Source of the DNA: Apteryx mantelli
Lineage: Eukaryota; Chordata; Aves; Apterygiformes; Apterygidae
DNA: 64,000 nt
Reading direction: 5' to 3'
Assembly: GCF_036417845.1 (NCBI RefSeq)
Contig: NC_089979.1
Location: 1,603,424 to 1,667,423 of the forward strand
Shown here: positions 1 to 64,000 of the stretch, one piece after another
Layout of the letters: every line of letters begins with the position of its first letter
Position numbering within the stretch: position 1 is the first letter of the stretch
The notes under the pieces: generated by a model
What the model saw: only the letters and a program-made list of their open reading frames with translations
What the model was told of the DNA's origin: nothing
Databases searched by the model: none
Program-made: the position numbers and the translations under genes

Positions 1-489
1 CCTGTGGCACTGTGTCCCCATGGTCCTGTGTCATGTCCTACATCCCCACAGCCATGTGTCCCCATGGCCTGTGTCCTGTGTCCCCTCTGGCCTGGGTGGC
101 AGCAGGTTGGGAAAGCATGCGAATCCCAGCCCAAAACCATGCGCCACATGGGTCCTGCTGGGCCAGCCACTACCACCGCTGCTGTGACATGGGTCACTGG
201 GGACAACACTTATGTCCCTCCTCGTGACAAAAAGGGATGGAGACGGCTCTCCTCACAGTGCTTCCCCACCTGTTATTCCACTGTGGTGGCCAGGTGGACC
301 TGGTGGCATTGACAGCGGGGACGAGGGTGACACGTCAGGTCAGGGGACTGGGACTAGCCAGTCCATGAGCCACCAGCCTGGGGACATCATCTGGCCTGGG
401 GACATCTCCCGCGGCTGAGCTTTGAGCCCAGCGCTGGGGACAAAGTGGCGCCGCGAGCTCGGGGAAATCAGACCAAGGCGCCTGTGTAT
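1..489. other. Flank downstream of the PLCG1-like gene, no gene seen
   Basis: GC-rich sequence with short tgtccccatggcc-type repeats in the first 100 bases and cctggggacatc repeats near 380-410. Only short unsupported open frames are present. Confidence 0.5.
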
Positions 490-2417
490 AAATATTGGCT
501 AAATAGATTTATTTTCATACAAAGAATACACGGATCCCCCCGACGGGGCGCCCTCACCTCGGGGGACACCCCGAGATGCCACCGCGCCGCCTGGTCCTTG
601 CCCTCTCGCCCAGGCGCCTGCGGCACCCCGAGGCGCAAGCTCAGCCCGGGGATAAGCGGCACAACCTCCGCTCGCTTTAATGGTTATCCCTGGGCTGGAT
701 CCGGCTCGTGGAGACACCCTGGGTCCCTCCCAGCAGCGTCACAGCGCTGGGGACCCAGGCTGGTGTCCGGCCGGATGCGACTTCCCCGGAGGGGACGAAT
801 GCCGGTGGCGGGGACCTCGGCCGGCAGCAGGGTTTGCACCCGCCTCCCTCCAGGGAAATCCCTGTCCTGGGGGGCTTTTCTCGCCCTTTGTGCCGGGTCC
901 TTCTCGGGCTCCAACAAAATTCCTCGGCAGGGTTTTGTTCGCTCTCGAATCGCCTAAAAAAACGCTCCCGGCTGCCCCCTCGCTTGAGCCGAAATAGCCG
1001 GACTTACCTTCAGGGAGCGGGGCGCTGTCAGGATCCGGCCCCGTCCCTAGGGCCTTGGCTCTGCCGCTGCCCCGCGGCGTCACCTCGGGGACGTCCCTGT
1101 CCCTCAGCCTCCGACCCTCCCGGAGATGGGGGGCTGCTTCGTCGCCCACGTTTGCCCCCTGCCCGCTCAGGGCACCCGGTCTCCCGGCACCCTCCCCGCA
1201 GGGTGCCCCTATCCCTTGCTCCCTCGCCGTTTGGCCTGGGGCACCCCGGGATATTTCGGGGTTCCCCTGCGCCCTAATACTGCGGCTGGTAACAGACCCC
1301 TCCGCGCGCCGTATGTACACACTGAATAAAAGAAGAAAATACAGGTATTTATAGCGGGGGCCCCGTTCTGGGGGGGTGAAATGCTCCCCTTTCCGCTGGT
1401 ACCCCCCGAGCCGTGCCGTCCCCCGCGTCTCTGTCCCAGCGGGACTGGAGGCTCGGAGCGAGCGGTGCCCCCTCTCCCGTCCCCAACCCCGGGCCGTGGT
1501 GGGGAGGACGGTGCGGGTCCAGCCCAAGCGCGCAGGACGGGTCCAGGCGGGGAGGGAGGGCGCAGGACGTGGGGTGGCCGGTCCTGCTCCTTCCCGGGCC
1601 GGTTTCGCACCGGGAGACTTTTTCCATGTCTCAGTTTCTCCATCGGGTTGGGGGGCTGGTATTACCCCCCCCGTTCCGGGGGAAGCTGGGGCTGGGGACG
1701 CCTTTGCCGTCGCAGGGATGAGCGAAGAGGGGACGGGGCGGCAGCGGGGTGAGCGGGGCCCCGCGCTCCTCTCGCCCTGTGCTCGCTCGGGGCAGCCCTC
1801 GAGCCCCCCGCTGTGTCCGCCCCGGCCAGCTCCCGGGCGTGGGGACCACGGCCAATGTCCCGCCTGGCCCTGCGGGAGCACCGAGCCGCAGCCGCCCCTG
1901 GGTGCTGCGGCCCAAGCCCTGCCGGGGAGCGAGGCGAGAGGAGGCAGGGAGTTATACGGGGGCGAAGCGGAGCTTCCCTCCTCCTGCCTCGCTGCCGTGC
2001 CTCCATCCCTGCCTGCTGCGGTGACGGAGAAACATCATAGACCTACGCAAAGCCCCCTCTTCTCCCCAAATTGGAGATTTTTGACCCCCCTTTGCTGGTA
2101 TCATCCAGCCCCAGGACCTAGCGGTGCTGGCACCCTTGAGCACCGGGTTGTGTCGATGGTGGCTGGAGCCGGGCCAGCGCGAGTGCGGCTCGGGGGGCAC
2201 CAGGTCTGGCCATCCCACCCTCTCGCCATCAATTCGTGGCGGGAGAGGAGGTGGCAGGGGGCTGTCCCTGCGGTCTGAGTCCTGGCCAGCACCAGCTCTG
2301 GGCGTGGGGGGGACACGGGCGACAGGCAAGGGTATGTCCACAACCAGCTGGTGGCACCGGCCAGGGCTTGTGCAGGCGAGACACCCTGACCACAGGGCCT
2401 GGAGAGTCCCAGCTGGC
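490..2417 (-). other. PLCG1-like: Probable 3' UTR of the PLCG1-like gene
   Basis: Runs from the stop codon at 2418 towards lower coordinates without recognisable coding exons. The first plausible poly(A) signals on the minus strand are ATTAAA (plus TTTAAT, 676-681) and AATAAA (plus TTTATT, 508-513). The end is therefore inferred, and the segment is GC-rich with several unsupported open frames. Confidence 0.45.
508..513 (-). terminator. Candidate poly(A) signal AATAAA for the PLCG1-like gene
   Basis: The plus-strand TTTATT reads AATAAA on the minus strand, about 1.9 kb past the stop codon. It sits in a short AT-rich patch in otherwise GC-rich DNA, which is typical of a 3' end. ATTAAA at 676-681 is an alternative. 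Confidence 0.4.
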
Positions 2418-2469
2418 TCAGTTGCGTTTGCTGACCATCTGCCGATCCCTCTTCTTCTTCTCCATCAAC
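2418..2469 (-). CDS. PLCG1-like: PLCG1-like exon 32: C-terminus and stop
   Basis: Encodes [16 protein letters not shown] after a split Lys codon; TGA lies at 2420-2418. The basic end resembles the PLCG2 C-terminus and not human PLCG1. Acceptor cacaccag. Confidence 0.92.
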
Positions 2470-5400
2470 CTGGTGTGGGGCGGAGAGGTGGCGTTAGCGA
2501 CCTCTCTGCCGGCCGCGGGGGCCAAACTGGGGGCTGAGGGCAAGGGTGAGCGCTGGGGCCAGCACGGCGGGGGGACTCACTTGCGGTTGCGCACTTCGGT
2601 GAGCTCCATGAGCCGCTCCTGGGCCGCCCGCAGCTCGTCGAGGCGCTGCTGGTAGCGGGAGTCGCAGTTGTTGGTGCGCTCGTAGCTGGAGACCTGGCTG
2701 GAGAGCTCGCTGGCGCGGTCGCGCAGCTGCTGAATGGACGAGTACAGGTTCTCCTCATCTTCCTCCTGCTCCAAAACAAGGACATGAGGCTCATGGGACT
2801 GGTGTGGGCACCCAGGACCCTGCTCTCCCCTTCCAGGAGGGGAAACTGAGGCACGAGGTTGGACACTGTCCCGCACAGGGAGCTCTGGGTTAAGCCGGTG
2901 AGGGAGCAGAGGGGATGTGGGGAGTCCAGGGGATGTCATGGGCCACAGGGCACCCACCTTGGCGTTGATGATCTCAATATGGATGAGGAGGGCGGCGAGC
3001 TCCAGGTCCTCTGTGTAGCTGTTCTTCAGCGGCACCGACCGATAACCTGGACGTGACATTGCAGTTGTTGCGACATGGTCCCGTCCCCTCGGCATGGCCG
3101 TTGCTGTGGGCCACGAGCGCATCGCCATCCCCAGAGCTGGCCCCCAAGGGGCTGAATTTCAGGTGGACACCCAGCGGGGATGGAGGGACCATACCTGTTT
3201 TGAGGCCCTTGACGGGAAAGGTGGCTTGTGCCAAAAAGTTAGGGTCGCTGAACATGTCCTCCTCGTACACCACGAAGCGGAGGAAGGCGAACTCGGGGTT
3301 GTTGATGTCGAAGACAAACTGCTTGAAGAGCCACACGGGGTTGAAACCGTTGTCGGCTGGTGGGTGAGGACAGAGCAGGCAGGGATCAGAGCATGGAGCA
3401 CGTGGGTGTCCATGTGGGCGGCATGTGACCTGAGCTCCCCCAGCTGCTTGTCGTTAGTGGGAGACGCCTTTCCCCCTCTGTCCTCTGGAAACCCCAGCCC
3501 CGTTAAACCACATTCCCAAGCTGGGACCCCAAAAGTCATGTTTAGGGGTTGCTGCTTCCCAGAACCGCAGGGCCCAGGCTCTCCGGACATCCCAGTAGTT
3601 ACCAGTGCCAAGGTGTGAGGGGACCCTGCCACCTCCCTGCCTGGTCCCAGGGTGAAAGGACCCGCTAGGTGCATCGCCTACACGGACCCTCACCTACAAC
3701 GTCCGTCTTGTTCTTGCTGTTGTCGTACTCGGAGCCGCACACCTCCACCTCCACGAAGGGGCACACGATGCTCCTCCCATTCTTGGGCAGGTGCCGGGCG
3801 CCAAGGATCTGGGGGAGGAGGAAGAGGAGGAGGAGGAAGAGGCTGAGGTCCAGCTGCCCTGGCCCTGTGGACTAGGAAGGACTCCTGGAGCAGCCCTATG
3901 GCTCAACCCTTTATGGCCTAATAAGCCTCACCAGGCCTTCTTGGACCTATGTATGAATTTGGACCAATTTTAGCTTGATTTTAGCCATGTCTGCAAAATT
4001 ATTTATGAAACTTGTTTTCTCCGTGACTTGCTCAGGGGTCAGATGACTACGGACTAGCCTGTCCTAGCTGTAACAGCAAAAACACCCAAAGGTGGGGTAA
4101 CGTGGTTCAGAGCTTGTTTTTCAGCTATTTTATTCTCCAGCTTGCTCTTGCTCAGGATTTGCTCAGCTCCGTGCAATGCCGCACGTGGGGAAGAACCAAC
4201 AGACCTAAGAGGTCGCGGTACAACAAATCCCGTGGAGCGATGGCAGAGATCAGAGCACATCCCACTAGCAAATATGGGGCTGAAGCATGTAAAATCACCC
4301 CAATTGACCCAAGACTGAGGAAGAAGAAAGCCCCCCATCAGCATGGCACCGATGGTGAACACCTCGGGGTGCTGGCGAGTCGCCTGTTCTCTGCTTGTCC
4401 TCCCCCACGCCACTGGCCCCCACTTGCCTGCAGCTGCACTGTGATGGGCTCCACGATCTTCAGGCTGTTCTTGTCAAAGGGGTCAAACGTCTCATCCCTC
4501 ATGATGTCGGGCTGCAGGACGTAGCCGCTGCGGCCTCCGAGCATGAACAGCGCCTGGTTCAGCTGCATCGGCTTGTCTGACAGCCGTGGGGACAGAGCAG
4601 CTCTGAGCCATGGGGCTCAGGGTTCCCCCGAGGTCCTCGGGAAGAAGGTCCTGCCCTGGGCACCCCCCCCATAGAGAGCCCCCAACCCCAGGTAGGAGAA
4701 GGGATGCAGCCGGGTATCACATGAAGCATCCAAGCATTGAGCGAGGATGTCCCCATCAGGATGGAGACAAGGGCTGGATAGAGCATCCAAGCCACATCCA
4801 GCAGCGGGACCAGGTGGGAGAGCCACCAGGGATGGGGAAAATGGGATGACCTGCAAGGGCGAGCCCACCAGCCACCCAAGGAGCAGGATTTACCAGGGGT
4901 CTGGAAGTTGAGGGCCACAAGCTGGCTGCCGCAGATCCACATGGGCAGCGGGTCGTAGTTGGAGGAATCCAAGCGCTGGCCTTTGGGGTAGATGCGACTG
5001 AGCTGGCGCCGGTTGTACTGCAGGAACTTCTTGCCCTTGCTGCGGTTGGCGTACTTCTCTGCTTTGGTCTCCGGGAAGGAGGACATGTCCCGGTAGCATG
5101 CCTTGTCTGTGCCGATCTCTGGAAGTGCAAAGGGCGGCTGTCAGTGGGAGGCTGCGGGGCTTTTGGGCTGGGCTGGTGGCCTGGAGCTCCTCAACTTCTG
5201 CCCTGGGGGCATGTGGGGGCAGTGGTGAGGCAGGGGACAAAAGGTGATGCCCCTCAGACCTGTTGTGACCACCCAGTTCCCTGCCTGCCCAGCTTTTTCC
5301 CTGATGATACCATCACCCCCCACCCCGGCTCTTACTGTCTTCATCGAACGGCACTGGGCGGCAATAAACGACGAGCTCGGAGAGCTCCAGCGCAATCTTC

Positions 5401-8400
5401 TTCCTCCGCTCCATGATCTTCCCCTCTTGCATCTGCACAAGGGAAAACAGGAGCTAAAACTATTGCCCCGCTGTGCCCCAGTCTCCCCCCAGGCTCCCAC
5501 TGTGGGGATGCTCTGCAGATGATGGCGCGGGACCATCCACCAAAACGCAACCCTTATTTTGCCCCATGGTCTGCAGAGACATCGAGGACCAGCCCTCAGG
5601 ATCCCCTCCCGCTTGGCAAAATTCGGAGGGGCTGCACCAAAAGGCAAGGCAGCGATAACCAGCTGTACACCCAGGATTTCACCCCTCGCCGCAACCAGGG
5701 CCAACTTGGCGGGGTGCTGGGATACGTGCTGCCGGGCTTGTGATCCCATGGGAAGGCTGAGCCTCCTTTCTCCCTGCCAGGGAGTGGGTGGTGCTCAGCC
5801 TCTCCAGGTCCTGTGGCACCTGGAGTGTTGCCCGGCCCGCAGCGCCCCTCACCCTGGCATCGGCGTTCTGCGTGGCCTCCCGGATCTTGGCCACCCACTC
5901 GCTGAGCTCCTCCTGCGTGTCTGCGGCCACGTCCAGTGACTGGGCTGCGTGGGACATCTGCTGGGAATGGATGGTGAAGACAAATGGTTTGGAGCTCCTC
6001 CCGTCTTTGGAGATAACTATAAGGACATCAGAGGGGGCTTTACTTGAAGAGATTCCTAACGGACGGCTCTGTGGAGCAAACGAAACCTCAGCGGTCCTGC
6101 TTGGCCCACGGCAAAGCATGGGATAGGAGCACGCTGGGGACCGCGGGTTCCCGGGTGCACCCCCTGCACCCCGGCTGACGCCTGCCTCGGCCCCTCTCGC
6201 CTGCTCTAGCCCTGCAGCCGGATTTTGGGGGCGGCAGATGGGCACGGGCGTTTGCCGGGGGCAAATCTTCACCGAGGGTGCAGGGCGGAGCGTGCAAATC
6301 TTGGCCTCGCCTGCCGCGATGCCGCCTGCAACGCAAGGCAGAGCAGAGGCTGAGTGCCCGCGACCGCCAGCCTGCCCTGCCCGGGACCTCCCGCCAGCAG
6401 CTGGCAAGCTGTAGGGATGTTCCCGCCTGAAACTGGAAATCACCAAGAAATACAACTGGGGAGAGGGGATCCGAACTTCCCCCTAAACTCCAGGGAATCG
6501 CTGAAAAATCTCTGGAAATGAAAGCAGCAACCAGAAATGCTCTGTTCTGCTGTTTTTGTAATTAAGAGTTTCAGTTTTTTGTGTTGAAATGCATTTTTCC
6601 TTCGAGCTGCCTTGTCTTGCAGGGCTAAATATCCCCCAAACTGAACCCAAACTGTTTGGACGTTACAGAATGGGTCACTTTGGCCGAATCCTTCCAAATT
6701 CAGCCCTGTTTTTCCCCTGCTGAGCGTGAGGCTGCTTCCCGCCCCCCAGCCGGAGTGAGGGCAGTGATGTTCAGTCCTTCCCTGGCTGCGGCCTTTGTCC
6801 AGCTTGGCCAGAGCATCTGCCACCTGGGAGCTGATGGTATCTGCCAGAGAGCAGGTCGACAGCAGCTCTGCAGCTGGCTGGACCCGGATGTGTGGTGAGT
6901 TTCAAGAGCCTCAGCTCATTGCATCGAACTTTAGCTTTCCCTGAACACTCCTGTTCCCTCCGTGGGGACGCAGCGGAGACACTCACCTACGTGGCAGGAC
7001 GGCACGTCGATGAAGCCCTTCAGGAAGTTCCCCAGGGGGCTGTTTTCCGATGACTGCGAGAGAGGAAGGAAGAGGGAGCGGTGAAAGGTTGTTGCGTGGA
7101 GCCCATCGCTAGCTGGCTTTGTGCCGCTCGCTTTAGCAGCCTCCCCAACCCCAAAGCCTCCCCGGGCTTTGCCAAGTCTCAGCAAAAGCCAAGAAAACAC
7201 CCTCTGCCCATTCGAACGCAGCAGCCCTTATGGACGAGGGCTGAGCCTCTCCGTGGGCTTTGCTCTGTGTCCAGAGGCGGGAGCATCCCCGGACTCTGGA
7301 CAAGGATCCACACTCAAGCAGACTCGACTCCAGGTGCGCGCGTGGAGCCAGCACGGGGACGTCCCACTCACAGCTTCATCCTGCTCCTGCGCCTGCGTGT
7401 TCACGATCTCCTCCACGTAGTTGGCCGGGAACCACAGCTGCTTCTTGCCTCCGTAGTCCCCCCGCCACCTAGAAGGGGTGAGAGGATCAAGGCAAGCGGA
7501 CCGATTCGGGGGGGGGCGGGGGTGTTAACACTGCATGCAACGTCAGGGAACATTCGGAGAGGGGAGGGACAGAAAAGGAGGCAGTTAAAACCTGTCGCAG
7601 TAACACCCACCGCCCGTGCAGCCGCTGTGGCGTGGGACAGCGCCCACAGCCCCCGCGCCCCACCGGGTTTGGGCGAGGGAACCCCAGGGGTGCAGCATGC
7701 CGTTGGAGCTGCTATCCTGGAGCTTTGGCCCCGGCGCGGCTCAGGGTGGACTTCTCCATCTCCCGGCTGCACCCTGCAAACGGCGGCGCTGGCCCCATCC
7801 CGCAGCAGCATCTCTGCTCTGCTTCCAGCCCGCCCGGCGGGGAACGTGAGGGGCCACCTGATACTTGTGCCCACTCGGTAACCGGCAAAATCCCACGCCG
7901 GGAGGCTCCCACCAGCCCTGGGCTTGCAAACAAGCCACGCTGTGATGGCACTGGACACGGAGGCTGCCCTGGGCCGCGGGGAGCGGGCTTACCAGCCGCC
8001 GTCCTGCTTGTCCACGTTGTGGATGATGGCCTGCTTGCAGAACGACAGCTCATCCTCCCGCTGGGCTTTGTAGTCATAGAGGGCCTTCACTGTGCACTGG
8101 GCCGCAGGGGAGAGAAACACGGGCGTCACTGCTTGTCCCTCAGGTGTCCCTGGCTTGGGGACACTGCCCAGGGCCGGTGGTAGTGTTCCCCGCTGAGCCT
8201 GGCTCCTCGAGCCCTGACATTTGCACATGGGTACCCTCGCTACCCAGGCTTAGCGTTCCTGGATCCAAATGATGCCCCAAAATAGCCCACGCCAATATTG
8301 AGACGTTAGACGGGGTGAAGGGTGGGGAGTTCTGGCGTTCCCGTGCGGTGTCCTCAGGGAGAGCCGCATGGCAGGGCCATGGGGGCTGCTCTGGGAAGCC

Positions 8401-11400
8401 CCATGTATCTGCTGCACCTCTAGCCTTGTGGTGGAGGAGAGCAAGGCCACGTCCTCTTGTGTCCCAGCTCTGCTGAGGGGACCTGCAGCACATGCTGAAA
8501 AGCCCCCGTGCCACCGACAGCAGCTTGAGCGACTGCTCCAGGCACAAGTCAGACAGCCACCATCACTGCCGGGTACCGACCCTGCGACTAACACATTCGG
8601 CTGCACCAGCGCAAAGTAGGTTCTACTTTTAAGTTCCCGAATGGTTTCTCTTGTTGCACTAAAGGGATTTGTCTTGAGAAATTCCTGGAAAAAAACTCTT
8701 TGGGTTAAGCCTTCCCGTGTTTGGTCTTAGCCTGAGAGCTGGTCTGCTGCAAAGAGAAGTTTAAAGTACAGCAGCATAGGGTTGTGGGATCATATGATCA
8801 CAGGATAATTCAGGTTGGAAGGGACCTCGGGAGGGCTTTAGTTCAATGTCCTGCTCAAAGCAGCTCAGCTCTGAGACCAGCATGGATTGCTCAGGGCTTT
8901 ATCCGGTCTGTGCTGGGCAGAGGGTATGGATTAGGCCAAAGAGCTTTGTGCCACATGGGGTCCCAAAGTAAGAAAGACGCTGTGGCAAAGCAGTGAAACG
9001 CCGCAGCTTTTCAGGCCCACGGTTTGGCGGGGGGGGAAGCCGGGGAGCTCCAGCTCCAGTGCCGGAATCACCATGTCCCACTGCTCTGTGCCTCCTGGGG
9101 AAGCTGGCCCAGCCTCTTACCCTGGCCATCGGCATCTTGTTGGCCTCCACGTAGAAGTGAGGGGTCCGCACCTCGTACAGGGCTCCGTAGTCCAGCTCCT
9201 GCGAGGAGAGATGCCGGAGTGGGGTCACCTGGCCTCTCGGTTGCCAGGATGGGCAGGGGACTACAAGGGGATGCTGCTGCATCCAGCTGAGGGGCAGCTA
9301 ATAGCTCTTTCCGAATAATTGGAGGGGAATTACAAAGGTGACGGAGCCAAACTCTTTGTGGCTGGGGCAGATGATATAACCCAGAGCAACGGCTGCAGAC
9401 TGCAGCTTGGCCGGGTTGGGTTGGACTTGCAGCAAATCTCCTTCGCCAGGAGGGAGCTGCAGCCCGGGGTTGGGTCCCCAGGTCTCCATCCTGGCGTTTT
9501 CCAAGCCTCAACACGGCTGCCCTGGTGCAGCATTGGCAACAGCCCTCTAGGAGGCTGGAGCAGAGACCTTCCCATTCCGAGGAAGCTCGTGACAGGGCCG
9601 GATTGCCTGCGGCACAGTGCCTGTGCTGCACAGGTTCAGCCAGCTTGCTGTAACAGTTTGCACAACCCTGCTGAAGCCTGAAGCTGCCATCCCCGCTGCC
9701 GGGAACACTCACGGTGGTGCCCATCTTCTCCAGGGTCTCCTCGTTGATGGGGTAGCGCAGCTTCATCTTGCGGTAGAGCGGGTGCTTCTCGTAGTAGCTC
9801 ACGAGGTCCACGAGGCTCTCGAACTCGGCCGAGCTGCCCAGCATGAAAAGCCGACCTTCCTGCTGGATGCGGCAGTGCTTGATCTTCCCCTCCGCCCTGG
9901 TGCCAAGAGAGCCGGGGGCGGACGTGAGGATGGTGTGGGACTCTGGCTCATTGGGGCCATGGTGAGAGGGGAGGCCTGGGCCAGGGTGGGAGGCGACGCA
10001 ATCACCCCGTCCTCGCCGCCAGCCCTGCTCCGGCGGTAAATTAATGCAGGATGCGGCCAGGATGGCAGCAGGTCACGGGGAATGTGGCTGACCGCCGTGA
10101 AGACGCACCTTTACCACCACTGGAGCCAGGGGAGGCCGCACTCACCGGAAGGAGATGGCATAAGAGTTGGGTTCGCTGCGCTTGCGCACCAGGAAGGCTC
10201 CATCCCGCGGGACCCTCATCAGCATGTGCTCGGCCTGCAGGCGCGTCAGGTTGGCGTGGTACCACCTGGCCAGGGGAGAGCAAGAGGGCGGTGGGCTGAT
10301 GCCACCACCCCTACGCCCAGGAGAGCATCCCTCACCCAACACCGGCTCTGCCACGGGGCAATGCCGGAGCCAGGCACAGGGAAAGCAGGCGAGGAGAAGC
10401 GGTGAAGCAGGAGGAGGGCAGCAGGGCCGGAGGACTGGGAGGATGGGGCAAGGGATCACCCTCACTCTTTGCTCTCGTGGGCATTGGGCTGGGGCACGGG
10501 GTCGGTGAGGCGCATCTCAAACTCGTTGCAGCGGAGCGGCACCTCCCGGTAGTGGCAGATGAGGCTGTAGAGGCTGTCGAAGACCAGGTTGTCCGTCAGG
10601 TAGAATTTGGTGGTGCCGGCTTCCTGCCGCGAGTGGATCCGGCAGTGCTGGACGCGGTTGGATCTCCTGCCAGGAGGGGAAGTAGGCGGTAGTAACAGTG
10701 CTGGGGTGCAATGAGGGGAAGCCACAGGGGTTGGCTGGTGCCCACGCCTGCATCCCAGGTCTCAGGGGAGATGCCTCCCCCCCACAGCCCCTCCTGTCCC
10801 CCCGCATGTGCCGCGACAGGGAGTGTTGGCGTCTGGGCGCTGCGAGTGCTTGAACAGCAGGGAGAAGCCCGCGGGAGACGGATTGGTCTAGAGCAAAGAC
10901 GGGAGATGGTCTGGGGGTGCAGGTTAAGATGCTTCGAGGGCAGGGCTGAGACCCTCCCTGGCAGCCACTCAACGGGCTGCGGTGGTGCTGAGCGCCCGGA
11001 GCTCCTGAGGAGCTGGGTGTCTGCACCCCATCACATCATCTCACATCTCTACTTTCTGCAGGCCAGAGCCTGCCCCTCTCGAATGAGGGGAGACGGCAAT
11101 AATCCAAATATTATTTACAAGGATCAGTATTAGGCACGTGCTGTGCAGCTCTCGGGTCCAATCCGGGTCAGGGCACCGCTGTGCAAGGTGCCGCACGCCG
11201 TGCAAAAACCCAGCGTTTGTCCCAAGACCTCTTACTGGTCATAACTTCTGCCTCTGAACTGGGAATTTGCTGGAAGGCAGCCCCCGATCACCCAGAGGGA
11301 CGCCCAGACTGGCGGACTCCTGGGGAAGGTCTGAGCCCACCGTCCTCCCCAGATGGCAGAGACGCGGACCGTCTGGGGCGTACGCGCTGGAAAGAGGATG

Positions 11401-14400
11401 GCGTGGCCACCGGGCTGGAGCTCCTACCAGAAGGAGAGGGTGTAGTCGCCCACGAAGGTCTCGCTCTCCCGCACGAGGAAGGTGCCATCCTTGCCACCTG
11501 TCTCGGTGCAGTACTCGTGCAGCAGCTTCTCGGCGATCTGCCGCCCGTCGCGGCCCCCTCCCAGCTTCCCGTGGAACCACTTCTCCGTGAAGTGCAGCTC
11601 GTTGTTGTTGAACTCCTGTGAGCGGCCAGAGACACCGGGGGGTTAGCGTCCCCCTGAACCGCGGGGCAGAGCAGCCGGTATCAGCTGGGGCATCGCGAAC
11701 CTCTCCCCCTCCCCGTGGAGACACTCGGACTCCCCAAATGCCCCCCAGAAGGTCGCGCGCCTGCCCGGCATGCACCTCCTTCTGCTCCACCTCTTCCTCA
11801 TCCTCATTGAACTGGTAGCGGGATGTCTCCTCCGAGTAGTAGATCTTGTTGCTTGTCAGGACAAAATAATGTGGGCTCCAGGTCTGGGAAAGAGAAAGAG
11901 CGTCACCGGGGCAGGGATGAGAGTGGCAGGGAGGCACGGGGCTTTGAGGTCCCCATTCCTGCCCACATCTCCCATGCAATGGCAACGGCGTAGTAGAGCA
12001 CGTGCCCCATGCCTGCTCCAAACCCCGATGCTCTCCCGTACCAGCATGTCCTGCGTCTCCATCCGACTGACCCCACTCACCCCTGACCATGGCCCTCAGC
12101 AGGAAAGGCTCTTACATGATCAATGGGGTCTTCGAGGTAGAGGATGCCATTTTTGATGGAGTTGCTGATGTCGTTCTCGGAGTAGCTGGCCGTGGAGACC
12201 TCCTCGTACAGGTTCCCTTCAACCAGCTTCTTGTGCTGGGGAAGGAACCCAGAGAGAGGAGCTCAGCAAGGGGGACGGTCACCCCATCACTCCGTGGCAC
12301 TCGCCAAGCTCCCAGCTCTCAAAGCGATGCTTGGGAAGTGAAGGTGGAGCCCTGCAGATCCCCCCATGGCTGTTTGCATCGTGGTGCCCATCTCCTGCGT
12401 ACTTCTGCACTATCACCACCACCTGCAATGTGCCAGGGGGTCCTGGAGCACCTGTTCCCAAGCCCCGCAGGTCTCTCCTTGCACAGACAGATCCCTAGCA
12501 TCCTATTATTTGGGATTTGGGGAAATCCCCATCCCTTTCAGCCCAATGTTGTCCTTGCCCCTCCCGCTCCTGCAAGGAAAGAGGAGCTTCAGGGAGGTGC
12601 CAGGCTCTGCACCTTGATAAGGATCTTCTTCTTGAGCTGCGTGGGTGACGGCAGCTCGTCGGCATTGATGTCCACTGGCTTGGTGAGCAACATGTCCCCA
12701 AAGACCTTCTTGAAGTGGGAGGCCATGTTCCTCTGCTGGACGATGCTGCAGTGGTCTTCGATGGAGAGGATGATGGGGAACCTGGAGGAAGCAGGCAGGA
12801 AAGGTGGCTCAGAGCGTCAGCTCACTTGCACTCCCAGCAGGGCTGAGCCAGAGCCTGAGGGAGCAAATGGGGAACTGTTGGCTGGGCCACAGGCAGAAGA
12901 AGTAGAGGGGAATTTGTGCAATATTCTCCTGCATGGACCAGATTTGGGGGCATTGTGTGGTGAGCACAGCCTGGGAGCTCGGAGCGGGATTGGTGCAGGG
13001 ACTGGGAGCTCTTACTCGGAGGTGACGAACGCGTGCTCCTTGATGGTGTGCAGGACATCCAGGAACTTGATCTTCGAAGTGAGCGTGTGGCCATGATAGA
13101 TGATTGGCAGGTCATCCGGGCCATCCCAGCAGTCCACTGAGCGGGGGGACACCATAGTTAATGTGTGCTGGTCTCCAACCCCGCTTCCTAACCTTGTTCC
13201 TGGCCCCCTCTTCCATCATGCAGATGCGCCATGCACTGCTCCGTGCACCGTGGAGGATGCTTTTGGGCCCCCGGGGGATGCAAGAAGGCCACCCCCACCC
13301 CAGTGCCACGGGATGTGCCTGGGGGACAGTCTGTCTGATGTGCTGCTGGGTGCTGGGGGGAGGGGGGGGGTTCACCATTGCCACGGGGTCCCAGCAATTG
13401 AGATGCCCAGCAGGGATGGGGTCACTCACGCTCGATGCAGCGGCAGCCCATGCGGAGGCAGCGGGCGTATGCCTCCAGGGAGGACTCGCTGGAGAACTGG
13501 TCCCCCGTCAGGTACCTGTAGAGGAGCAAGAGGAGCCGTCAGTGGGCTGCCTTTGCCAGGGGTAAAAGCAGGGAGGCTCCACGCAAGCACTGAGGTCAAT
13601 GGGGACGGCCTGGGGGCGAGGGGATGCTTGTGGGGCCCCAGATGCTGGGCGCTAGGAAGATGGCTCCGGAGGACAGGCTGGGGGTCCCCAAGGCGAGCCC
13701 TTCCTCTGGCTTACGTGTTGTGGGAGGAGGAGATCCAGTACTGGGAGAGGGGGTGGTTCATCTCCTCAGGCACCACGCGCTCATATTTTGAGTCCATCAC
13801 CATGTTCTCCTTGGAGAAGAGGTACGTAAGGAACTGGGGAGGAAGCAGAGAGGTTAGAGCCCACCGGGGCTGGGGATCCCTGCAGGGGCTGTCACCACGG
13901 GGGGCCCACACACCTCGTCCAGCTGGAAGGAGGGGTCTGCTGCCTCGCTGGAGCAGTCCTTGAGGTAGGTGCACATGTAGTCCCGCACCGTGCCCACGTC
14001 GCTGGCCCAGGACTCCTAGGGCAGAAATGCGCCACACGGTTTGGGAGGAGCTGGAGGCAATGTGGCAGCCAGGAAGGGGTATCCTACTGGGGTCTCCGTG
14101 GCTGGGTCGTGAGGGAACGCAGGAGGGTTTCCAAGACTGGGTCTGGGAGGGATCCCTCAAGGGTCTCCAAGACTGAGGCCAGGAGGAATCTCTGAGGGAT
14201 CTCTTAAGCCAGGGTCAGGAGGGATCTCCAAGGGTTCTCCAAGGCTGGGGCCAGGAGGGATTCCTAAGAGATCTCTAAAGCAGGACCAGAAGGGATCTCT
14301 AAGGGGCCTCTAAAGCCAGAGCCAGGAGGATCCCTGAGGGATCTTTAAGGCTGGGGCCAGGAGGGATCTGAAGTAGATCTCTAAGTTTGGGACCAGCAGG

Positions 14401-17400
14401 ATCTCAAAGGGATCTCTAAGGTTGGGGCCAGGAGGGATCTCTAAGGTACCCCCAAGACTGGAGCCAGGAAGATCCCTGAGGGATATCTAAGGCAGGTCCG
14501 GAAGGGATCTCAATCTTAAAAGGATCTCCAAGATTGGGACCAGGATGATTCCTAAGAGACCTGTAAGGCTGGGCCAGGAGGATCCCTGAGGGATCCGGAA
14601 GGCTTAGGACCCAACTGGATCTCTAACATGTCCTGCCCCCCACTGCCTGAGGACAGATCACCACTGCCATGTGCTGGCAGATCTCTTTGGCCCCAGGGCT
14701 CCAGGCAGGGCTGCTCTGTACCTAGCAGTGCTACCCCATTGCGTCCCCAGGCTGCTGGCCTTGTGCTCAGCCACGACCCATGCCAGGGGCAGATCCGTTC
14801 ACGTGGCCAGCAGCACCCTCTCCTGCATGGGTGCTGTTGGGGTCCTACCCTGTTGAAACCAGCCCATTTTTCCCGGCCCCTATCCCTGGTCTGCGGGGAC
14901 CCAGTGCTGGCTGCAATCTTTCCCCAAGGTGTGGCACTTGCCAGGGGAAATGCCAGAGTGAGACAAACTGCAGTTTTCTAATAAAAAATGTTTTCCTTTG
15001 AAACCAGTGTTGGAGATGCTGCTAGTTCCCTACAAGGAATGGGATTGTTCGAGGAGGCTGGGAGAGAGCCTGATAACTGGGAAAAGGAAGTCTCAAATTA
15101 GAAAGGAATAAACTGTTCCCTGGGACAGAATGAGAAATCACAGCCTGGCCTGGGTGGGGAGATTTGGGTTAAGCACTGGGAATGTGTCTGCATGCTGCGG
15201 CTGGGTGCTTAGCGCTGGGATGCATGGCCAGGTGGTGCAAGCAGCTGTGAGGCTTAGGGGCAGGAAGGAGCCACAGCTGGGCAGAGGTGACCCCTCTGGG
15301 GATGACACTGTGCTGCGAAGACCTCGGACATGGAGGGTCGCGTGGGCACCCACCTTCTGGTCATGCAGCAGGAACTTCTGGAAGTCGTAGAGAGAGATCT
15401 GGCACAGCTCTGGCCGGTCCACGTTCCTGGGGTATGGAGGGGGCATCAGGAGGGGAGGCAGGGAAGTTTCCCAGGGGAAAATGAGGGTGGCTTGCACCAA
15501 CCCATGGCTTGTATTCCCGAGACCCCCCTTCTCCTGCCACGCTCCCCTGCCTTTCCACGGCAGCGTGCAATGTGCTTGGGGAGCGGAGACACCACAGGGA
15601 GGCTGGAGGCACCCAAGGCTGTTACATGGGGCTGCAGTAAAGACTCCCAACTGCAGCCAGGTTGATTCGGAAGACGCAGGATCCCGGGGCTGCACCCGTT
15701 GCATTTCCAGGGGTGATGTGGAAAAGGGCAGTGCACCACCTCCCGGCCTGCCTGGCACGTATCCGGAATAACATCCCCGCACGTCACCCTAAAACCTGTG
15801 CTGACATCCCACTAACATCTGGGCCAACATACCGCTTGTTGCCCCACCACGTCCCCCCTCACGTCCCCCCTCACATCTCCCCTCACCTCCCCCTCACATC
15901 CCCCTCACATCTCCCCTCACGTCCCCCTCACATCCCCCCTCAAATCTCCCTCATGTCCCCCTCTCATCCCCCTTACATCCCCCTCACGTCCCCCTCACAT
16001 CCCCCCTCATGTCCCCCCTCACATCCCCCCTCACATTCCCCTCACATCTCCCTCACATCCACCTCACATCTCCCTCACATCCCCCTCACATCTCCCTCAC
16101 GTCCCCCCTCATGTCCCCCTCACATCCCCCTCACGTCCCCCCTCATGTCCCCCTCACGTCCCCCCTCACGTCCCCCTCACGTCCCCCCTCACATCTCCCT
16201 CACATCCACCTCACATCCCCCTCACATCCCCCTCACGTCCCCCTCACGTCCCCCTCACATCCCCCCTCACGTCCCCCCTCACATCCCCCCTCACATCTCC
16301 CTCACATCTCCCTCACATCCACCTCACATCCCCCTCACATCTCCCTCACATCCCCCTCACATCTTCCTCACGTCCCCCTCACATCCCCCTCACGTCCCCC
16401 TCACGTCCCCCCTCATGTCCCCCTCACGTCCCCCTCACGTCCCCCTCACGTCCCCCTCTCATCCCCCTCTCATCCCCCTCACGTCCCCCTCACATCTCCC
16501 TCACATCCACCTCACATCCCCCTCACATCCCCCTCTCATCCCCCTCTCATCTCCCTCACATCTCCCTCACATCTCCCTCACGTCCCCCTCACATCCCCCT
16601 CACATCCACCTCACATCCCCCTCACATCTCCCTCACATCCCCCTCACGTCCCCCTCTCATCCCCCTCACGTCCCCCTCACATCTCCCTCACATCCACCTC
16701 ACATCCCCCTCACATCTCCCTCACGTCCCCCTCACATCTCCCTCACGTCCCCCTCTCATCCCCCTCACGTCCCCCCTCATGTCCCCCTCATGTCCCCCTC
16801 ACGTCCCCCCTCACATCCCCCTCACATCCACCTCACATCCCCCTCACGTCCCCCCTCACGTCCCCCCTCACATCTCCCTCACATCCACCTCACATCCCCC
16901 TCACATCCCCCTCACGTCCCCCTCACGTCCCCCCTCACGTCCCCCCTCACATCTCCCTCACATCCTCCTCACATCTCCCTCACGTCCCCCTCACGTCCCC
17001 CCTCATGTCCCCCTAACATCCCCCTCTCATCCCCCTCACATCCCCCTCACGTCCCCCTCTCATCCCCCTCACATCTCCCTGACATCCCCCTCACATCTCC
17101 CTCACGTCCCCCTCACATCCCCCTCACATCCCCTCTTACATCCCCCTCATGTCCCCCCTCAGTTTCCCCCTCACGTCCCCCTCACATCCCCACTCGTAAC
17201 CCCACTCACATCTCACCCTCATCCACCTTATATCTCCCTCACATCTCTGCTCATATCCCTCCTCACGGAGCATATCTGCCACCCTGACCTTGCCTCTGCC
17301 GTCCAGCCTGGTCCCACGTCAAGACAGCCAACGTTGGGGACGTCACATGATACCCACGCTCCCCTATCCCACCTCCCTCCGCTGTGCTCTGCCCCCATCC

Positions 17401-20400
17401 CGGCCCCTCGTGCCCAGCCGCGCAGAGGGTGCCTGCGGTGTCCTAGGGGTCCGCGAGCGCCGCGGGGCTCCCGGCTACTCACCGCAAGGGGAAGGAGAGC
17501 TCCAGCTGCTCGATGACCTGCGAGGCAAAGGAGACACTGGGGTTAGCTAGCTGGGGACTTGATGTGACCAGCTGGGGATGCTCGGGTGGACGGGCAACAG
17601 CCACGTCTCTTACCGACTTCTGCGTGTCGAACATCAGGTTCTTGTAGAACTGGATGAAGTGGGAGAAAGTCATCTCATTCCTGGCTTCCACCTCCTGCGG
17701 CGCCGGGGAGAGGACAGCACATGAGATTGGGGCTGGCATGGGGGACCACAGTGGGAGGGTGGCCGTGCACCAGGGCACGCAGCGGGAGAGCAGTCTGCAC
17801 CCCCGGACACGATGGGGATGCCCCACAGGAGCCTGCTCCAGCCTCCTGCTCCATGTCCCTGCGAAGGTGCCAAGCCCTCCCTCCCCACGTCCCTGTGCTG
17901 CATGGCCAGGTTGGCCAGGGCACTCGAGGGGCCTTACCACGAGCTTGTCCCGCAGGAACCTCATGTTGGGCACGCGGTAGTTCACCTGGGGCAGCATGGC
18001 CTTCAGGTCCTTCACTGTTACGCTGCAGGATGGTGAGCTGGTGTCAGGGCCTCGGCCAGATCCTGCAGGACCTTCAGGGGACCCCCAGGGACCAGGCAGA
18101 GGCCAGACCTTCCCCAGATGGGTCTCCATGCTGGGCCTGGAGCTTCCAACTTGGAGGCCAGCTCCTGGCCGCCACGGAGGGGAGCTGAGCCAGGGGAATG
18201 GAGCTGGCACTGCGGGAAGCCTGGCAGAACGGGCTGTCTCCCTCCGTGGGGTCACCCCAAGCCCCCCGACGTCTCCCAATCTTTTCTGATCTCCCCAGTC
18301 TCTCACAGTCTCCTCGATCCCCCTGATCTCCCCTGATCCTGTCCATCTCCACAGATCCCCCCCAATCTTCCCTGATCCCCCACACCCAGTCTTCCTGGTC
18401 TCTCTCAATCTCCCCTGAGTCCACATGATATCCCAAATCTCTCCAGATCCCCCTAATGTCCCCTGATCTTCCCTGATCCCCAGTCTCCCCTGATCTCCCC
18501 AAACCCCCCAATCACCCCGACACCCTGCTCCCGCAATTCCGCCAATCTTCCTCAACTCCCTGATCCCCCCAGTCTCTCTTGACTCCCCCAATTTCCCCAA
18601 TTTCCTCTGACTCTCCAGTCTCCCCTGACCTCCAATCTTCCCTGCTCCCCAATCCTCCCTAACTGCCCCAGTCTCCCCACTCTCCCTTGATCTCTCTGCT
18701 CCAGCACTTTTCCATCCTCAACAACTCAGCACCCTCTGCTTGATCCCCTCCAAGTGGAGAGGATGCTGGTGAGGCTGAAGGCCAGCCAAGACCACCTGGG
18801 CAGCCCTGTGGCACAGAGCCTCCGCACCGGGGTCCCAGCACACACCTTGCTTGGCCTTGCTGGAGCCAGCCTGGTCGCTGGCTTGGGGTCCCCGACCCCA
18901 GCCAGGCTGTGGGCCATGGACCTGGGGCCTGCAGTGAAACAGCCAGCCCCAAAACACCAGCAACTAGTTCCCAAATATTCTGGAGGAGAAGAAAAATTGC
19001 CAAGCACACAGAGAGAGATGCTTACAGCATCACTCACAGCTGCTCCCTTAAAATCCCCCTGGACTGGCATGGCACTGTTGGATTTGCCCCAGAAGCATTT
19101 TTGCCTTTTTTTCCTTGTAATTAACATTGGATCGGTGCGACTATGAGAGCCCTGAGCAGAGGGGTGGGGAAAGGAAGTGCATCCAGGTGCCCCAAGCTGG
19201 CCTGTCCCATCTGGAGGTGATGCCAGCCTGTCCCCATGTTTACAGTCTGAATTAACTTGCTTTGGGTTTTTTAGTTTCTCAGGGAGACATTTATGGGGTG
19301 CATTGACGGACCATCCACTTTCCTCCTTGTGCTGGTGGAAAAGCTGTGTGCAGGCTGTGGAGCTGGTGGGCACAGGGGCATTTGGGTCCCCGTGGTCCCT
19401 TTCAGCTCCACAGGGACCTGCCGGTGGCTCACCTGCCTTCCCGCGACCTGTCCATGGCGTCAAACTGTTTCCGCAGCCACCTGGGGAAGGAAGTAAGAGA
19501 TGGTGCTCAGCCCAGGGGATCGAACCCTACAGGTGTTCATCTCCCTAGACTCCCATATGGGGCATCAGGGAGCGGCACCATTGGGGTCACAGGTCTCTCC
19601 TCACCTCTCGATCTGCAGCGGGGTCTGGGCTTTCTGGGTGTCCGCCACCAGCCAATTGAGGCCGGTTATCCACAGGTTGATGTCTTCCTCACAGAAAGCT
19701 GGAGGTGGAAGAGGAGGGCAGTGAGGCTGGGATGGGGAGAGATGAGTGGAAACAGGGCAAGGGTTGTGCTGGGGCTGAGCAAGGCCAAGATGCCTGATCC
19801 CAGGTATCGCTAACCCAGCCCCCAGGGCAGATGTCCCAAAAGCAGGGACCTCTCCCGGCCTCTTCCCGTTGCCACGTCCCAGGCCAGAGGCTGGAGATGG
19901 ATGAGGAAACCTGAGGTCGGTAGGAAAGAAGCCACGAACCGGCCACGCTGAGTGTCCGCAGCCTGAAGTCCATCCCATAGAGGATGATGAAGCACATGGT
20001 GAAGTCGAGCTTGCGAGCATCCTCCGGGTAGCGTTCGAAGTCCCGCGAGTTCTTCCCCAGGCGGATCTCCTTTATCTCCCGAATGTCGACTGCAGGGAGA
20101 GAAGGACATGGGACCGTCCCCTTCAACCCTGCCACCCGGGAAGGTGAGAGCAGGACAGGGGGCTGAGGCAGTGCCAGGACACCCATGCGCTCGGGGCTCT
20201 GGGATGTTGTTGGGAAGTGGGATGCTGCCAGTAGAGGGGATGCAAAGAGGGATGCTCTGGGATGGGGGACAGCAATGGGGTGGCCGGCACACAGGGCAGA
20301 GAGGGACATCAGTGGGGTGCAGAAACTACAGGATGGGATGGTCTGGTGCCCACGGGGCAGGACCTCGGCCCTTTGCGGTGCTGCTGGCGTCAGCATCTGG

Positions 20401-23400
20401 GGCAGGAAAGAGTGGAGCACATTTGGAGCTGGGTTTGGGGAAAAGGAGCCCGGGGCAATGCGCAGGGCAAAGCCACAGCGTGTGCACAGGGTCCAAGGAG
20501 AAAGGGAAGAGAAAAAAAGGGACAAAAAGAGAGAGAGAGAAAGATGAAAAAGAAAAGGGAAAGGGAAAGGGAAAGGGAAAAGGAAAAAGAAAGGGAAAGG
20601 GAAAAGGAAAGGGAAAAGGAAAAGGAAAAGGAAAAAAAGGAAGGAAGAAGAAGGAGAGAGAAAGAAAAAGAAAGAAAAAAGACAGACAAAGACAGAAAGA
20701 AAGAAAGCAGAAAAAATGAAAAGAGAGAAAAAAGAAAGAAAAAAGAAAGAAAGAAAAAGAAAGAAGAAAGAAAGAAGGAAGGAGGGAAAAGAAAAGAAAA
20801 AAGTGAAGTGAAGTGAAGTGAAGTGAAGGAAGGGAAGGGAAGGGAAGGGAAGGGAAGGGAAGGGAAGGGAAGGGAAGGGAAGGGAAGGGAAGGGAAGGGA
20901 AGGGAAGGGAGAAAAATGGGAAAAGATTTTGTCGGTGAAGAAGGAGGGACACGTATGAAGGGGCAGGGAAGGCTCCTGCCAAATTGCCCAGGGTGGGAGA
21001 TGCCCACACGGAGCCAACACAGCCCAGCAGGGCACAGCAGAGCACAGCACGGCACAACACGGCACAACACAATGTCTCCATGGCCCTGCAGCAGCATGTC
21101 CACCAGTGTGACAGCATCACGGGTGCTGCATGTCCTCTGCGGAGCCATGTCCCCAAGATGGGGCATCCCCACGGCACTGCCTGTGGGTGCATGATGGCAC
21201 CATGGGTGCCACGTGTCCTCTGGGGAGCCATGTCCCCAAGATGGGGCATCCCCATGGCACTGCCTGTGGGTGCATGATGGCACCACGGGTGCCACGTGTC
21301 CTCTGGGGAGCCATGTCCCCAAGATGGGGCATCCCCATGCCACTGCCCATGGGTGCGAGATAGCACCATGGGTGCCACGTGTCCTCTGGGGAGCCATGTC
21401 CCCAAGACAGGGCATCCCCATGGCACTGCCTGTGGGTGCATGATGGCACCGCGGGTGCTGCGTGTCCTCCAGGGAGCCATGTCCCCGCGGCCCAGCAGCA
21501 GGATGTCCCCGTGCGCAGGTGGACATGCTGTAGGCCAGGGCAGTCGGGTGCTGCTCAGCTGGCTTCATCCGAGCTCTGTGCGGTCCCGCCAGCGCATCTC
21601 TGGGCGCTCTCGCTTGCCTTCTCTGCTCAAAAGCGAATCCTGCTCCAGGACGGTCTGAGCTCATCGTTTAATTGAAGACATCTGCCCAAAGGTGGCAATT
21701 TCGAACCCCGGGAGCCTCGACCGCAGGGCGTTGCTTTCCTGCCCGCCCTGCACTCTCATTATCCTCGCTATATAAAGTCCTCGCCGGCGGGGCAGGAGGG
21801 CTGGGTTTCCGGGCCGGACTCTTCCTCAGGGCTGCGACGCTGGAGGATATTTCCAGCCGCTGGTTTTACAGAGCAGGCCCATCCCACTGTGCTGGAAAGT
21901 GGCAGCATGATAATAATCATGATATTAGGAATATTAGTGATAATAGCCGATGTCGGCCCCCTTACGCAGGGCATCACGCCTGTGCAGCTCTGTCCTCCAG
22001 GGAGCAAGGGCTGAGGGCCACCACCGGAAAGGGCTTTGTGCAGCCAAGGTTGAGCTAACGAACATGCGTCTGTGCGTGGTGGGGAGAGACAGCCGGAGCA
22101 GGTTATTGTGATGCAGGAAATGGGTCATTTCCCGGAGATTTTCCAGCAAAGCTCCGGCTGGGTTTCCTACGCCACCGGCGGGGAAGGGCGCAGGGGTGCA
22201 GGACCGGCCGAGGGCTGCTCCCAGGCGCCGATGCTCGGGGCCGTCTGCCAGCGCTGGAAACGCTCTCCGGTTCCAAGGCACCGACTCCTGCCCAGGCGAA
22301 GGTGGGAGAAGGAAAGACCGAGCGCATGGAAGAATAAGGGATAGGGAAGAAATCAGGCTGCTTTAGCAGGCTAAGTGGCAAGCAAGGATGGGGAGCCGAG
22401 TAGTTTCGCTTGGAGGAAGGGCTCCAGAAAACACTGGCGACTTTATAAAACCTTCCCTCGCTGCATGAATGCAAGGCAGCTTTCCAGAAACCAGAGAGGT
22501 TTTTTATCACTTTACGGAGAACTGAGGCACGGAGGAGTTTGCACCCGCGCGTGCACTTTTTCTTTGGAAACAAATCACAGGCAGGGAAGCGAAATCCACC
22601 CATGCTGTCGCCATACCCGGAGCGTAACCCCTGCGCCGGGGCTGCTCCAGGGCTGTACCGCGGCCCTGGAGCAAAGCCGCATTTGTGTCCTGAGCGTAAA
22701 TGGGCAGGTACTTGGGACTGACTGAGTTTCCGTAGGTTGGAGGACGGCGGCTCGTGACCGAACCTGCCTGCCTGCAGAGGCAGAGCCTTCTCCTGGCGAG
22801 AAGCCGGTGCCCGGCAGCGCCTGGGGCTCTGCCGATGCTCAGGGGTACCTTGGGGGGCGACCAGCCTGCACGTCCCACCTAGGGAAAGAAAACCATCCCC
22901 ATGGCCCGGCGCTGCCGGGATCCGGCCTCAGGCAAAGTCTCTGGGCGCCGCGAGGACCAAAACGCCCGGCGAGACGAGCCACGGGCGAGGGAGCGGAGCT
23001 GGAAGGCGCCTCCTTTCTCCGCGCCGAGCGGCGCGTGCGGCACAATACGACGCGCTGGCGGCTTCCTGGAAACAACATCTGCAGCGGATTTGCAGCGATC
23101 ATGTCAGAACTATGTCTCCAAACTCCTCCCCGCATTGTCTCAGGGGTCCCAGCTATTAAAACACTCTGGAATCCAGTTCCAGCTGCGAAAATCCCTTTTC
23201 CCTTCTCATGCAAAGGGAGCATCTAGCGTGTTACAAAGAGCGCTTTAAACACGCGGGCAGCGTGGCCTGCGTGGGAAGGCAACGTAGGGCCAGCTGCTGG
23301 AAGGGGTCTGGCCTGCAGCTTTTCCCAGCGCTGAAGGAGCCCGGGCGCTTCCTTCGTGCGTTAGGAGAAGAGCGAAGCAAAGTGGCCGAGAGGGAATTGC

Positions 23401-26400
23401 CGTGCTCGGAAATGGCGCTGCCCCCAGGGCAGAGCCGGAGGGGCCGGCGGGAGACACGCGCTGCCTCCCCCCAGGTTCGCCTCGGCCTCCTTGCCTTCTC
23501 GCGGGATGCCGGGGAGCCCGGGGACGCCGCTCGGACCCCCCTGTCCAGGGGGCCGCATCCCAGAGGGCTCCCTTGCGCTGTTGCGAAGCCGATTTCAGAT
23601 CCCAAAATGAAACACTTCCTGCCCGTCCGGCGGCGTTAAACCACATCTGTGTTTTCTCCTCCACCCCAAACAGTCCTATCTATAATTGTCAAGACTTAGC
23701 GAGGACGGAGGTGCAAGTCCCAATTCTCCATCGCCATTGCAAAACCGGAATAATCCTTCCCGATGCGCCAGGGCTCAGCCTGCGGCGCATTCATCCCACC
23801 ACGGGCTGCAAACGGCATCTCCGAAACGCCGGGAGCGGGGCAGGGGAGGGCACGACTTAAAACCCAGGCTCCGAAGCCGGGCCGGGCCCTGCTAACCGAG
23901 CCGGCCTTTTCCAGGCGCTCTCCTACCGCAGCCCAGGAGATTTTCCAAGCGCAGATTGGAAACCGCTCTATTTTTAGCGAGGGTTTTCCTGTGCCCTTTT
24001 CCCCACGCCGGGAGACGAGCAGAGGCCTGCTTTTGCGTACGCCGCGCGCGCCAGAGCCTCCCCTGCCCCAGCCGAGCACCCGCGTGTGGCCACTGCCTGA
24101 TGCCCACCCTTGGGTTTGCCCCCGCTGCCTTCACCCCTATTTCTTTTGTTTCTTGCAAAGATCCCTTTTTGGCAGTTTTCGGCATGCCACTAGATTCCCT
24201 CCTCGCGCTGGGCTGCTGGGGGACAGGGTCTGCCGAGGGCACCTGGATGGGAACCTTTTGGGTGGGAAGAGTTTAATTTTGGGGGCAATGCAGGACAACA
24301 CGTTAGCTTAGCTCCTCGCTAGCTTGGCTCCTAACCTTGGCTGCTGCCCCAGCCGGCGTTTTGGAGCGTCTCCTTGCCGTTCGGCGGAAAGGGACCCCTC
24401 TGCGTGGACGGGTACGAGGACGCGCGCCTGTCGTCCCGTTAACAAACCGCGAAATTAGCCTCCGACAGCACGGGGGCTTCCCTAGGGTGGATTTAAAATG
24501 GCCCGGGCAGGCGTGAGGTCGGGCAGCGGGGCAGGAATGAGACCCTGGTCAAAGCTGGCTGTGGGATGAGACAGAGGGATTATGGCATTTCCGGAGAGAT
24601 TTTCCTTTTTTCCCCTCCTGGATGACCTCAGAGGAGACTCACTAGGTCCCAAACGGCGATTTGGGCCGTCGCGTGGGAGAAACCAGACCCTGAGGACACC
24701 GGCTGGGTCCGGAGGCTGGGATGCTCCGCTGTGCCGGTGGAGAAACTGAGGCAGGGCCTTGGGGTGCCGTGTCTGCTGCGAGCCCGCGGCAGAGGGGAAA
24801 GCAATGCCAAGCCCCCGACCAAGCCCTGCACAAATAAAAGCAAGGAGCCGGAAACATGCTATTTCCGTGAGCGGAGCGTGAGCTTTCTCTCTGCGAGGGC
24901 CGCAGGGTCCCAGCCAGCAGGTTGGGGACCGGCAGGCCGATGTCCTCGCTCCCTGGAGGCCCTGGGGCTCGTTGTCCTCGGCTTAGAGGAGATGCCCTGC
25001 CAGGCTGCAGCGGCTGCCAGTGCCGGGGCTCATCCCAAACGCAGCCAGTGCCAGCAGGACCATATTTCCAGCATCCTCAAATCTCCTTGCTCGGTGCGTG
25101 ACACCGCCTCTCGGAAAAAGCCCGCCGGGTGCAGGTGCCCCAGCCTTCCTCCCCTCCCCTTTCCCTCCTCCTCCTCCTCCGCACACGAAGCTCTGCCGCG
25201 GCATGGCGGGGGGATCTACTTCGCCAGAGGGTTCGCGGCGAGCCTGCCTCCCGCGCCGAGCAGGTACGGGCAAGCGCGGATCCTGCTCGACGCTAATCCG
25301 GGCGCGCCACCCTCCTTCCCGGCTCGCCGCCCGCCTCGAAGCCTCGCGACGGCTCGCAGCCCGCTTTGCCGAGAGCCCGCAAAAAACGGAGCAACCTCGC
25401 AGCCACGGGAGGCACGTGGGAGCCGCAGGCCGGGGCGAAAGTCTCCCCGGCTTCGCCGCGTTGGGATTGCGCTCCACCGCGCGCATCCGGCAGTGCAAAA
25501 ATTAGCGGCGCTTTGGAAAATGTAGGCCGAAATCTTTCCGTAGCTCAGTTTTGGCAACTTGGGTTGAAAGCGTGTCCCGCCAGCCCGGCGATGCCTGCCC
25601 CGTGCTTTGCAGGGGGGAAGCACTGCGGGCCTGCAGCGGCGTTTTGCGATGCTCCAGACGGCTGCTAAAAGACATCGCGAAGCTGAAAACCCCCCTGGCA
25701 AAAGGTACCTGTATCTATCATCTTCCAAACCACCCCCCGGCAGATTCTGCCTTTGTCCAAGGGAAAAGATGGATCAGAACTGGTTTCCCGTCCACGTGGG
25801 GCTTATTTGTACAGCTCTGTGTCACCTCCCCGCCTGCATTTTTTTAATCTGCTGGCTGTTTTCGGCTGAATTCAAGGGGACGTCTCAAGGTGACAAGTTT
25901 CTACGTAGTTAGCAAAAATACAGAGCTGGGGACAGTGCAGAGGCCCCACCAAAGCCTGGCTGGAGGAGAAACCGTAGTACACACCGACAGCCTACTAGAC
26001 ACCAGCGAATCCACAACGAAGGGTGATTTTTACGGATGCTCCGACCAGGCTTAAGTGGGGACTTCTCTCGTGTCGGACTCCAGTGCCGATTAGCCACCAG
26101 CTCAGGTGCTCTCTAAATTTTGCGTTGAAAACGCGCGCTGGGACGGTTTGGCCGCTCCAAGGGCTACCCGAGGGCTCGCGCAGCCGGCACACGGCGACGG
26201 TCCGGGTTTACCCGCCGCGCTCCGCACGTAGCGCTTGCTCTGCTGGGACGGCGCAGGGTTTACGGCGGCACCCCGGAGCCTGCAGGGCCGAGGGATGGGA
26301 TCGGAGGCACGGCAGCCTCATGGGGCTCGGCGTGGTGGAAAGAAAGAGCAGAAGGGAGCGGCTCTCCCAATCCGACCCTGAGAAATGGGGAAAACGGGTC

Positions 26401-26874
26401 GAGCCAGGATGCTCGTCGGGGAGCTGCGGTAATCACAGCATTGCCCACCGGCTGGGGTCTCCCAACGATGCAACGGCAGCGTCCGCCCAGCCCGTCCAAC
26501 GCCCCACGGGGAGTCACCGGCCGAGCGCGCCGGGGCGGACGAGGTGAGCGTCGCTCCGTGCCCGCCCGCTCCGGCCGCTTTCTCCTCCCGCGTTTGCGTC
26601 GGGTGCGCGGGCACGGGCATCCCACGGCCGCTTCCACCTCCCGCTGATACTCACTGTCGCCCTCCACCTTCTCGGGTGTGCGGCTCCAGATGATCTGCCG
26701 GGTCTCCAGCTTCACCTGGAAGGTCCTTCGCTCCGGCCGCTGCGACTTCTTCTGGTAGAACAAGGTGAGGACGGTGCCCATCTCCAGGCAGCGGAGGATC
26801 CTGCCCATGTCGCCCGCCTCCATCCTGCCCTCCTCCAGAAACCCATTGACGCCGTTGAGCCTGGACGCCGACAT
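2418..26874 (-). CDS. PLCG1-like: Phospholipase C-gamma (PLCG1-like), complete, 32 coding exons, 1290 aa
   Basis: PLC-gamma enzymes hydrolyse PIP2 to IP3 and diacylglycerol downstream of receptor and Src/Syk-family tyrosine kinases at the plasma membrane. Seen here: the 32 exons listed below join in phase to 3873 nt. Domain order by residue is PH about 25-150, EF hands 155-315, X box 320-465, split-PH N half 480-530, nSH2 545-650, cSH2 663-752, SH3 790-852, split-PH C half 857-932, Y box 945-1066, C2 1080-1200 and a charged helical tail 1213-1290. Catalytic H329, N330, E359, D361 and H374 correspond to human PLCG1 335/336/365/367/380. SH2 arginines are R581 and R689. Linker tyrosines Y767, Y771 and Y779 match human 771/775/783. 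The tail resembles PLCG2 more than PLCG1. The start at 26874 is the first in-frame ATG before the PH domain; M18 and M23 are possible alternatives. The family assignment is secure. Whether this is PLCG1 itself or a third paralog is open (see findings). Confidence 0.96.
2581..2765 (-). CDS. PLCG1-like: PLCG1-like exon 31: coiled-coil-like tail
   Basis: Starts [20 protein letters not shown], continues [20 protein letters not shown] and ends in [20 protein letters not shown], a charged helical segment. It aligns with the PLCG2 tail (EEELYSS.RQLR) rather than the human PLCG1 tail, yet keeps the SRYQQ context of PLCG1 Y1253 at Y1250. The acceptor is a tandem gagcag; using the upstream AG would add one Gln. 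Confidence 0.92.
2958..3046 (-). CDS. PLCG1-like: PLCG1-like exon 30: end of C2
   Basis: Encodes [20 protein letters not shown] then [10 protein letters not shown]. Human PLCG1 has GYRAVPLKNNYSEDLELASL. Acceptor cgtccag, donor gtgggt, phase 0 out. Confidence 0.95.
3195..3356 (-). CDS. PLCG1-like: PLCG1-like exon 29: C2 domain
   Basis: Encodes [20 protein letters not shown] then [20 protein letters not shown] and [10 protein letters not shown]. Acceptor cccaccag, donor gtatgg. Confidence 0.96.
3694..3808 (-). CDS. PLCG1-like: PLCG1-like exon 28: C2 domain
   Basis: Encodes [20 protein letters not shown] then [18 protein letters not shown]. The LGARHLPK start of C2 is shared with both PLCG1 and PLCG2. 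Acceptor cccccag, donor gtgagg. Confidence 0.95.
4428..4576 (-). CDS. PLCG1-like: PLCG1-like exon 27: end of Y box, followed by a GC donor
   Basis: Encodes [20 protein letters not shown] then [20 protein letters not shown] and [10 protein letters not shown]. The intron begins GCAAGT after CAG, a consensus GC-AG intron. No GT nearby keeps the frame with exon 28. The [11 protein letters not shown] spelling recalls PLCG2. Confidence 0.93.
4894..5118 (-). CDS. PLCG1-like: PLCG1-like exon 26: Y box
   Basis: The longest exon (225 nt). Encodes [40 protein letters not shown] and [20 protein letters not shown], the highly conserved Y-box barrel half. Acceptor ttccag, donor gtaaat. Confidence 0.97.
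5336..5432 (-). CDS. PLCG1-like: PLCG1-like exon 25: Y-box start
   Basis: Encodes [20 protein letters not shown] then [12 protein letters not shown], close to human PLCG1. Acceptor tgtgcag, donor gtaaga. Confidence 0.95.
5853..6016 (-). CDS. PLCG1-like: PLCG1-like exon 24: split-PH C half
   Basis: Encodes [20 protein letters not shown], then [20 protein letters not shown] and EATQNADAR, matching the PLCG1 block SLDVAADSQEEL. Acceptor cttatag, donor gtgagg, phase 0 out. Confidence 0.94.
6987..7053 (-). CDS. PLCG1-like: PLCG1-like exon 23: start of split-PH C half
   Basis: Encodes [20 protein letters not shown] then HV. Human PLCG1 has DENSPLGDLLRGVLDVPAC. The donor chosen is gtgagt at 6986. 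An upstream gtaggt at 6990 would break the frame with exon 24. Confidence 0.9.
7372..7468 (-). CDS. PLCG1-like: PLCG1-like exon 22: SH3 domain C half
   Basis: Encodes [20 protein letters not shown] then [12 protein letters not shown]. The GGKKQLWFP core is PLCG1-type. Acceptor ttctag, donor gtgagt, phase 0 out. Confidence 0.95.
7993..8096 (-). CDS. PLCG1-like: PLCG1-like exon 21: SH3 domain N half
   Basis: Encodes [20 protein letters not shown] then [20 protein letters not shown] is the canonical SH3 start. The LYDY and LSFC spellings follow PLCG2 rather than human PLCG1. Acceptor gcccag, donor gtaagc. Confidence 0.95.
8784..8930 (-). mobile_element. CR1 LINE 3'-end fragment (antisense) in PLCG1-like intron 20
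   Basis: Contains aattcaggttggaagggacc followed by gctcaaagcagctcag, the reverse complement of the CR1 3' UTR end. Truncated and diverged. It lies between exons 21 and 20. Confidence 0.85.
9121..9198 (-). CDS. PLCG1-like: PLCG1-like exon 20: regulatory tyrosine linker
   Basis: Encodes [20 protein letters not shown] then KMPMAR. Y767, Y771 and Y779 align with the human PLCG1 phosphosites Y771, Y775 and Y783. PLCG2 lacks this DYGALYE arrangement, so the linker is of PLCG1 type. Acceptor tcgcag, donor gtaaga. Confidence 0.95.
9713..9896 (-). CDS. PLCG1-like: PLCG1-like exon 19: cSH2 second half
   Basis: Encodes [20 protein letters not shown], then [20 protein letters not shown] and [10 protein letters not shown]. 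This cSH2 binds the phosphorylated linker tyrosine when family members are activated. Acceptor caccag, donor gtgagt, phase 0 out. Confidence 0.96.
10146..10265 (-). CDS. PLCG1-like: PLCG1-like exon 18: cSH2 first half
   Basis: Encodes [20 protein letters not shown] and [20 protein letters not shown]689 matches human R694. Acceptor ctggccag, donor gtgagt. Confidence 0.96.
10466..10666 (-). CDS. PLCG1-like: PLCG1-like exon 17: nSH2 second half
   Basis: Encodes [20 protein letters not shown] then [20 protein letters not shown] and [12 protein letters not shown], close to human PLCG1. Acceptor ctggcag, donor gtgagg. Confidence 0.96.
11428..11615 (-). CDS. PLCG1-like: PLCG1-like exon 16: nSH2 domain
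   Basis: Starts [20 protein letters not shown]. The SH2 core [20 protein letters not shown] carries the phosphotyrosine-binding R581 (human R586). Acceptor ctcacag, donor gtagga. Confidence 0.96.
11776..11883 (-). CDS. PLCG1-like: PLCG1-like exon 15: split-PH N half and acidic linker
   Basis: Encodes [20 protein letters not shown] followed by an acidic stretch [11 protein letters not shown] leading to nSH2. The acidic run matches the PLCG1 linker. Acceptor ttcccag, donor gtgcat. Confidence 0.94.
12116..12235 (-). CDS. PLCG1-like: PLCG1-like exon 14: linker and split-PH N half
   Basis: Begins [20 protein letters not shown] and continues [20 protein letters not shown]. The human [18 protein letters not shown] block is retained. 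Phase 0 at both ends, donor gtaaga. Confidence 0.95.
12613..12781 (-). CDS. PLCG1-like: PLCG1-like exon 13: end of X box
   Basis: Residues 400-456, with [20 protein letters not shown] and [14 protein letters not shown]. Acceptor cctccag, donor gtgcag, phase 0 out. Confidence 0.95.
13016..13136 (-). CDS. PLCG1-like: PLCG1-like exon 12: X box with D361 and H374
   Basis: Encodes [20 protein letters not shown] and [20 protein letters not shown]361 and H374 match calcium-binding D367 and catalytic H380 of human PLCG1. Acceptor cgctcag, donor gtaaga. Confidence 0.96.
13430..13515 (-). CDS. PLCG1-like: PLCG1-like exon 11: X box
   Basis: Encodes [20 protein letters not shown] then RMGCRCIE, which is essentially identical to human PLCG1. 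E359 is the calcium-coordinating Glu. Acceptor tctacag, donor gtgagt. Confidence 0.96.
13715..13833 (-). CDS. PLCG1-like: PLCG1-like exon 10: X-box start with catalytic His and Asn
   Basis: Encodes [10 protein letters not shown] and then [12 protein letters not shown]329 and N330 correspond to catalytic H335 and N336 of human PLCG1. Acceptor tccccag, donor gtaagc. Confidence 0.95.
13914..14015 (-). CDS. PLCG1-like: PLCG1-like exon 9: EF hands to X box
   Basis: Residues 258-291, from [20 protein letters not shown] to FQLDE. This stretch is less conserved than its neighbours. Acceptor gccctag, donor gtgtgt, phase 0 at both ends. Confidence 0.9.
14080..14640. repeat. Degenerate minisatellite in PLCG1-like intron 8
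   Basis: About 10 imperfect copies of a roughly 50-60-bp unit built on ggatctctaag and gctggggccaggaggg. Copies are diverged and vary in length. Confidence 0.75.
15354..15426 (-). CDS. PLCG1-like: PLCG1-like exon 8: EF hands
   Basis: Encodes [20 protein letters not shown] then HDQK. Human PLCG1 reads ERPELCRVSLPEFQQFLL. Acceptor taccccag, donor gtgggt. Confidence 0.93.
15838..17270. repeat. 11-bp (CTCACRTCCCC) minisatellite, about 1.4 kb, in PLCG1-like intron 7
   Basis: More than 120 copies of an 11-bp unit alternating ctcacatcccc and ctcacgtcccc, with ctcacatctcc and ctcacatccac variants and some 12-bp units. Variants recur in a higher-order order of 3 or more units. Because 33 bp equals 11 codons the block is open in several frames, producing a spurious Pro/Ser/His protein. 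Confidence 0.95.
17483..17517 (-). CDS. PLCG1-like: PLCG1-like exon 7: 35-nt exon in the EF-hand region
   Basis: Encodes [12 protein letters not shown] in 35 nt, between acceptor gcctcgcag and donor gtgagtag. It bridges QKS of exon 6 to NVDRPELC of exon 8 in phase. The sequence itself diverges from human PLCG1, so the call rests on splice sites and phase. Confidence 0.82.
17614..17694 (-). CDS. PLCG1-like: PLCG1-like exon 6: EF hands
   Basis: Residues 195-221: [20 protein letters not shown] then MFDTQKS. Phase 0 at both ends. Acceptor ccgcag, donor gtaaga. Confidence 0.92.
17938..18022 (-). CDS. PLCG1-like: PLCG1-like exon 5: EF hands
   Basis: Residues 166-194, containing [20 protein letters not shown] and ending FLRDKLV. 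Human PLCG1 has [15 protein letters not shown] at the same place. Acceptor cctgcag, donor gtaagg, phase 0 out. Confidence 0.93.
18270..18720. repeat. Pyrimidine-rich degenerate repeat in PLCG1-like intron 4
   Basis: Imperfect tandem units of the type ctgatctcccctgatcccc, with cagtctcc and caatcttcc variants, over about 450 bp between exons 5 and 4. Confidence 0.7.
19448..19480 (-). CDS. PLCG1-like: PLCG1-like exon 4: 33-nt exon opening the EF-hand region
   Basis: Only 33 nt, encoding [11 protein letters not shown] (human PLCG1 has RWLRKQFYSVD). It is flanked by ccccag and gtcgcg and keeps phase 2 on both sides. The small size makes it easy for gene finders to miss. Confidence 0.88.
19605..19698 (-). 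CDS. PLCG1-like: PLCG1-like exon 3: end of PH domain
   Basis: Residues 124-154, reading [20 protein letters not shown] and ending TPLQIE. This corresponds to the PH C-terminal helix and the link to the EF hands. Acceptor cctccag, donor gtgagg, phase 2 out. Confidence 0.94.
19940..20089 (-). CDS. PLCG1-like: PLCG1-like exon 2: PH domain
   Basis: Residues 74-123. Contains [20 protein letters not shown] and [18 protein letters not shown]-gamma PH-domain signatures. Acceptor ctgcag at 20090; donor gttcgt, a weaker site. Phase 1 in and phase 1 out. Confidence 0.94.
20498..20918. repeat. Polypurine tract (GGGAAA / GAAA / GAAGT / GGGAA) in PLCG1-like intron 1
   Basis: About 420 bp of almost pure A+G on the plus strand, in consecutive blocks: gggaaa repeats (20553-20640), gaaa/aaag repeats (20640-20800), gaagt repeats (20802-20826) and gggaa repeats (20827-20912). 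The PLC coding strand is the pyrimidine strand. Confidence 0.95.
21100..21500. repeat. 83-bp tandem repeat, about 5 copies, in PLCG1-like intron 1
   Basis: The phrase gtgtcctc recurs at 21213, 21296, 21379 and 21462, with a first variant at 21130, giving an exact 83-bp period. Copies also share ggagccatgtccccaagatg and ggtgcatgatggcacc. Since 83 is not a multiple of three, each copy is read in a new frame. Confidence 0.95.
21501..26500. other. Proximal intron 1 of the PLCG1-like gene, no further exon seen
   Basis: About 5 kb of mostly GC-rich unique sequence between the 83-bp repeat and the promoter CpG island. Several open frames exist in this GC-rich DNA, but none has a recognisable domain or an in-phase splice context. 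Confidence 0.5.
26655..26874 (-). CDS. PLCG1-like: PLCG1-like exon 1: start codon and PH-domain N half (residues 1-73)
   Basis: Begins with ATG at 26874-26872 (A at -3). Residues 29-48 read [20 protein letters not shown], nearly identical to the PLCG1 PH start, followed by [15 protein letters not shown]. The first 28 residues (rich in G, N and E) do not match the human PLCG1 leader. The donor gtgagt follows at 26654, leaving phase 1. Confidence 0.93.
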
Positions 26875-26876
26875 CT

Positions 26877-26891
26877 TCAGCGCGTGGCCAT
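26877..26891 (-). promoter_or_regulatory. Short upstream ORF ending 2 nt before the PLCG1-like start codon
   Basis: ATG GCC ACG CGC TGA: a four-codon uORF in another frame, whose stop ends 2 nt before the main ATG at 26874. Its context (G at -3, G at +4) is good. If the mRNA starts upstream of it, it could lower or couple initiation. This is an inference from sequence only. Confidence 0.45.
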
Positions 26892-28176
26892 CGCCTGGCG
26901 GAGCCGCGGAGCCGGGGCCGCGTCGCGCATGAGGGCGCGAGCCCCGGCGGAGCGAAAAAGCCGAATCCGCCCGGCGCCTTTTCTCCGGTGGCCGCCGACA
27001 CGGCTTCCCCGCGCCGCGGCAGCCGGCGCCGACTTCCCCGCGTCCTAGCGGAGCCGGCCTCGGAGACGGGGAGGAAGGGGTGGGCTCGGGCGATGCCGCC
27101 GGGGGGGTGAGTCCGGCTCCGTTAGCGCCCGGCGGTGGGAGGAGATGGGCAGCGTTGGCGACGGCTTTTCGGATCGGAGCTGGAGGAGGGAAAAAAAATA
27201 AAAAATAAAAAAATAAATCACGGCCGGCGCAGGCCTGGGGAGACGGAGCTCGCGGCGGCTCCTTTGCGGCAGCGGGGTGGGAGGGCGGCAAAGCCCCTCG
27301 CCGGCCGCCCCGGCAGCCGAGCAGAAAAGCAAAAATCCCTGCCCGAGCCGCAGGCCGGAGCCGGCAGGTCCCTCCGCCTCCGTCCCCCCGCGGGGCTGGC
27401 GCTGGACGGGACGGGCTCGGCACCGGGAAGTCCAGTGGGCCGGGGGGAACCGGCCCCGGTGTGCCCAGCCCCGGGGAAGCCCAAGGGCGCCCTGGCCTCC
27501 GCCGCGCCGAGCCGAGCCGAGCCGAGCCGAGCCGGCGGCTCGCCGGGGTGCCGATCGCCGGGGCGGGAGGCGGATGGCAAGGTTTCGGGGCGGGGGGCGG
27601 CTGCCCCCCTCGCCGCCCGGCGGCCCCGCTCCGCCGCTTAATTTCGGGCTGATGAAATGGACGCCCAGAGGAAACTGCAATCACACATGGCCGGAAAGAG
27701 ATCAGAAAGGAATTTAAAAAAAAAAAAAAAAAAAAAAGCAGGATCTTGGAGAAAGGGAAAAATCGGAGCGACGGAAAAAGGCGGATGAGGGTGACATCTA
27801 GAGGAAGCCAGCCCTGGCTCGGGCGGCGATTTCGGGGGGCTCCCCAGGCCCAGGCCCCGCCGCCCGGCTTTGGGGGCACCCCAGGGACGCCCCCCCGCTG
27901 CGCCCGGGGACGCGACGGGATGGGGACGACCCCGCGCCCGGCCCAGGGTGGCCTCGGGTTTGGAAACGTGAAATTGCACCGGGGGCCGGAGGGGCAACAG
28001 GGGGGCTGCAGAGGGCGCAGGAGCCACCCGGATGCGTGCGGGGAGGGCATTTTTCCGGGATGCCACTACCGAATTAACCCCTCGTGTCCCCATTTCATCC
28101 TTCTGCCGCCTACGGGCCGGGCGCCGGACGGGTGAAGACCCGCTGATGCAATGGGGGCTGCATCCCTTGTGCTTCG

Positions 28177-28262
28177 AAAGGGGAAAAGCAGGCAGATCCG
28201 GGGGCAAAGCAGCCCATTAAAGGGGGAAAAGCAGGCAGATCCGGGGGCAAAGCAGCCCTCCG
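28177..28262. repeat. Two-copy 43-bp tandem duplication
   Basis: A 35-bp block (gggaaaagcaggcagatccg, continuing for 15 more bases) occurs at 28181 and again at 28224 with no mismatch seen, separated by an 8-bp spacer. Confidence 0.9.
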
Positions 28263-31200
28263 GTCGGTGGCAAATGCTCACCCACCCCCTGCCCACCACA
28301 CACCTTGGGGCTGGCTTCGTTCGCCGGTTTATCCGGAGAAGAGAAGCTTCCACCAGCTTTCCAGATGTCCTTGCTTTCCTGGGAAGTGCATCACTTACGT
28401 TTAATCCCCAGGTTTCCCTTTCTCCATAGCTGTACGCTGCTCCCTCTTGCTCTTATTGCTGGGAATGGTCTCACCATGGTTTCACCTCGGCTCGGTGTTT
28501 TTGCCCCTCATGCCATAAGTTACACCGTGAGCAGCTCTGGACCGGCATCACTTGGCGTTTTGCACCGCTTTGGTGCAAATGCTCTGCCAAGATGAGCGTA
28601 CGGTCACGGTCCCACGGTGCTGAGCCTCTTCTCGCTGGCAGCAAGACACACACCACTAAGGGGCTTTCCTGCATCCCAGCCTCAGACATTGTCCATAACC
28701 GCTATCGCCAGTTAAATACCCCCTGCCCGAAGCAGAGGGACGTGGTGGTTTGAGGCCACCCTGACGTGGCTTTGATGTCTCTAAGTTTGTCTCCTGGTTT
28801 TGGTCCAGATTTCCTCATCCCTTGGGGACTGCTGACCCCATTTCCAGTCACCTCTGGGCATTTCTTTCTCATTTCACGACAGGACAAGCACCAAGGGTCA
28901 AATCTTACTGCATTATGCAGCTGGCCCCTCCAGGACCACAGTGATGGACCCAGCTCCACTCCAGGGCATCAGAGGGAGCGTCATTACTGTCTGCAGGACC
29001 TGGAGGGGTATCGTGAGCAATCCGCTTTGGGGACATGGGGTTTATGCATCCCTCTCTGCCCGGGAAGCCACACAATGCTCATTAGTGTCTCTGTTTCAAG
29101 GCTCTGTACCGTTGCCCCCTTCTACCTGCTGGAGAAGTCGCTTCGGGACAAGGCCACTCTGAATCCAGTGGGAAGGTGGTGAAGCATCATCTCCTGGCTC
29201 TGATCATCCTGTCCCCATGGCTCCTTCCCCAGGAGGCCATGTGTGCTGGGCTGCTGTAATACCAACGGGGTGATGGGGACGTGGCCAGATGGTGCCGTGA
29301 AGCTGGCTGGAGGGACCGCTGGTCAGGGCTGCGTGGTCTTGCTGAGGGCAGGACGAGGACATCCTCTCGATGTCGTGTACCGGGCCATCAGTTGCGCGGG
29401 GTTGGCTCCCAGCACACCCCTGAATTGCGCAGGGCAGACCAGGGGTACGAGGCAGGGGATGGGCAGGCAGGTCCCTTCCCAGCTCCATGTGTTGATGCTG
29501 TCGGGCTCCTACGGGATTTGCACCAGGCTGGGACACTGCAACACTGGTGTCTGTGGCTCCCAGAACACCCAGGAGACCCGGTGATGAAGGTTGGGGCACC
29601 CAGGAGTCCCGGTGATGAAGGCTCAGCACAGCAAGGGGTCTGTCTCCAGCCCCAGCAGCTGAGGGGATGCGGGAGCCGACGTGACCGGGGAGCTCTGCAA
29701 ACTGCTTCAGGCCTCGTTAAAGCTCCTGAAGAGCCCCCCATTTCCATGCGGCAGCTAAACGTGGGAAGAGCGTGACCCATTTAGAGCCGTTCATCTGTCA
29801 GTCTGAGCCCTGTAAAAGCCTCATTCCTATCCCCTAAGTGTTTGCCAAGATCTTCCCAGCTTGCAGGTTCTCTACCTACTTATGGGAGCCATTAATTTCT
29901 CTCCTACATGGAGAAAAAAAAATCTTACTTTTATTTTAGCTTTCATCTGTGCTCCCTTGTCTGAAAGCCTGTTAAGAGCTCTGCTCCCATCCCTCTCCTG
30001 TAACCATATTTGATATTCTTGTCCCAGAGGAGCCCAGAGCCAGGCAGTGAAGCAGGAGAAATTCAGCAAAGCTCACTTCGCACCAGCGCTGCCTCCGCAG
30101 TCACTCCAAGGGGCATTTCCTGGGGCTGGGGGGAAGGAGGATCTGCAGAGATGTCCCATGCATGTGCACATCCTTCCGAATCGCAGGGATTAGAGATGAG
30201 GGGGAGCAACTGCCTCGAATCTACCTGGTGCTGGCCAAGAGAGATGTATTCCATTCTGTGCTGCAGGCTAATTTTAATGTTTCAAATTAGGAAGAAATCC
30301 CACATTTCCCAGGGGGCAATTAAACATTTCGCATTTGTCCTGTGGTCTCCATTCGAAGGGAAAGTGGCCACGCAGATTTCCTCCATACGGCCTGCCTGAA
30401 TGGGCTTGGATGTGGGCAGACAGCCCTATGGCAGTGTCAGCGGAGGGATGGGCACCTACGGACCCACTGGAAACCAGTGTAGGTCAAAGGGGTCCCCAGT
30501 GTCATGGTATGGGGTCTGCTGGTGTATCTCAGTGGTCACATGCAGATATTGAACTGCAAATTAAAGCATCTTGCACCTTCATTCCTCAAAAAAATCATGG
30601 CATGATTTGTATTGCAGAGCTGTGACTGCAAAGCACCATCTCCCCGGGTTTCTTGGTGGCCCTGTCTCAAGCATCCATCGCGAGGATGAAGACTTTGACA
30701 GCCCCGGCAGGACTTCCTTGTGGGGGTACACGGCTAGATGTCCAGGGAGCAGCTTCGCACCACAGTGCAGTGGCTCAGGGATGAACGAGGAATTTGCACC
30801 CATGAAGGTCGGTCCCATACCAAAAGCCACCAGCTGGCTGGGAGAAGGGAGACATCTCCGACGCCTTTGGGCTGGCTGCCTACACACGTCCCCTTCCCTG
30901 AAGAATTAGGGGATTTATGAGGAAATGAGATCCTAAAGGTTTTTTCTTTCTTTGTCCATGAACTAATTTCTCTTCCCCCCCCCCTTCTTTGGAGCAGAAT
31001 AAGCTTTTGTTTAAAGCAATAAGCTACAGAGATGCTTGCTTCTACTGTTTATATTTTTCATTTCCAGGCAAATCCCATTTCAGAGCCCCTTGAACACAGG
31101 TCCGGGAACTGAACATTCAGACCGCAGCAAATCTCAATGCCCCGAGGATCAGAATAGAAGATTGTTTTTACACAGGGGATTTTATAGCATGGGTTTGGCT

Positions 31201-32835
31201 TCTGATGTCCATCCAAAGCACACAGGCGGAGAAGGAATGCTCTGTTTTCAGTCTGTAATGGAGTCACTGTTTTAATTTTAGCTTCTCTGTAGCAAAGCTG
31301 TAAGCAAGCTGTTACCAAAGCGAAGCACCCTAAGGAAGCTGGAAGAGCGGCAGATAGACCTGAGCCTCCCCGTACGCCTGCTAAGCTTGCGCAGGCGCCC
31401 AAACATGGCACCCCACATGTACGAGGAATCCTGGAAACTCCAAATGTTGACGCTGCAAACACAAAATCTGCGTGTCCTTCTTAAAAACATCGATGTGACT
31501 CATCCGCGCAACGGAGAGGTGTGGTTGGGACCGTATCGAGCTGTGCCAGACGGATCAGCGTGGAGAACCCCAACGCCCAGGCCAGCAGTGCCAAAGGCAG
31601 GCTGGCAGGGCTGCATCCCCAGTGCGACCCCAAGATGCTCGAAGGGCACCAAAATATAGAGGAACTTCAGTGGGTCCAATTTATGTAGGTGGCAGGAAAC
31701 AAAATGATTCCAAGAGCTAATTCTCTCCTCAGCAAGATTAGTTTTCTGTGTTGATAATTACTACTGGACGTTGTCATCAAGCTCTGCTTTGCCCTTGGTT
31801 CGGCGAAGCTCCAGGAGGGCTGTCGACGGCCTTCCTGGAGCCGGCGGTGCCTGCAGAGCTCCCCAGCCCCCGCTGGGGAGCAGCCAGGTCCAAACAAAGC
31901 CCCAGAAATACCTTGATATTTCGAGCAAACTATTTCCGAGCATCCCTTCCTCCCTCCTGGGGTTTACAAAGAAACAGCGGACGCTGCTTTTCGCTTCGAG
32001 CTTTCGTCAGACGCTGCCCACCAGGCTATTCCTTCAGTAGCTGCTGCTAGACACAGCAGTTGCCACAACTCGGTCAACAACTCACAACTCGGTATTTATC
32101 GGGAGCAGTTTGCTTTCCCTCTCTTGGGCAGTGTTGTGAAATCCCCTAACGTTGCTGGGCTTACAAGATTTGCGTTTTTAGCGACGAACCTTTGAGCCGC
32201 CGACTGTACAAACAGGGGAATGTCGCAACGGATTCATGCAGCTGATGGTGCAAGGGTGCCCCGCGAGCCGCTCCGGCCCCGGGCCCCGCGCAGGACCGCG
32301 GAGGCGGCGGCGAGGAGCGCCCTGTGCAAGCTCAGCCAAGAAACGCAGCTCTGCACTGCACGCTGAATGGGCGAATTATATTTCTAATACAAATATTTAC
32401 AGTTGCTGCTGTATGGATTTCTTTCAGAGATTTTCCAGTTGGGGAACAGAAGTGTGAGCTGCGAATCGCAAATGCTGCAGTTAAACTCAGCGTTGGAAAC
32501 TGGCCTGCAGGCACTGCTCGAACTCGCTTTCGTTTTCCTCAAGCATTTAGACAAATGAAGTTTGCATGCCCAAGCCCTCAGGGAGTGACGGCCTCCCACC
32601 ATCACAAGTGCAACTGGTTCAATATGTGCGATATTAATATTAATCATCATTATCAATATTAATTTTTTCACGTGAACAAACACGGAGATGTTGCCATGAA
32701 CTTATCCTGGGTTGGTCCTATCCCTTTGGAAATAAGGCATGCTCTGGATCCTGGCAGGAGCAGCTAGGAAGCTTGCATGACGGCTTGGAGAAGGCACCTC
32801 ACTTTGGAGAAATGCCAGGTCACAGGAAGCAGTCC
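28263..32835. other. Intergenic region between the two genes, no gene seen
   Basis: Mixed-composition sequence without supported exons. There is a short 28-bp-type duplication near 29560-29625 (cccggtgatgaagg). The longest open frames are below 170 codons with no recognisable domain. Confidence 0.5.
32370..32685. other. AT-rich unique block, weak conserved-element candidate
   Basis: Non-repetitive segment with TAAT-type cores, a TTTGCATG octamer-like site near 32570 and an ATTAATATTAAT cluster at about 32630-32665. Nothing coding is visible. Conservation cannot be judged from one sequence. Confidence 0.3.
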
Positions 32836-32960
32836 TAGGATCGTAGGATCACCGGATAATTCAGTCTGGAAGGGACCTCGGCTGGTCTCTACTCCAAGCT
32901 CCTGCTCAAAGCAGGGTCGGCTTTCAGCTGGTGGCCCCAGCTGGGCCACCACCTCAGTGG
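32836..32960 (-). mobile_element. CR1 LINE 3'-end fragment (antisense), intergenic
   Basis: Contains gatcaccggataattcagtc, ggaagggacctcggctggtc and ctcctgctcaaagcagggtc, a typical CR1 3' end on the minus strand. Confidence 0.85.
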
Positions 32961-34229
32961 GAGACAACATCTGGGCTTTCTGGAGCATGATTTTTGGGGT
33001 GATGCACCACGTGTCCGGAGCTCTGAATATCCGTTCCATGTCACCCAGCGCAAGGGGACAACTGCGCGTGCATCTGCAGAGCAGCTCCGCGGGCGCCGGC
33101 GTTTCTGACCGCAGCCAGACCACGTCTGCGTGCCCACAAGGAGAATAAAGCACTCAAGCCCCAAAAGAGACTCTTCCGCCCTTTTACTGAAGGCATCTTT
33201 TCTCCATGCTGGAAACGGGATAAAAAAAGAGAGGAGAAAAGCAAAGCACAGCAGGAGAGACAGCCGCGAAAAACAGCCGGGGTGAAGGAGCTTGGCTTAA
33301 AGGGGACGTCGTGGGACGCCCCAGGTCCCCACCACCCCTGAGCTAGCCCAGACCAAGCCTAGTTACGCAGGTGAACGTGGAGGAGAGAGCAAAGGCTTCG
33401 CTCTGTCTCCCAACTTTCGTTACCCTGGCAAATAATTGCCACGACTGAACGACGGCAGTGTGCAAACGCGCAGAGCAGGGCTCTGATTTCCCCCCTCGCC
33501 TTCCCCCTTCCCCCAAATCCGTGTATTTCGGTCTGCGTGCCGTCCCTGCGCCAGCGGCGAGACGGCAATAACTGCAGGCAAGAAAGAGGGCCCAGAAACG
33601 GAAAGCACAGCAGAAAAGTAATGCCCACTTGATAAATGAAGGTGGCTTTCCCTTTAGGATTGTGCTGCGGTTTCTTTTCCCGTTACTGACATTTTTCTCT
33701 CTGTTTTCCATCTAACCCAAGAGACATCTCCTTCCCTTGAGCTCGCACTCCTGAGTCTTGCCGTTATCAGCAAAAACACGACTCTAGCATTTGTTTGCCC
33801 TTGGGAGGCTTCTCTTTTCCTTTTTTTTTTCCCCCCTAAAGAGTTAAAATAGCAAAAACTTTTTGGAAAAGAAGCAACTTTCTTTAGCAGTAAATAACTG
33901 CCAAGCTTTCAGGGCTCCCCTCGCAGCTGGAGCACATCCACGGGTGGCTGGAGTTTGCTCTCCGAGCTGCGGGGACGCAGAGAGCCCGAGACCGCTCGCG
34001 GTGACAAGCAGCTGCCGCTCCAGAGGGATAGATAAAAGCAGAAGCGAGCTGGGAAAGTGCCTGAGGACACAAAATAATCTCCTGGACGGTGAGCCTGGGA
34101 GGAAACGCTGCCCGGCGGCTTGACCGTGGGCGAGTTGTTTCCTCTGCTTGTGCTTTCATCTACGGCAGGTCACCATGTGCGCGGCGCTGATATGGGAATG
34201 CAGGACACAGACCTTCGTAGCAGAGAGAA

Positions 34230-35060
34230 GATGCGACCTCCCGGGAGTTGAGTTCAGCCCTACGACCATCCCATATAACCCCTTTTGTTTCAGGCTCTCA
34301 CTCCTGCGATGACAGGAGACGTCTTTTTAGTTTCAAGCCTGAATTTAATAACCCCATGCCACCTTCTCGCCTGAAAAACTCGTCCTTTTTCTCTGATATT
34401 TGCCTTCTTCCTCTGACCCATTTGCAGAGAGCAATCCTGTCATCTTGCTTCTGGGCTAAGAAAACTCAGTGGTTTTGGGTGCCTCTTGCGAGAAGCTCTC
34501 CTTTCCCTTGACTAAGCTTAGCAACCGTTCCCTACACCTATTCCACCCTGAATTTATCCAGCACAGCCACGGGCATCATACACACTATTGCAAATTAGTT
34601 TTCATCACTGCCTTGTACAACATTGTTGTTGGTTCCTTGTCTCTCATGGAAACCACACTTGGACCATCCTACAATCTCCTCTGTGGTCAATTTTCTCCCT
34701 TTTTTCCTTTGCGCTGCTCGAGTCTATCCAGCAAGCTGCTGCTGCTGCTAAAATTATCTTCTTTGCCTGCTGCTTGGCCCATGTCACGCCTCCTCCTGAA
34801 GCTTTGCATTGGCTCCTGGTCTCCTTCCACAGCAAATTCAGACGCCTCATCTTCCTTCCAAGCTCCTGCACAGCTCCACCCTGGCCAGCCTACGTCTTTT
34901 CTCTTGGGGCTCACAGTACCTCTCCCACATCGCTGCAAACACGCTGCACTTTGGTGCTCCCGTCCTTTGCTCCCCGAAACAGCTCTGCGCCGACTCCGGC
35001 CTCTTCCTCCTTCCGTTGTCTGAGCACCGCGAGGAGCTTAGGGCTGTTCCCACCTCCCTC
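34230..35060 (+). mobile_element. Possible degenerate non-LTR retroelement ORF remnant
   Basis: A decayed frame near 34790-34850 reads PPEALHWLLVSFHSKFRRL, similar to the LHWLPV....KF motif found at the C-terminus of some non-LTR retrotransposon ORFs. The surrounding 800 bp is open in two frames but shifted and without a start. I could not identify the family. Confidence 0.3.
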
Positions 35061-35954
35061 TGCAGACCAGATCGGTGCCAGATCACCCTAAAACTCCCTG
35101 ACGCCGGTGAGCACCTGCCACCTCAGCAATGGAGTTTGCAGAAGTGGGCATCTGGGTGGCCGGCGAGACTGGCCAAAGCGGGAGGCAGAGATTTCTCAGC
35201 AGCCGGATCTTGGTCTCCTTTCTCAAGCAGGGGGTTTCGGTTTGCCATCGGCTGAGCTCAGGGTCGCGGGCTGCTCCTGCGGCGTTCTGAAGAAGCGTGT
35301 TTTTGTGCTTGGTTTAGAGCAATACAGGTCCATGTTACCGCCCCAGAGGGAGACCCCTGTGCTGCCCTCCTCCCTACGGACCTCCATGCCATTGCAAGCT
35401 CTCATGAGGCCACATGGTGAATCTTACTGGAGACCAGATGAAGCTGGAAACTAACCCCCCCGCAAAAAAAACCCCAAAAAAACAAAAAAAAGGTTTGTTC
35501 TGCAGCCAGACCATGTCCTTCTCCCATGCCCACTGCGGTGGTACAAGCGCTGGCACAGAAAGGCAACGGGCCACTCAGCTCCGGACCCTTTTCTTCACGA
35601 TGTTTCTGCAGAGGGATGCAGGATGCAACCACTGACGTTGCAACTACACACGCAAGATGCCACAGGGCTGACGGGACTGGGGAAACAGAGGGCTGAAAAC
35701 GAGCTGAGGACACCTAAAGCAGACCCCCAGCAGGATTCAGTACATATTGACCGCCCCAGAAGATATTTTTCTTAAAACTTTCCATCCACCCTCGGTAAAC
35801 TTCGCCATATAGCTGGAAAGTTTTCCCTTAGCTGTAACTTAAATCTCCATTTCTGCAAACAAAGATAATTCCTCTTTTACTACCACTAGCAAGCAGCAAG
35901 CCCACTTGATTAGATATTTATTTCTAATATCATTTCTCTCCACAATTATCTTCT

Positions 35955-36210
35955 TCTCTTTTAACCCTACTATATATAATTCGCTCAGCTTTTCCTCACA
36001 TGCCATGTTTTCTAAACCTTTACTATTTTGATTTCCCTTCTCTGGATTCTCACTGATTTTTCTACGTTTTTATTAACGTGTCTCACTCCAAGCTTGAGGC
36101 AATGCTTCGGCTGAGACTCACAGGTGCCAGCAGAGAGAATAATCCCCTTGTTGTCCTGCACACGACGCTCCTGCTGATGGATCCCAGACGCTGCCGTTTT
36201 CGGCGACGCC
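35955..36210 (-). mobile_element. Ancient CR1-type LINE fragment (antisense)
   Basis: The sequence cagcttttcctcacatgcca, then ttttctaaacctttactatt and cttctctggattctcactga, follows the reverse complement of a CR1-like ORF2 end. It is more diverged than the other CR1 copies here, so it is an old insertion. Confidence 0.55.
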
Positions 36211-36299
36211 GAAGGACTCAGGGATCCTAGGAGCTCCCCGCGCCTTTGGAAATCAGCTCGTGCGAAGCAGCCCGCAGAAATGCCAGCGCCTCCCACTCA

Positions 36300-38780
36300 C
36301 GCTGTCATCGGGTCTCTGCAATCTGCTGGTGCAGCGCTTAACGAAGTTTAGTGTTTTCGCTTGTCTCAGCAAGTTCACGGAAAGCCATCGAGAGACTCCA
36401 GACTAAACCAAAGCTGATGAGGCTAGGATTTCAAACGTGTGAGTAACTTAATTGGGTCCTATTGCACGCTTGTCACTAGAGACGCAGTTCTGGTGGTGTT
36501 TAAGGCCATTAGAGGGATTAGCACCGTGTTTATTCTGGGCTGAATGAGACAATTTAATTTCTCTTAAATGTGCTACCCTCCCTGGGGCGTATTCTCACAT
36601 GCAGATGCCCTGCCAACACAGCGTCAAAACCCTGCACTTGCTTTTTACTGGTTTTTTAATTAAATTAGACTTACAAGCAAGCGTCATACAAGCGTAGTGT
36701 TATGACCAGAAAACGAGTGCCGTGAATTCGTGGGGTTTTCAAGTGCGCTGTTTGCAACATGCGCTGAGGAGCAAAACCCCTGAACGGTTCGTGCTTCCTG
36801 ACCGCGGATTGAAGGGAAAAAGGGAATTTATTTTAGCGATGCGGCATCCCTGCCTCTCGTTTGCCCCCTGCGTGCACCTCATGGGGGAGATGTGCAAGCA
36901 ATCCAAGCGCATATCCCGAGGCGAGATGCTCCTCTCCCTTCCCCAGCCACCGGGGAAAATCCAGGTCATTCTTAAGATGTTGCCCCAGCTCCCTGGGACC
37001 CCCCCACCCCGCGGGAGCCTCTCCTCGGGTGCTCCCCATCCCAAGCGGCCCAAGACCCTCCAACGCCGCCTCGTCCCACGCTTTGCTTTGCAAAAAGTTT
37101 GCTTTTTGCACACTTTCTGGTTACGTGCTTTGGCTCCGACCGGCAGGGTGAGCAAAACGGGACGTCGGCGGCGGTGAGCTGCTCCTTCGGTGTCAGTGCC
37201 AGTTAGATAAAAGGTTGGGGACTTGGGGACCGCCGGCCGAGGCACCTCTATGCGTAAACTGTTCTTGGTCTGAAAAAAGACCTTGGTCTTGGTTACTGAG
37301 CCCTCTCTTTTCTCAGTATTTCCCACGCGCTCACTAACCGCAGGCTCTCTGCCCGCCGGACGCCGGTGCCACTGAGACCCGTTGGCCGTGCTGCCCCGGG
37401 CCACGGAGCGGCGCCGAGTCCTTGCCGCCTTGCCGGCCCGGCAGCTCCCCCGCTGCTTTCAGCTCGTTCTTTCCCTAAGGTTCAGTTTTGCGGGAGTGGT
37501 GGGTACCCGGCTTCCCTCTGTTAAAAAAGAAAAAAGCTTTTTTTTTGTGTGCGTGTATGCGTGCTGAATTAATTTTAATTCAGATCAGCCCGTTCTAGCT
37601 CATTTATGCAGCCACTTCACTGCTTGTGCCAGCGCAAGGGAGGGAACGAGCAGCTGGGAGCGGAGGAGGCTTCTTTTGGCAGAAGTGCCAATTTCTGCCA
37701 GTTTAGAGGGATTATGAAACTCCGCGGGGGGGGGGGGGGGGGGCCCGGGGATCGATTCGAGCTGCTCCCAGGCTGCCGTCGAAAGGAGCAGACCCGGCGC
37801 CTCTCCCCGCCTGGTTCCCGGCCCTTTCGCACGCGCGACGAGAGGGGCCGAACGTTTCCTCCGCGGTGGGAGAGCTTCGGCTGCGAGCGGCCAGGTTCCC
37901 CCCGCCGCTGTAGCCGGCAGCCTGCACCGCGCGGTGTAGCCCTACGGGCTGTCCCTTCCCGCTCTTCCACTGCCGAATCGAATTAAAAGGCCGCTAAACA
38001 CACTTTTAATAATTTACTACTAATAATTAAATTAACAATTTAGCTACTTTTCCGCATAGGCAAATCCTGTGCTCGCCCAAGGACCGTTCTTTGATCAGAG
38101 CTGGGGCAGGCGGTGGGAAGGAAGATGCCCCAAGAGGCAACTTCAGTTTTAAACAACTCCGGGTTGATGATCAATTCTTTTTATAGGGTTCCCATCATAG
38201 GAGCGTTTAGCAGGAAACAGCATGATGCTGATACAGCTACTTGGCTCAGTTTTTTATTTTCCAAGTAGTTTAGAAACAATTTTGTTATGGATTTTTATCT
38301 CCTCGCAGACTTGAGGCACTGTTACGGCTTTTTTTTTTTAAAGTTTTATTAATTTTAATTAATTTCCTCCTTAGAAAGGGAAGGGTGAACCCATTCAGAA
38401 AGCAAATTCCTAAGGATAACTTCCGTATAATTTACATGCTTCTCTGATTCTGCTCTTGATTACATGCATATACTTCGTAAATACTCCTGATTTATACTGG
38501 TAACCCGAGCCATCCGATTTTCACTCACAGGACTGGAAACGTGCTTGGTGGGTACAGTTCAGGACAAAAATACATTTTAGGGGTTTTTAGGGGATAGAGA
38601 GTGGGACCAGACCCAGGAGAACTGCTTTCTGTTGCTGGATCTGCCACCGGTTTTGGGAGGAATCTCAGTTTCCCATCCAGAAACCGAGGATAACGTAAAC
38701 TGCCTCGCGAGCTGCTGCCAAAACGTTTGATGCGAGATTTGCAGAGCTGCAATAACGACACATTTGTGTCGTTTGGGGCT
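36300..38780. other. Distal 5' flank of ZC3H3, no gene seen
   Basis: Alternates between AT-rich stretches (36420-36700 and 37980-38500, with aattaattttaatt blocks) and GC-rich stretches (36840-37480 and 37720-37970). No exon with homology or splice support was found. Confidence 0.45.
37726..37743. repeat. G18 homopolymer
   Basis: Uninterrupted run of 18 G, directly followed by gcccgggg. Confidence 0.95.
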
Positions 38781-38895
38781 GGGGACACCGGGATCAGGCT
38801 GGGGGGGAGCTTCAGGGGACAGGGGAGGGGGACAAGGGCACCAGGCCCGGCTGCGAACAGGGCCCCGTCGGGGCGCGCAGGCCGCGGGCGCGGCC

Positions 38896-38909
38896 GTTGC
38901 CATGGCGAC
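38896..38909. promoter_or_regulatory. RFX X-box-like palindrome GTTGCCATGGCGAC
   Basis: Matches the X-box consensus GTTGCCATGGCAAC with one mismatch. X-boxes bind RFX factors. Confidence 0.65.
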
Positions 38910-38930
38910 GGGGCGCCGCGGCGCCGCGCG

Positions 38931-38957
38931 TCACGTGACGGCGCGCGCGTCACGTGA
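38931..38957. promoter_or_regulatory. Two TCACGTGA E-box palindromes, 19 bp apart
   Basis: Copies at 38931-38938 and 38950-38957, each in the context gcgcgcgtcacgtgac. TCACGTGA is the core bound by USF and MiT/TFE bHLH-zip factors. Confidence 0.7.
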
Positions 38958-38982
38958 CCGGCCAACTGCCGGCGCGGGGTGA

Positions 38983-38990
38983 TGACGTAA
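38983..38990 (+). promoter_or_regulatory. CRE/ATF-like site TGACGTAA
   Basis: Located 38 bp before the ZC3H3 ATG in the context ggtgatgacgtaaag. It is a CRE-type half-palindrome commonly found near the start sites of housekeeping genes. Confidence 0.55.
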
Positions 38991-39027
38991 AGGGGGGTGA
39001 CGTGCGGGAGCGTTGCCAGTTGCGGGG

Positions 39028-39073
39028 ATGGAGGAGAAGGAGCAACTGCGGCGGCAGATCCGCCTGCTGCAGG
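39028..39073 (+). CDS. ZC3H3: ZC3H3 exon 1 (start codon)
   Basis: ATG at 39028 in the context gcggggATGg (G at -3 and +4). Encodes MEEKEQLRRQIRLLQ, identical to the human N-terminus. Donor gtacgg, phase 1 out. Confidence 0.95.
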
Positions 39074-42000
39074 GTACGGCGGGACCCGGCGGGAGCCGGG
39101 GGGAAGGGGCGGGCAGCGAGGGGACCCGGGAGTCCTGGAGAGGGGCGGGCTGGCTGCGGGGGGACCGAGGGGCCCGGGGGGGCCGAGGGGCCCGGGGGGG
39201 CGGGGCAGGCAGTGAGGGGACCCAGGAGTCCCCGGGAAGGGGGGAGGGGCGGGCAGTGAGGGGACCCAGGAGTCCCCGGGAGGGGGGGAGGGGCGGGCAG
39301 TGAGGGGACCCAGGAGTCCCCGGGAGGGGGGGAGGGGCAGGCAGTGAGGGGACCCAGGAGTCCCCGGGAGGGGGGGAGGGGCAGGCAGTGAGAGGACCCA
39401 GGAGTCCCCGGGAGGGGGGGAGGGGCAGGCAGTGAGAGGACCCAGGAGTCCCCGGGAGGGGGGGAGGGGCAGGCAGTGAGGGGACCCAGGAGTCCCCGGG
39501 AGGGGGGGAGGGGCAGGCAGTGAGGGGACCCAGGAGTCCCCGGGAGGGGGGGAGGGGCAGGCAGTGAGGGGACCCAGGAGTCCCCGGGAGGGGGGGAGGG
39601 GCAGGCAGTGAGGGGACCCAGGAGTCCCCGGGAGGGGGGGAGGGGCAGGCAGTGAGGGGACCCAGGAGTCCCCGGGAGGGGGGGGAGGGGCAGGCAGTGA
39701 GGGGACCCAGGAGTCCCCGAGAGGGGGAGGGGCAGGCAGTGAGGGGACCCAGGAGTCTGGGGGGGGAGGGGCAGGCAATGAGGGGAACCAGGAGTCCGCG
39801 GGGGGGGAGGGGCTGGTTGCGGGGGGGCCCAGGAGTCCCTGTGGGGGGAGGGGCAGGCCGGTTGCGGGGGGACCCAGGAGTCCGAGGGGGGGAGGGGAGG
39901 GAACAGCAAAATACTCAAGGGGGGGGAGGTGGAGCGGACCCAGGAGGGCTCCTGGGAGAGAAGGAGGGGAGAGGACCCAGGCGTCCGGGGAGGGGAGGGA
40001 ACCTAGAAGTCCTGGATGGAAAGGGACAGAGAGGAGAGAACCCAGGTGTGGTGGGGGCAGAAGAGGAGAGGACCCAGGAGTCCGGCGAGGCAGGAAGCGA
40101 GTGGAGACCGGAGGATCCCCGGGGGGGGGGGGGGGACACCCCCAGGCCGCGGCTCCCTGCGGGGCTGGTGATCCCCCCGCGGGGGTGCGGGGGTGCCCGG
40201 CTGCCCCCGCGCTGGCGCCGCTCCTCCCGGCAGAGGGGCGAGATGCGGCCCCGTCCTTGCGCCCGTGCCGCTTCCTCAACCCCGCGGGGAAGCGGGGATA
40301 TATTTGCCTGCCCTTTCCTAGCCCCCGGGGAACAGCGGGTGCTTATTCTTAGGTCTCGCTCTATTTATAGACCCCAAGGTAGTTTTTCCTCGTTAGTAAG
40401 GCCGCAAACTCCGCTCGGGCCTTGCAGAGATCTGCCTCTGTCCGGGGCCTCGCGTGGCTGAGTGAAGCGAAGGCTGGCGGGGGTGTGACAAGAGGGAGGA
40501 AGGCCTGGTCCTTGCCTCCTCCAGGCCAAACCGGAGAGACCAAATAGAGACCTGGCCCTTCTGGCCAAACCTCTGGCACCGAAAACCCTCCGTTCTTTTG
40601 CCGACGGCCTCGCAGGATCCCCGCGATAAAGCGGAGGGGGGAGAGAGAGGAGTAAAGGAAGTTGTGAAGCTTGATTTATACCCGGCCGTTCTTTAGTTAT
40701 TCCTGGATCGCTTAATGCGTTTGAACGTTTTAAAGTGAATTATGGTACGTCGCGCACGGCACGAGGGTGGCTGGTTGGGGATGGAGTGCGGCTGGCCGAC
40801 CTGCCGCCGCTGCTTTTTTGGCAGCTCTGCGAACTCTCCTGTTTGGCAGCAGGAGAAACTTTTCCACGCTGGAGCACGCTGGCATGCGCCTAAAATATAA
40901 AGCTCCAAAAAAATCCTTTGGTAATCCCTTTTATTTGAAGCGTTTCATAAACGCTGGTGCTTAACGAGCTCAGACCCTCCCTAATCCGCGTGTATCTATT
41001 AACCCAACGAGTCATTAGAAAACTAGAGCACCGGGAGGCGCGGGGACTTGGCAGCGGGACGAACGTGCCGTGACTCGACGGCGGAGCTGGAGCCGCCTCG
41101 TGAGCCTCCTCCTTGCTGGTTTGTCTTTCAGCCCGTGTCAGGCTCCGTGTATGAGCAGCCCCGTACTGGTGGAAGCTGCCTGGCCGCGCCGTGGCGGGGC
41201 TCAGAGCGCTCTGAGGAGATCTGAAGCCGTATCTGGAAATAAAATCCGCTTTTTTATTTTTTATTAGGCTCCAAACGCAATAATTCAAGCGGCGTTTTTG
41301 GCGCTGGCGGCAAAGATGGGTATAAGGGGGCAAACGGTGGTTAACGGCACTTGCGCAGCGCGTGGCGTCTGCTGGTAAATCTGTGGTTTCGCTCTGTGGT
41401 TCGGGCTCGCGTTGAGCTGTCCTGCTAAATAGCTTTTGTTATCGACTTTTGCAAGGATCGAGGGAAATATTTGTTTTGAGGTTTTTCTCCCAGCGCGGGT
41501 TATCGAAAACCTGGCCTGCGTGAGCCTGTGCGGAGCGATCGCCTCCGCTGCGGCGCGAAGAAAACGGCTTCGCGGAGCCGCGATATCGTAAAACTCCTGC
41601 GGGAACGGCAATTAACAGACGCTGTCTCGTTGTCTTTAGGTCTCATAAACGACCATAAAAACGTCCATGGCAACGCGCCAGTGCCCCTGCCTTCTGCGAC
41701 GCCGCGCTGGAGGAATCCCCGGCAGCCCGCCTTCAGCAGGCGCGGGGCGTTTTCGGCTGGCTACTCCCAGCAGGCTCCCAGGGATTTCCAGCCGCGCCGG
41801 GGGAACTCCTGGAGGAAAAAGTACTCCCTCGTGAACCGACCGCCTGGACCGGCGCGTCACGCCGACAGCAGTGGGAACGCGAGCGCTTCGCAGGCTTTTG
41901 TAAGCCAAGGGGACAGCCAGGCATCCGGACCGCAAGGAGCAGCCCCGGAAAGGCACGTGGACTTGACTACGGATGGGAATATAGTTGTTGGGATCCAGCT

Positions 42001-44905
42001 GCCGCAGAGGACTGGCCCGGTTGTAAACGCTAAAAGTTTTGCTGAAGGGAGCTCTCCTCGTGAGCTTTCTGGGCTGCAAAAGGTGGCGGTTGTTCCAGAC
42101 GGCAGTAAAAATCTGCAGAAATACTCTAGCTCTCCGTACGCGAGCCAAAGCGATGAGAGAAAGCCCTCTTTCTCGGTTTCCTTGAATTCCTCGTACCAGC
42201 CTGCGAGCTCGGTGCACCTGAACGTGTCGGGCGTGCTGAGAACGGTGCGTCTGTCCGGCGAGGCAGCCCAGGGCGCCACCGCCTCCCGCAGAACTGCCGG
42301 TGAAAGTGCCGTAATGCTCAAGTCGGAGCCGCAGCAGCCTTCGGCCCTGCCTGACCGCAACCCAGCTTGCCGTTCGGTGTGGAAGAAGCCAGAGCCGCCA
42401 GTTCCGGGCCAGTCCAGCTCTGAACGGGTCAGAGATGCTCTCGGAGAGCCAAAGCTCTTCGGAAACGCCGAGACGCGCTCTAGACCTGCTCAGGCCGCCA
42501 CTTCGGCGATGGGGATGAATCCGATGAAGGGTCGATTTTCAGCGCTCTCCAAAGCGACCGGTCTCCAAAGGGCCTCCTCAACATCGGTCTCCAGCAAAGC
42601 TTCGAAATTCAGGAAAACCAATTACACGTGGGTTGCAAACCCTGGTAAATGTTCTCGTGCTGTGAAAAGATGGATGAGCCCTCGAGCTTCTGATGGGGCG
42701 AGGAAGCTCGCTGGCGGAGCAGACAGAGCGGCTAAGCTATCGCCGAAAGGAGACTTGGGAGCAAAGCTGAAGAAATCTGTCCTGCAGTCCAAACTGGGCG
42801 TTTCCCCCAGCAAGTATAAATGGAAAGCCTCCAGCCTGCAGACCTCTCCCTCCACCTCCAAGTCGGCGTTCAGGTGGCAGTCCGAGGACCAGAAAAAGGC
42901 TGGGGCCTCCGGCATCTCTAGAGCCAGCTCTGCCCCGCCGCCTCCGAATGACGCGTCTGTCGGTCACAGTGGGGTGAAGTCCTCCTTCGGCGACGCTGCG
43001 CTTTCCGGTTATAAAGTGAAGAGTCGGACAAAAATCATCAAGAGAAAAGGAAGCTCGTGGTGAGTTGCTCGTCTTGTTCCGAGTGCTGTCATTGCGCTGG
43101 CTTTATTTCATGTCCGTTGGCTTCAACGGAAGCCTTTAAGCCCTTTTCTTTATGCTCGTAGACATCTATTCTGTGCTGAATAATGCCGAAGTGATTAATA
43201 ACGAGATAATAATGTGAAGTGCACGTAAGTTGCGGACGTGTGAGCGCAATTATAACGATACGGGAGGGTATATTTGTCCTTTCCAGGTGTGGGGACTTTG
43301 CTCTGTGTGGACTCATTGTGAGGCATCGGGTTTTTAATTCTTATCAGTCCGTGCAACTCTGAATTTATCTTTCAAACAGAGGTGGGTTTTCTTCTCGTCT
43401 CCCATCCCTGTTCTCTGAAGACTTTGCCACAGCACTTAGGAGACTCCTCCCCGACCAGAATAACATACTAATATTCAGAGGGGAGGAAATAGCTTTCTTT
43501 CCTTATTGATTTGTTTTCAGACTCTCAGAGCCTCGTTACGTTGGGGGCCGGTGAGAGCAAAAGTGGCTTGAATCACCGCATCCTTTATCATCCGTCATCG
43601 TAAAGTGCTTGGCAGGCTCTGGGATGGAGGTGGGGATGGTAAATGAATTGTGCGGGCTCGTGCTTGCCGGGAAGAAGTGATACCTGGCCGTAAATGTGTT
43701 ATCGCGAGTGAAGAGCCACGGTGTTGTCACCGATGCTCTGCTGTTACCGTTCCCCCCTCTCTTTGGAGCGTGGATCGCCTCCTTTCTGCATTTTGTGCTG
43801 TCCACCAGCGTAGGTCGAGTGCTTGTGTCCTACCTGAAGCCTCACTTTCCTTTCTCCTTGTGGAGCCAGAGTGACGGATCCAGGGTCTTCCTGCTCCTGT
43901 CGCTCCCAGGAGAGTGTTTCCTGCTGCAGTTTTCAGCAGGACGGTGACGGGGCTGGATGGAGGCTCAGTGCTGCAGGGAAGGGAGATGTGGGATGTGGCG
44001 AAGCTTGGTGGCACAGCTGAGTGACCCCGTGGTATCACCTAACCGAAAAATGCGCTCGGCGCAGCGGAGGCGTGCCTTGGCTCCTTTCTCACCGCCGTAA
44101 CGCCATGGGCTCTTGCCAGCTGAGGGCTGTGGCCTTCGTAACTCTTCCAAGTGACACAACGAGCCGGTGACAGAGCCCAGGCTGAAACTCTGGGGCCTCT
44201 GGGTCCTGCTTCTGTTTCCCAGATGCTCTGCTCGTCAGTGCATCACAGCTCTCCATCCTTGGCTTGTCCTCCTGGTTTCTTGGGGGACGTGTCTGCTGGT
44301 AGATCATGCTGGGAAAATGACTTTGGAGTGAGGTGCCTGGAAAAGTTGGGATTTTTTGTGTGTTTTTTTGTTTTTTGGGTTTTTTTTTTTTTGACTGTCA
44401 TGGTTTGATCCTCTTGGCTCTCCAAAGGACACTGTCTTCTCCCCTGCATCTGTTGGACAGAAGCCAGAAGGGAGCTGAGTTTGACTGTCAAACACCTCAT
44501 TCTCCATCTGCACTTTGCTAGAAATCCGTTGCGTTTGCCTGTTGCACTTTTTTATCCAATATGTCTCATCGCCTTTGCGTAGGGGAGCAGCGTGGAGGAG
44601 AATGGTGTTTGGTGACCTGGCTTCTCTTCCCGGCAGCGGGCAAGGGGACCAGTGTGTCTCGGTTACCTCTCGACCTTCTTCTAACTGTGGTGTGTTGTGC
44701 CTTCACAGTTCCCCAGCGGATAGGAAGAGCAGCTCCTCCCCTGCCACACCTCTGAAAAGCCACTTCCATCTCAGGAAGAAAAACTCCTCGCGGGGGAAGC
44801 CTTCCGCGACGTTGAAACGCTCCTCGCCCAAGGGCCTCGTGCAGATCACCAAGCACAGGCTGTGCAGGCTGCCGGCCGCCCGGATGCAGGTCTCTGCCAA
44901 GGAAG
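39028..44905 (+). CDS. ZC3H3: ZC3H3 (SMICL) 5' part: three coding exons, gene continues beyond the window
   Basis: ZC3H3 is a nuclear CCCH zinc-finger protein implicated in mRNA polyadenylation and export; the Xenopus homologue Smicl is a Smad-interacting CPSF30-like factor. Joined exons encode about 554 codons: MEEKEQLRRQIRLLQ at the N-terminus (as in human), then GLINDHKNVHGNAP, WRKKYSLVNRPPGP, FRKTNYTWVANPGK, SKYKWKASS, YKVKSRTKIIKRK and KGLVQITKHRLCRLP, all in the human order. Between these islands the sequence is low-complexity and Ser/Lys-rich, as in the family. The five CCCH fingers and the exon with the KTRYRIVKK block are absent and must lie past 64 kb. The gene is divergent from the PLC gene, with 12.15 kb between start codons. 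Confidence 0.95.
39200..39780. repeat. 44-bp G-rich minisatellite, about 13 copies, in ZC3H3 intron 1
   Basis: The phrase gcagtgag recurs at 39253, 39297, 39341, 39385, 39429, 39473, 39517, 39561, 39605 and 39649, exactly every 44 bp, then at 39694 and 39736. The unit contains gggacccaggagtccccggg and a run of 7 or more G. Degenerate copies extend from about 39090 to 40130. Confidence 0.96.
40140..41639. other. Rest of ZC3H3 intron 1, no gene seen
   Basis: GC-rich up to about 40360, then mixed composition. No repeat family or exon is recognisable. Confidence 0.5.
41640..43059 (+). CDS. ZC3H3: ZC3H3 exon 2 (large exon)
   Basis: 1420 nt, acceptor tctttag, donor gtgagt. Contains the conserved blocks LINDHKNVHGNAP, SWRKKYSLVNRPPGP, KFRKTNYTWVANPGK, SPSKYKWKASSLQ, SAFRWQSED and YKVKSRTKIIKRKG. 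The open frame extends upstream of 41640, but that part is intron: it lacks similarity and follows the acceptor-less side. Confidence 0.96.
43060..44708. other. ZC3H3 intron 2
   Basis: Flanked by donor gtgagt and acceptor ccttcacag. It holds a T-rich run at about 44350-44393 and no recognisable exon or mobile element. Confidence 0.6.
44709..44905 (+). CDS. ZC3H3: ZC3H3 exon 3
   Basis: 197 nt, acceptor ccttcacag, donor gtagga. Encodes SPADRKSSSSPATPLKSHFH then LRKKNSSRGKPSATLKRSSP and KGLVQITKHRLCRLPAARMQ. Human ZC3H3 has KGLVQVTTHRLCRLPPSR. The frame stays open for a further 360 bp into the intron without similarity. Confidence 0.93.
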
Positions 44906-47900
44906 GTAGGAACAACCGTCCGAAGGCGGCGATGGTGTTCGCTGACCGCGCGTTGGGCAAGCGGCTCCAACAGAGGCTCTTGGAATCTGGAAATGAGTTA
45001 CTGGGTCCTCGGGGAGGTGGATCTGCTGCTTTCGGTCCGGGGGCAAACGTGGAGGAGAAGAGTCTTGGCTGCAGTAAGGCTCCTGCCTTACCCCAGAGCC
45101 GTCTTGTAAACGTCTGTGCTGCGAGATCTCCGGACGGGGCCGTTTTAAAGCTTCTCTTGGCCTTTACCGTGGTTTTGCTGGACTTGCAGGTATCAAATAG
45201 AAAAATGATTGAGGAGGGGCTTAATGGGAAGAGGGTGGCGGAGACGGTAATAACGTGTAATGCTGGATAATCTCTTCCTTTGCCCACGGGAAAAGCTTGT
45301 GCGTATCACGATATGCTCCGCTAGCAATTACAGCCCTGCCTAATGCACCCGTACCCCCGTGCGGTGGCTGCAGGAGTCTGGCTTTTATATGCGATTGGGT
45401 TAAAACGGGAATTGCTGGAGGAATAAAGGCTGCCGAGTGTTGTCTCTGAGCCTAAATTGAACTGAGGTGAGAAGCGACTGTTCCTCTGGCAGCTCCGTTG
45501 GGTTTCGGCCCCGTGTCACGGAAAGAGCGTTTCTCCTGGGGGGTGTTTTCTAGTTGTTGCAGCGTGTGGTGGTAGTCCGCTGGTAGCAGATGCTTCGTGC
45601 CTACGAACAGGTACCTCGTGTCTATGTCCTGCCGCCTTGGGTCGGCGCTTCTCGGAGCGGAAAGCAGCTTGGAGCAGCTTGTTGGGGCCTGGAGAGCTGC
45701 GCCTACGCGCGTGAAACTGCTCGGTGGCGCTTCCCACCTGAAGTCCGGTCCTGCTGTTAAATGGCTACGTGATCATGGACAAGAGGCTTCACCGTCTGCC
45801 CCGGGATTCAGGTTCGCTGGCGGGAAAGGTGTTTTGGCTGCGCGCCTGCGCTTTGCTCGTTTGAGTCCAGCGGTGCGGCTGGTGACACCGTGACGGCAGG
45901 TATCGCTGGAGCGGGGAGGGTTGTTTAGGCTGTGACGTAGCCGCGGTCTGTCTCAAAAAGTAGAGCTGTCTGGCGTCTGTTTTCAGGAAGATGCTTGTGT
46001 GGTTTCCTGTTCTGCGCTGCAATTACCGAGTTTCCATGTGTGATTATAGTTATTTCACGTTCCGGCAAATAGCTCTGTGTTAACGTGTGTTAAGACATCG
46101 CTGCGTTTTGACAGAAGAAAGGAGGCCTGTCGTTCAGGAAAAGGGAAAGGTTTTTGGGAGAGGAGGAGGAGAAAAAGCCCAATCCCTCCTCAAACACATG
46201 CGTTAGGGAAAAAATGAAGGGATGGGGAGGATGCTGGGAGGAGAATTTCAGATCTAGTGCTTTGGGAGGCAGAAAAAGGTACATAGGAGAGGCAGAAGCA
46301 GGGAGACTAAGACTGAATTTAACTCTGCCATAGTACCCGTGGTCTGGCATTTCGGCAATCTCCTTGCTTTGAGGCTGAAGCTTGTTTAATTTAAGGATGT
46401 CAGCAAATCCTTGGATGTCTGGAGGGGTGTGAATGCTTCACCTCCAGACGGTTTGCACTGAAGGTACTCGTGCATCGCACGAAGGCAGCATGTGTGGTCG
46501 GAGATTTGTCGTCCTTGTGCTGCGACCGCTCTTCCGGATGTCTCCCTGGCTTTGCTCTGGTGGGATTTACAGACCAGTTGTGTTGGACCTGCTCTTTCTA
46601 GCCACGCTGTCTTCGTCTTTCTTCTGTCTCCTTAACTCCAGGTTTCTCTAGGGATTCGCTGGGTTTAGTGGTTTCCTTCTAGAGCTGCCAACCCTGCAAT
46701 GGGATCCTTTCAGCAGAGCGGGGACAAGGCAGCTCCCAGCTTTGTCCATAAGCTGCTGCGCCACTGAGAATGGCTGCAGAGCTTGCGCTGTTCCCCACCT
46801 CCCTGTTTTTAGGGGTGTTTTTCAGGGCAGAGCAGAGCTCAAATTGAAACTTCATGAATTACAGCTGTGTATTCATAGCATCTAGTTTTTTTTTTTTTGA
46901 GAAGCTGTCAGTAAAAGTGTGCGCCCAACAGAAGTAAAGCTTCGTATAGGTTAAGAATATGCAAAATGGATTAAAATCTTCTACCCTCCTGGGAGCCTGA
47001 TTGGCAGCTGCCAAAACTCTGTGTATTTCTGGGAATCTATTCTGATTTCTTGACTGAAGGAAACGTTCCCATAAAGAAAAGATTTTTTTGATCTTAAACC
47101 GGCTAGGACTGAAAATACGTAGATAGTGCAGAAACGTGGTTGTGCTGCTGGTCTTGATCCAAGTGGAAGAAGGCAAATTAGGCTAGAGAAGGTGGAAAAA
47201 AATAGAAAACAGGGCTGGAAGGGGCTTTGGGAAAGCATCTAGTTCATTCTCCTGCCCAAAAGCGGAATCAAATTATCAGACCGTTCCTGCCAGTTGCTAG
47301 TCAAGTCAAGCAGAGACAAAACCCAAACTTGTAAGAGTTGTGAGCTGTCTACGTTGATGTGACTGCGCCGAAGTGCTTGGATCCGTGCGCTTTGCAGGCT
47401 CGGCTCGCAGATGGGGAAATGAGTTTCCGCTTTAATAAAACTTGGTGACCTGGTTCGAGTGCTTGCGCGCGGCTTTTTTTCTTTGCAGACAGTAGCCACC
47501 TGCTGCAGAAATGGTCTTGCTCCGGTTTTAAAATGGCCAAAAGCAAAAGGAAGTGCCCTGCCTTCCTTCCCGGTGTGTGCGAGCGTGCATGTGTGAGCGC
47601 CGTGCTAGTGGGAAGCCAGACTCCGGTGTTTTAGAAGGTGACTTAAAGATGATTCCCATCCTTCTCCCCGCTGTAATTATAAAATGCCTTCTAAATTTCT
47701 CTCCTGCCTTCTGTAACAGAGAGGGGACTCTATGCTCCACTAGACCAGCCATCAGCCTTGGAAAACGGACTGTCAAGTGGGACTGGAACCACTCAATTAA
47801 AGCTGGGGATGGATCCTGAAGTTGCCTTTCTCATCCCCAGGGCCGGTACGAGGTTGTTCCTACTGTAGTTCTTACTGCTTCATCCAGGCTTTCTGCAGAG

Positions 47901-50900
47901 GATGTTGCCGGCGCTTCCCTTGAGACGCAGCTGCGTTAAATCGGTCTTCTTGCTAAGAGGACCTTGCTCAGGTCAGATCCTTCTCGGTATATTTTCGTCT
48001 AATGTGATAACTCTGCGAACTTGGCTGCGCGCCTTCCTTCCTGAGAGGTTCTCCAAGACGCAACGCAGTGGTGTAATCCCGTGGAAGTCTGCGCAGTCTT
48101 TTCTCTGCCGTGCTTGCAAGCTGTCCCCTCGCTGCTAAAATATCAAGCGCTAAACACTAGGATCGTATGGGCGTCTGATTCTGGAGGGCTGCTGGTAATC
48201 TAACCTCTGTTGTACCTTCATCTCGGGGGATCCCAAAGGACTCGACAGATGCTCCGTCTCCTGACAACGGCACCTCTGTGCAGCAGGGAGGCAGCTGCGG
48301 AGCAGTACGGAGCTGCTCAGCTTAACCACTTAGCAGGGAAGGTCAGCAGGAGTCTTGAGGGCTTTGAAGTTGCAAAGTGAATTTTGGCAGGGTTGGCGTC
48401 TCCTGCCTGGTGTTTAAGGGTGAGCGCTAGCGGTCCCGCTTTGCGGGAGCGGACATCTGTTGCTCCGAGCTGGCTCCCTGTGCCGGGTGAGTTGGGCTCG
48501 CTGTACCGCCGTTCGTGAGCAGGGAGAGTGAGCCTGGCCTCTGGGAGGATTTGGAGCATCCCGGATGTTGCTCAGATTTAGCTCCCCTCCGTGGATAACA
48601 TTACATATATGTGTAACGGTAGGTGTCCTCTGGTTTCAGTGTGGTCCCCTAGGGAGCTGGGGGGTGGAGGCTTGTGGCTATGATTCCTGGCTCTCGGATT
48701 ACCTGAGAGACTTTGGGGGGGCTGGTTTATTACTCTGTGCTTGCTCAAAGCGGGGAAAATAGCTCGTGGGGTTTTAATCTTGGAGGAAGCTGCAAGACTA
48801 AGGGCCAGGGAAGTAGCTGGAGGACTGAGATGTTCCTAGGAGCCTCCTGGAGCAGGAGGAGCATGGAGAGACGCGTACCGAGGGAGCGTGGGAGCTGCTG
48901 TCCTACCGCTGCTTGGTAAGAGTAAAGTATTGGCTTGTTCTCAGGCCTGAACTATCAAGCCTCTGTGGGCAGCTCTTCTTGTAGTGCGAAAAGAGCCGGA
49001 TCTGGAGCTTTCTGGAGCAGACGGTGACGGTCTTGGGCCAGCCGAATGGCTTTCCTCCGCGTAGAGCGATGTAGCTCGTCTTCTCGAGTCTGGACACGCA
49101 CAACGCCCAGCTAACAAACCAGTTAAAAAGCCAGATGGTCCAGGCTGGGCTCGTGATCCGGCTAGATGGATGTGGCGGCGCTGGAGCCTGGGCCCTGTGG
49201 GGACCGATGTCTGAGCGGTGAGATGCCACCCACAGCGCCTGCGATCGCACGGGAGCCGTGGGAGCCAGGCGCAGACCATACATCCGTCAGGGCTGATAGC
49301 TGTCGGTGCGGGAAGGATTCCTGGGGAAAAACGTGCCTGATCTCACGTGCTGCAGTGTGGGTGCAAAAAGCTGGATTAGCCCCTTCCTTTGGAGAACCCT
49401 GGCTGATGTAGGCAGTGTTTTGACGCAGCTTTGATGTTTTCCTGCTTGCCCTGCTAAACCAGCTTTTGGGATACGTGGCACGGGCTCTGCGGTACGTACC
49501 GAAGGTGTGAGCAAAGACGCTTGAACGTCTTCGTCATCCTTTTGGAGATGTCGGGTAACCATCAGGAAGCACGGCCACAGAAAAGCTGGGGACCTGCAGC
49601 TGTGGCTTGGTCTCAAATTGGTGTCTCCTGATGATCGGGGTTCAGAGGAGCTTGCTGCTCTGGGAATCGCCCGGTTCCCGTTTCATAACCAGTGACCCTA
49701 GTAGGGAGAAAACGGAAAGTCACAAAACAGTAGCCCTTGGGGTTATTTTGGTGGCTCTCGTGACTAGTGTTAAACTTGCAGCTGTTATAAATTAGCTTCG
49801 AGATATTCATTTGATTAAACGTAACATTTAATAAGCCCCTCGGGAATTGGGATGTATCCCAAATTAGAGTTGCTCCGACGGGACGGTAGAGCTTTGAAGC
49901 ATCTCTGATATAGCTACCGGTCTGTTCATCCAACTTCTTAGGCCCTTTTTAGGGGGAAGGAGATCTTGGAGATAACTGCTTTGCTGGGAGTTGTGAATCC
50001 GTTCAGATAACAAGCCCCGGCTTGGGCCGCGGTCAAGAACCTGAGGTGGCTGATGGGCTTCCCCCGTTTGAACCGGCTTCCTAACTTCTCCGAGGTGTCC
50101 GCTTCATTTTGCGCCCGTACCTGCTTGCTCCAGACTCCTGTCTCGAAGCACCAAGCTTCATATATGCAGGGATATATATATATCGCTGTATATGTGTAGC
50201 GGATCAGGCAGCCTCCCTGCCTCTTGTTTGGCTCCGATTTAGGGGTTGGGTACAAGAAGGGGACACGCGGCTGTCGCTTCTCCGCTTATCCAGGGAGAAG
50301 CTGCTGGGCCAAAATCCTGCTGGTTGAACCTGATCCTCGGGCCACCGGCGGCACCGTGTTGCCCGGAAATGTCACGGCCTATTTAAACGCTAACTAGAGT
50401 TAATTCTGCAATTTCCCTATATGTTTTTTTTTTTTTTCCTTCAGGCTTTCTCGTTTTTTAACGATGGCTTGTCGTGGTCGGAAGCGCTCTTAAAACCCGA
50501 ACGTGAAGTTCCCTGCGAAGCTGCTGTCCCCTCTCTGGTGCCAGGAGCCGGGGGAGGCCAGCGGGTAATTAAGCTCGGGGCGCAGTTTCCACGGATGGCA
50601 ATTGCCCCAGGCCCCCTTTTTTTTTTGGCGTCCGAACCGAAAGATTCGAGGCGGAGGATAAATACGGGACCCCTCCTCTGCCGTTTGCGGAGTGACTTTG
50701 CTGCCGATGATGGTACGTTGCGATCGTGTTGTCTAAACGGCAAACGTCCGTCCCGAACCGGCTTTCCGTTGCTCCGTTCGTTACGGCAAAATATAACGAA
50801 GCAGCGACGCGTACGTTGGGATGGCGCCGTGGTGCCGTTGGACCCTTCGGACCGGCGCGACCCGCAGCCGGGCCGATGCCCCGCGGCGCAGGGCCGGTGG

Positions 50901-51480
50901 CCCTTTCGAAGGGGGAAATGCCAACTTTTGAGTGGGGCCTGAGTGATCCCGAGGGATGTTCCCGCTCCTCCCGTGCTGCGGCTCTCCGGCATGGATAGCG
51001 CCGCGCCGGGTGGTGCAGGAAACCCCTTGCTCTTAATTTTTTTTTGCTAAATGCTACTAGGGGCCCGGTACTCTTAGCGCCAGGGGGAAGTGGTGGGCGT
51101 AGCGTGCTCAGCGCCTCGCAGGATCAGACCCTTCCTCAGCTCTTTTCTTCTTCTACGCAAGGCAGGCGAGCGCTCGCGGCCGTGAACCTTTTCTCACCCC
51201 GGTAAAAATCGATGCCGTCGCTGTGTCGCGCGAGCCGCGCCGCGCCAGCCCCGCCGTCCCTCCGGCTTCTCCGCTAGGGGCGACTGCAGGTAACGGCTCG
51301 AAACCGAGCGTTTCCGCAGCGGAGCCGCGGCAGCCGCTGGAACGCGCCGGCGGGGGGGGACCGGAGAGGCGCGCCGTGGCCCGGCGGGGCGCCGGATTTT
51401 GGGGCGTCCCGCGTGCCGGCCTTCCCCGCTGCCCTGCAGAGGGCACTCTTGCCCCTCGCATCTCCCCACCCCGTCCACCT
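44906..51480. other. ZC3H3 intron 3, first part
   Basis: No further ZC3H3 exon recognised. Contains one CR1 fragment, an AT dinucleotide patch at 50160-50195 and a CpG-dense segment from about 50640 to 51480. A 173-codon open frame at 50421-50942 has no recognisable domain and is probably fortuitous. Confidence 0.5.
47195..47300 (-). mobile_element. CR1 LINE 3'-end fragment (antisense) in ZC3H3 intron 3
   Basis: Contains cagggctggaaggggctttg, then catctagttcattctcctgc and ccaaaagcgg, a diverged reverse complement of the CR1 3' end. Confidence 0.65.
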
Positions 51481-51484
51481 TTTT

Positions 51485-52240
51485 CCGGTTATTGATGGCC
51501 TAATTTCGTCTTTATGTGAAAGAAAGCAGATATCAAGTAATTTGCAGCAATAACCTGCTAATGCTGGGCCAGTATCAAAACTCCCATGTTCATTTCGAGT
51601 GGCAGATAAAACACTAATATATAATTATCCTTGCAAATTGGATTGTTTTAAATAACCAAAAGGCTATGGCCAGGAGAAAACTATCCCATTTCCCTTGAGT
51701 TACTATTGCAGTGTAATTGCTGCGTTCAATCAATTTCCTTGGCATTAGAAATTCCATCACAATCAACATTAAGCTTTATTCATTGTGATGGCTAAGAGCC
51801 GGGCCATTTCTCCTCTTTTCCTTAACTGGCAAAATTAATCAGGGAAAAGATTTTAAACATTTACCCGTGCGAAAGAGGTCAGCTCTGCCACTATATTGCT
51901 CAGCAGATAAGGGGGCTAATAAAAAGAAAATTGAATTACTAATGATCGCCAGGAACAGAGTATATAAAACCTGGCAATCGCCCGGTTCAGGAAAAAGGAG
52001 AATCAATTTTCTTCGGACAAGGTGCGCTCATTTTTTATTTTGGCGCATATTATCAGCAATTTAATTTGAAAGCGCATAAACAGGAGGAAACAGTTAGAAA
52101 ATAATGAGCCTGAAGGTGTAAAATGCTGCAGGATATATGCTGTACACAATTTATTTGGCACAACAGATAATCACTTTAATTGAATTCAAAACTGCATTGT
52201 TCAGCAGCAGCGCGGGCTGCCCGTCTTGCCTGTGGGGGAT
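51485..52240. promoter_or_regulatory. Conserved-noncoding-element-like block in ZC3H3 intron 3
   Basis: About 750 bp of unique AT-rich, nearly CpG-free sequence with many homeodomain-type cores (TAATT, ATTA, ATCAATT, CTAATGATC). It carries no repeats and no splice-bounded reading frame. It is sharply bounded by CpG-rich DNA on both sides. The composition resembles deeply conserved developmental enhancers, but conservation itself cannot be seen here. Confidence 0.5.
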
Positions 52241-53063
52241 TGCAGAATATTACAAAGATGCCGGCGAGAGGCCGCTCCGTGTCTTTTTCCCCTCTGTAAT
52301 GTCCCCTTCCAGGCAGGACTTCTCAGCCGTGGGCCCGGGATTGCTTCGGTGCCGTCACAGCTGGCTGAAAGCAGAATATTTACAAAGCGAGCGAACGCTT
52401 TCTCTAGGGACTTTTGCTTACGGTATTGCAATGTATATCTGTTTCTTAAGTAATACTGCGTTGGTCGGGCTCGAGGGTTTTGCGTGAGACCGTTGCGGCA
52501 GCGCGCGGCCCGGGACCGTCCTCGCGCGGCCGTGCTCTTACGTTCCGCGTCGCGGGGAAATCGCCGAGCCGCGCTCGCTCCCTTCCAGGGCGGGCTGCGT
52601 TCGCCGCTTCCTTCCGCCTCTCTTTGCCGGCACAACCCTCCCAAACATCATTATTCCTTCCTTCTGCCCATATGGAAGGAGCCCAACTTTTAACCCAGCT
52701 CTTCCGACTGTAGTGGTGAGGGGGGGAGTGGAAAGAAAATGCGCTGGTTGGGAATAGTTTGTATCCCAACGCTGGCGTTTTATTTTGTGACTTTTGTCCC
52801 CCGCCAATGTGAAAGCAGTGTGAAATTTGATGTTTCCCGTGCGGAGCGGCTTTGAGGAGTGCGTTGGGAACGCTGGATCAAGCGTAACGCTCCGGATAGA
52901 GACCGGTGAGCTTCGGCAGGCGTCGCTCCTCCGCCATGGCCCTGTCGGTGCTGTTTGGCCCCGATGTGCGGTTGGCTTTGCCGCTGGGCGAGTGGGGTGC
53001 GGTGCGGTGAAACACGTGTGCCGTCTGTGGTGGAGGGATCTGGCCGCCTAGGGACTCCCTTGA

Positions 53064-53215
53064 GATCACAGAACGGTTGAGGTTGGAAGGGACCTCTGGA
53101 GATCATCTGGTCCAACCCCCCTGCTCAAGCAGGGTCACCTCGAGCACGTTGCCCAGGACCCTGTCCAGATGGCTTTTGGCCACCTCCAAGGATGGAGACT
53201 CCACAACCTCTAAGA
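53064..53215 (-). mobile_element. CR1 LINE 3'-end fragment (antisense), well preserved
   Basis: Reads gatcacagaacggttgaggt then tggaagggacctctggagat and catctggtccaacccccctg, continuing into the CR1 body (cctgtccagatggcttttgg). It is the least diverged CR1 copy in the window. Confidence 0.92.
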
Positions 53216-56200
53216 TAAACTTATTTTGCTGGTGACCCACCTGAGTTGAAACTCTAGCAACCTTCTCCTGCTTTCAGAGAGTGATCTCCTGACCTGTGTG
53301 TTAAACTAGTTTTCATGGAGCGGCTTTTGGATTATGACGGTGCAGGGGAGACACGTGGTGGGAGAGGAGTGCTTGTGGCCGCAGGGTTGTGGGTTGGCGC
53401 GATGGCCACGTGAAAGAAGCCAAATAAACGGCGAACCGCAGCAATGACTTATGCGTCCGTGGCCCAAGTGAGCAGCAGATCCTTTGCATCCATTACGCGC
53501 ACTGCTAAGAGGCTGGTTTGAGTCCTTCCACCCCCCTTCCCTAGTCCCAAATATTCCTTTCTTGCTTACATCTTTGCTTTTCTCATGCTCCGGATTGAGA
53601 TAAGATGACAGTTCCTGTCACCAGCTTCCTCTTTGTCCTCTGTTGCCACCATCGGCATTGAAACTGGATTCTGTAAACACGCTCAATAGAAAGAAATCCT
53701 ACTTGTACTTGCATTTTTTTTTTTTTTCCCCAGAGAGGATTTGCAAGATCATCAGGCTTTGTAAGACCCGCCATTATCCACAGAAGTGTCTCTACAGCTA
53801 CCTAATTTCAGCTAGAGTGGTGGTTACCTTCCAAAAATTCCCCAAATCCTTAATTATTTCCCGGCTTTGCCCGGTAACATGGGCCGCCGGATGGACAAGG
53901 GGCGCTCGCTCGGAAAGGACTGGTGACAGGGAGTGGAAGGGGTTGGTTTTCATTGCTTGTGCCCAGCCGAGTGCGGCAAGTAAACGGGGCGTAAAGGGTG
54001 AGGAGCAAGTTATGGGTGGCATTTGAATGCTCAGCTGCTGTTAATTTTATTGAGGCTGGGTGTCTGCGTCCCTCTGCCAGCTTTGCAAATCCGAGCCTTG
54101 GATCTTATACCTCCTTTTATTTATTGATTTATTTATTTTTTTTTTAAAATGTGAAGGGCAACCGGTAAATATTTCCAACGGGAAGATTCCTGTTTGGGTG
54201 CTGTTTTTCACCAATATTTCTTGCGTAATTTTTCTTTTTTCTATCAGTGAATTGCACAAAGCGTTGCCCCTGTCCGTGAGGTAAGACCTCTGATCCCACC
54301 TCGTCTGAATGAAGCTGGTGTGACGTCTCTGTTACGTCGTATTCGGAGGAGTCGGAGGTTACGATCCTTGCCCTCGAAGGAAGCCCTTGTCGTGCGTAAT
54401 GCCGCGCAGGACCCCTTGGAGTTCGTCATGTCTTTTATTCTCTGCTCCATCATTAGCCTTGTCTTTCCGAGCAGGTCCTTCCTCGCTGCAGGAGCTTATC
54501 TGAGCCGTTCACAGCTTTGCCGCTCGAGACCGCCGGGGATAATGTTGTTACCGGCCACGCTGTCATACGTAGATTGACCTTGCCCGTAAATCATCTCGTT
54601 GTCAGATGTCTCCTCCTTTCCCTGGCTTGTCCTTGGGAGCAGGGGTGGAGCGTGGCTGGCCGAGTGGCTGCTCGGCCCTCTGCAGTAGTTGGGAAAAGTT
54701 CACATACTTGGCTTTCTCCCAGCGCCGGTTACGTCAGCGTTCGTAAGTAACAGTTTTGGGTTTCTGGCTTTAGGTGGCATTTACAGGTGACTTGTCCCGA
54801 GCTGCAAGAGGAGCTGGAGGCCGCCAGCGGTGGGGATTCTGTTTTCAGGGGCCTCTTTTAAAAATAACGGGCTGCTTCGCTGGAGGGAAGTCAGTGTTTC
54901 TAAACGAGGAGGTGTCTCCACGCGAACCGCCTTCTCCCCGGAGCTCGCTAGGGAGCTCCTTCAGCGTTTGGATTTGGGGGGCGGGGGGTCAGGTAAACCG
55001 GTGGCTGCAAGAGGGGGGAACATCCACACCGATATCGGAGGTGGGATCCCAAAGCAATAGTGTGCTCTCAAACACGGGTGCGTGCAAGGCACTGCGCTTG
55101 CGCAAGAGCAAGACCTGTGCGCTAGACCTTTGCTCTGCTAAGCCGGAGTAAATCGGAGTAGGTTTGGGCTCGGCACTTCGGGAAGGATGTGGACTGGCTG
55201 ATGAGGGTCTGGGGAGCAGCAAGTGCTGGCGTGTGGAACAGGATTGCTCTTTAAGGAGAGCCGCTTTCGATTATTCCTAGTTGCTGCGTCTGTTCTTCCT
55301 CCCTTTCGCTGTCGAATCCAAACTGCACGCTCGATTTAATGTCGAAAATCATCTTTCGGTACCTTGTCTCCCTTATTTCAGAGACTCTGCCGTACCTGCG
55401 TTCGGTGCCGGCTACCATCCGATTGTGAAATTCCGTTAGCAGCCGGCAGGTCTTTGGAGAATAATATATTTATACGCCACTGGGAAAAATATTTGGCTTT
55501 GGAGGCGTATGACATCCTCTCATCGGACTTGAAAATATCAAGGGTCGTAGCCAGGGGAAGGCTTTTCTAAGATTTCAAGCCTTTCAGGGCCTGCACGGTG
55601 CAGGGCAAAAATAGAACCGCGTCTTTACCCGAACGAAAACAAATGGAAACAGAGCAGTAGGTCTTACTGCGATGGTATGTGCTTCTTGTTCGTCCTCCCG
55701 GGGCTCGCCTCGGGCCGCTTCTTGGCTAACGGCTGCAACTTGTCGCTCCGAATAGCGTCTCCTCGGATCAGAATTGCCCGGTGCGATTTTGGGCTTTCTA
55801 GCTGAATGCTGGATGTCTCTCCTTGCTATTATTTTTATTTATATTTCAAATTTTATTGAAATTTTTTTTGAACGACCTTCCCTCTGCAGGCGCAAGAAGC
55901 GGGTCTGGGCGTGAAGAAGAGCCTTGCTGGTCGCTATTCGCGTCTTAAAGGCCGGGCATCCTGCACGGAAGCAAAAGTAATAGTGTGTGGCCTTGGTTAC
56001 CAGGTACCTAGCCAGTTTAAAAAAAAACAAAAAAAAAGAGCAGTTCTCTAAAAACCTTGCAGGTGAAAATTATTCAGGCAGATCAGCTGATCCGGTACGT
56101 TTAATGAGTGCTTCCCAGGAAACTGGCTGTTCATCGGTGATTGAAATTTAAACCACCGTACAGCTTTGCCTGCTACTCGGAGTTGGGCTGAATTTCAGTG

Positions 56201-58225
56201 CTGCTGCCTGTCTTTTTTTTTTTGGGGGTGTTTAAAGTAAAAATAATAAGACTAAAAGCTGGCATTTAAGACACTTAAAAGATGTATCGAATCTGTAGCC
56301 TGAAGTTTGAAATTGTGTCTTTTTTTTGTTTTTTTTCCTTTTGTTTTTTTCCTTTCGCTACTTGCTTTCACCTAATACAGAAAAGCTGCCTGAAAGTGTC
56401 CCAGGCGCGGTCACAGATGAAGTTACTGCCGTTTCCCTGGTTATGAGCTGATGCCTGTGTTGCTGGTGGGATCATCCTCCACGGCCCTGTCAAAATTCCC
56501 CAAACCCCATGCCAGCGAACGCTTGGCTCCCTGTAAAATCCGGGGAGGTTTCCCTGTGGGCAGTTTCTCTGTTCCGCTTTCTGCTTCCCGTTCTCCAAAT
56601 CCCAATATACAAGTGTTTTTTTTTTTTTTTTTTTTTTTTCCTTTTGCAAACGCTTCCCATTTGATTTTTTTTTTTTTTCCTAGTGAAAACTCAGGAGCTC
56701 TGTGCAGCGATTCCTCTGTATCGCTGCCGAGTTGAATTACAGGCTCTTCGTTCAAGGGCCTGCCTGTTCGCTTGCGTTGGGCTTTGTGCTCTACGAAACG
56801 ATATAAATGAGTAATACCCCCCAGAATATGTAACAGATGCGCGAGTGCACCTGGGGTAAGTGCTTTGTGGACTTGACAACATCTCCTGAGTCCTACAAAA
56901 CCGTGCTGGTACAGCAGTTTTCGCGGTTTCAGGTTTCTGCTTCAGTCTGAGGGAGAGGAAGCACATTTACTTCAGTTGTCTCCGGGAATTTTGCTACTGC
57001 CCCTGGGGAAATTTGCGTTTGAGGAGCTTTTCGCCCTCTCGGATGCCTTTGTATAATCCGCGTGCGTGTGGTTTTCGGCACCCTTTGCTTTCGGGCTCTA
57101 CTTGGGGTTGTTTTGGGTAGTATCAAGGAAGGACAACGCGTGGGCGTATCAACCCGGCCAGATCTGTTCTCCAAATTGATCCTACGTGTTCTTAGCCCTT
57201 AAGCCTGCCCTCGGGGGCCTCTCTGGAGGAAAAGGGCATGAGCATACTTGGAGCCTTAGCGCGGGCCTGCGCCGGTAATGACGGCGCGGAGCATGCCGTT
57301 GCTCGCTCCGTCAGCGATGTCCTGGGGCAGCTTGGCCTTCAGTTGGGCGGTGAGAGCTGGCAAGCTCGTGTCTGCTCTTCAGCCTGCAGGGTAGATGTGG
57401 CCTGCGACTCTGGTTTTCTTTGAAGATCCTCCTGGAAATGAGATGTCTTGTGAGGCCTCCTCAGTAAAACAAACAAGCCAGTCTGTCTTTGCCCCTTGTT
57501 TCTAGCCTGGGCCAGCTTGTGTAAGAAGCAAAGAGCTCTTCCGAAAGTTCAGTAGTTACCAAGTGTCCTAAAAGGTGAAATGGTGCTGTGTAACTAACAG
57601 AGCTTCTGGTTGCAGGAGAGCAGGACCTATGTTTTATGGAGACGTAAGGGAAGATCCAGCTAGGGAACCATGTTGAGAAGGTGCAACGCAGAGCCAGTGG
57701 TCGGACAGTAGCCTGCAGACCCCTGGGGCAGCTGCTTGCTGCTGGCCATCTCACCACCATGGCTGGAGGGGTCGTGCGGCTTTGGGCTTTGCAAAATGTT
57801 CTTCATAGTTTCTCGTTATCTTCAGCTCTGGGTGTAATGGGGGGAGAATAACACGCCAGAGTCAAAGGGCCCTATGTTCAGAATAGCCTCAAATGGTGCT
57901 TTTTGAGGAAGAGAATCAACTCTCTTCTTCAGAAAGCTTCTTCAAAAGAGGAGACCAACCTCTCACCCGAAAGATGTTTTTCTTGGCTGGGTCTGCTCGT
58001 AGATTGGTGAGCTTAATCTGGTGTCAATGCCGTTGAGATGGTTTCCTCGCAAGGCAGCGGCTCGCTTGGTTATTAGGAAAGAAAAGGCGCTTTGCGCGGA
58101 AGCGTGTTATCGGTGAGAAGAATCAAAAGGGGATTTGACAGGGTGAAACAAGTTCATCAGAGCTATCGCTGTGTATATATGTGTGCCTGTGCGCGTGTGG
58201 GTTTTTTTTTGAAATAAGATTTACT
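53216..58225. other. ZC3H3 intron 3, middle part
   Basis: No exon or mobile element recognised. Contains a T24 run at 56616-56639 and several CpG-bearing but not GC-rich segments (for example 54290-54560). Confidence 0.45.
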
Positions 58226-58790
58226 CTACTATCTCAACATTAACTGGGGCATTTTACGGTGCTCCCCTTCTGTGAGCTTCCGCGATCCATCATTTCTTTG
58301 CTAGCGTGCAGTAGTGGCTGTTAGATTTTACTACGCCAAACACTGTAAAAGGGCATTAGAGCAGTTAAATCTAGAGTCTTGCTTTCATAAGGAAAAAGAA
58401 AATGCTGAATTAGGCAATGGAAAAGGCAACCACAGCGATACTTTAATCTTGCATAAATTATCAAAAGAGTCAGAGGCTAGCAATTTTATGTATTGTTATG
58501 GCTCTGCTAATTAATTATTCCAGAATAATTGATGTTTTTAACAAAAAAAAAAAAGTTTGGTTCTTTTCTGTCTTAATGGTCTACAGTATTTACTTTCAAT
58601 ATGGCAGCTGTATATATATATATATATTTTCTTTTTCTGTCATGGCAACGTTTCAATTTTACCCTCATAACTGTGGGGTTAATGCACTAGTCTTTCTAAA
58701 TATGGGCAGTCTAAATGATAGCCAAACGGGGAAATACAACTCCACAAATTGTCGGTGGGTCTAAGTCCCGACGTTGGCTTTGGAGCTAGA
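58226..58790. promoter_or_regulatory. Second conserved-element-like block in ZC3H3 intron 3
   Basis: AT-rich unique sequence with TTAATTAATTATTCC, AATAATTGATG and GCATAAATTATC motifs and almost no CpG, interrupted by a (TA)8 run at 58611-58627. It has no coding support. An enhancer role is inferred from composition only. Confidence 0.4.
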
Positions 58791-58959
58791 CGTTCCTGAA
58801 GTCCAGGGAAAGCTGATTCTTCACCGTGAATATTTGACGGATGAGATGCTCTCAGGAAGCAGAGGAATCGTCTAAGAGGTTGTAAAACGGTCTGTAAGTC
58901 GAGATGAAGCGGTCAACACACGGGGGAGATGTGTGCAAACGGAACCAGTAAGTTGATAT

Positions 58960-59465
58960 TTTTAAAACAGACGGTGAAATTCTGGCCCTGTTGAAATCGT
59001 TTTGCTCTTTTATTGTCTGAGCTTAAAGTTTGCACTCGAGTTTCACAGCATACACGTTTTAAACCCTGGCCTTTGTTCTGGCTCATATACTGCGGCTAGA
59101 GTAACAAGGTGTCGCAGGCTAGACTGTAGTACCCACAGGGAAAAGAGCAGGGGAATTTGGTGAACTGTCTGCTGTAATATTCTGTTAATCTGACAGATTG
59201 ACTACTCTTATTCAAATTTTGAGTTAGGGATCAAACTAAAGACCAATTCCACTCCTGGAAAATTGAATTATAAATCTTTCAGATACGGAACAGCAGGACT
59301 TGTTGTCATGTAAATAATTTCTAGGCAGTCAGATTGTTTTCTTAATGTCATGCTTTGTAAAGGGTAAGTAGAAAATCACAGGACAAGAAGAGGGCTCTGC
59401 CAGCTTGTAAAATGTTTTGCCCTTTTAGCATGCTTTCTTAATGCACTTAAAATAAAAACTCAGTG
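58960..59465. promoter_or_regulatory. Third conserved-element-like block in ZC3H3 intron 3
   Basis: Unique AT-rich segment with GAAAATTGAATTATAAATC, CATGTAAATAATTTC and similar cores, CpG-poor and repeat-free. The call is based only on contrast with neighbouring sequence. Confidence 0.33.
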
Positions 59466-60089
59466 CTTTGGCATGGGATGCTTTGCTCGAGAGTGGCCAC
59501 GTTGCGGAAGAGAGGTGCTGACTGTCTCAGAGCATTTCCCTGCCTGGTCGTCCGTATCAGAAAGAGGAGGGGGACACCTGAGAGACGGAAAAAAAGAAAC
59601 GCAAATTAGGGAGGATGATCAGGGCCGTTATAGTTGAGATGTAATTAAATATCAGTATTTAAATCATGTTTGATGTTTGGCTAGTAACAGTTAAGTTGGG
59701 ATGCCTGCTCTGGGGAGGTGTATTGAAAAGAGTAAGTGCTTTGTGGTGCATTGCAATGTAGGGAGCAGTGGAGCAGCCCGTGCCTCATCCTGGTGCTACG
59801 TTCCACGCTTGGAAGGTCGCCATCATCTTCCTGCATAATTTTGAATATTCTCTTTTGTAGAAAGGTATTAACTTCTTCAGGGTGGTGGAACTGCACGGGC
59901 TTGTACATTGACGTGTTCCTCTGTCTCTCCTAAGAGATGGGATTGGTGTTTGCAAAGGATTTCAAATCTCAAAAAACTTGATACTCTGAAACTGAGCTTA
60001 GGAAACCTATAAACATCGAAGTCCTGGTGTCCTCCAGAGGCTTAGTATAGTGTGCACCTGACACAACGTTCTGGGAAGCAACTGTTTGG

Positions 60090-60565
60090 GTAGCAGCTTT
60101 GCTAAAAAGGACCTGAGGTTGTGTTGGATGCCAAGCTGAAAGAGCCCAAAGTGTTCTCTTCTTACAAATAAAGCAAACCTGGCACTGGGTGGCATTAAGA
60201 GGAATATGGCCAGCAGATTCAGAGAAGCTATTATCCCTCTGCTTTCCACTGGTGAGGCCACACTGGTATACTGCATCCAGTTTTGGGCATCCCAGCTCAA
60301 GAAGGATGTGAGGAAACTGAAGCTGGTCCAGTTGCAGGTCATGTTAGGGTGATCGGGGGCCCTGAACATATGACCCGCCACAAGAGGATGAGGGAGGTGG
60401 GCCTGCCTAGAGAGGCTGTGGGGTCTCTGTCCTTGGAGGTTTTTCAGATTTGGCTACATGAAGCTGCAGCTGACCTGATTTGGTGTTGATGATGCTCCTG
60501 CTTTGAGCAGAAGGTCGAGTTAGAGACCTCCAGAGGTCCCATCAGTGTTTCTGTGATTTTAAGAC
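60090..60565 (+). mobile_element. CR1 LINE fragment (sense): ORF2 end plus 3' UTR
   Basis: Follows the CR1 consensus order. ggcattaagaggaatatggc and cactggtgaggccacactgg lead to tactgcatccagttttgggc. Later come agagaggctgtggggtctct and ccttggaggtttttcagatt, ending acctccagaggtcccatcag and ctgtgatttt. It has internal deletions. Confidence 0.88.
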
Positions 60566-61639
60566 AGACAACTTATTTTTTTCTGCTTTTCTGCTAAAGT
60601 TTTCACTTTAAGCACCAAAATCCCTATGCAACTTAGTAGATTTTTTGTGGTGGTTGTGACTGATGCCAAACCCAGCTGATAAAACAGCGGGAACAACCAA
60701 TTTCTGTCTAGGTGGGAAGAGGTTTCACCAAAACAGCTGGTGCAGAAGTGCCACCATGCTCCTTTCCTAACCGGGCCTGAAAGGCCTTTAGAAAGTACAA
60801 AAGTGCCAGAGATACTTTGCCAAAACTCTTGATTAATCTTTCCTGGTGAGACTGAAAGTAATAATGAGATTTTCGGCATTAGGAGGTGATGCTGGAGCGT
60901 AGTTATAAAAGAGGAATTGCCCTCGCGAGTGATGATGGTACCATGTTTCCAGATGGGGAGGGAAGGACCCAAGCAGAAGCAAACCCAACTACTTTATTTT
61001 ACTGCTTGAGCGGACCTTTAATCTAGCTGGTGGGCCTAAGTTAACCCAGTGCTCCCAAACCGCAGCAAACGGGGGGTCTTTTTTTTATGGACTCGAATTA
61101 ATCTTATATTCCCCAAACCGAGCGTTCTGCTTAGCGCAATTGCCTCGCGATAGCCCCGCTGCGGTTAGGGCTTGCTTTATTTTGTGTGTGCTGCTGTTTC
61201 GTGCCATTATTCATGCAGCGCCGAGGCTGTAAATCCCGCTTTATGGTCGGGAGAAAGTGCCAACCAATTAATATAACTGGGGTCCTGAAGAGCTGGTGAT
61301 GGAAAGAATCTGGGGAAAAAGACCGATGCGGAGGAAATGCCGGCTGACCGGCTGGGTTGGCTTGTGAGCAGATAGGGTTTTCCGTGACACGCTTGGAGTT
61401 TAGGTACGATCTTTAGATTTATTAAAGGCGGTATCCGTGCCTTGTTATAAGCTGTGCATCTCCAAGCGTTGACCTGGTGGATCACCTTACAAACCATCTG
61501 CGAGCCTCACCCACGTCTAGGTTGCACGGCTCGGTGCAAACTTGTCTCCACTTTGATTTATGAAAAGTACGCAGCTGCCTGGAGGATGCTTGCCCAAACG
61601 GTCGCCGCTGCGTTAGGGGTGAACGCTCTTAAACGCTGC

Positions 61640-61860
61640 TCTGGATAAACGGGTGCCGGCGCCTGCGATTCCCACCGGCCCCTTTGCCGCCTGGATGACG
61701 CGCGTCGCGTCTACGCCCGGAGCCGTTCCTGCCCCGGCCGCCTTCGTTCGGAGCCCGAGCATCCCTGCGGCCGAGGGACCGCGCTTAATGTCCCCGCGCG
61801 GAGACGTTTTTGAGTGAAACCCTCTGATCCCCCCCTCCCCGAACGCTGCGGCGGCAACAT
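61640..61860. promoter_or_regulatory. Small intronic CpG island
   Basis: About 220 bp with dense CpG (for example gatgacgcgcgtcgcgtcta and ccgcgcggagacg) within otherwise AT-rich intron. It could be an intragenic promoter or an unmethylated enhancer. No associated exon was recognised. Confidence 0.4.
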
Positions 61861-62168
61861 AAACAAGCAAAGCCCAGTAATAAAACGTAATGAAGGATAT
61901 CAGCGTGAAATCAAGATGTTAAACCTCCGCTGGCGACGGGCGGTAAATCTGCAGCCTGGCGTGTTCCCCTGCTTTTTAATATATATTAAAGCAGGCAGCT
62001 TGTTTTATGTCCTCCCGTCTCAGGGGCTCGTGAGCAGAGCAGCTATTTCGGCGCTGGGCAAACCGGCCCTTTGCCGTTCCCTTTGCGCCGTGCAACTTTG
62101 GTCTCCCGCTTTGATGGTTTTCAGTCTAGGGACTCCTCTGGCTTTCGGAAGAGTTGCTCTTCAGTGCC

Positions 62169-62190
62169 TATATATATATATATATATATA
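62169..62190. repeat. (TA)11 microsatellite
   Basis: Perfect 22-bp TA dinucleotide run in ZC3H3 intron 3. Confidence 0.95.
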
Positions 62191-64000
62191 TTTTAAAGGC
62201 TCCTGTGCATGGGAGCTTTCCTGGTTGCAGCATGTGAGCGAAGCCGCGAGTTTCTTTTCAGAGCATTAATCTGCTTTAGTTTATGGGATCTCCTGCTCAC
62301 CCCATCTCCGTCTCCAGGCCCGGGCTGAGCAGCAGGCTGCAGTTTGGAAATTTAGGCATATGCAGCTTGATAATTTTTTTTAATTTTTAAATTTTTTTTA
62401 TCTTTCTCAGCGTAGCTCCGGTGGCTTTTCCTTTTCTTAAGTGGCTCTGCGTGGTCCCAGCTTTTTCAGGCTCTCAGGTCGTACGCGCTAGGAGAGATCG
62501 GTTCGAAGGGGCTTTTCTCCAATACGTGCGGTGTTTTCACGATTCCCGGATTTTTACCTTTCGACTGAAAGAATGTTTTTCTCCTTATTACAGTTCCTGC
62601 AGTGGATAGCCAGGCTGGCGTCGCTTGCGGTGCCTGCGTCCCCGGCTGCCTAATGCTTTGCTTTCTCGCGCTTTTAAATACTCACGGGAGCAGAGCGGCT
62701 GGGTTACTTAACGGAGCGGCGTGGTCTTTCGAGTCCAAAAAAGGGCCTTGTTGTCCATAGCTTTTAAGAAACTTTTTGCTAACCCAGCTGATAGCCTCTC
62801 AGCTTTACATATTCTCCCTCTTTTAAAGTTGGAATGAACTCTGGAGCAAGAACGGTTGCTGATTACGGGGGGGGGAAAACACGCGCTCGACACGCTGCGT
62901 TGGAAAAAGGAGAGGGAACGGCCATTCACATGCCGCGCAAGGAGGTTATCCGCTCCCGGGAACCTCGCTCGCCCTCCTGAGGGATTTGTGCTGCGTTGCT
63001 TCACGTGTAAATCTTGGATGGGAGAGTGGGGCTCCCGCTTTGAGGGTAAAATGCTCCGTATTTTCCCCCCGCATCCCTGGAGAAAGTTGCCTGCAGTTTA
63101 AAGGAGTCGAACGCTGCCCTTTCTTTTCCCGCATTAGGGATAACACGAATTCCTTTCTCCAACCTGTTTTATTGACTCCGTTCTATGCTCAGCCTTACCT
63201 TATTGTACCAACGAAGGATTTAGCTGTCCCGGAAGATCTCAGACGAGCGGCAGTAGCACCGTTATGGCACAGAATAAGCAGAAAGATTGGGCTGGACCAT
63301 GGGACATTGGCTAGTCTCTCCGCTCTCTCTCCACGCCGCCCATCCATGTCACCCCTTCCAAGTGGGTCCGTAACCCTGTTTTTAGGATGTCTAGTGATGG
63401 CAGGGGGATGCTTTTGGGAACGGCTTGCCTCTGTTTACCCGTGGTTAGGGTGCAAGGACCGATGGTCCACCTGCTGCTTCCATCCTAAGCCAGCTTCCCA
63501 AAAGTTGGCGGGATGATGGGGAGGGGTAAAGTTAGAGGGATTAGCAGGGATTAACGCTAACGGGCATTTGGCGGCTCGCTCTCCAGATTACCTGTTCTAA
63601 CCCGCTTGGCGTCGATCCGAGTCTGGCTCTTCCCGCGAGCGTGCCGGGGTCCCGTCTCCCGTTCTTAAAAATGTGCCGCCGCTGGTCCTTCTCCTGCGGC
63701 GCGGCCGAGACCCGTTCCTCTCGGTGACTGAGGGACCGGATCAGTTTTATTCTTTGAAGTCATCAAATACTGCTTCTCCAAAAGCCTCAAGGTGCGCCAC
63801 AGCAAAGAGCTAATGAGCCTAAAAACACTTAGAAAGAAGGATGCCGGAGGAAGAACCATCTCTTATGTTCAGACAGGACTTTCACACGGAGGAGCAGAAT
63901 TCACTCATGGTTCTGTAACTTCGGCTGAGTCGTTTAATCTTGGTGCTTTAATTTTTCCCTCTTTGGAAAGCGGCATTAATCATAGCTTCGTAGCAGAGTC
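62191..64000. other. ZC3H3 intron 3, end of window
   Basis: No exon, mobile element or RNA gene recognised. The next ZC3H3 exon, expected to encode a KTRYRIVKK-like block, was not found. Confidence 0.45.

Follow-up and report, generated by a model that had tools for sequence, protein, structure and literature searches.

The window analysed here, a stretch of 64,000 nucleotides on a 173-Mb contig of the Apteryx mantelli genome (C2:1603424-1667423), carries an intact phospholipase C gene of the gamma type that is very likely (probability about 0.93) a third vertebrate PLC-gamma besides PLCG1 and PLCG2, a survivor of an early-vertebrate whole-genome duplication within a block containing MAFA, ZC3H3 and TOP1MT, and the sister of PLCG1. 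PLC-gamma enzymes act as a central switch that connects receptor tyrosine kinases, immune receptors and calcium signalling; they are usually described as the products of two genes. This two-gene picture does not hold for this bird genome, and the gene in the window is a new member of a well-studied family. It is probably a copy that mammals have lost.

The gene was modelled by spliced alignment with human PLCG1 as the guide protein. On the minus strand, all parts follow one another in the expected order and no frameshift interrupts them, giving 3891 nt of coding sequence with a single terminal stop (Table 1). Of the 31 introns, 30 have GT-AG boundaries and one has GC-AG boundaries. The start codon was placed at the ATG at 26874, in a region with a CpG observed/expected ratio of about 1 (26200-27799) that spans the first exon. 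The acceptor of the last exon (2469-2418) was picked among several candidates by the likeness of the resulting end to that of PLCG2. A complete PLC-gamma gene, as the original prediction had described it from the sequence, is thus present; the PLC-gamma identity stands, while the predicted protein length of 1290 amino acids (AA) is replaced by 1296 AA in the final model.

Table 1. Features of the two genes in the window. Positions are those of the window.
Feature	Position	Strand	Evidence or context
PLC-gamma gene, probable third copy ("PLCG3"); model of 1296 AA from 32 coding exons	2418..26874	-	spliced alignment, Pfam
PLC-gamma coding exon 1, ATG at 26874	26655..26874	-	within CpG-rich stretch
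PLC-gamma exons 2-4: remainder of PH domain, EF hands begin	19433..20089	-	
PLC-gamma exons 5-10: EF hands, start of X domain up to SSSHNT	13715..18022	-	
PLC-gamma exons 11-13: catalytic X domain (GCRCIELD, second catalytic His, KILIK)	12613..13515	-	
PLC-gamma exons 14-15: N-terminal half of split PH, equivalents of PLCG1-type Y472 and Y481	11776..12235	-	
PLC-gamma exons 16-19: two SH2 domains, FLVR arginine in each	9713..11615	-	
PLC-gamma exon 20: regulatory linker, PLCG1-type tyrosines Y771, Y775, Y783	9121..9198	-	
PLC-gamma exons 21-22: SH3 domain	7372..8096	-	
PLC-gamma exons 23-27: second half of split PH, catalytic Y domain; GC donor in intron 27	4428..7053	-	
PLC-gamma exons 28-30: C2 domain	2958..3808	-	
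PLC-gamma exons 31-32: C-terminal tail, PLCG2-type NLYSS and SSYE, PLCG1-type SRYQQ	2418..2768	-	
PLC-gamma stop codon	2418-2420	-	
ZC3H3 exon 1 (MEEKEQLRRQIRLLQ)	39028..39073	+	spliced alignment, tblastn
ZC3H3 exon 2	41640..43059	+	spliced alignment, tblastn
ZC3H3 exon 3	44709..44905	+	spliced alignment, tblastn

The domain composition is that of the gamma type. Above the Pfam cut-offs, the model matches PH, EF_HAND_1_PLCG, EF_HAND_2_PLCG, PI-PLC-X, PI-PLC-Y and C2, as well as SH2 in two stretches and SH3. The X and Y halves thus occur together with EF hands and a C2 domain, and the two SH2 domains and the SH3 domain lie between X and Y with a split PH domain on both sides. The second half of the split PH domain was found by Pfam at residues 871-932, and the first half is 77% identical to PLCG1 in the alignment. 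The catalytic motif SSSHNT runs on from exon 10 into exon 11.

Separate PLCG1 and PLCG2 genes had been predicted elsewhere in the genome, and both were found. A search of the assembly (1.504 Gb, 408 contigs) for PI-PLC-Y gave 23 matches. The eight loci that were read include the window gene (L004), the two other gamma genes (L005 and L006) and two loci (L007 and L008) that match the gamma proteins weakly in a comparison and are taken as other PLC types, so the genome holds at least three PLC-gamma genes with eight of the 23 matches read. According to spliced alignment, the PLCG1 orthologue lies on contig C18 at about 7.466-7.497 Mb on the plus strand and ends in RTRVNGDNRL, as human PLCG1 does. 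The PLCG2 orthologue lies on contig C10 at about 5.668-5.730 Mb on the minus strand. Exon 1 of the C18 gene is outside the fetched stretch, and the unreliable start of its protein (before DIREIKEIR) was trimmed before tree building. The C18 protein is identical to human PLCG1 at 1080 of 1217 positions (89%) and to rat PLCG1 at 1020 of 1137, and the C10 protein is identical to human PLCG2 at 1063 of 1263 (84%). The window protein shares 871 of 1212 positions (72%) with PLCG1 of the same genome, 872 of 1184 with rat PLCG1 and 683 of 1256 (54%) with PLCG2 of the same genome.

The genomic surroundings of the three genes match one another. A genome search with bZIP_Maf gave 13 matches, and the best six comprise three small Mafs and three large-Maf sequences, the latter at C2:1,804,861, C18:7,157,581 and C10:6,898,482, which we take to be MAFA, MAFB and MAF, respectively. 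They lie 0.17 Mb (MAFA, window gene), 0.31 Mb (MAFB, PLCG1) and 1.17 Mb (MAF, PLCG2) from the nearest PLC-gamma end. MAFA was therefore found on the contig of the window, as had been expected, and each of the three gamma genes is accompanied by one large MAF on its contig, in agreement with the proposal that a third copy should occur in the MAF paralogon. The proposed quartet of MAF regions from whole-genome duplication was recovered in part, with three large MAFs among the six best of the 13 matches. All eight Topoisom_I matches cluster at two sites. One, at C18:7.42 Mb, is 40 kb away from the first PLCG1 exon identified; the other, at C2:2.10 Mb, is separated from the window gene by 0.47 Mb. 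These presumably represent TOP1 and TOP1MT. The three PLC-gamma copies thus share the surroundings of MAFA, MAFB and MAF together with two TOP1-type genes, and the neighbourhood of the PLCG1 orthologue, TOP1 and MAFB, belongs to the gene on C18 and not to that in the window.

The exon structure is conserved as well. Exons 1-31 of the window gene have the same lengths as those of PLCG2 in this genome or differ by multiples of three. PLCG1 follows the same series of lengths from its 94-nt exon on, except for its last exon and one short exon that the PLCG1 model divides in two. This conservation indicates that the window gene is not a retrocopy and fits the duplication of a whole block of DNA. 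We infer that the duplication was a round of whole-genome duplication; the age of the gene rests on linkage and branch lengths in one species.

In a tree of six sequences based on 1109 columns free of gaps, the PLCG1 proteins of bird and mammals group together with 100% support, and the window protein is placed outside this clade. The stem of the PLCG1 clade has a length of 0.204, compared to 0.048-0.079 since the bird-mammal split, which places the separation of the window gene before that split; its own branch of 0.128 is the shortest of the three copies. Trees that nest the window protein with either bird or mammal PLCG1 are worse by 78.4 log units with JTT, 77.8 with LG and 81.0 with WAG+F+R3. 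Both nested trees are rejected by the AU test under all three models (p <= 4.4e-5), and the conservative SH test is borderline (p 0.0503, 0.048 and 0.044, respectively). The individual sites agree with the tree: in 200 columns, PLCG1 of bird and mammals share a state that the window protein lacks, whereas the window protein is linked to bird PLCG1 alone at 34 sites and to mammal PLCG1 alone at 27, an almost even split. The other columns are identical in all (787) or differ in all three (36), with 25 columns set aside where the two mammals differ. Placing the window protein beside bird PLCG2 lowers the likelihood by 615-639 log units, which argues against a PLCG2 orthologue as well. When the tree was rooted (643 columns), the window protein and PLCG1 were sisters at 98% and both alternatives had an AU p of 0.025, although the root consists of three PLCL-type frames of the same genome that are very distant (branch 1.39), with long-branch effects possible. 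The rooted tree therefore gives moderate support for a sister relationship between the window gene and PLCG1.

The original prediction had claimed intact catalytic, SH2 and tyrosine residues. In all, 27 functional positions of PLCG1 were compared. The labels Y1253 and S1248 are off the named residue, and S1248 was left unjudged; the tyrosine meant by Y1253 is one place further on and is conserved in the window protein (SRYQQ). At all 25 judged positions, the window protein has the same residue as PLCG1, as claimed. These include the catalytic histidines, the Ca2+ ligands, the FLVR arginines of the SH2 domains and the activating tyrosine of the linker (FYVEAN), where all three PLCG1 tyrosines are present. 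The equivalents of Y472, Y481 and Y977 are also present.

The C-terminal tail is mixed. It has tyrosines at the sites of PLCG2 Y1197 (LYSS) and Y1217, in addition to the PLCG1 tyrosine in SRYQQ. The two PLCG2-type tyrosines are absent from bird PLCG1 and from human PLCG1, and the SRYQQ tyrosine is absent from PLCG2. By eye, the human PLCG1 and PLCG2 sequences used agreed with PDB rows, which end before the tails. The tail comparison does not depend on these human sequences, since the tails of PLCG1 and PLCG2 in this genome give the same picture. At 313 sites, PLCG1 (identical in rat and bird) and PLCG2 (identical in human and bird) have different residues; of these, the window protein matches PLCG1 at 187 and PLCG2 at 46 and has a state of its own at 80.

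Compared to PLCG1, the window protein is therefore alike in domain order, catalytic residues, the tyrosines Y771, Y775, Y783, Y472, Y481 and Y977 and the SRYQQ tail tyrosine, with identities of 70-74% across the three PLCG1 sequences used for comparison. It differs in its location at ZC3H3 and MAFA instead of TOP1 and MAFB, in its position outside the bird and mammal PLCG1 clade and in its LYSS and SSYE tail tyrosines, for which PLCG1 has F and V or G. It resembles PLCG2 in the Y1197/Y1217-type tail tyrosines, in several SH2 and SH3 states and in the 32 coding exons, but the two are only 54% identical, the window protein has residues in the split PH domain and linker where PLCG2 is gapped, and PLCG2 is a separate gene on C10.

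Judged from its residues, the window protein is probably an ordinary PIP2 hydrolase switched by tyrosine kinases, with regulatory inputs of both relatives, and we infer that it functions like a normal PLC-gamma. Phosphorylated receptors or adaptors would be bound by its SH2 domains, and a tyrosine kinase would then phosphorylate the linker tyrosine equivalent to Y783. The phosphorylated residue would pull the C-terminal SH2 domain off the catalytic core, and the freed X/Y core would hydrolyse PIP2 to IP3 and diacylglycerol. Through its tail tyrosines of the PLCG2 type, the enzyme may also receive inputs that are absent from PLCG1.

Other explanations for the gene have to be weighed against a retained third ohnologue. 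The idea that it is PLCG1 itself, moved beside ZC3H3 in this lineage, fits with its being closer to PLCG1 (873 of 1184 identical to the PDB PLCG1 row) than to PLCG2 (679 of 1256). However, the genome has a better PLCG1, with 89% identity to human, on a contig with MAFB and a TOP1-type gene 40 kb away, and the nested trees lose about 78 log units, so that virtually no credence is left for it. Branch length also speaks against a relocated PLCG1, since the PLCG1 branch after the split from the window gene (0.198) exceeds half the distance between rat and human about 17-fold (95% range 12-26). A younger, fast-evolving PLCG1 duplicate within birds or reptiles, whether tandem, segmental or a retrocopy, could be suspected because a single species was examined and because PLCG1L is counted among chicken lineage-specific genes in one report (PMC10591418). 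This is decidedly unlikely given the short branch of the window gene and the large share of divergence on the PLCG1 stem common to bird and mammal. Moreover, the conserved introns argue against a retrocopy, and a block duplication would account for the presence of MAFA and another TOP1-type gene on the same contig.

An older or independent duplicate that is linked to MAFA and ZC3H3 by chance would be compatible with the moderately supported root, given its distant outgroup, but is highly improbable, since all three PLC-gamma genes found lie within 1.2 Mb of one of the three large MAFs read, for which rough arithmetic on 1.504 Gb gives a chance probability of about 1e-7. A third ohnologue that no longer works as an enzyme, whether silenced or catalytically altered, is unlikely in view of the 1296 open codons, the regular intron boundaries, the intact catalytic residues and the shortest branch of the three copies. 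Separate PLCG1, tree position and MAF linkage together favour the third ohnologue over PLCG1 itself, as originally proposed.

A full-text literature search, judged by titles and the starts of abstracts, found no description of a third PLC-gamma. The word PLCG3 does occur in three papers. In a report on chicken, PLCG1L is named among annotated lineage-specific genes expressed in breast muscle (PMC10591418). Such a symbol suggests that a bird has another gene of the PLCG1 type, and it may well denote the window gene, although the likeness is one of gene symbol. If the two are the same gene, the designation as chicken-specific would be mistaken because the tree places the gene before the bird-mammal split.

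A third intact copy means that redundancy may be hidden in knockouts of chicken cells or of any bird model. It also provides a third, slow-evolving reference that helps to decide which traits of PLCG1 and PLCG2 are ancestral, for example the tail tyrosines absent from PLCG1. As a tentative and rather doubtful extension, birds and perhaps other non-mammalian vertebrates might have kept the PLC-gamma nearest to the common ancestor, with the linker tyrosines of PLCG1 and the tail tyrosines of PLCG2, as one enzyme serving growth-factor-type and immune-receptor-type kinases, while mammals might have lost it and kept these roles apart.

The PLC-gamma gene and ZC3H3 are arranged head to head, and the predicted distance of 12 kb between their start codons amounts to 12,154 bases (39028-26874). 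ZC3H3 was located with an 824-AA guide that covers part of human ZC3H3. The spliced model of exon 2 breaks at 42427/42494, yet one frame is open throughout (41480-43063). Guide residues past 520 of 824 had no tblastn match within the window, so the later exons seem to lie outside it. In the window, a tRNA search and an Rfam search at the gathering threshold found nothing, and neither did Pfam on eight other frames, some of which overlap ZC3H3 or the exon 1 frame of the PLC-gamma gene. When viral contigs were scanned with a 401-AA piece, there were four pattern matches, none of which was confirmed as a relative. Two tails on the minus strand of the window, at about 8826 and 53094, match the avian CR1 element at its 3' end.

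Three loci found elsewhere in the same genome by the PI-PLC-Y search each contain a long uninterrupted PLC frame and look like PLCL-type genes. Their pairwise identity is 61-70% over 643 aligned columns. Since mammals have two PLCL-type genes and three such frames are present here, one of these copies may be another extra ohnologue.

PLCL-type loci (contig coordinates) and minor features of the window (window coordinates)
Feature	Position	Strand	Size
PLC frame, L001	C6:16,052,808		868 aa in locus
PLC frame, L002	C28:666,791		902 aa in locus
PLC frame, L003	C2:129,741,445		825 aa in locus
GC- and CpG-rich stretch	301-2100
GC donor	4422-4427
CR1-like tail	8826	minus
11-base array	15854-17266		1.4 kb
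44-base repeat	39194-39901
CR1-like tail	53094	minus

The stretch rich in GC and CpG lies downstream of the PLC-gamma gene and may be a promoter belonging to the gene that follows; none of its four long frames had a match in Pfam. Within the PLC-gamma gene, intron 27 opens with a GC donor (GCAAGT), and intron 7 carries an array of about 126 copies of the 11-base unit CCCCCTCACAT. The 44-base repeat, with 16 copies at 92% match, is located in intron 1 of the neighbouring ZC3H3, a short way 3' of exon 1. Both CR1-like tails resemble avian CR1 elements at their 3' end; the one at 8826 falls within PLC-gamma intron 20.
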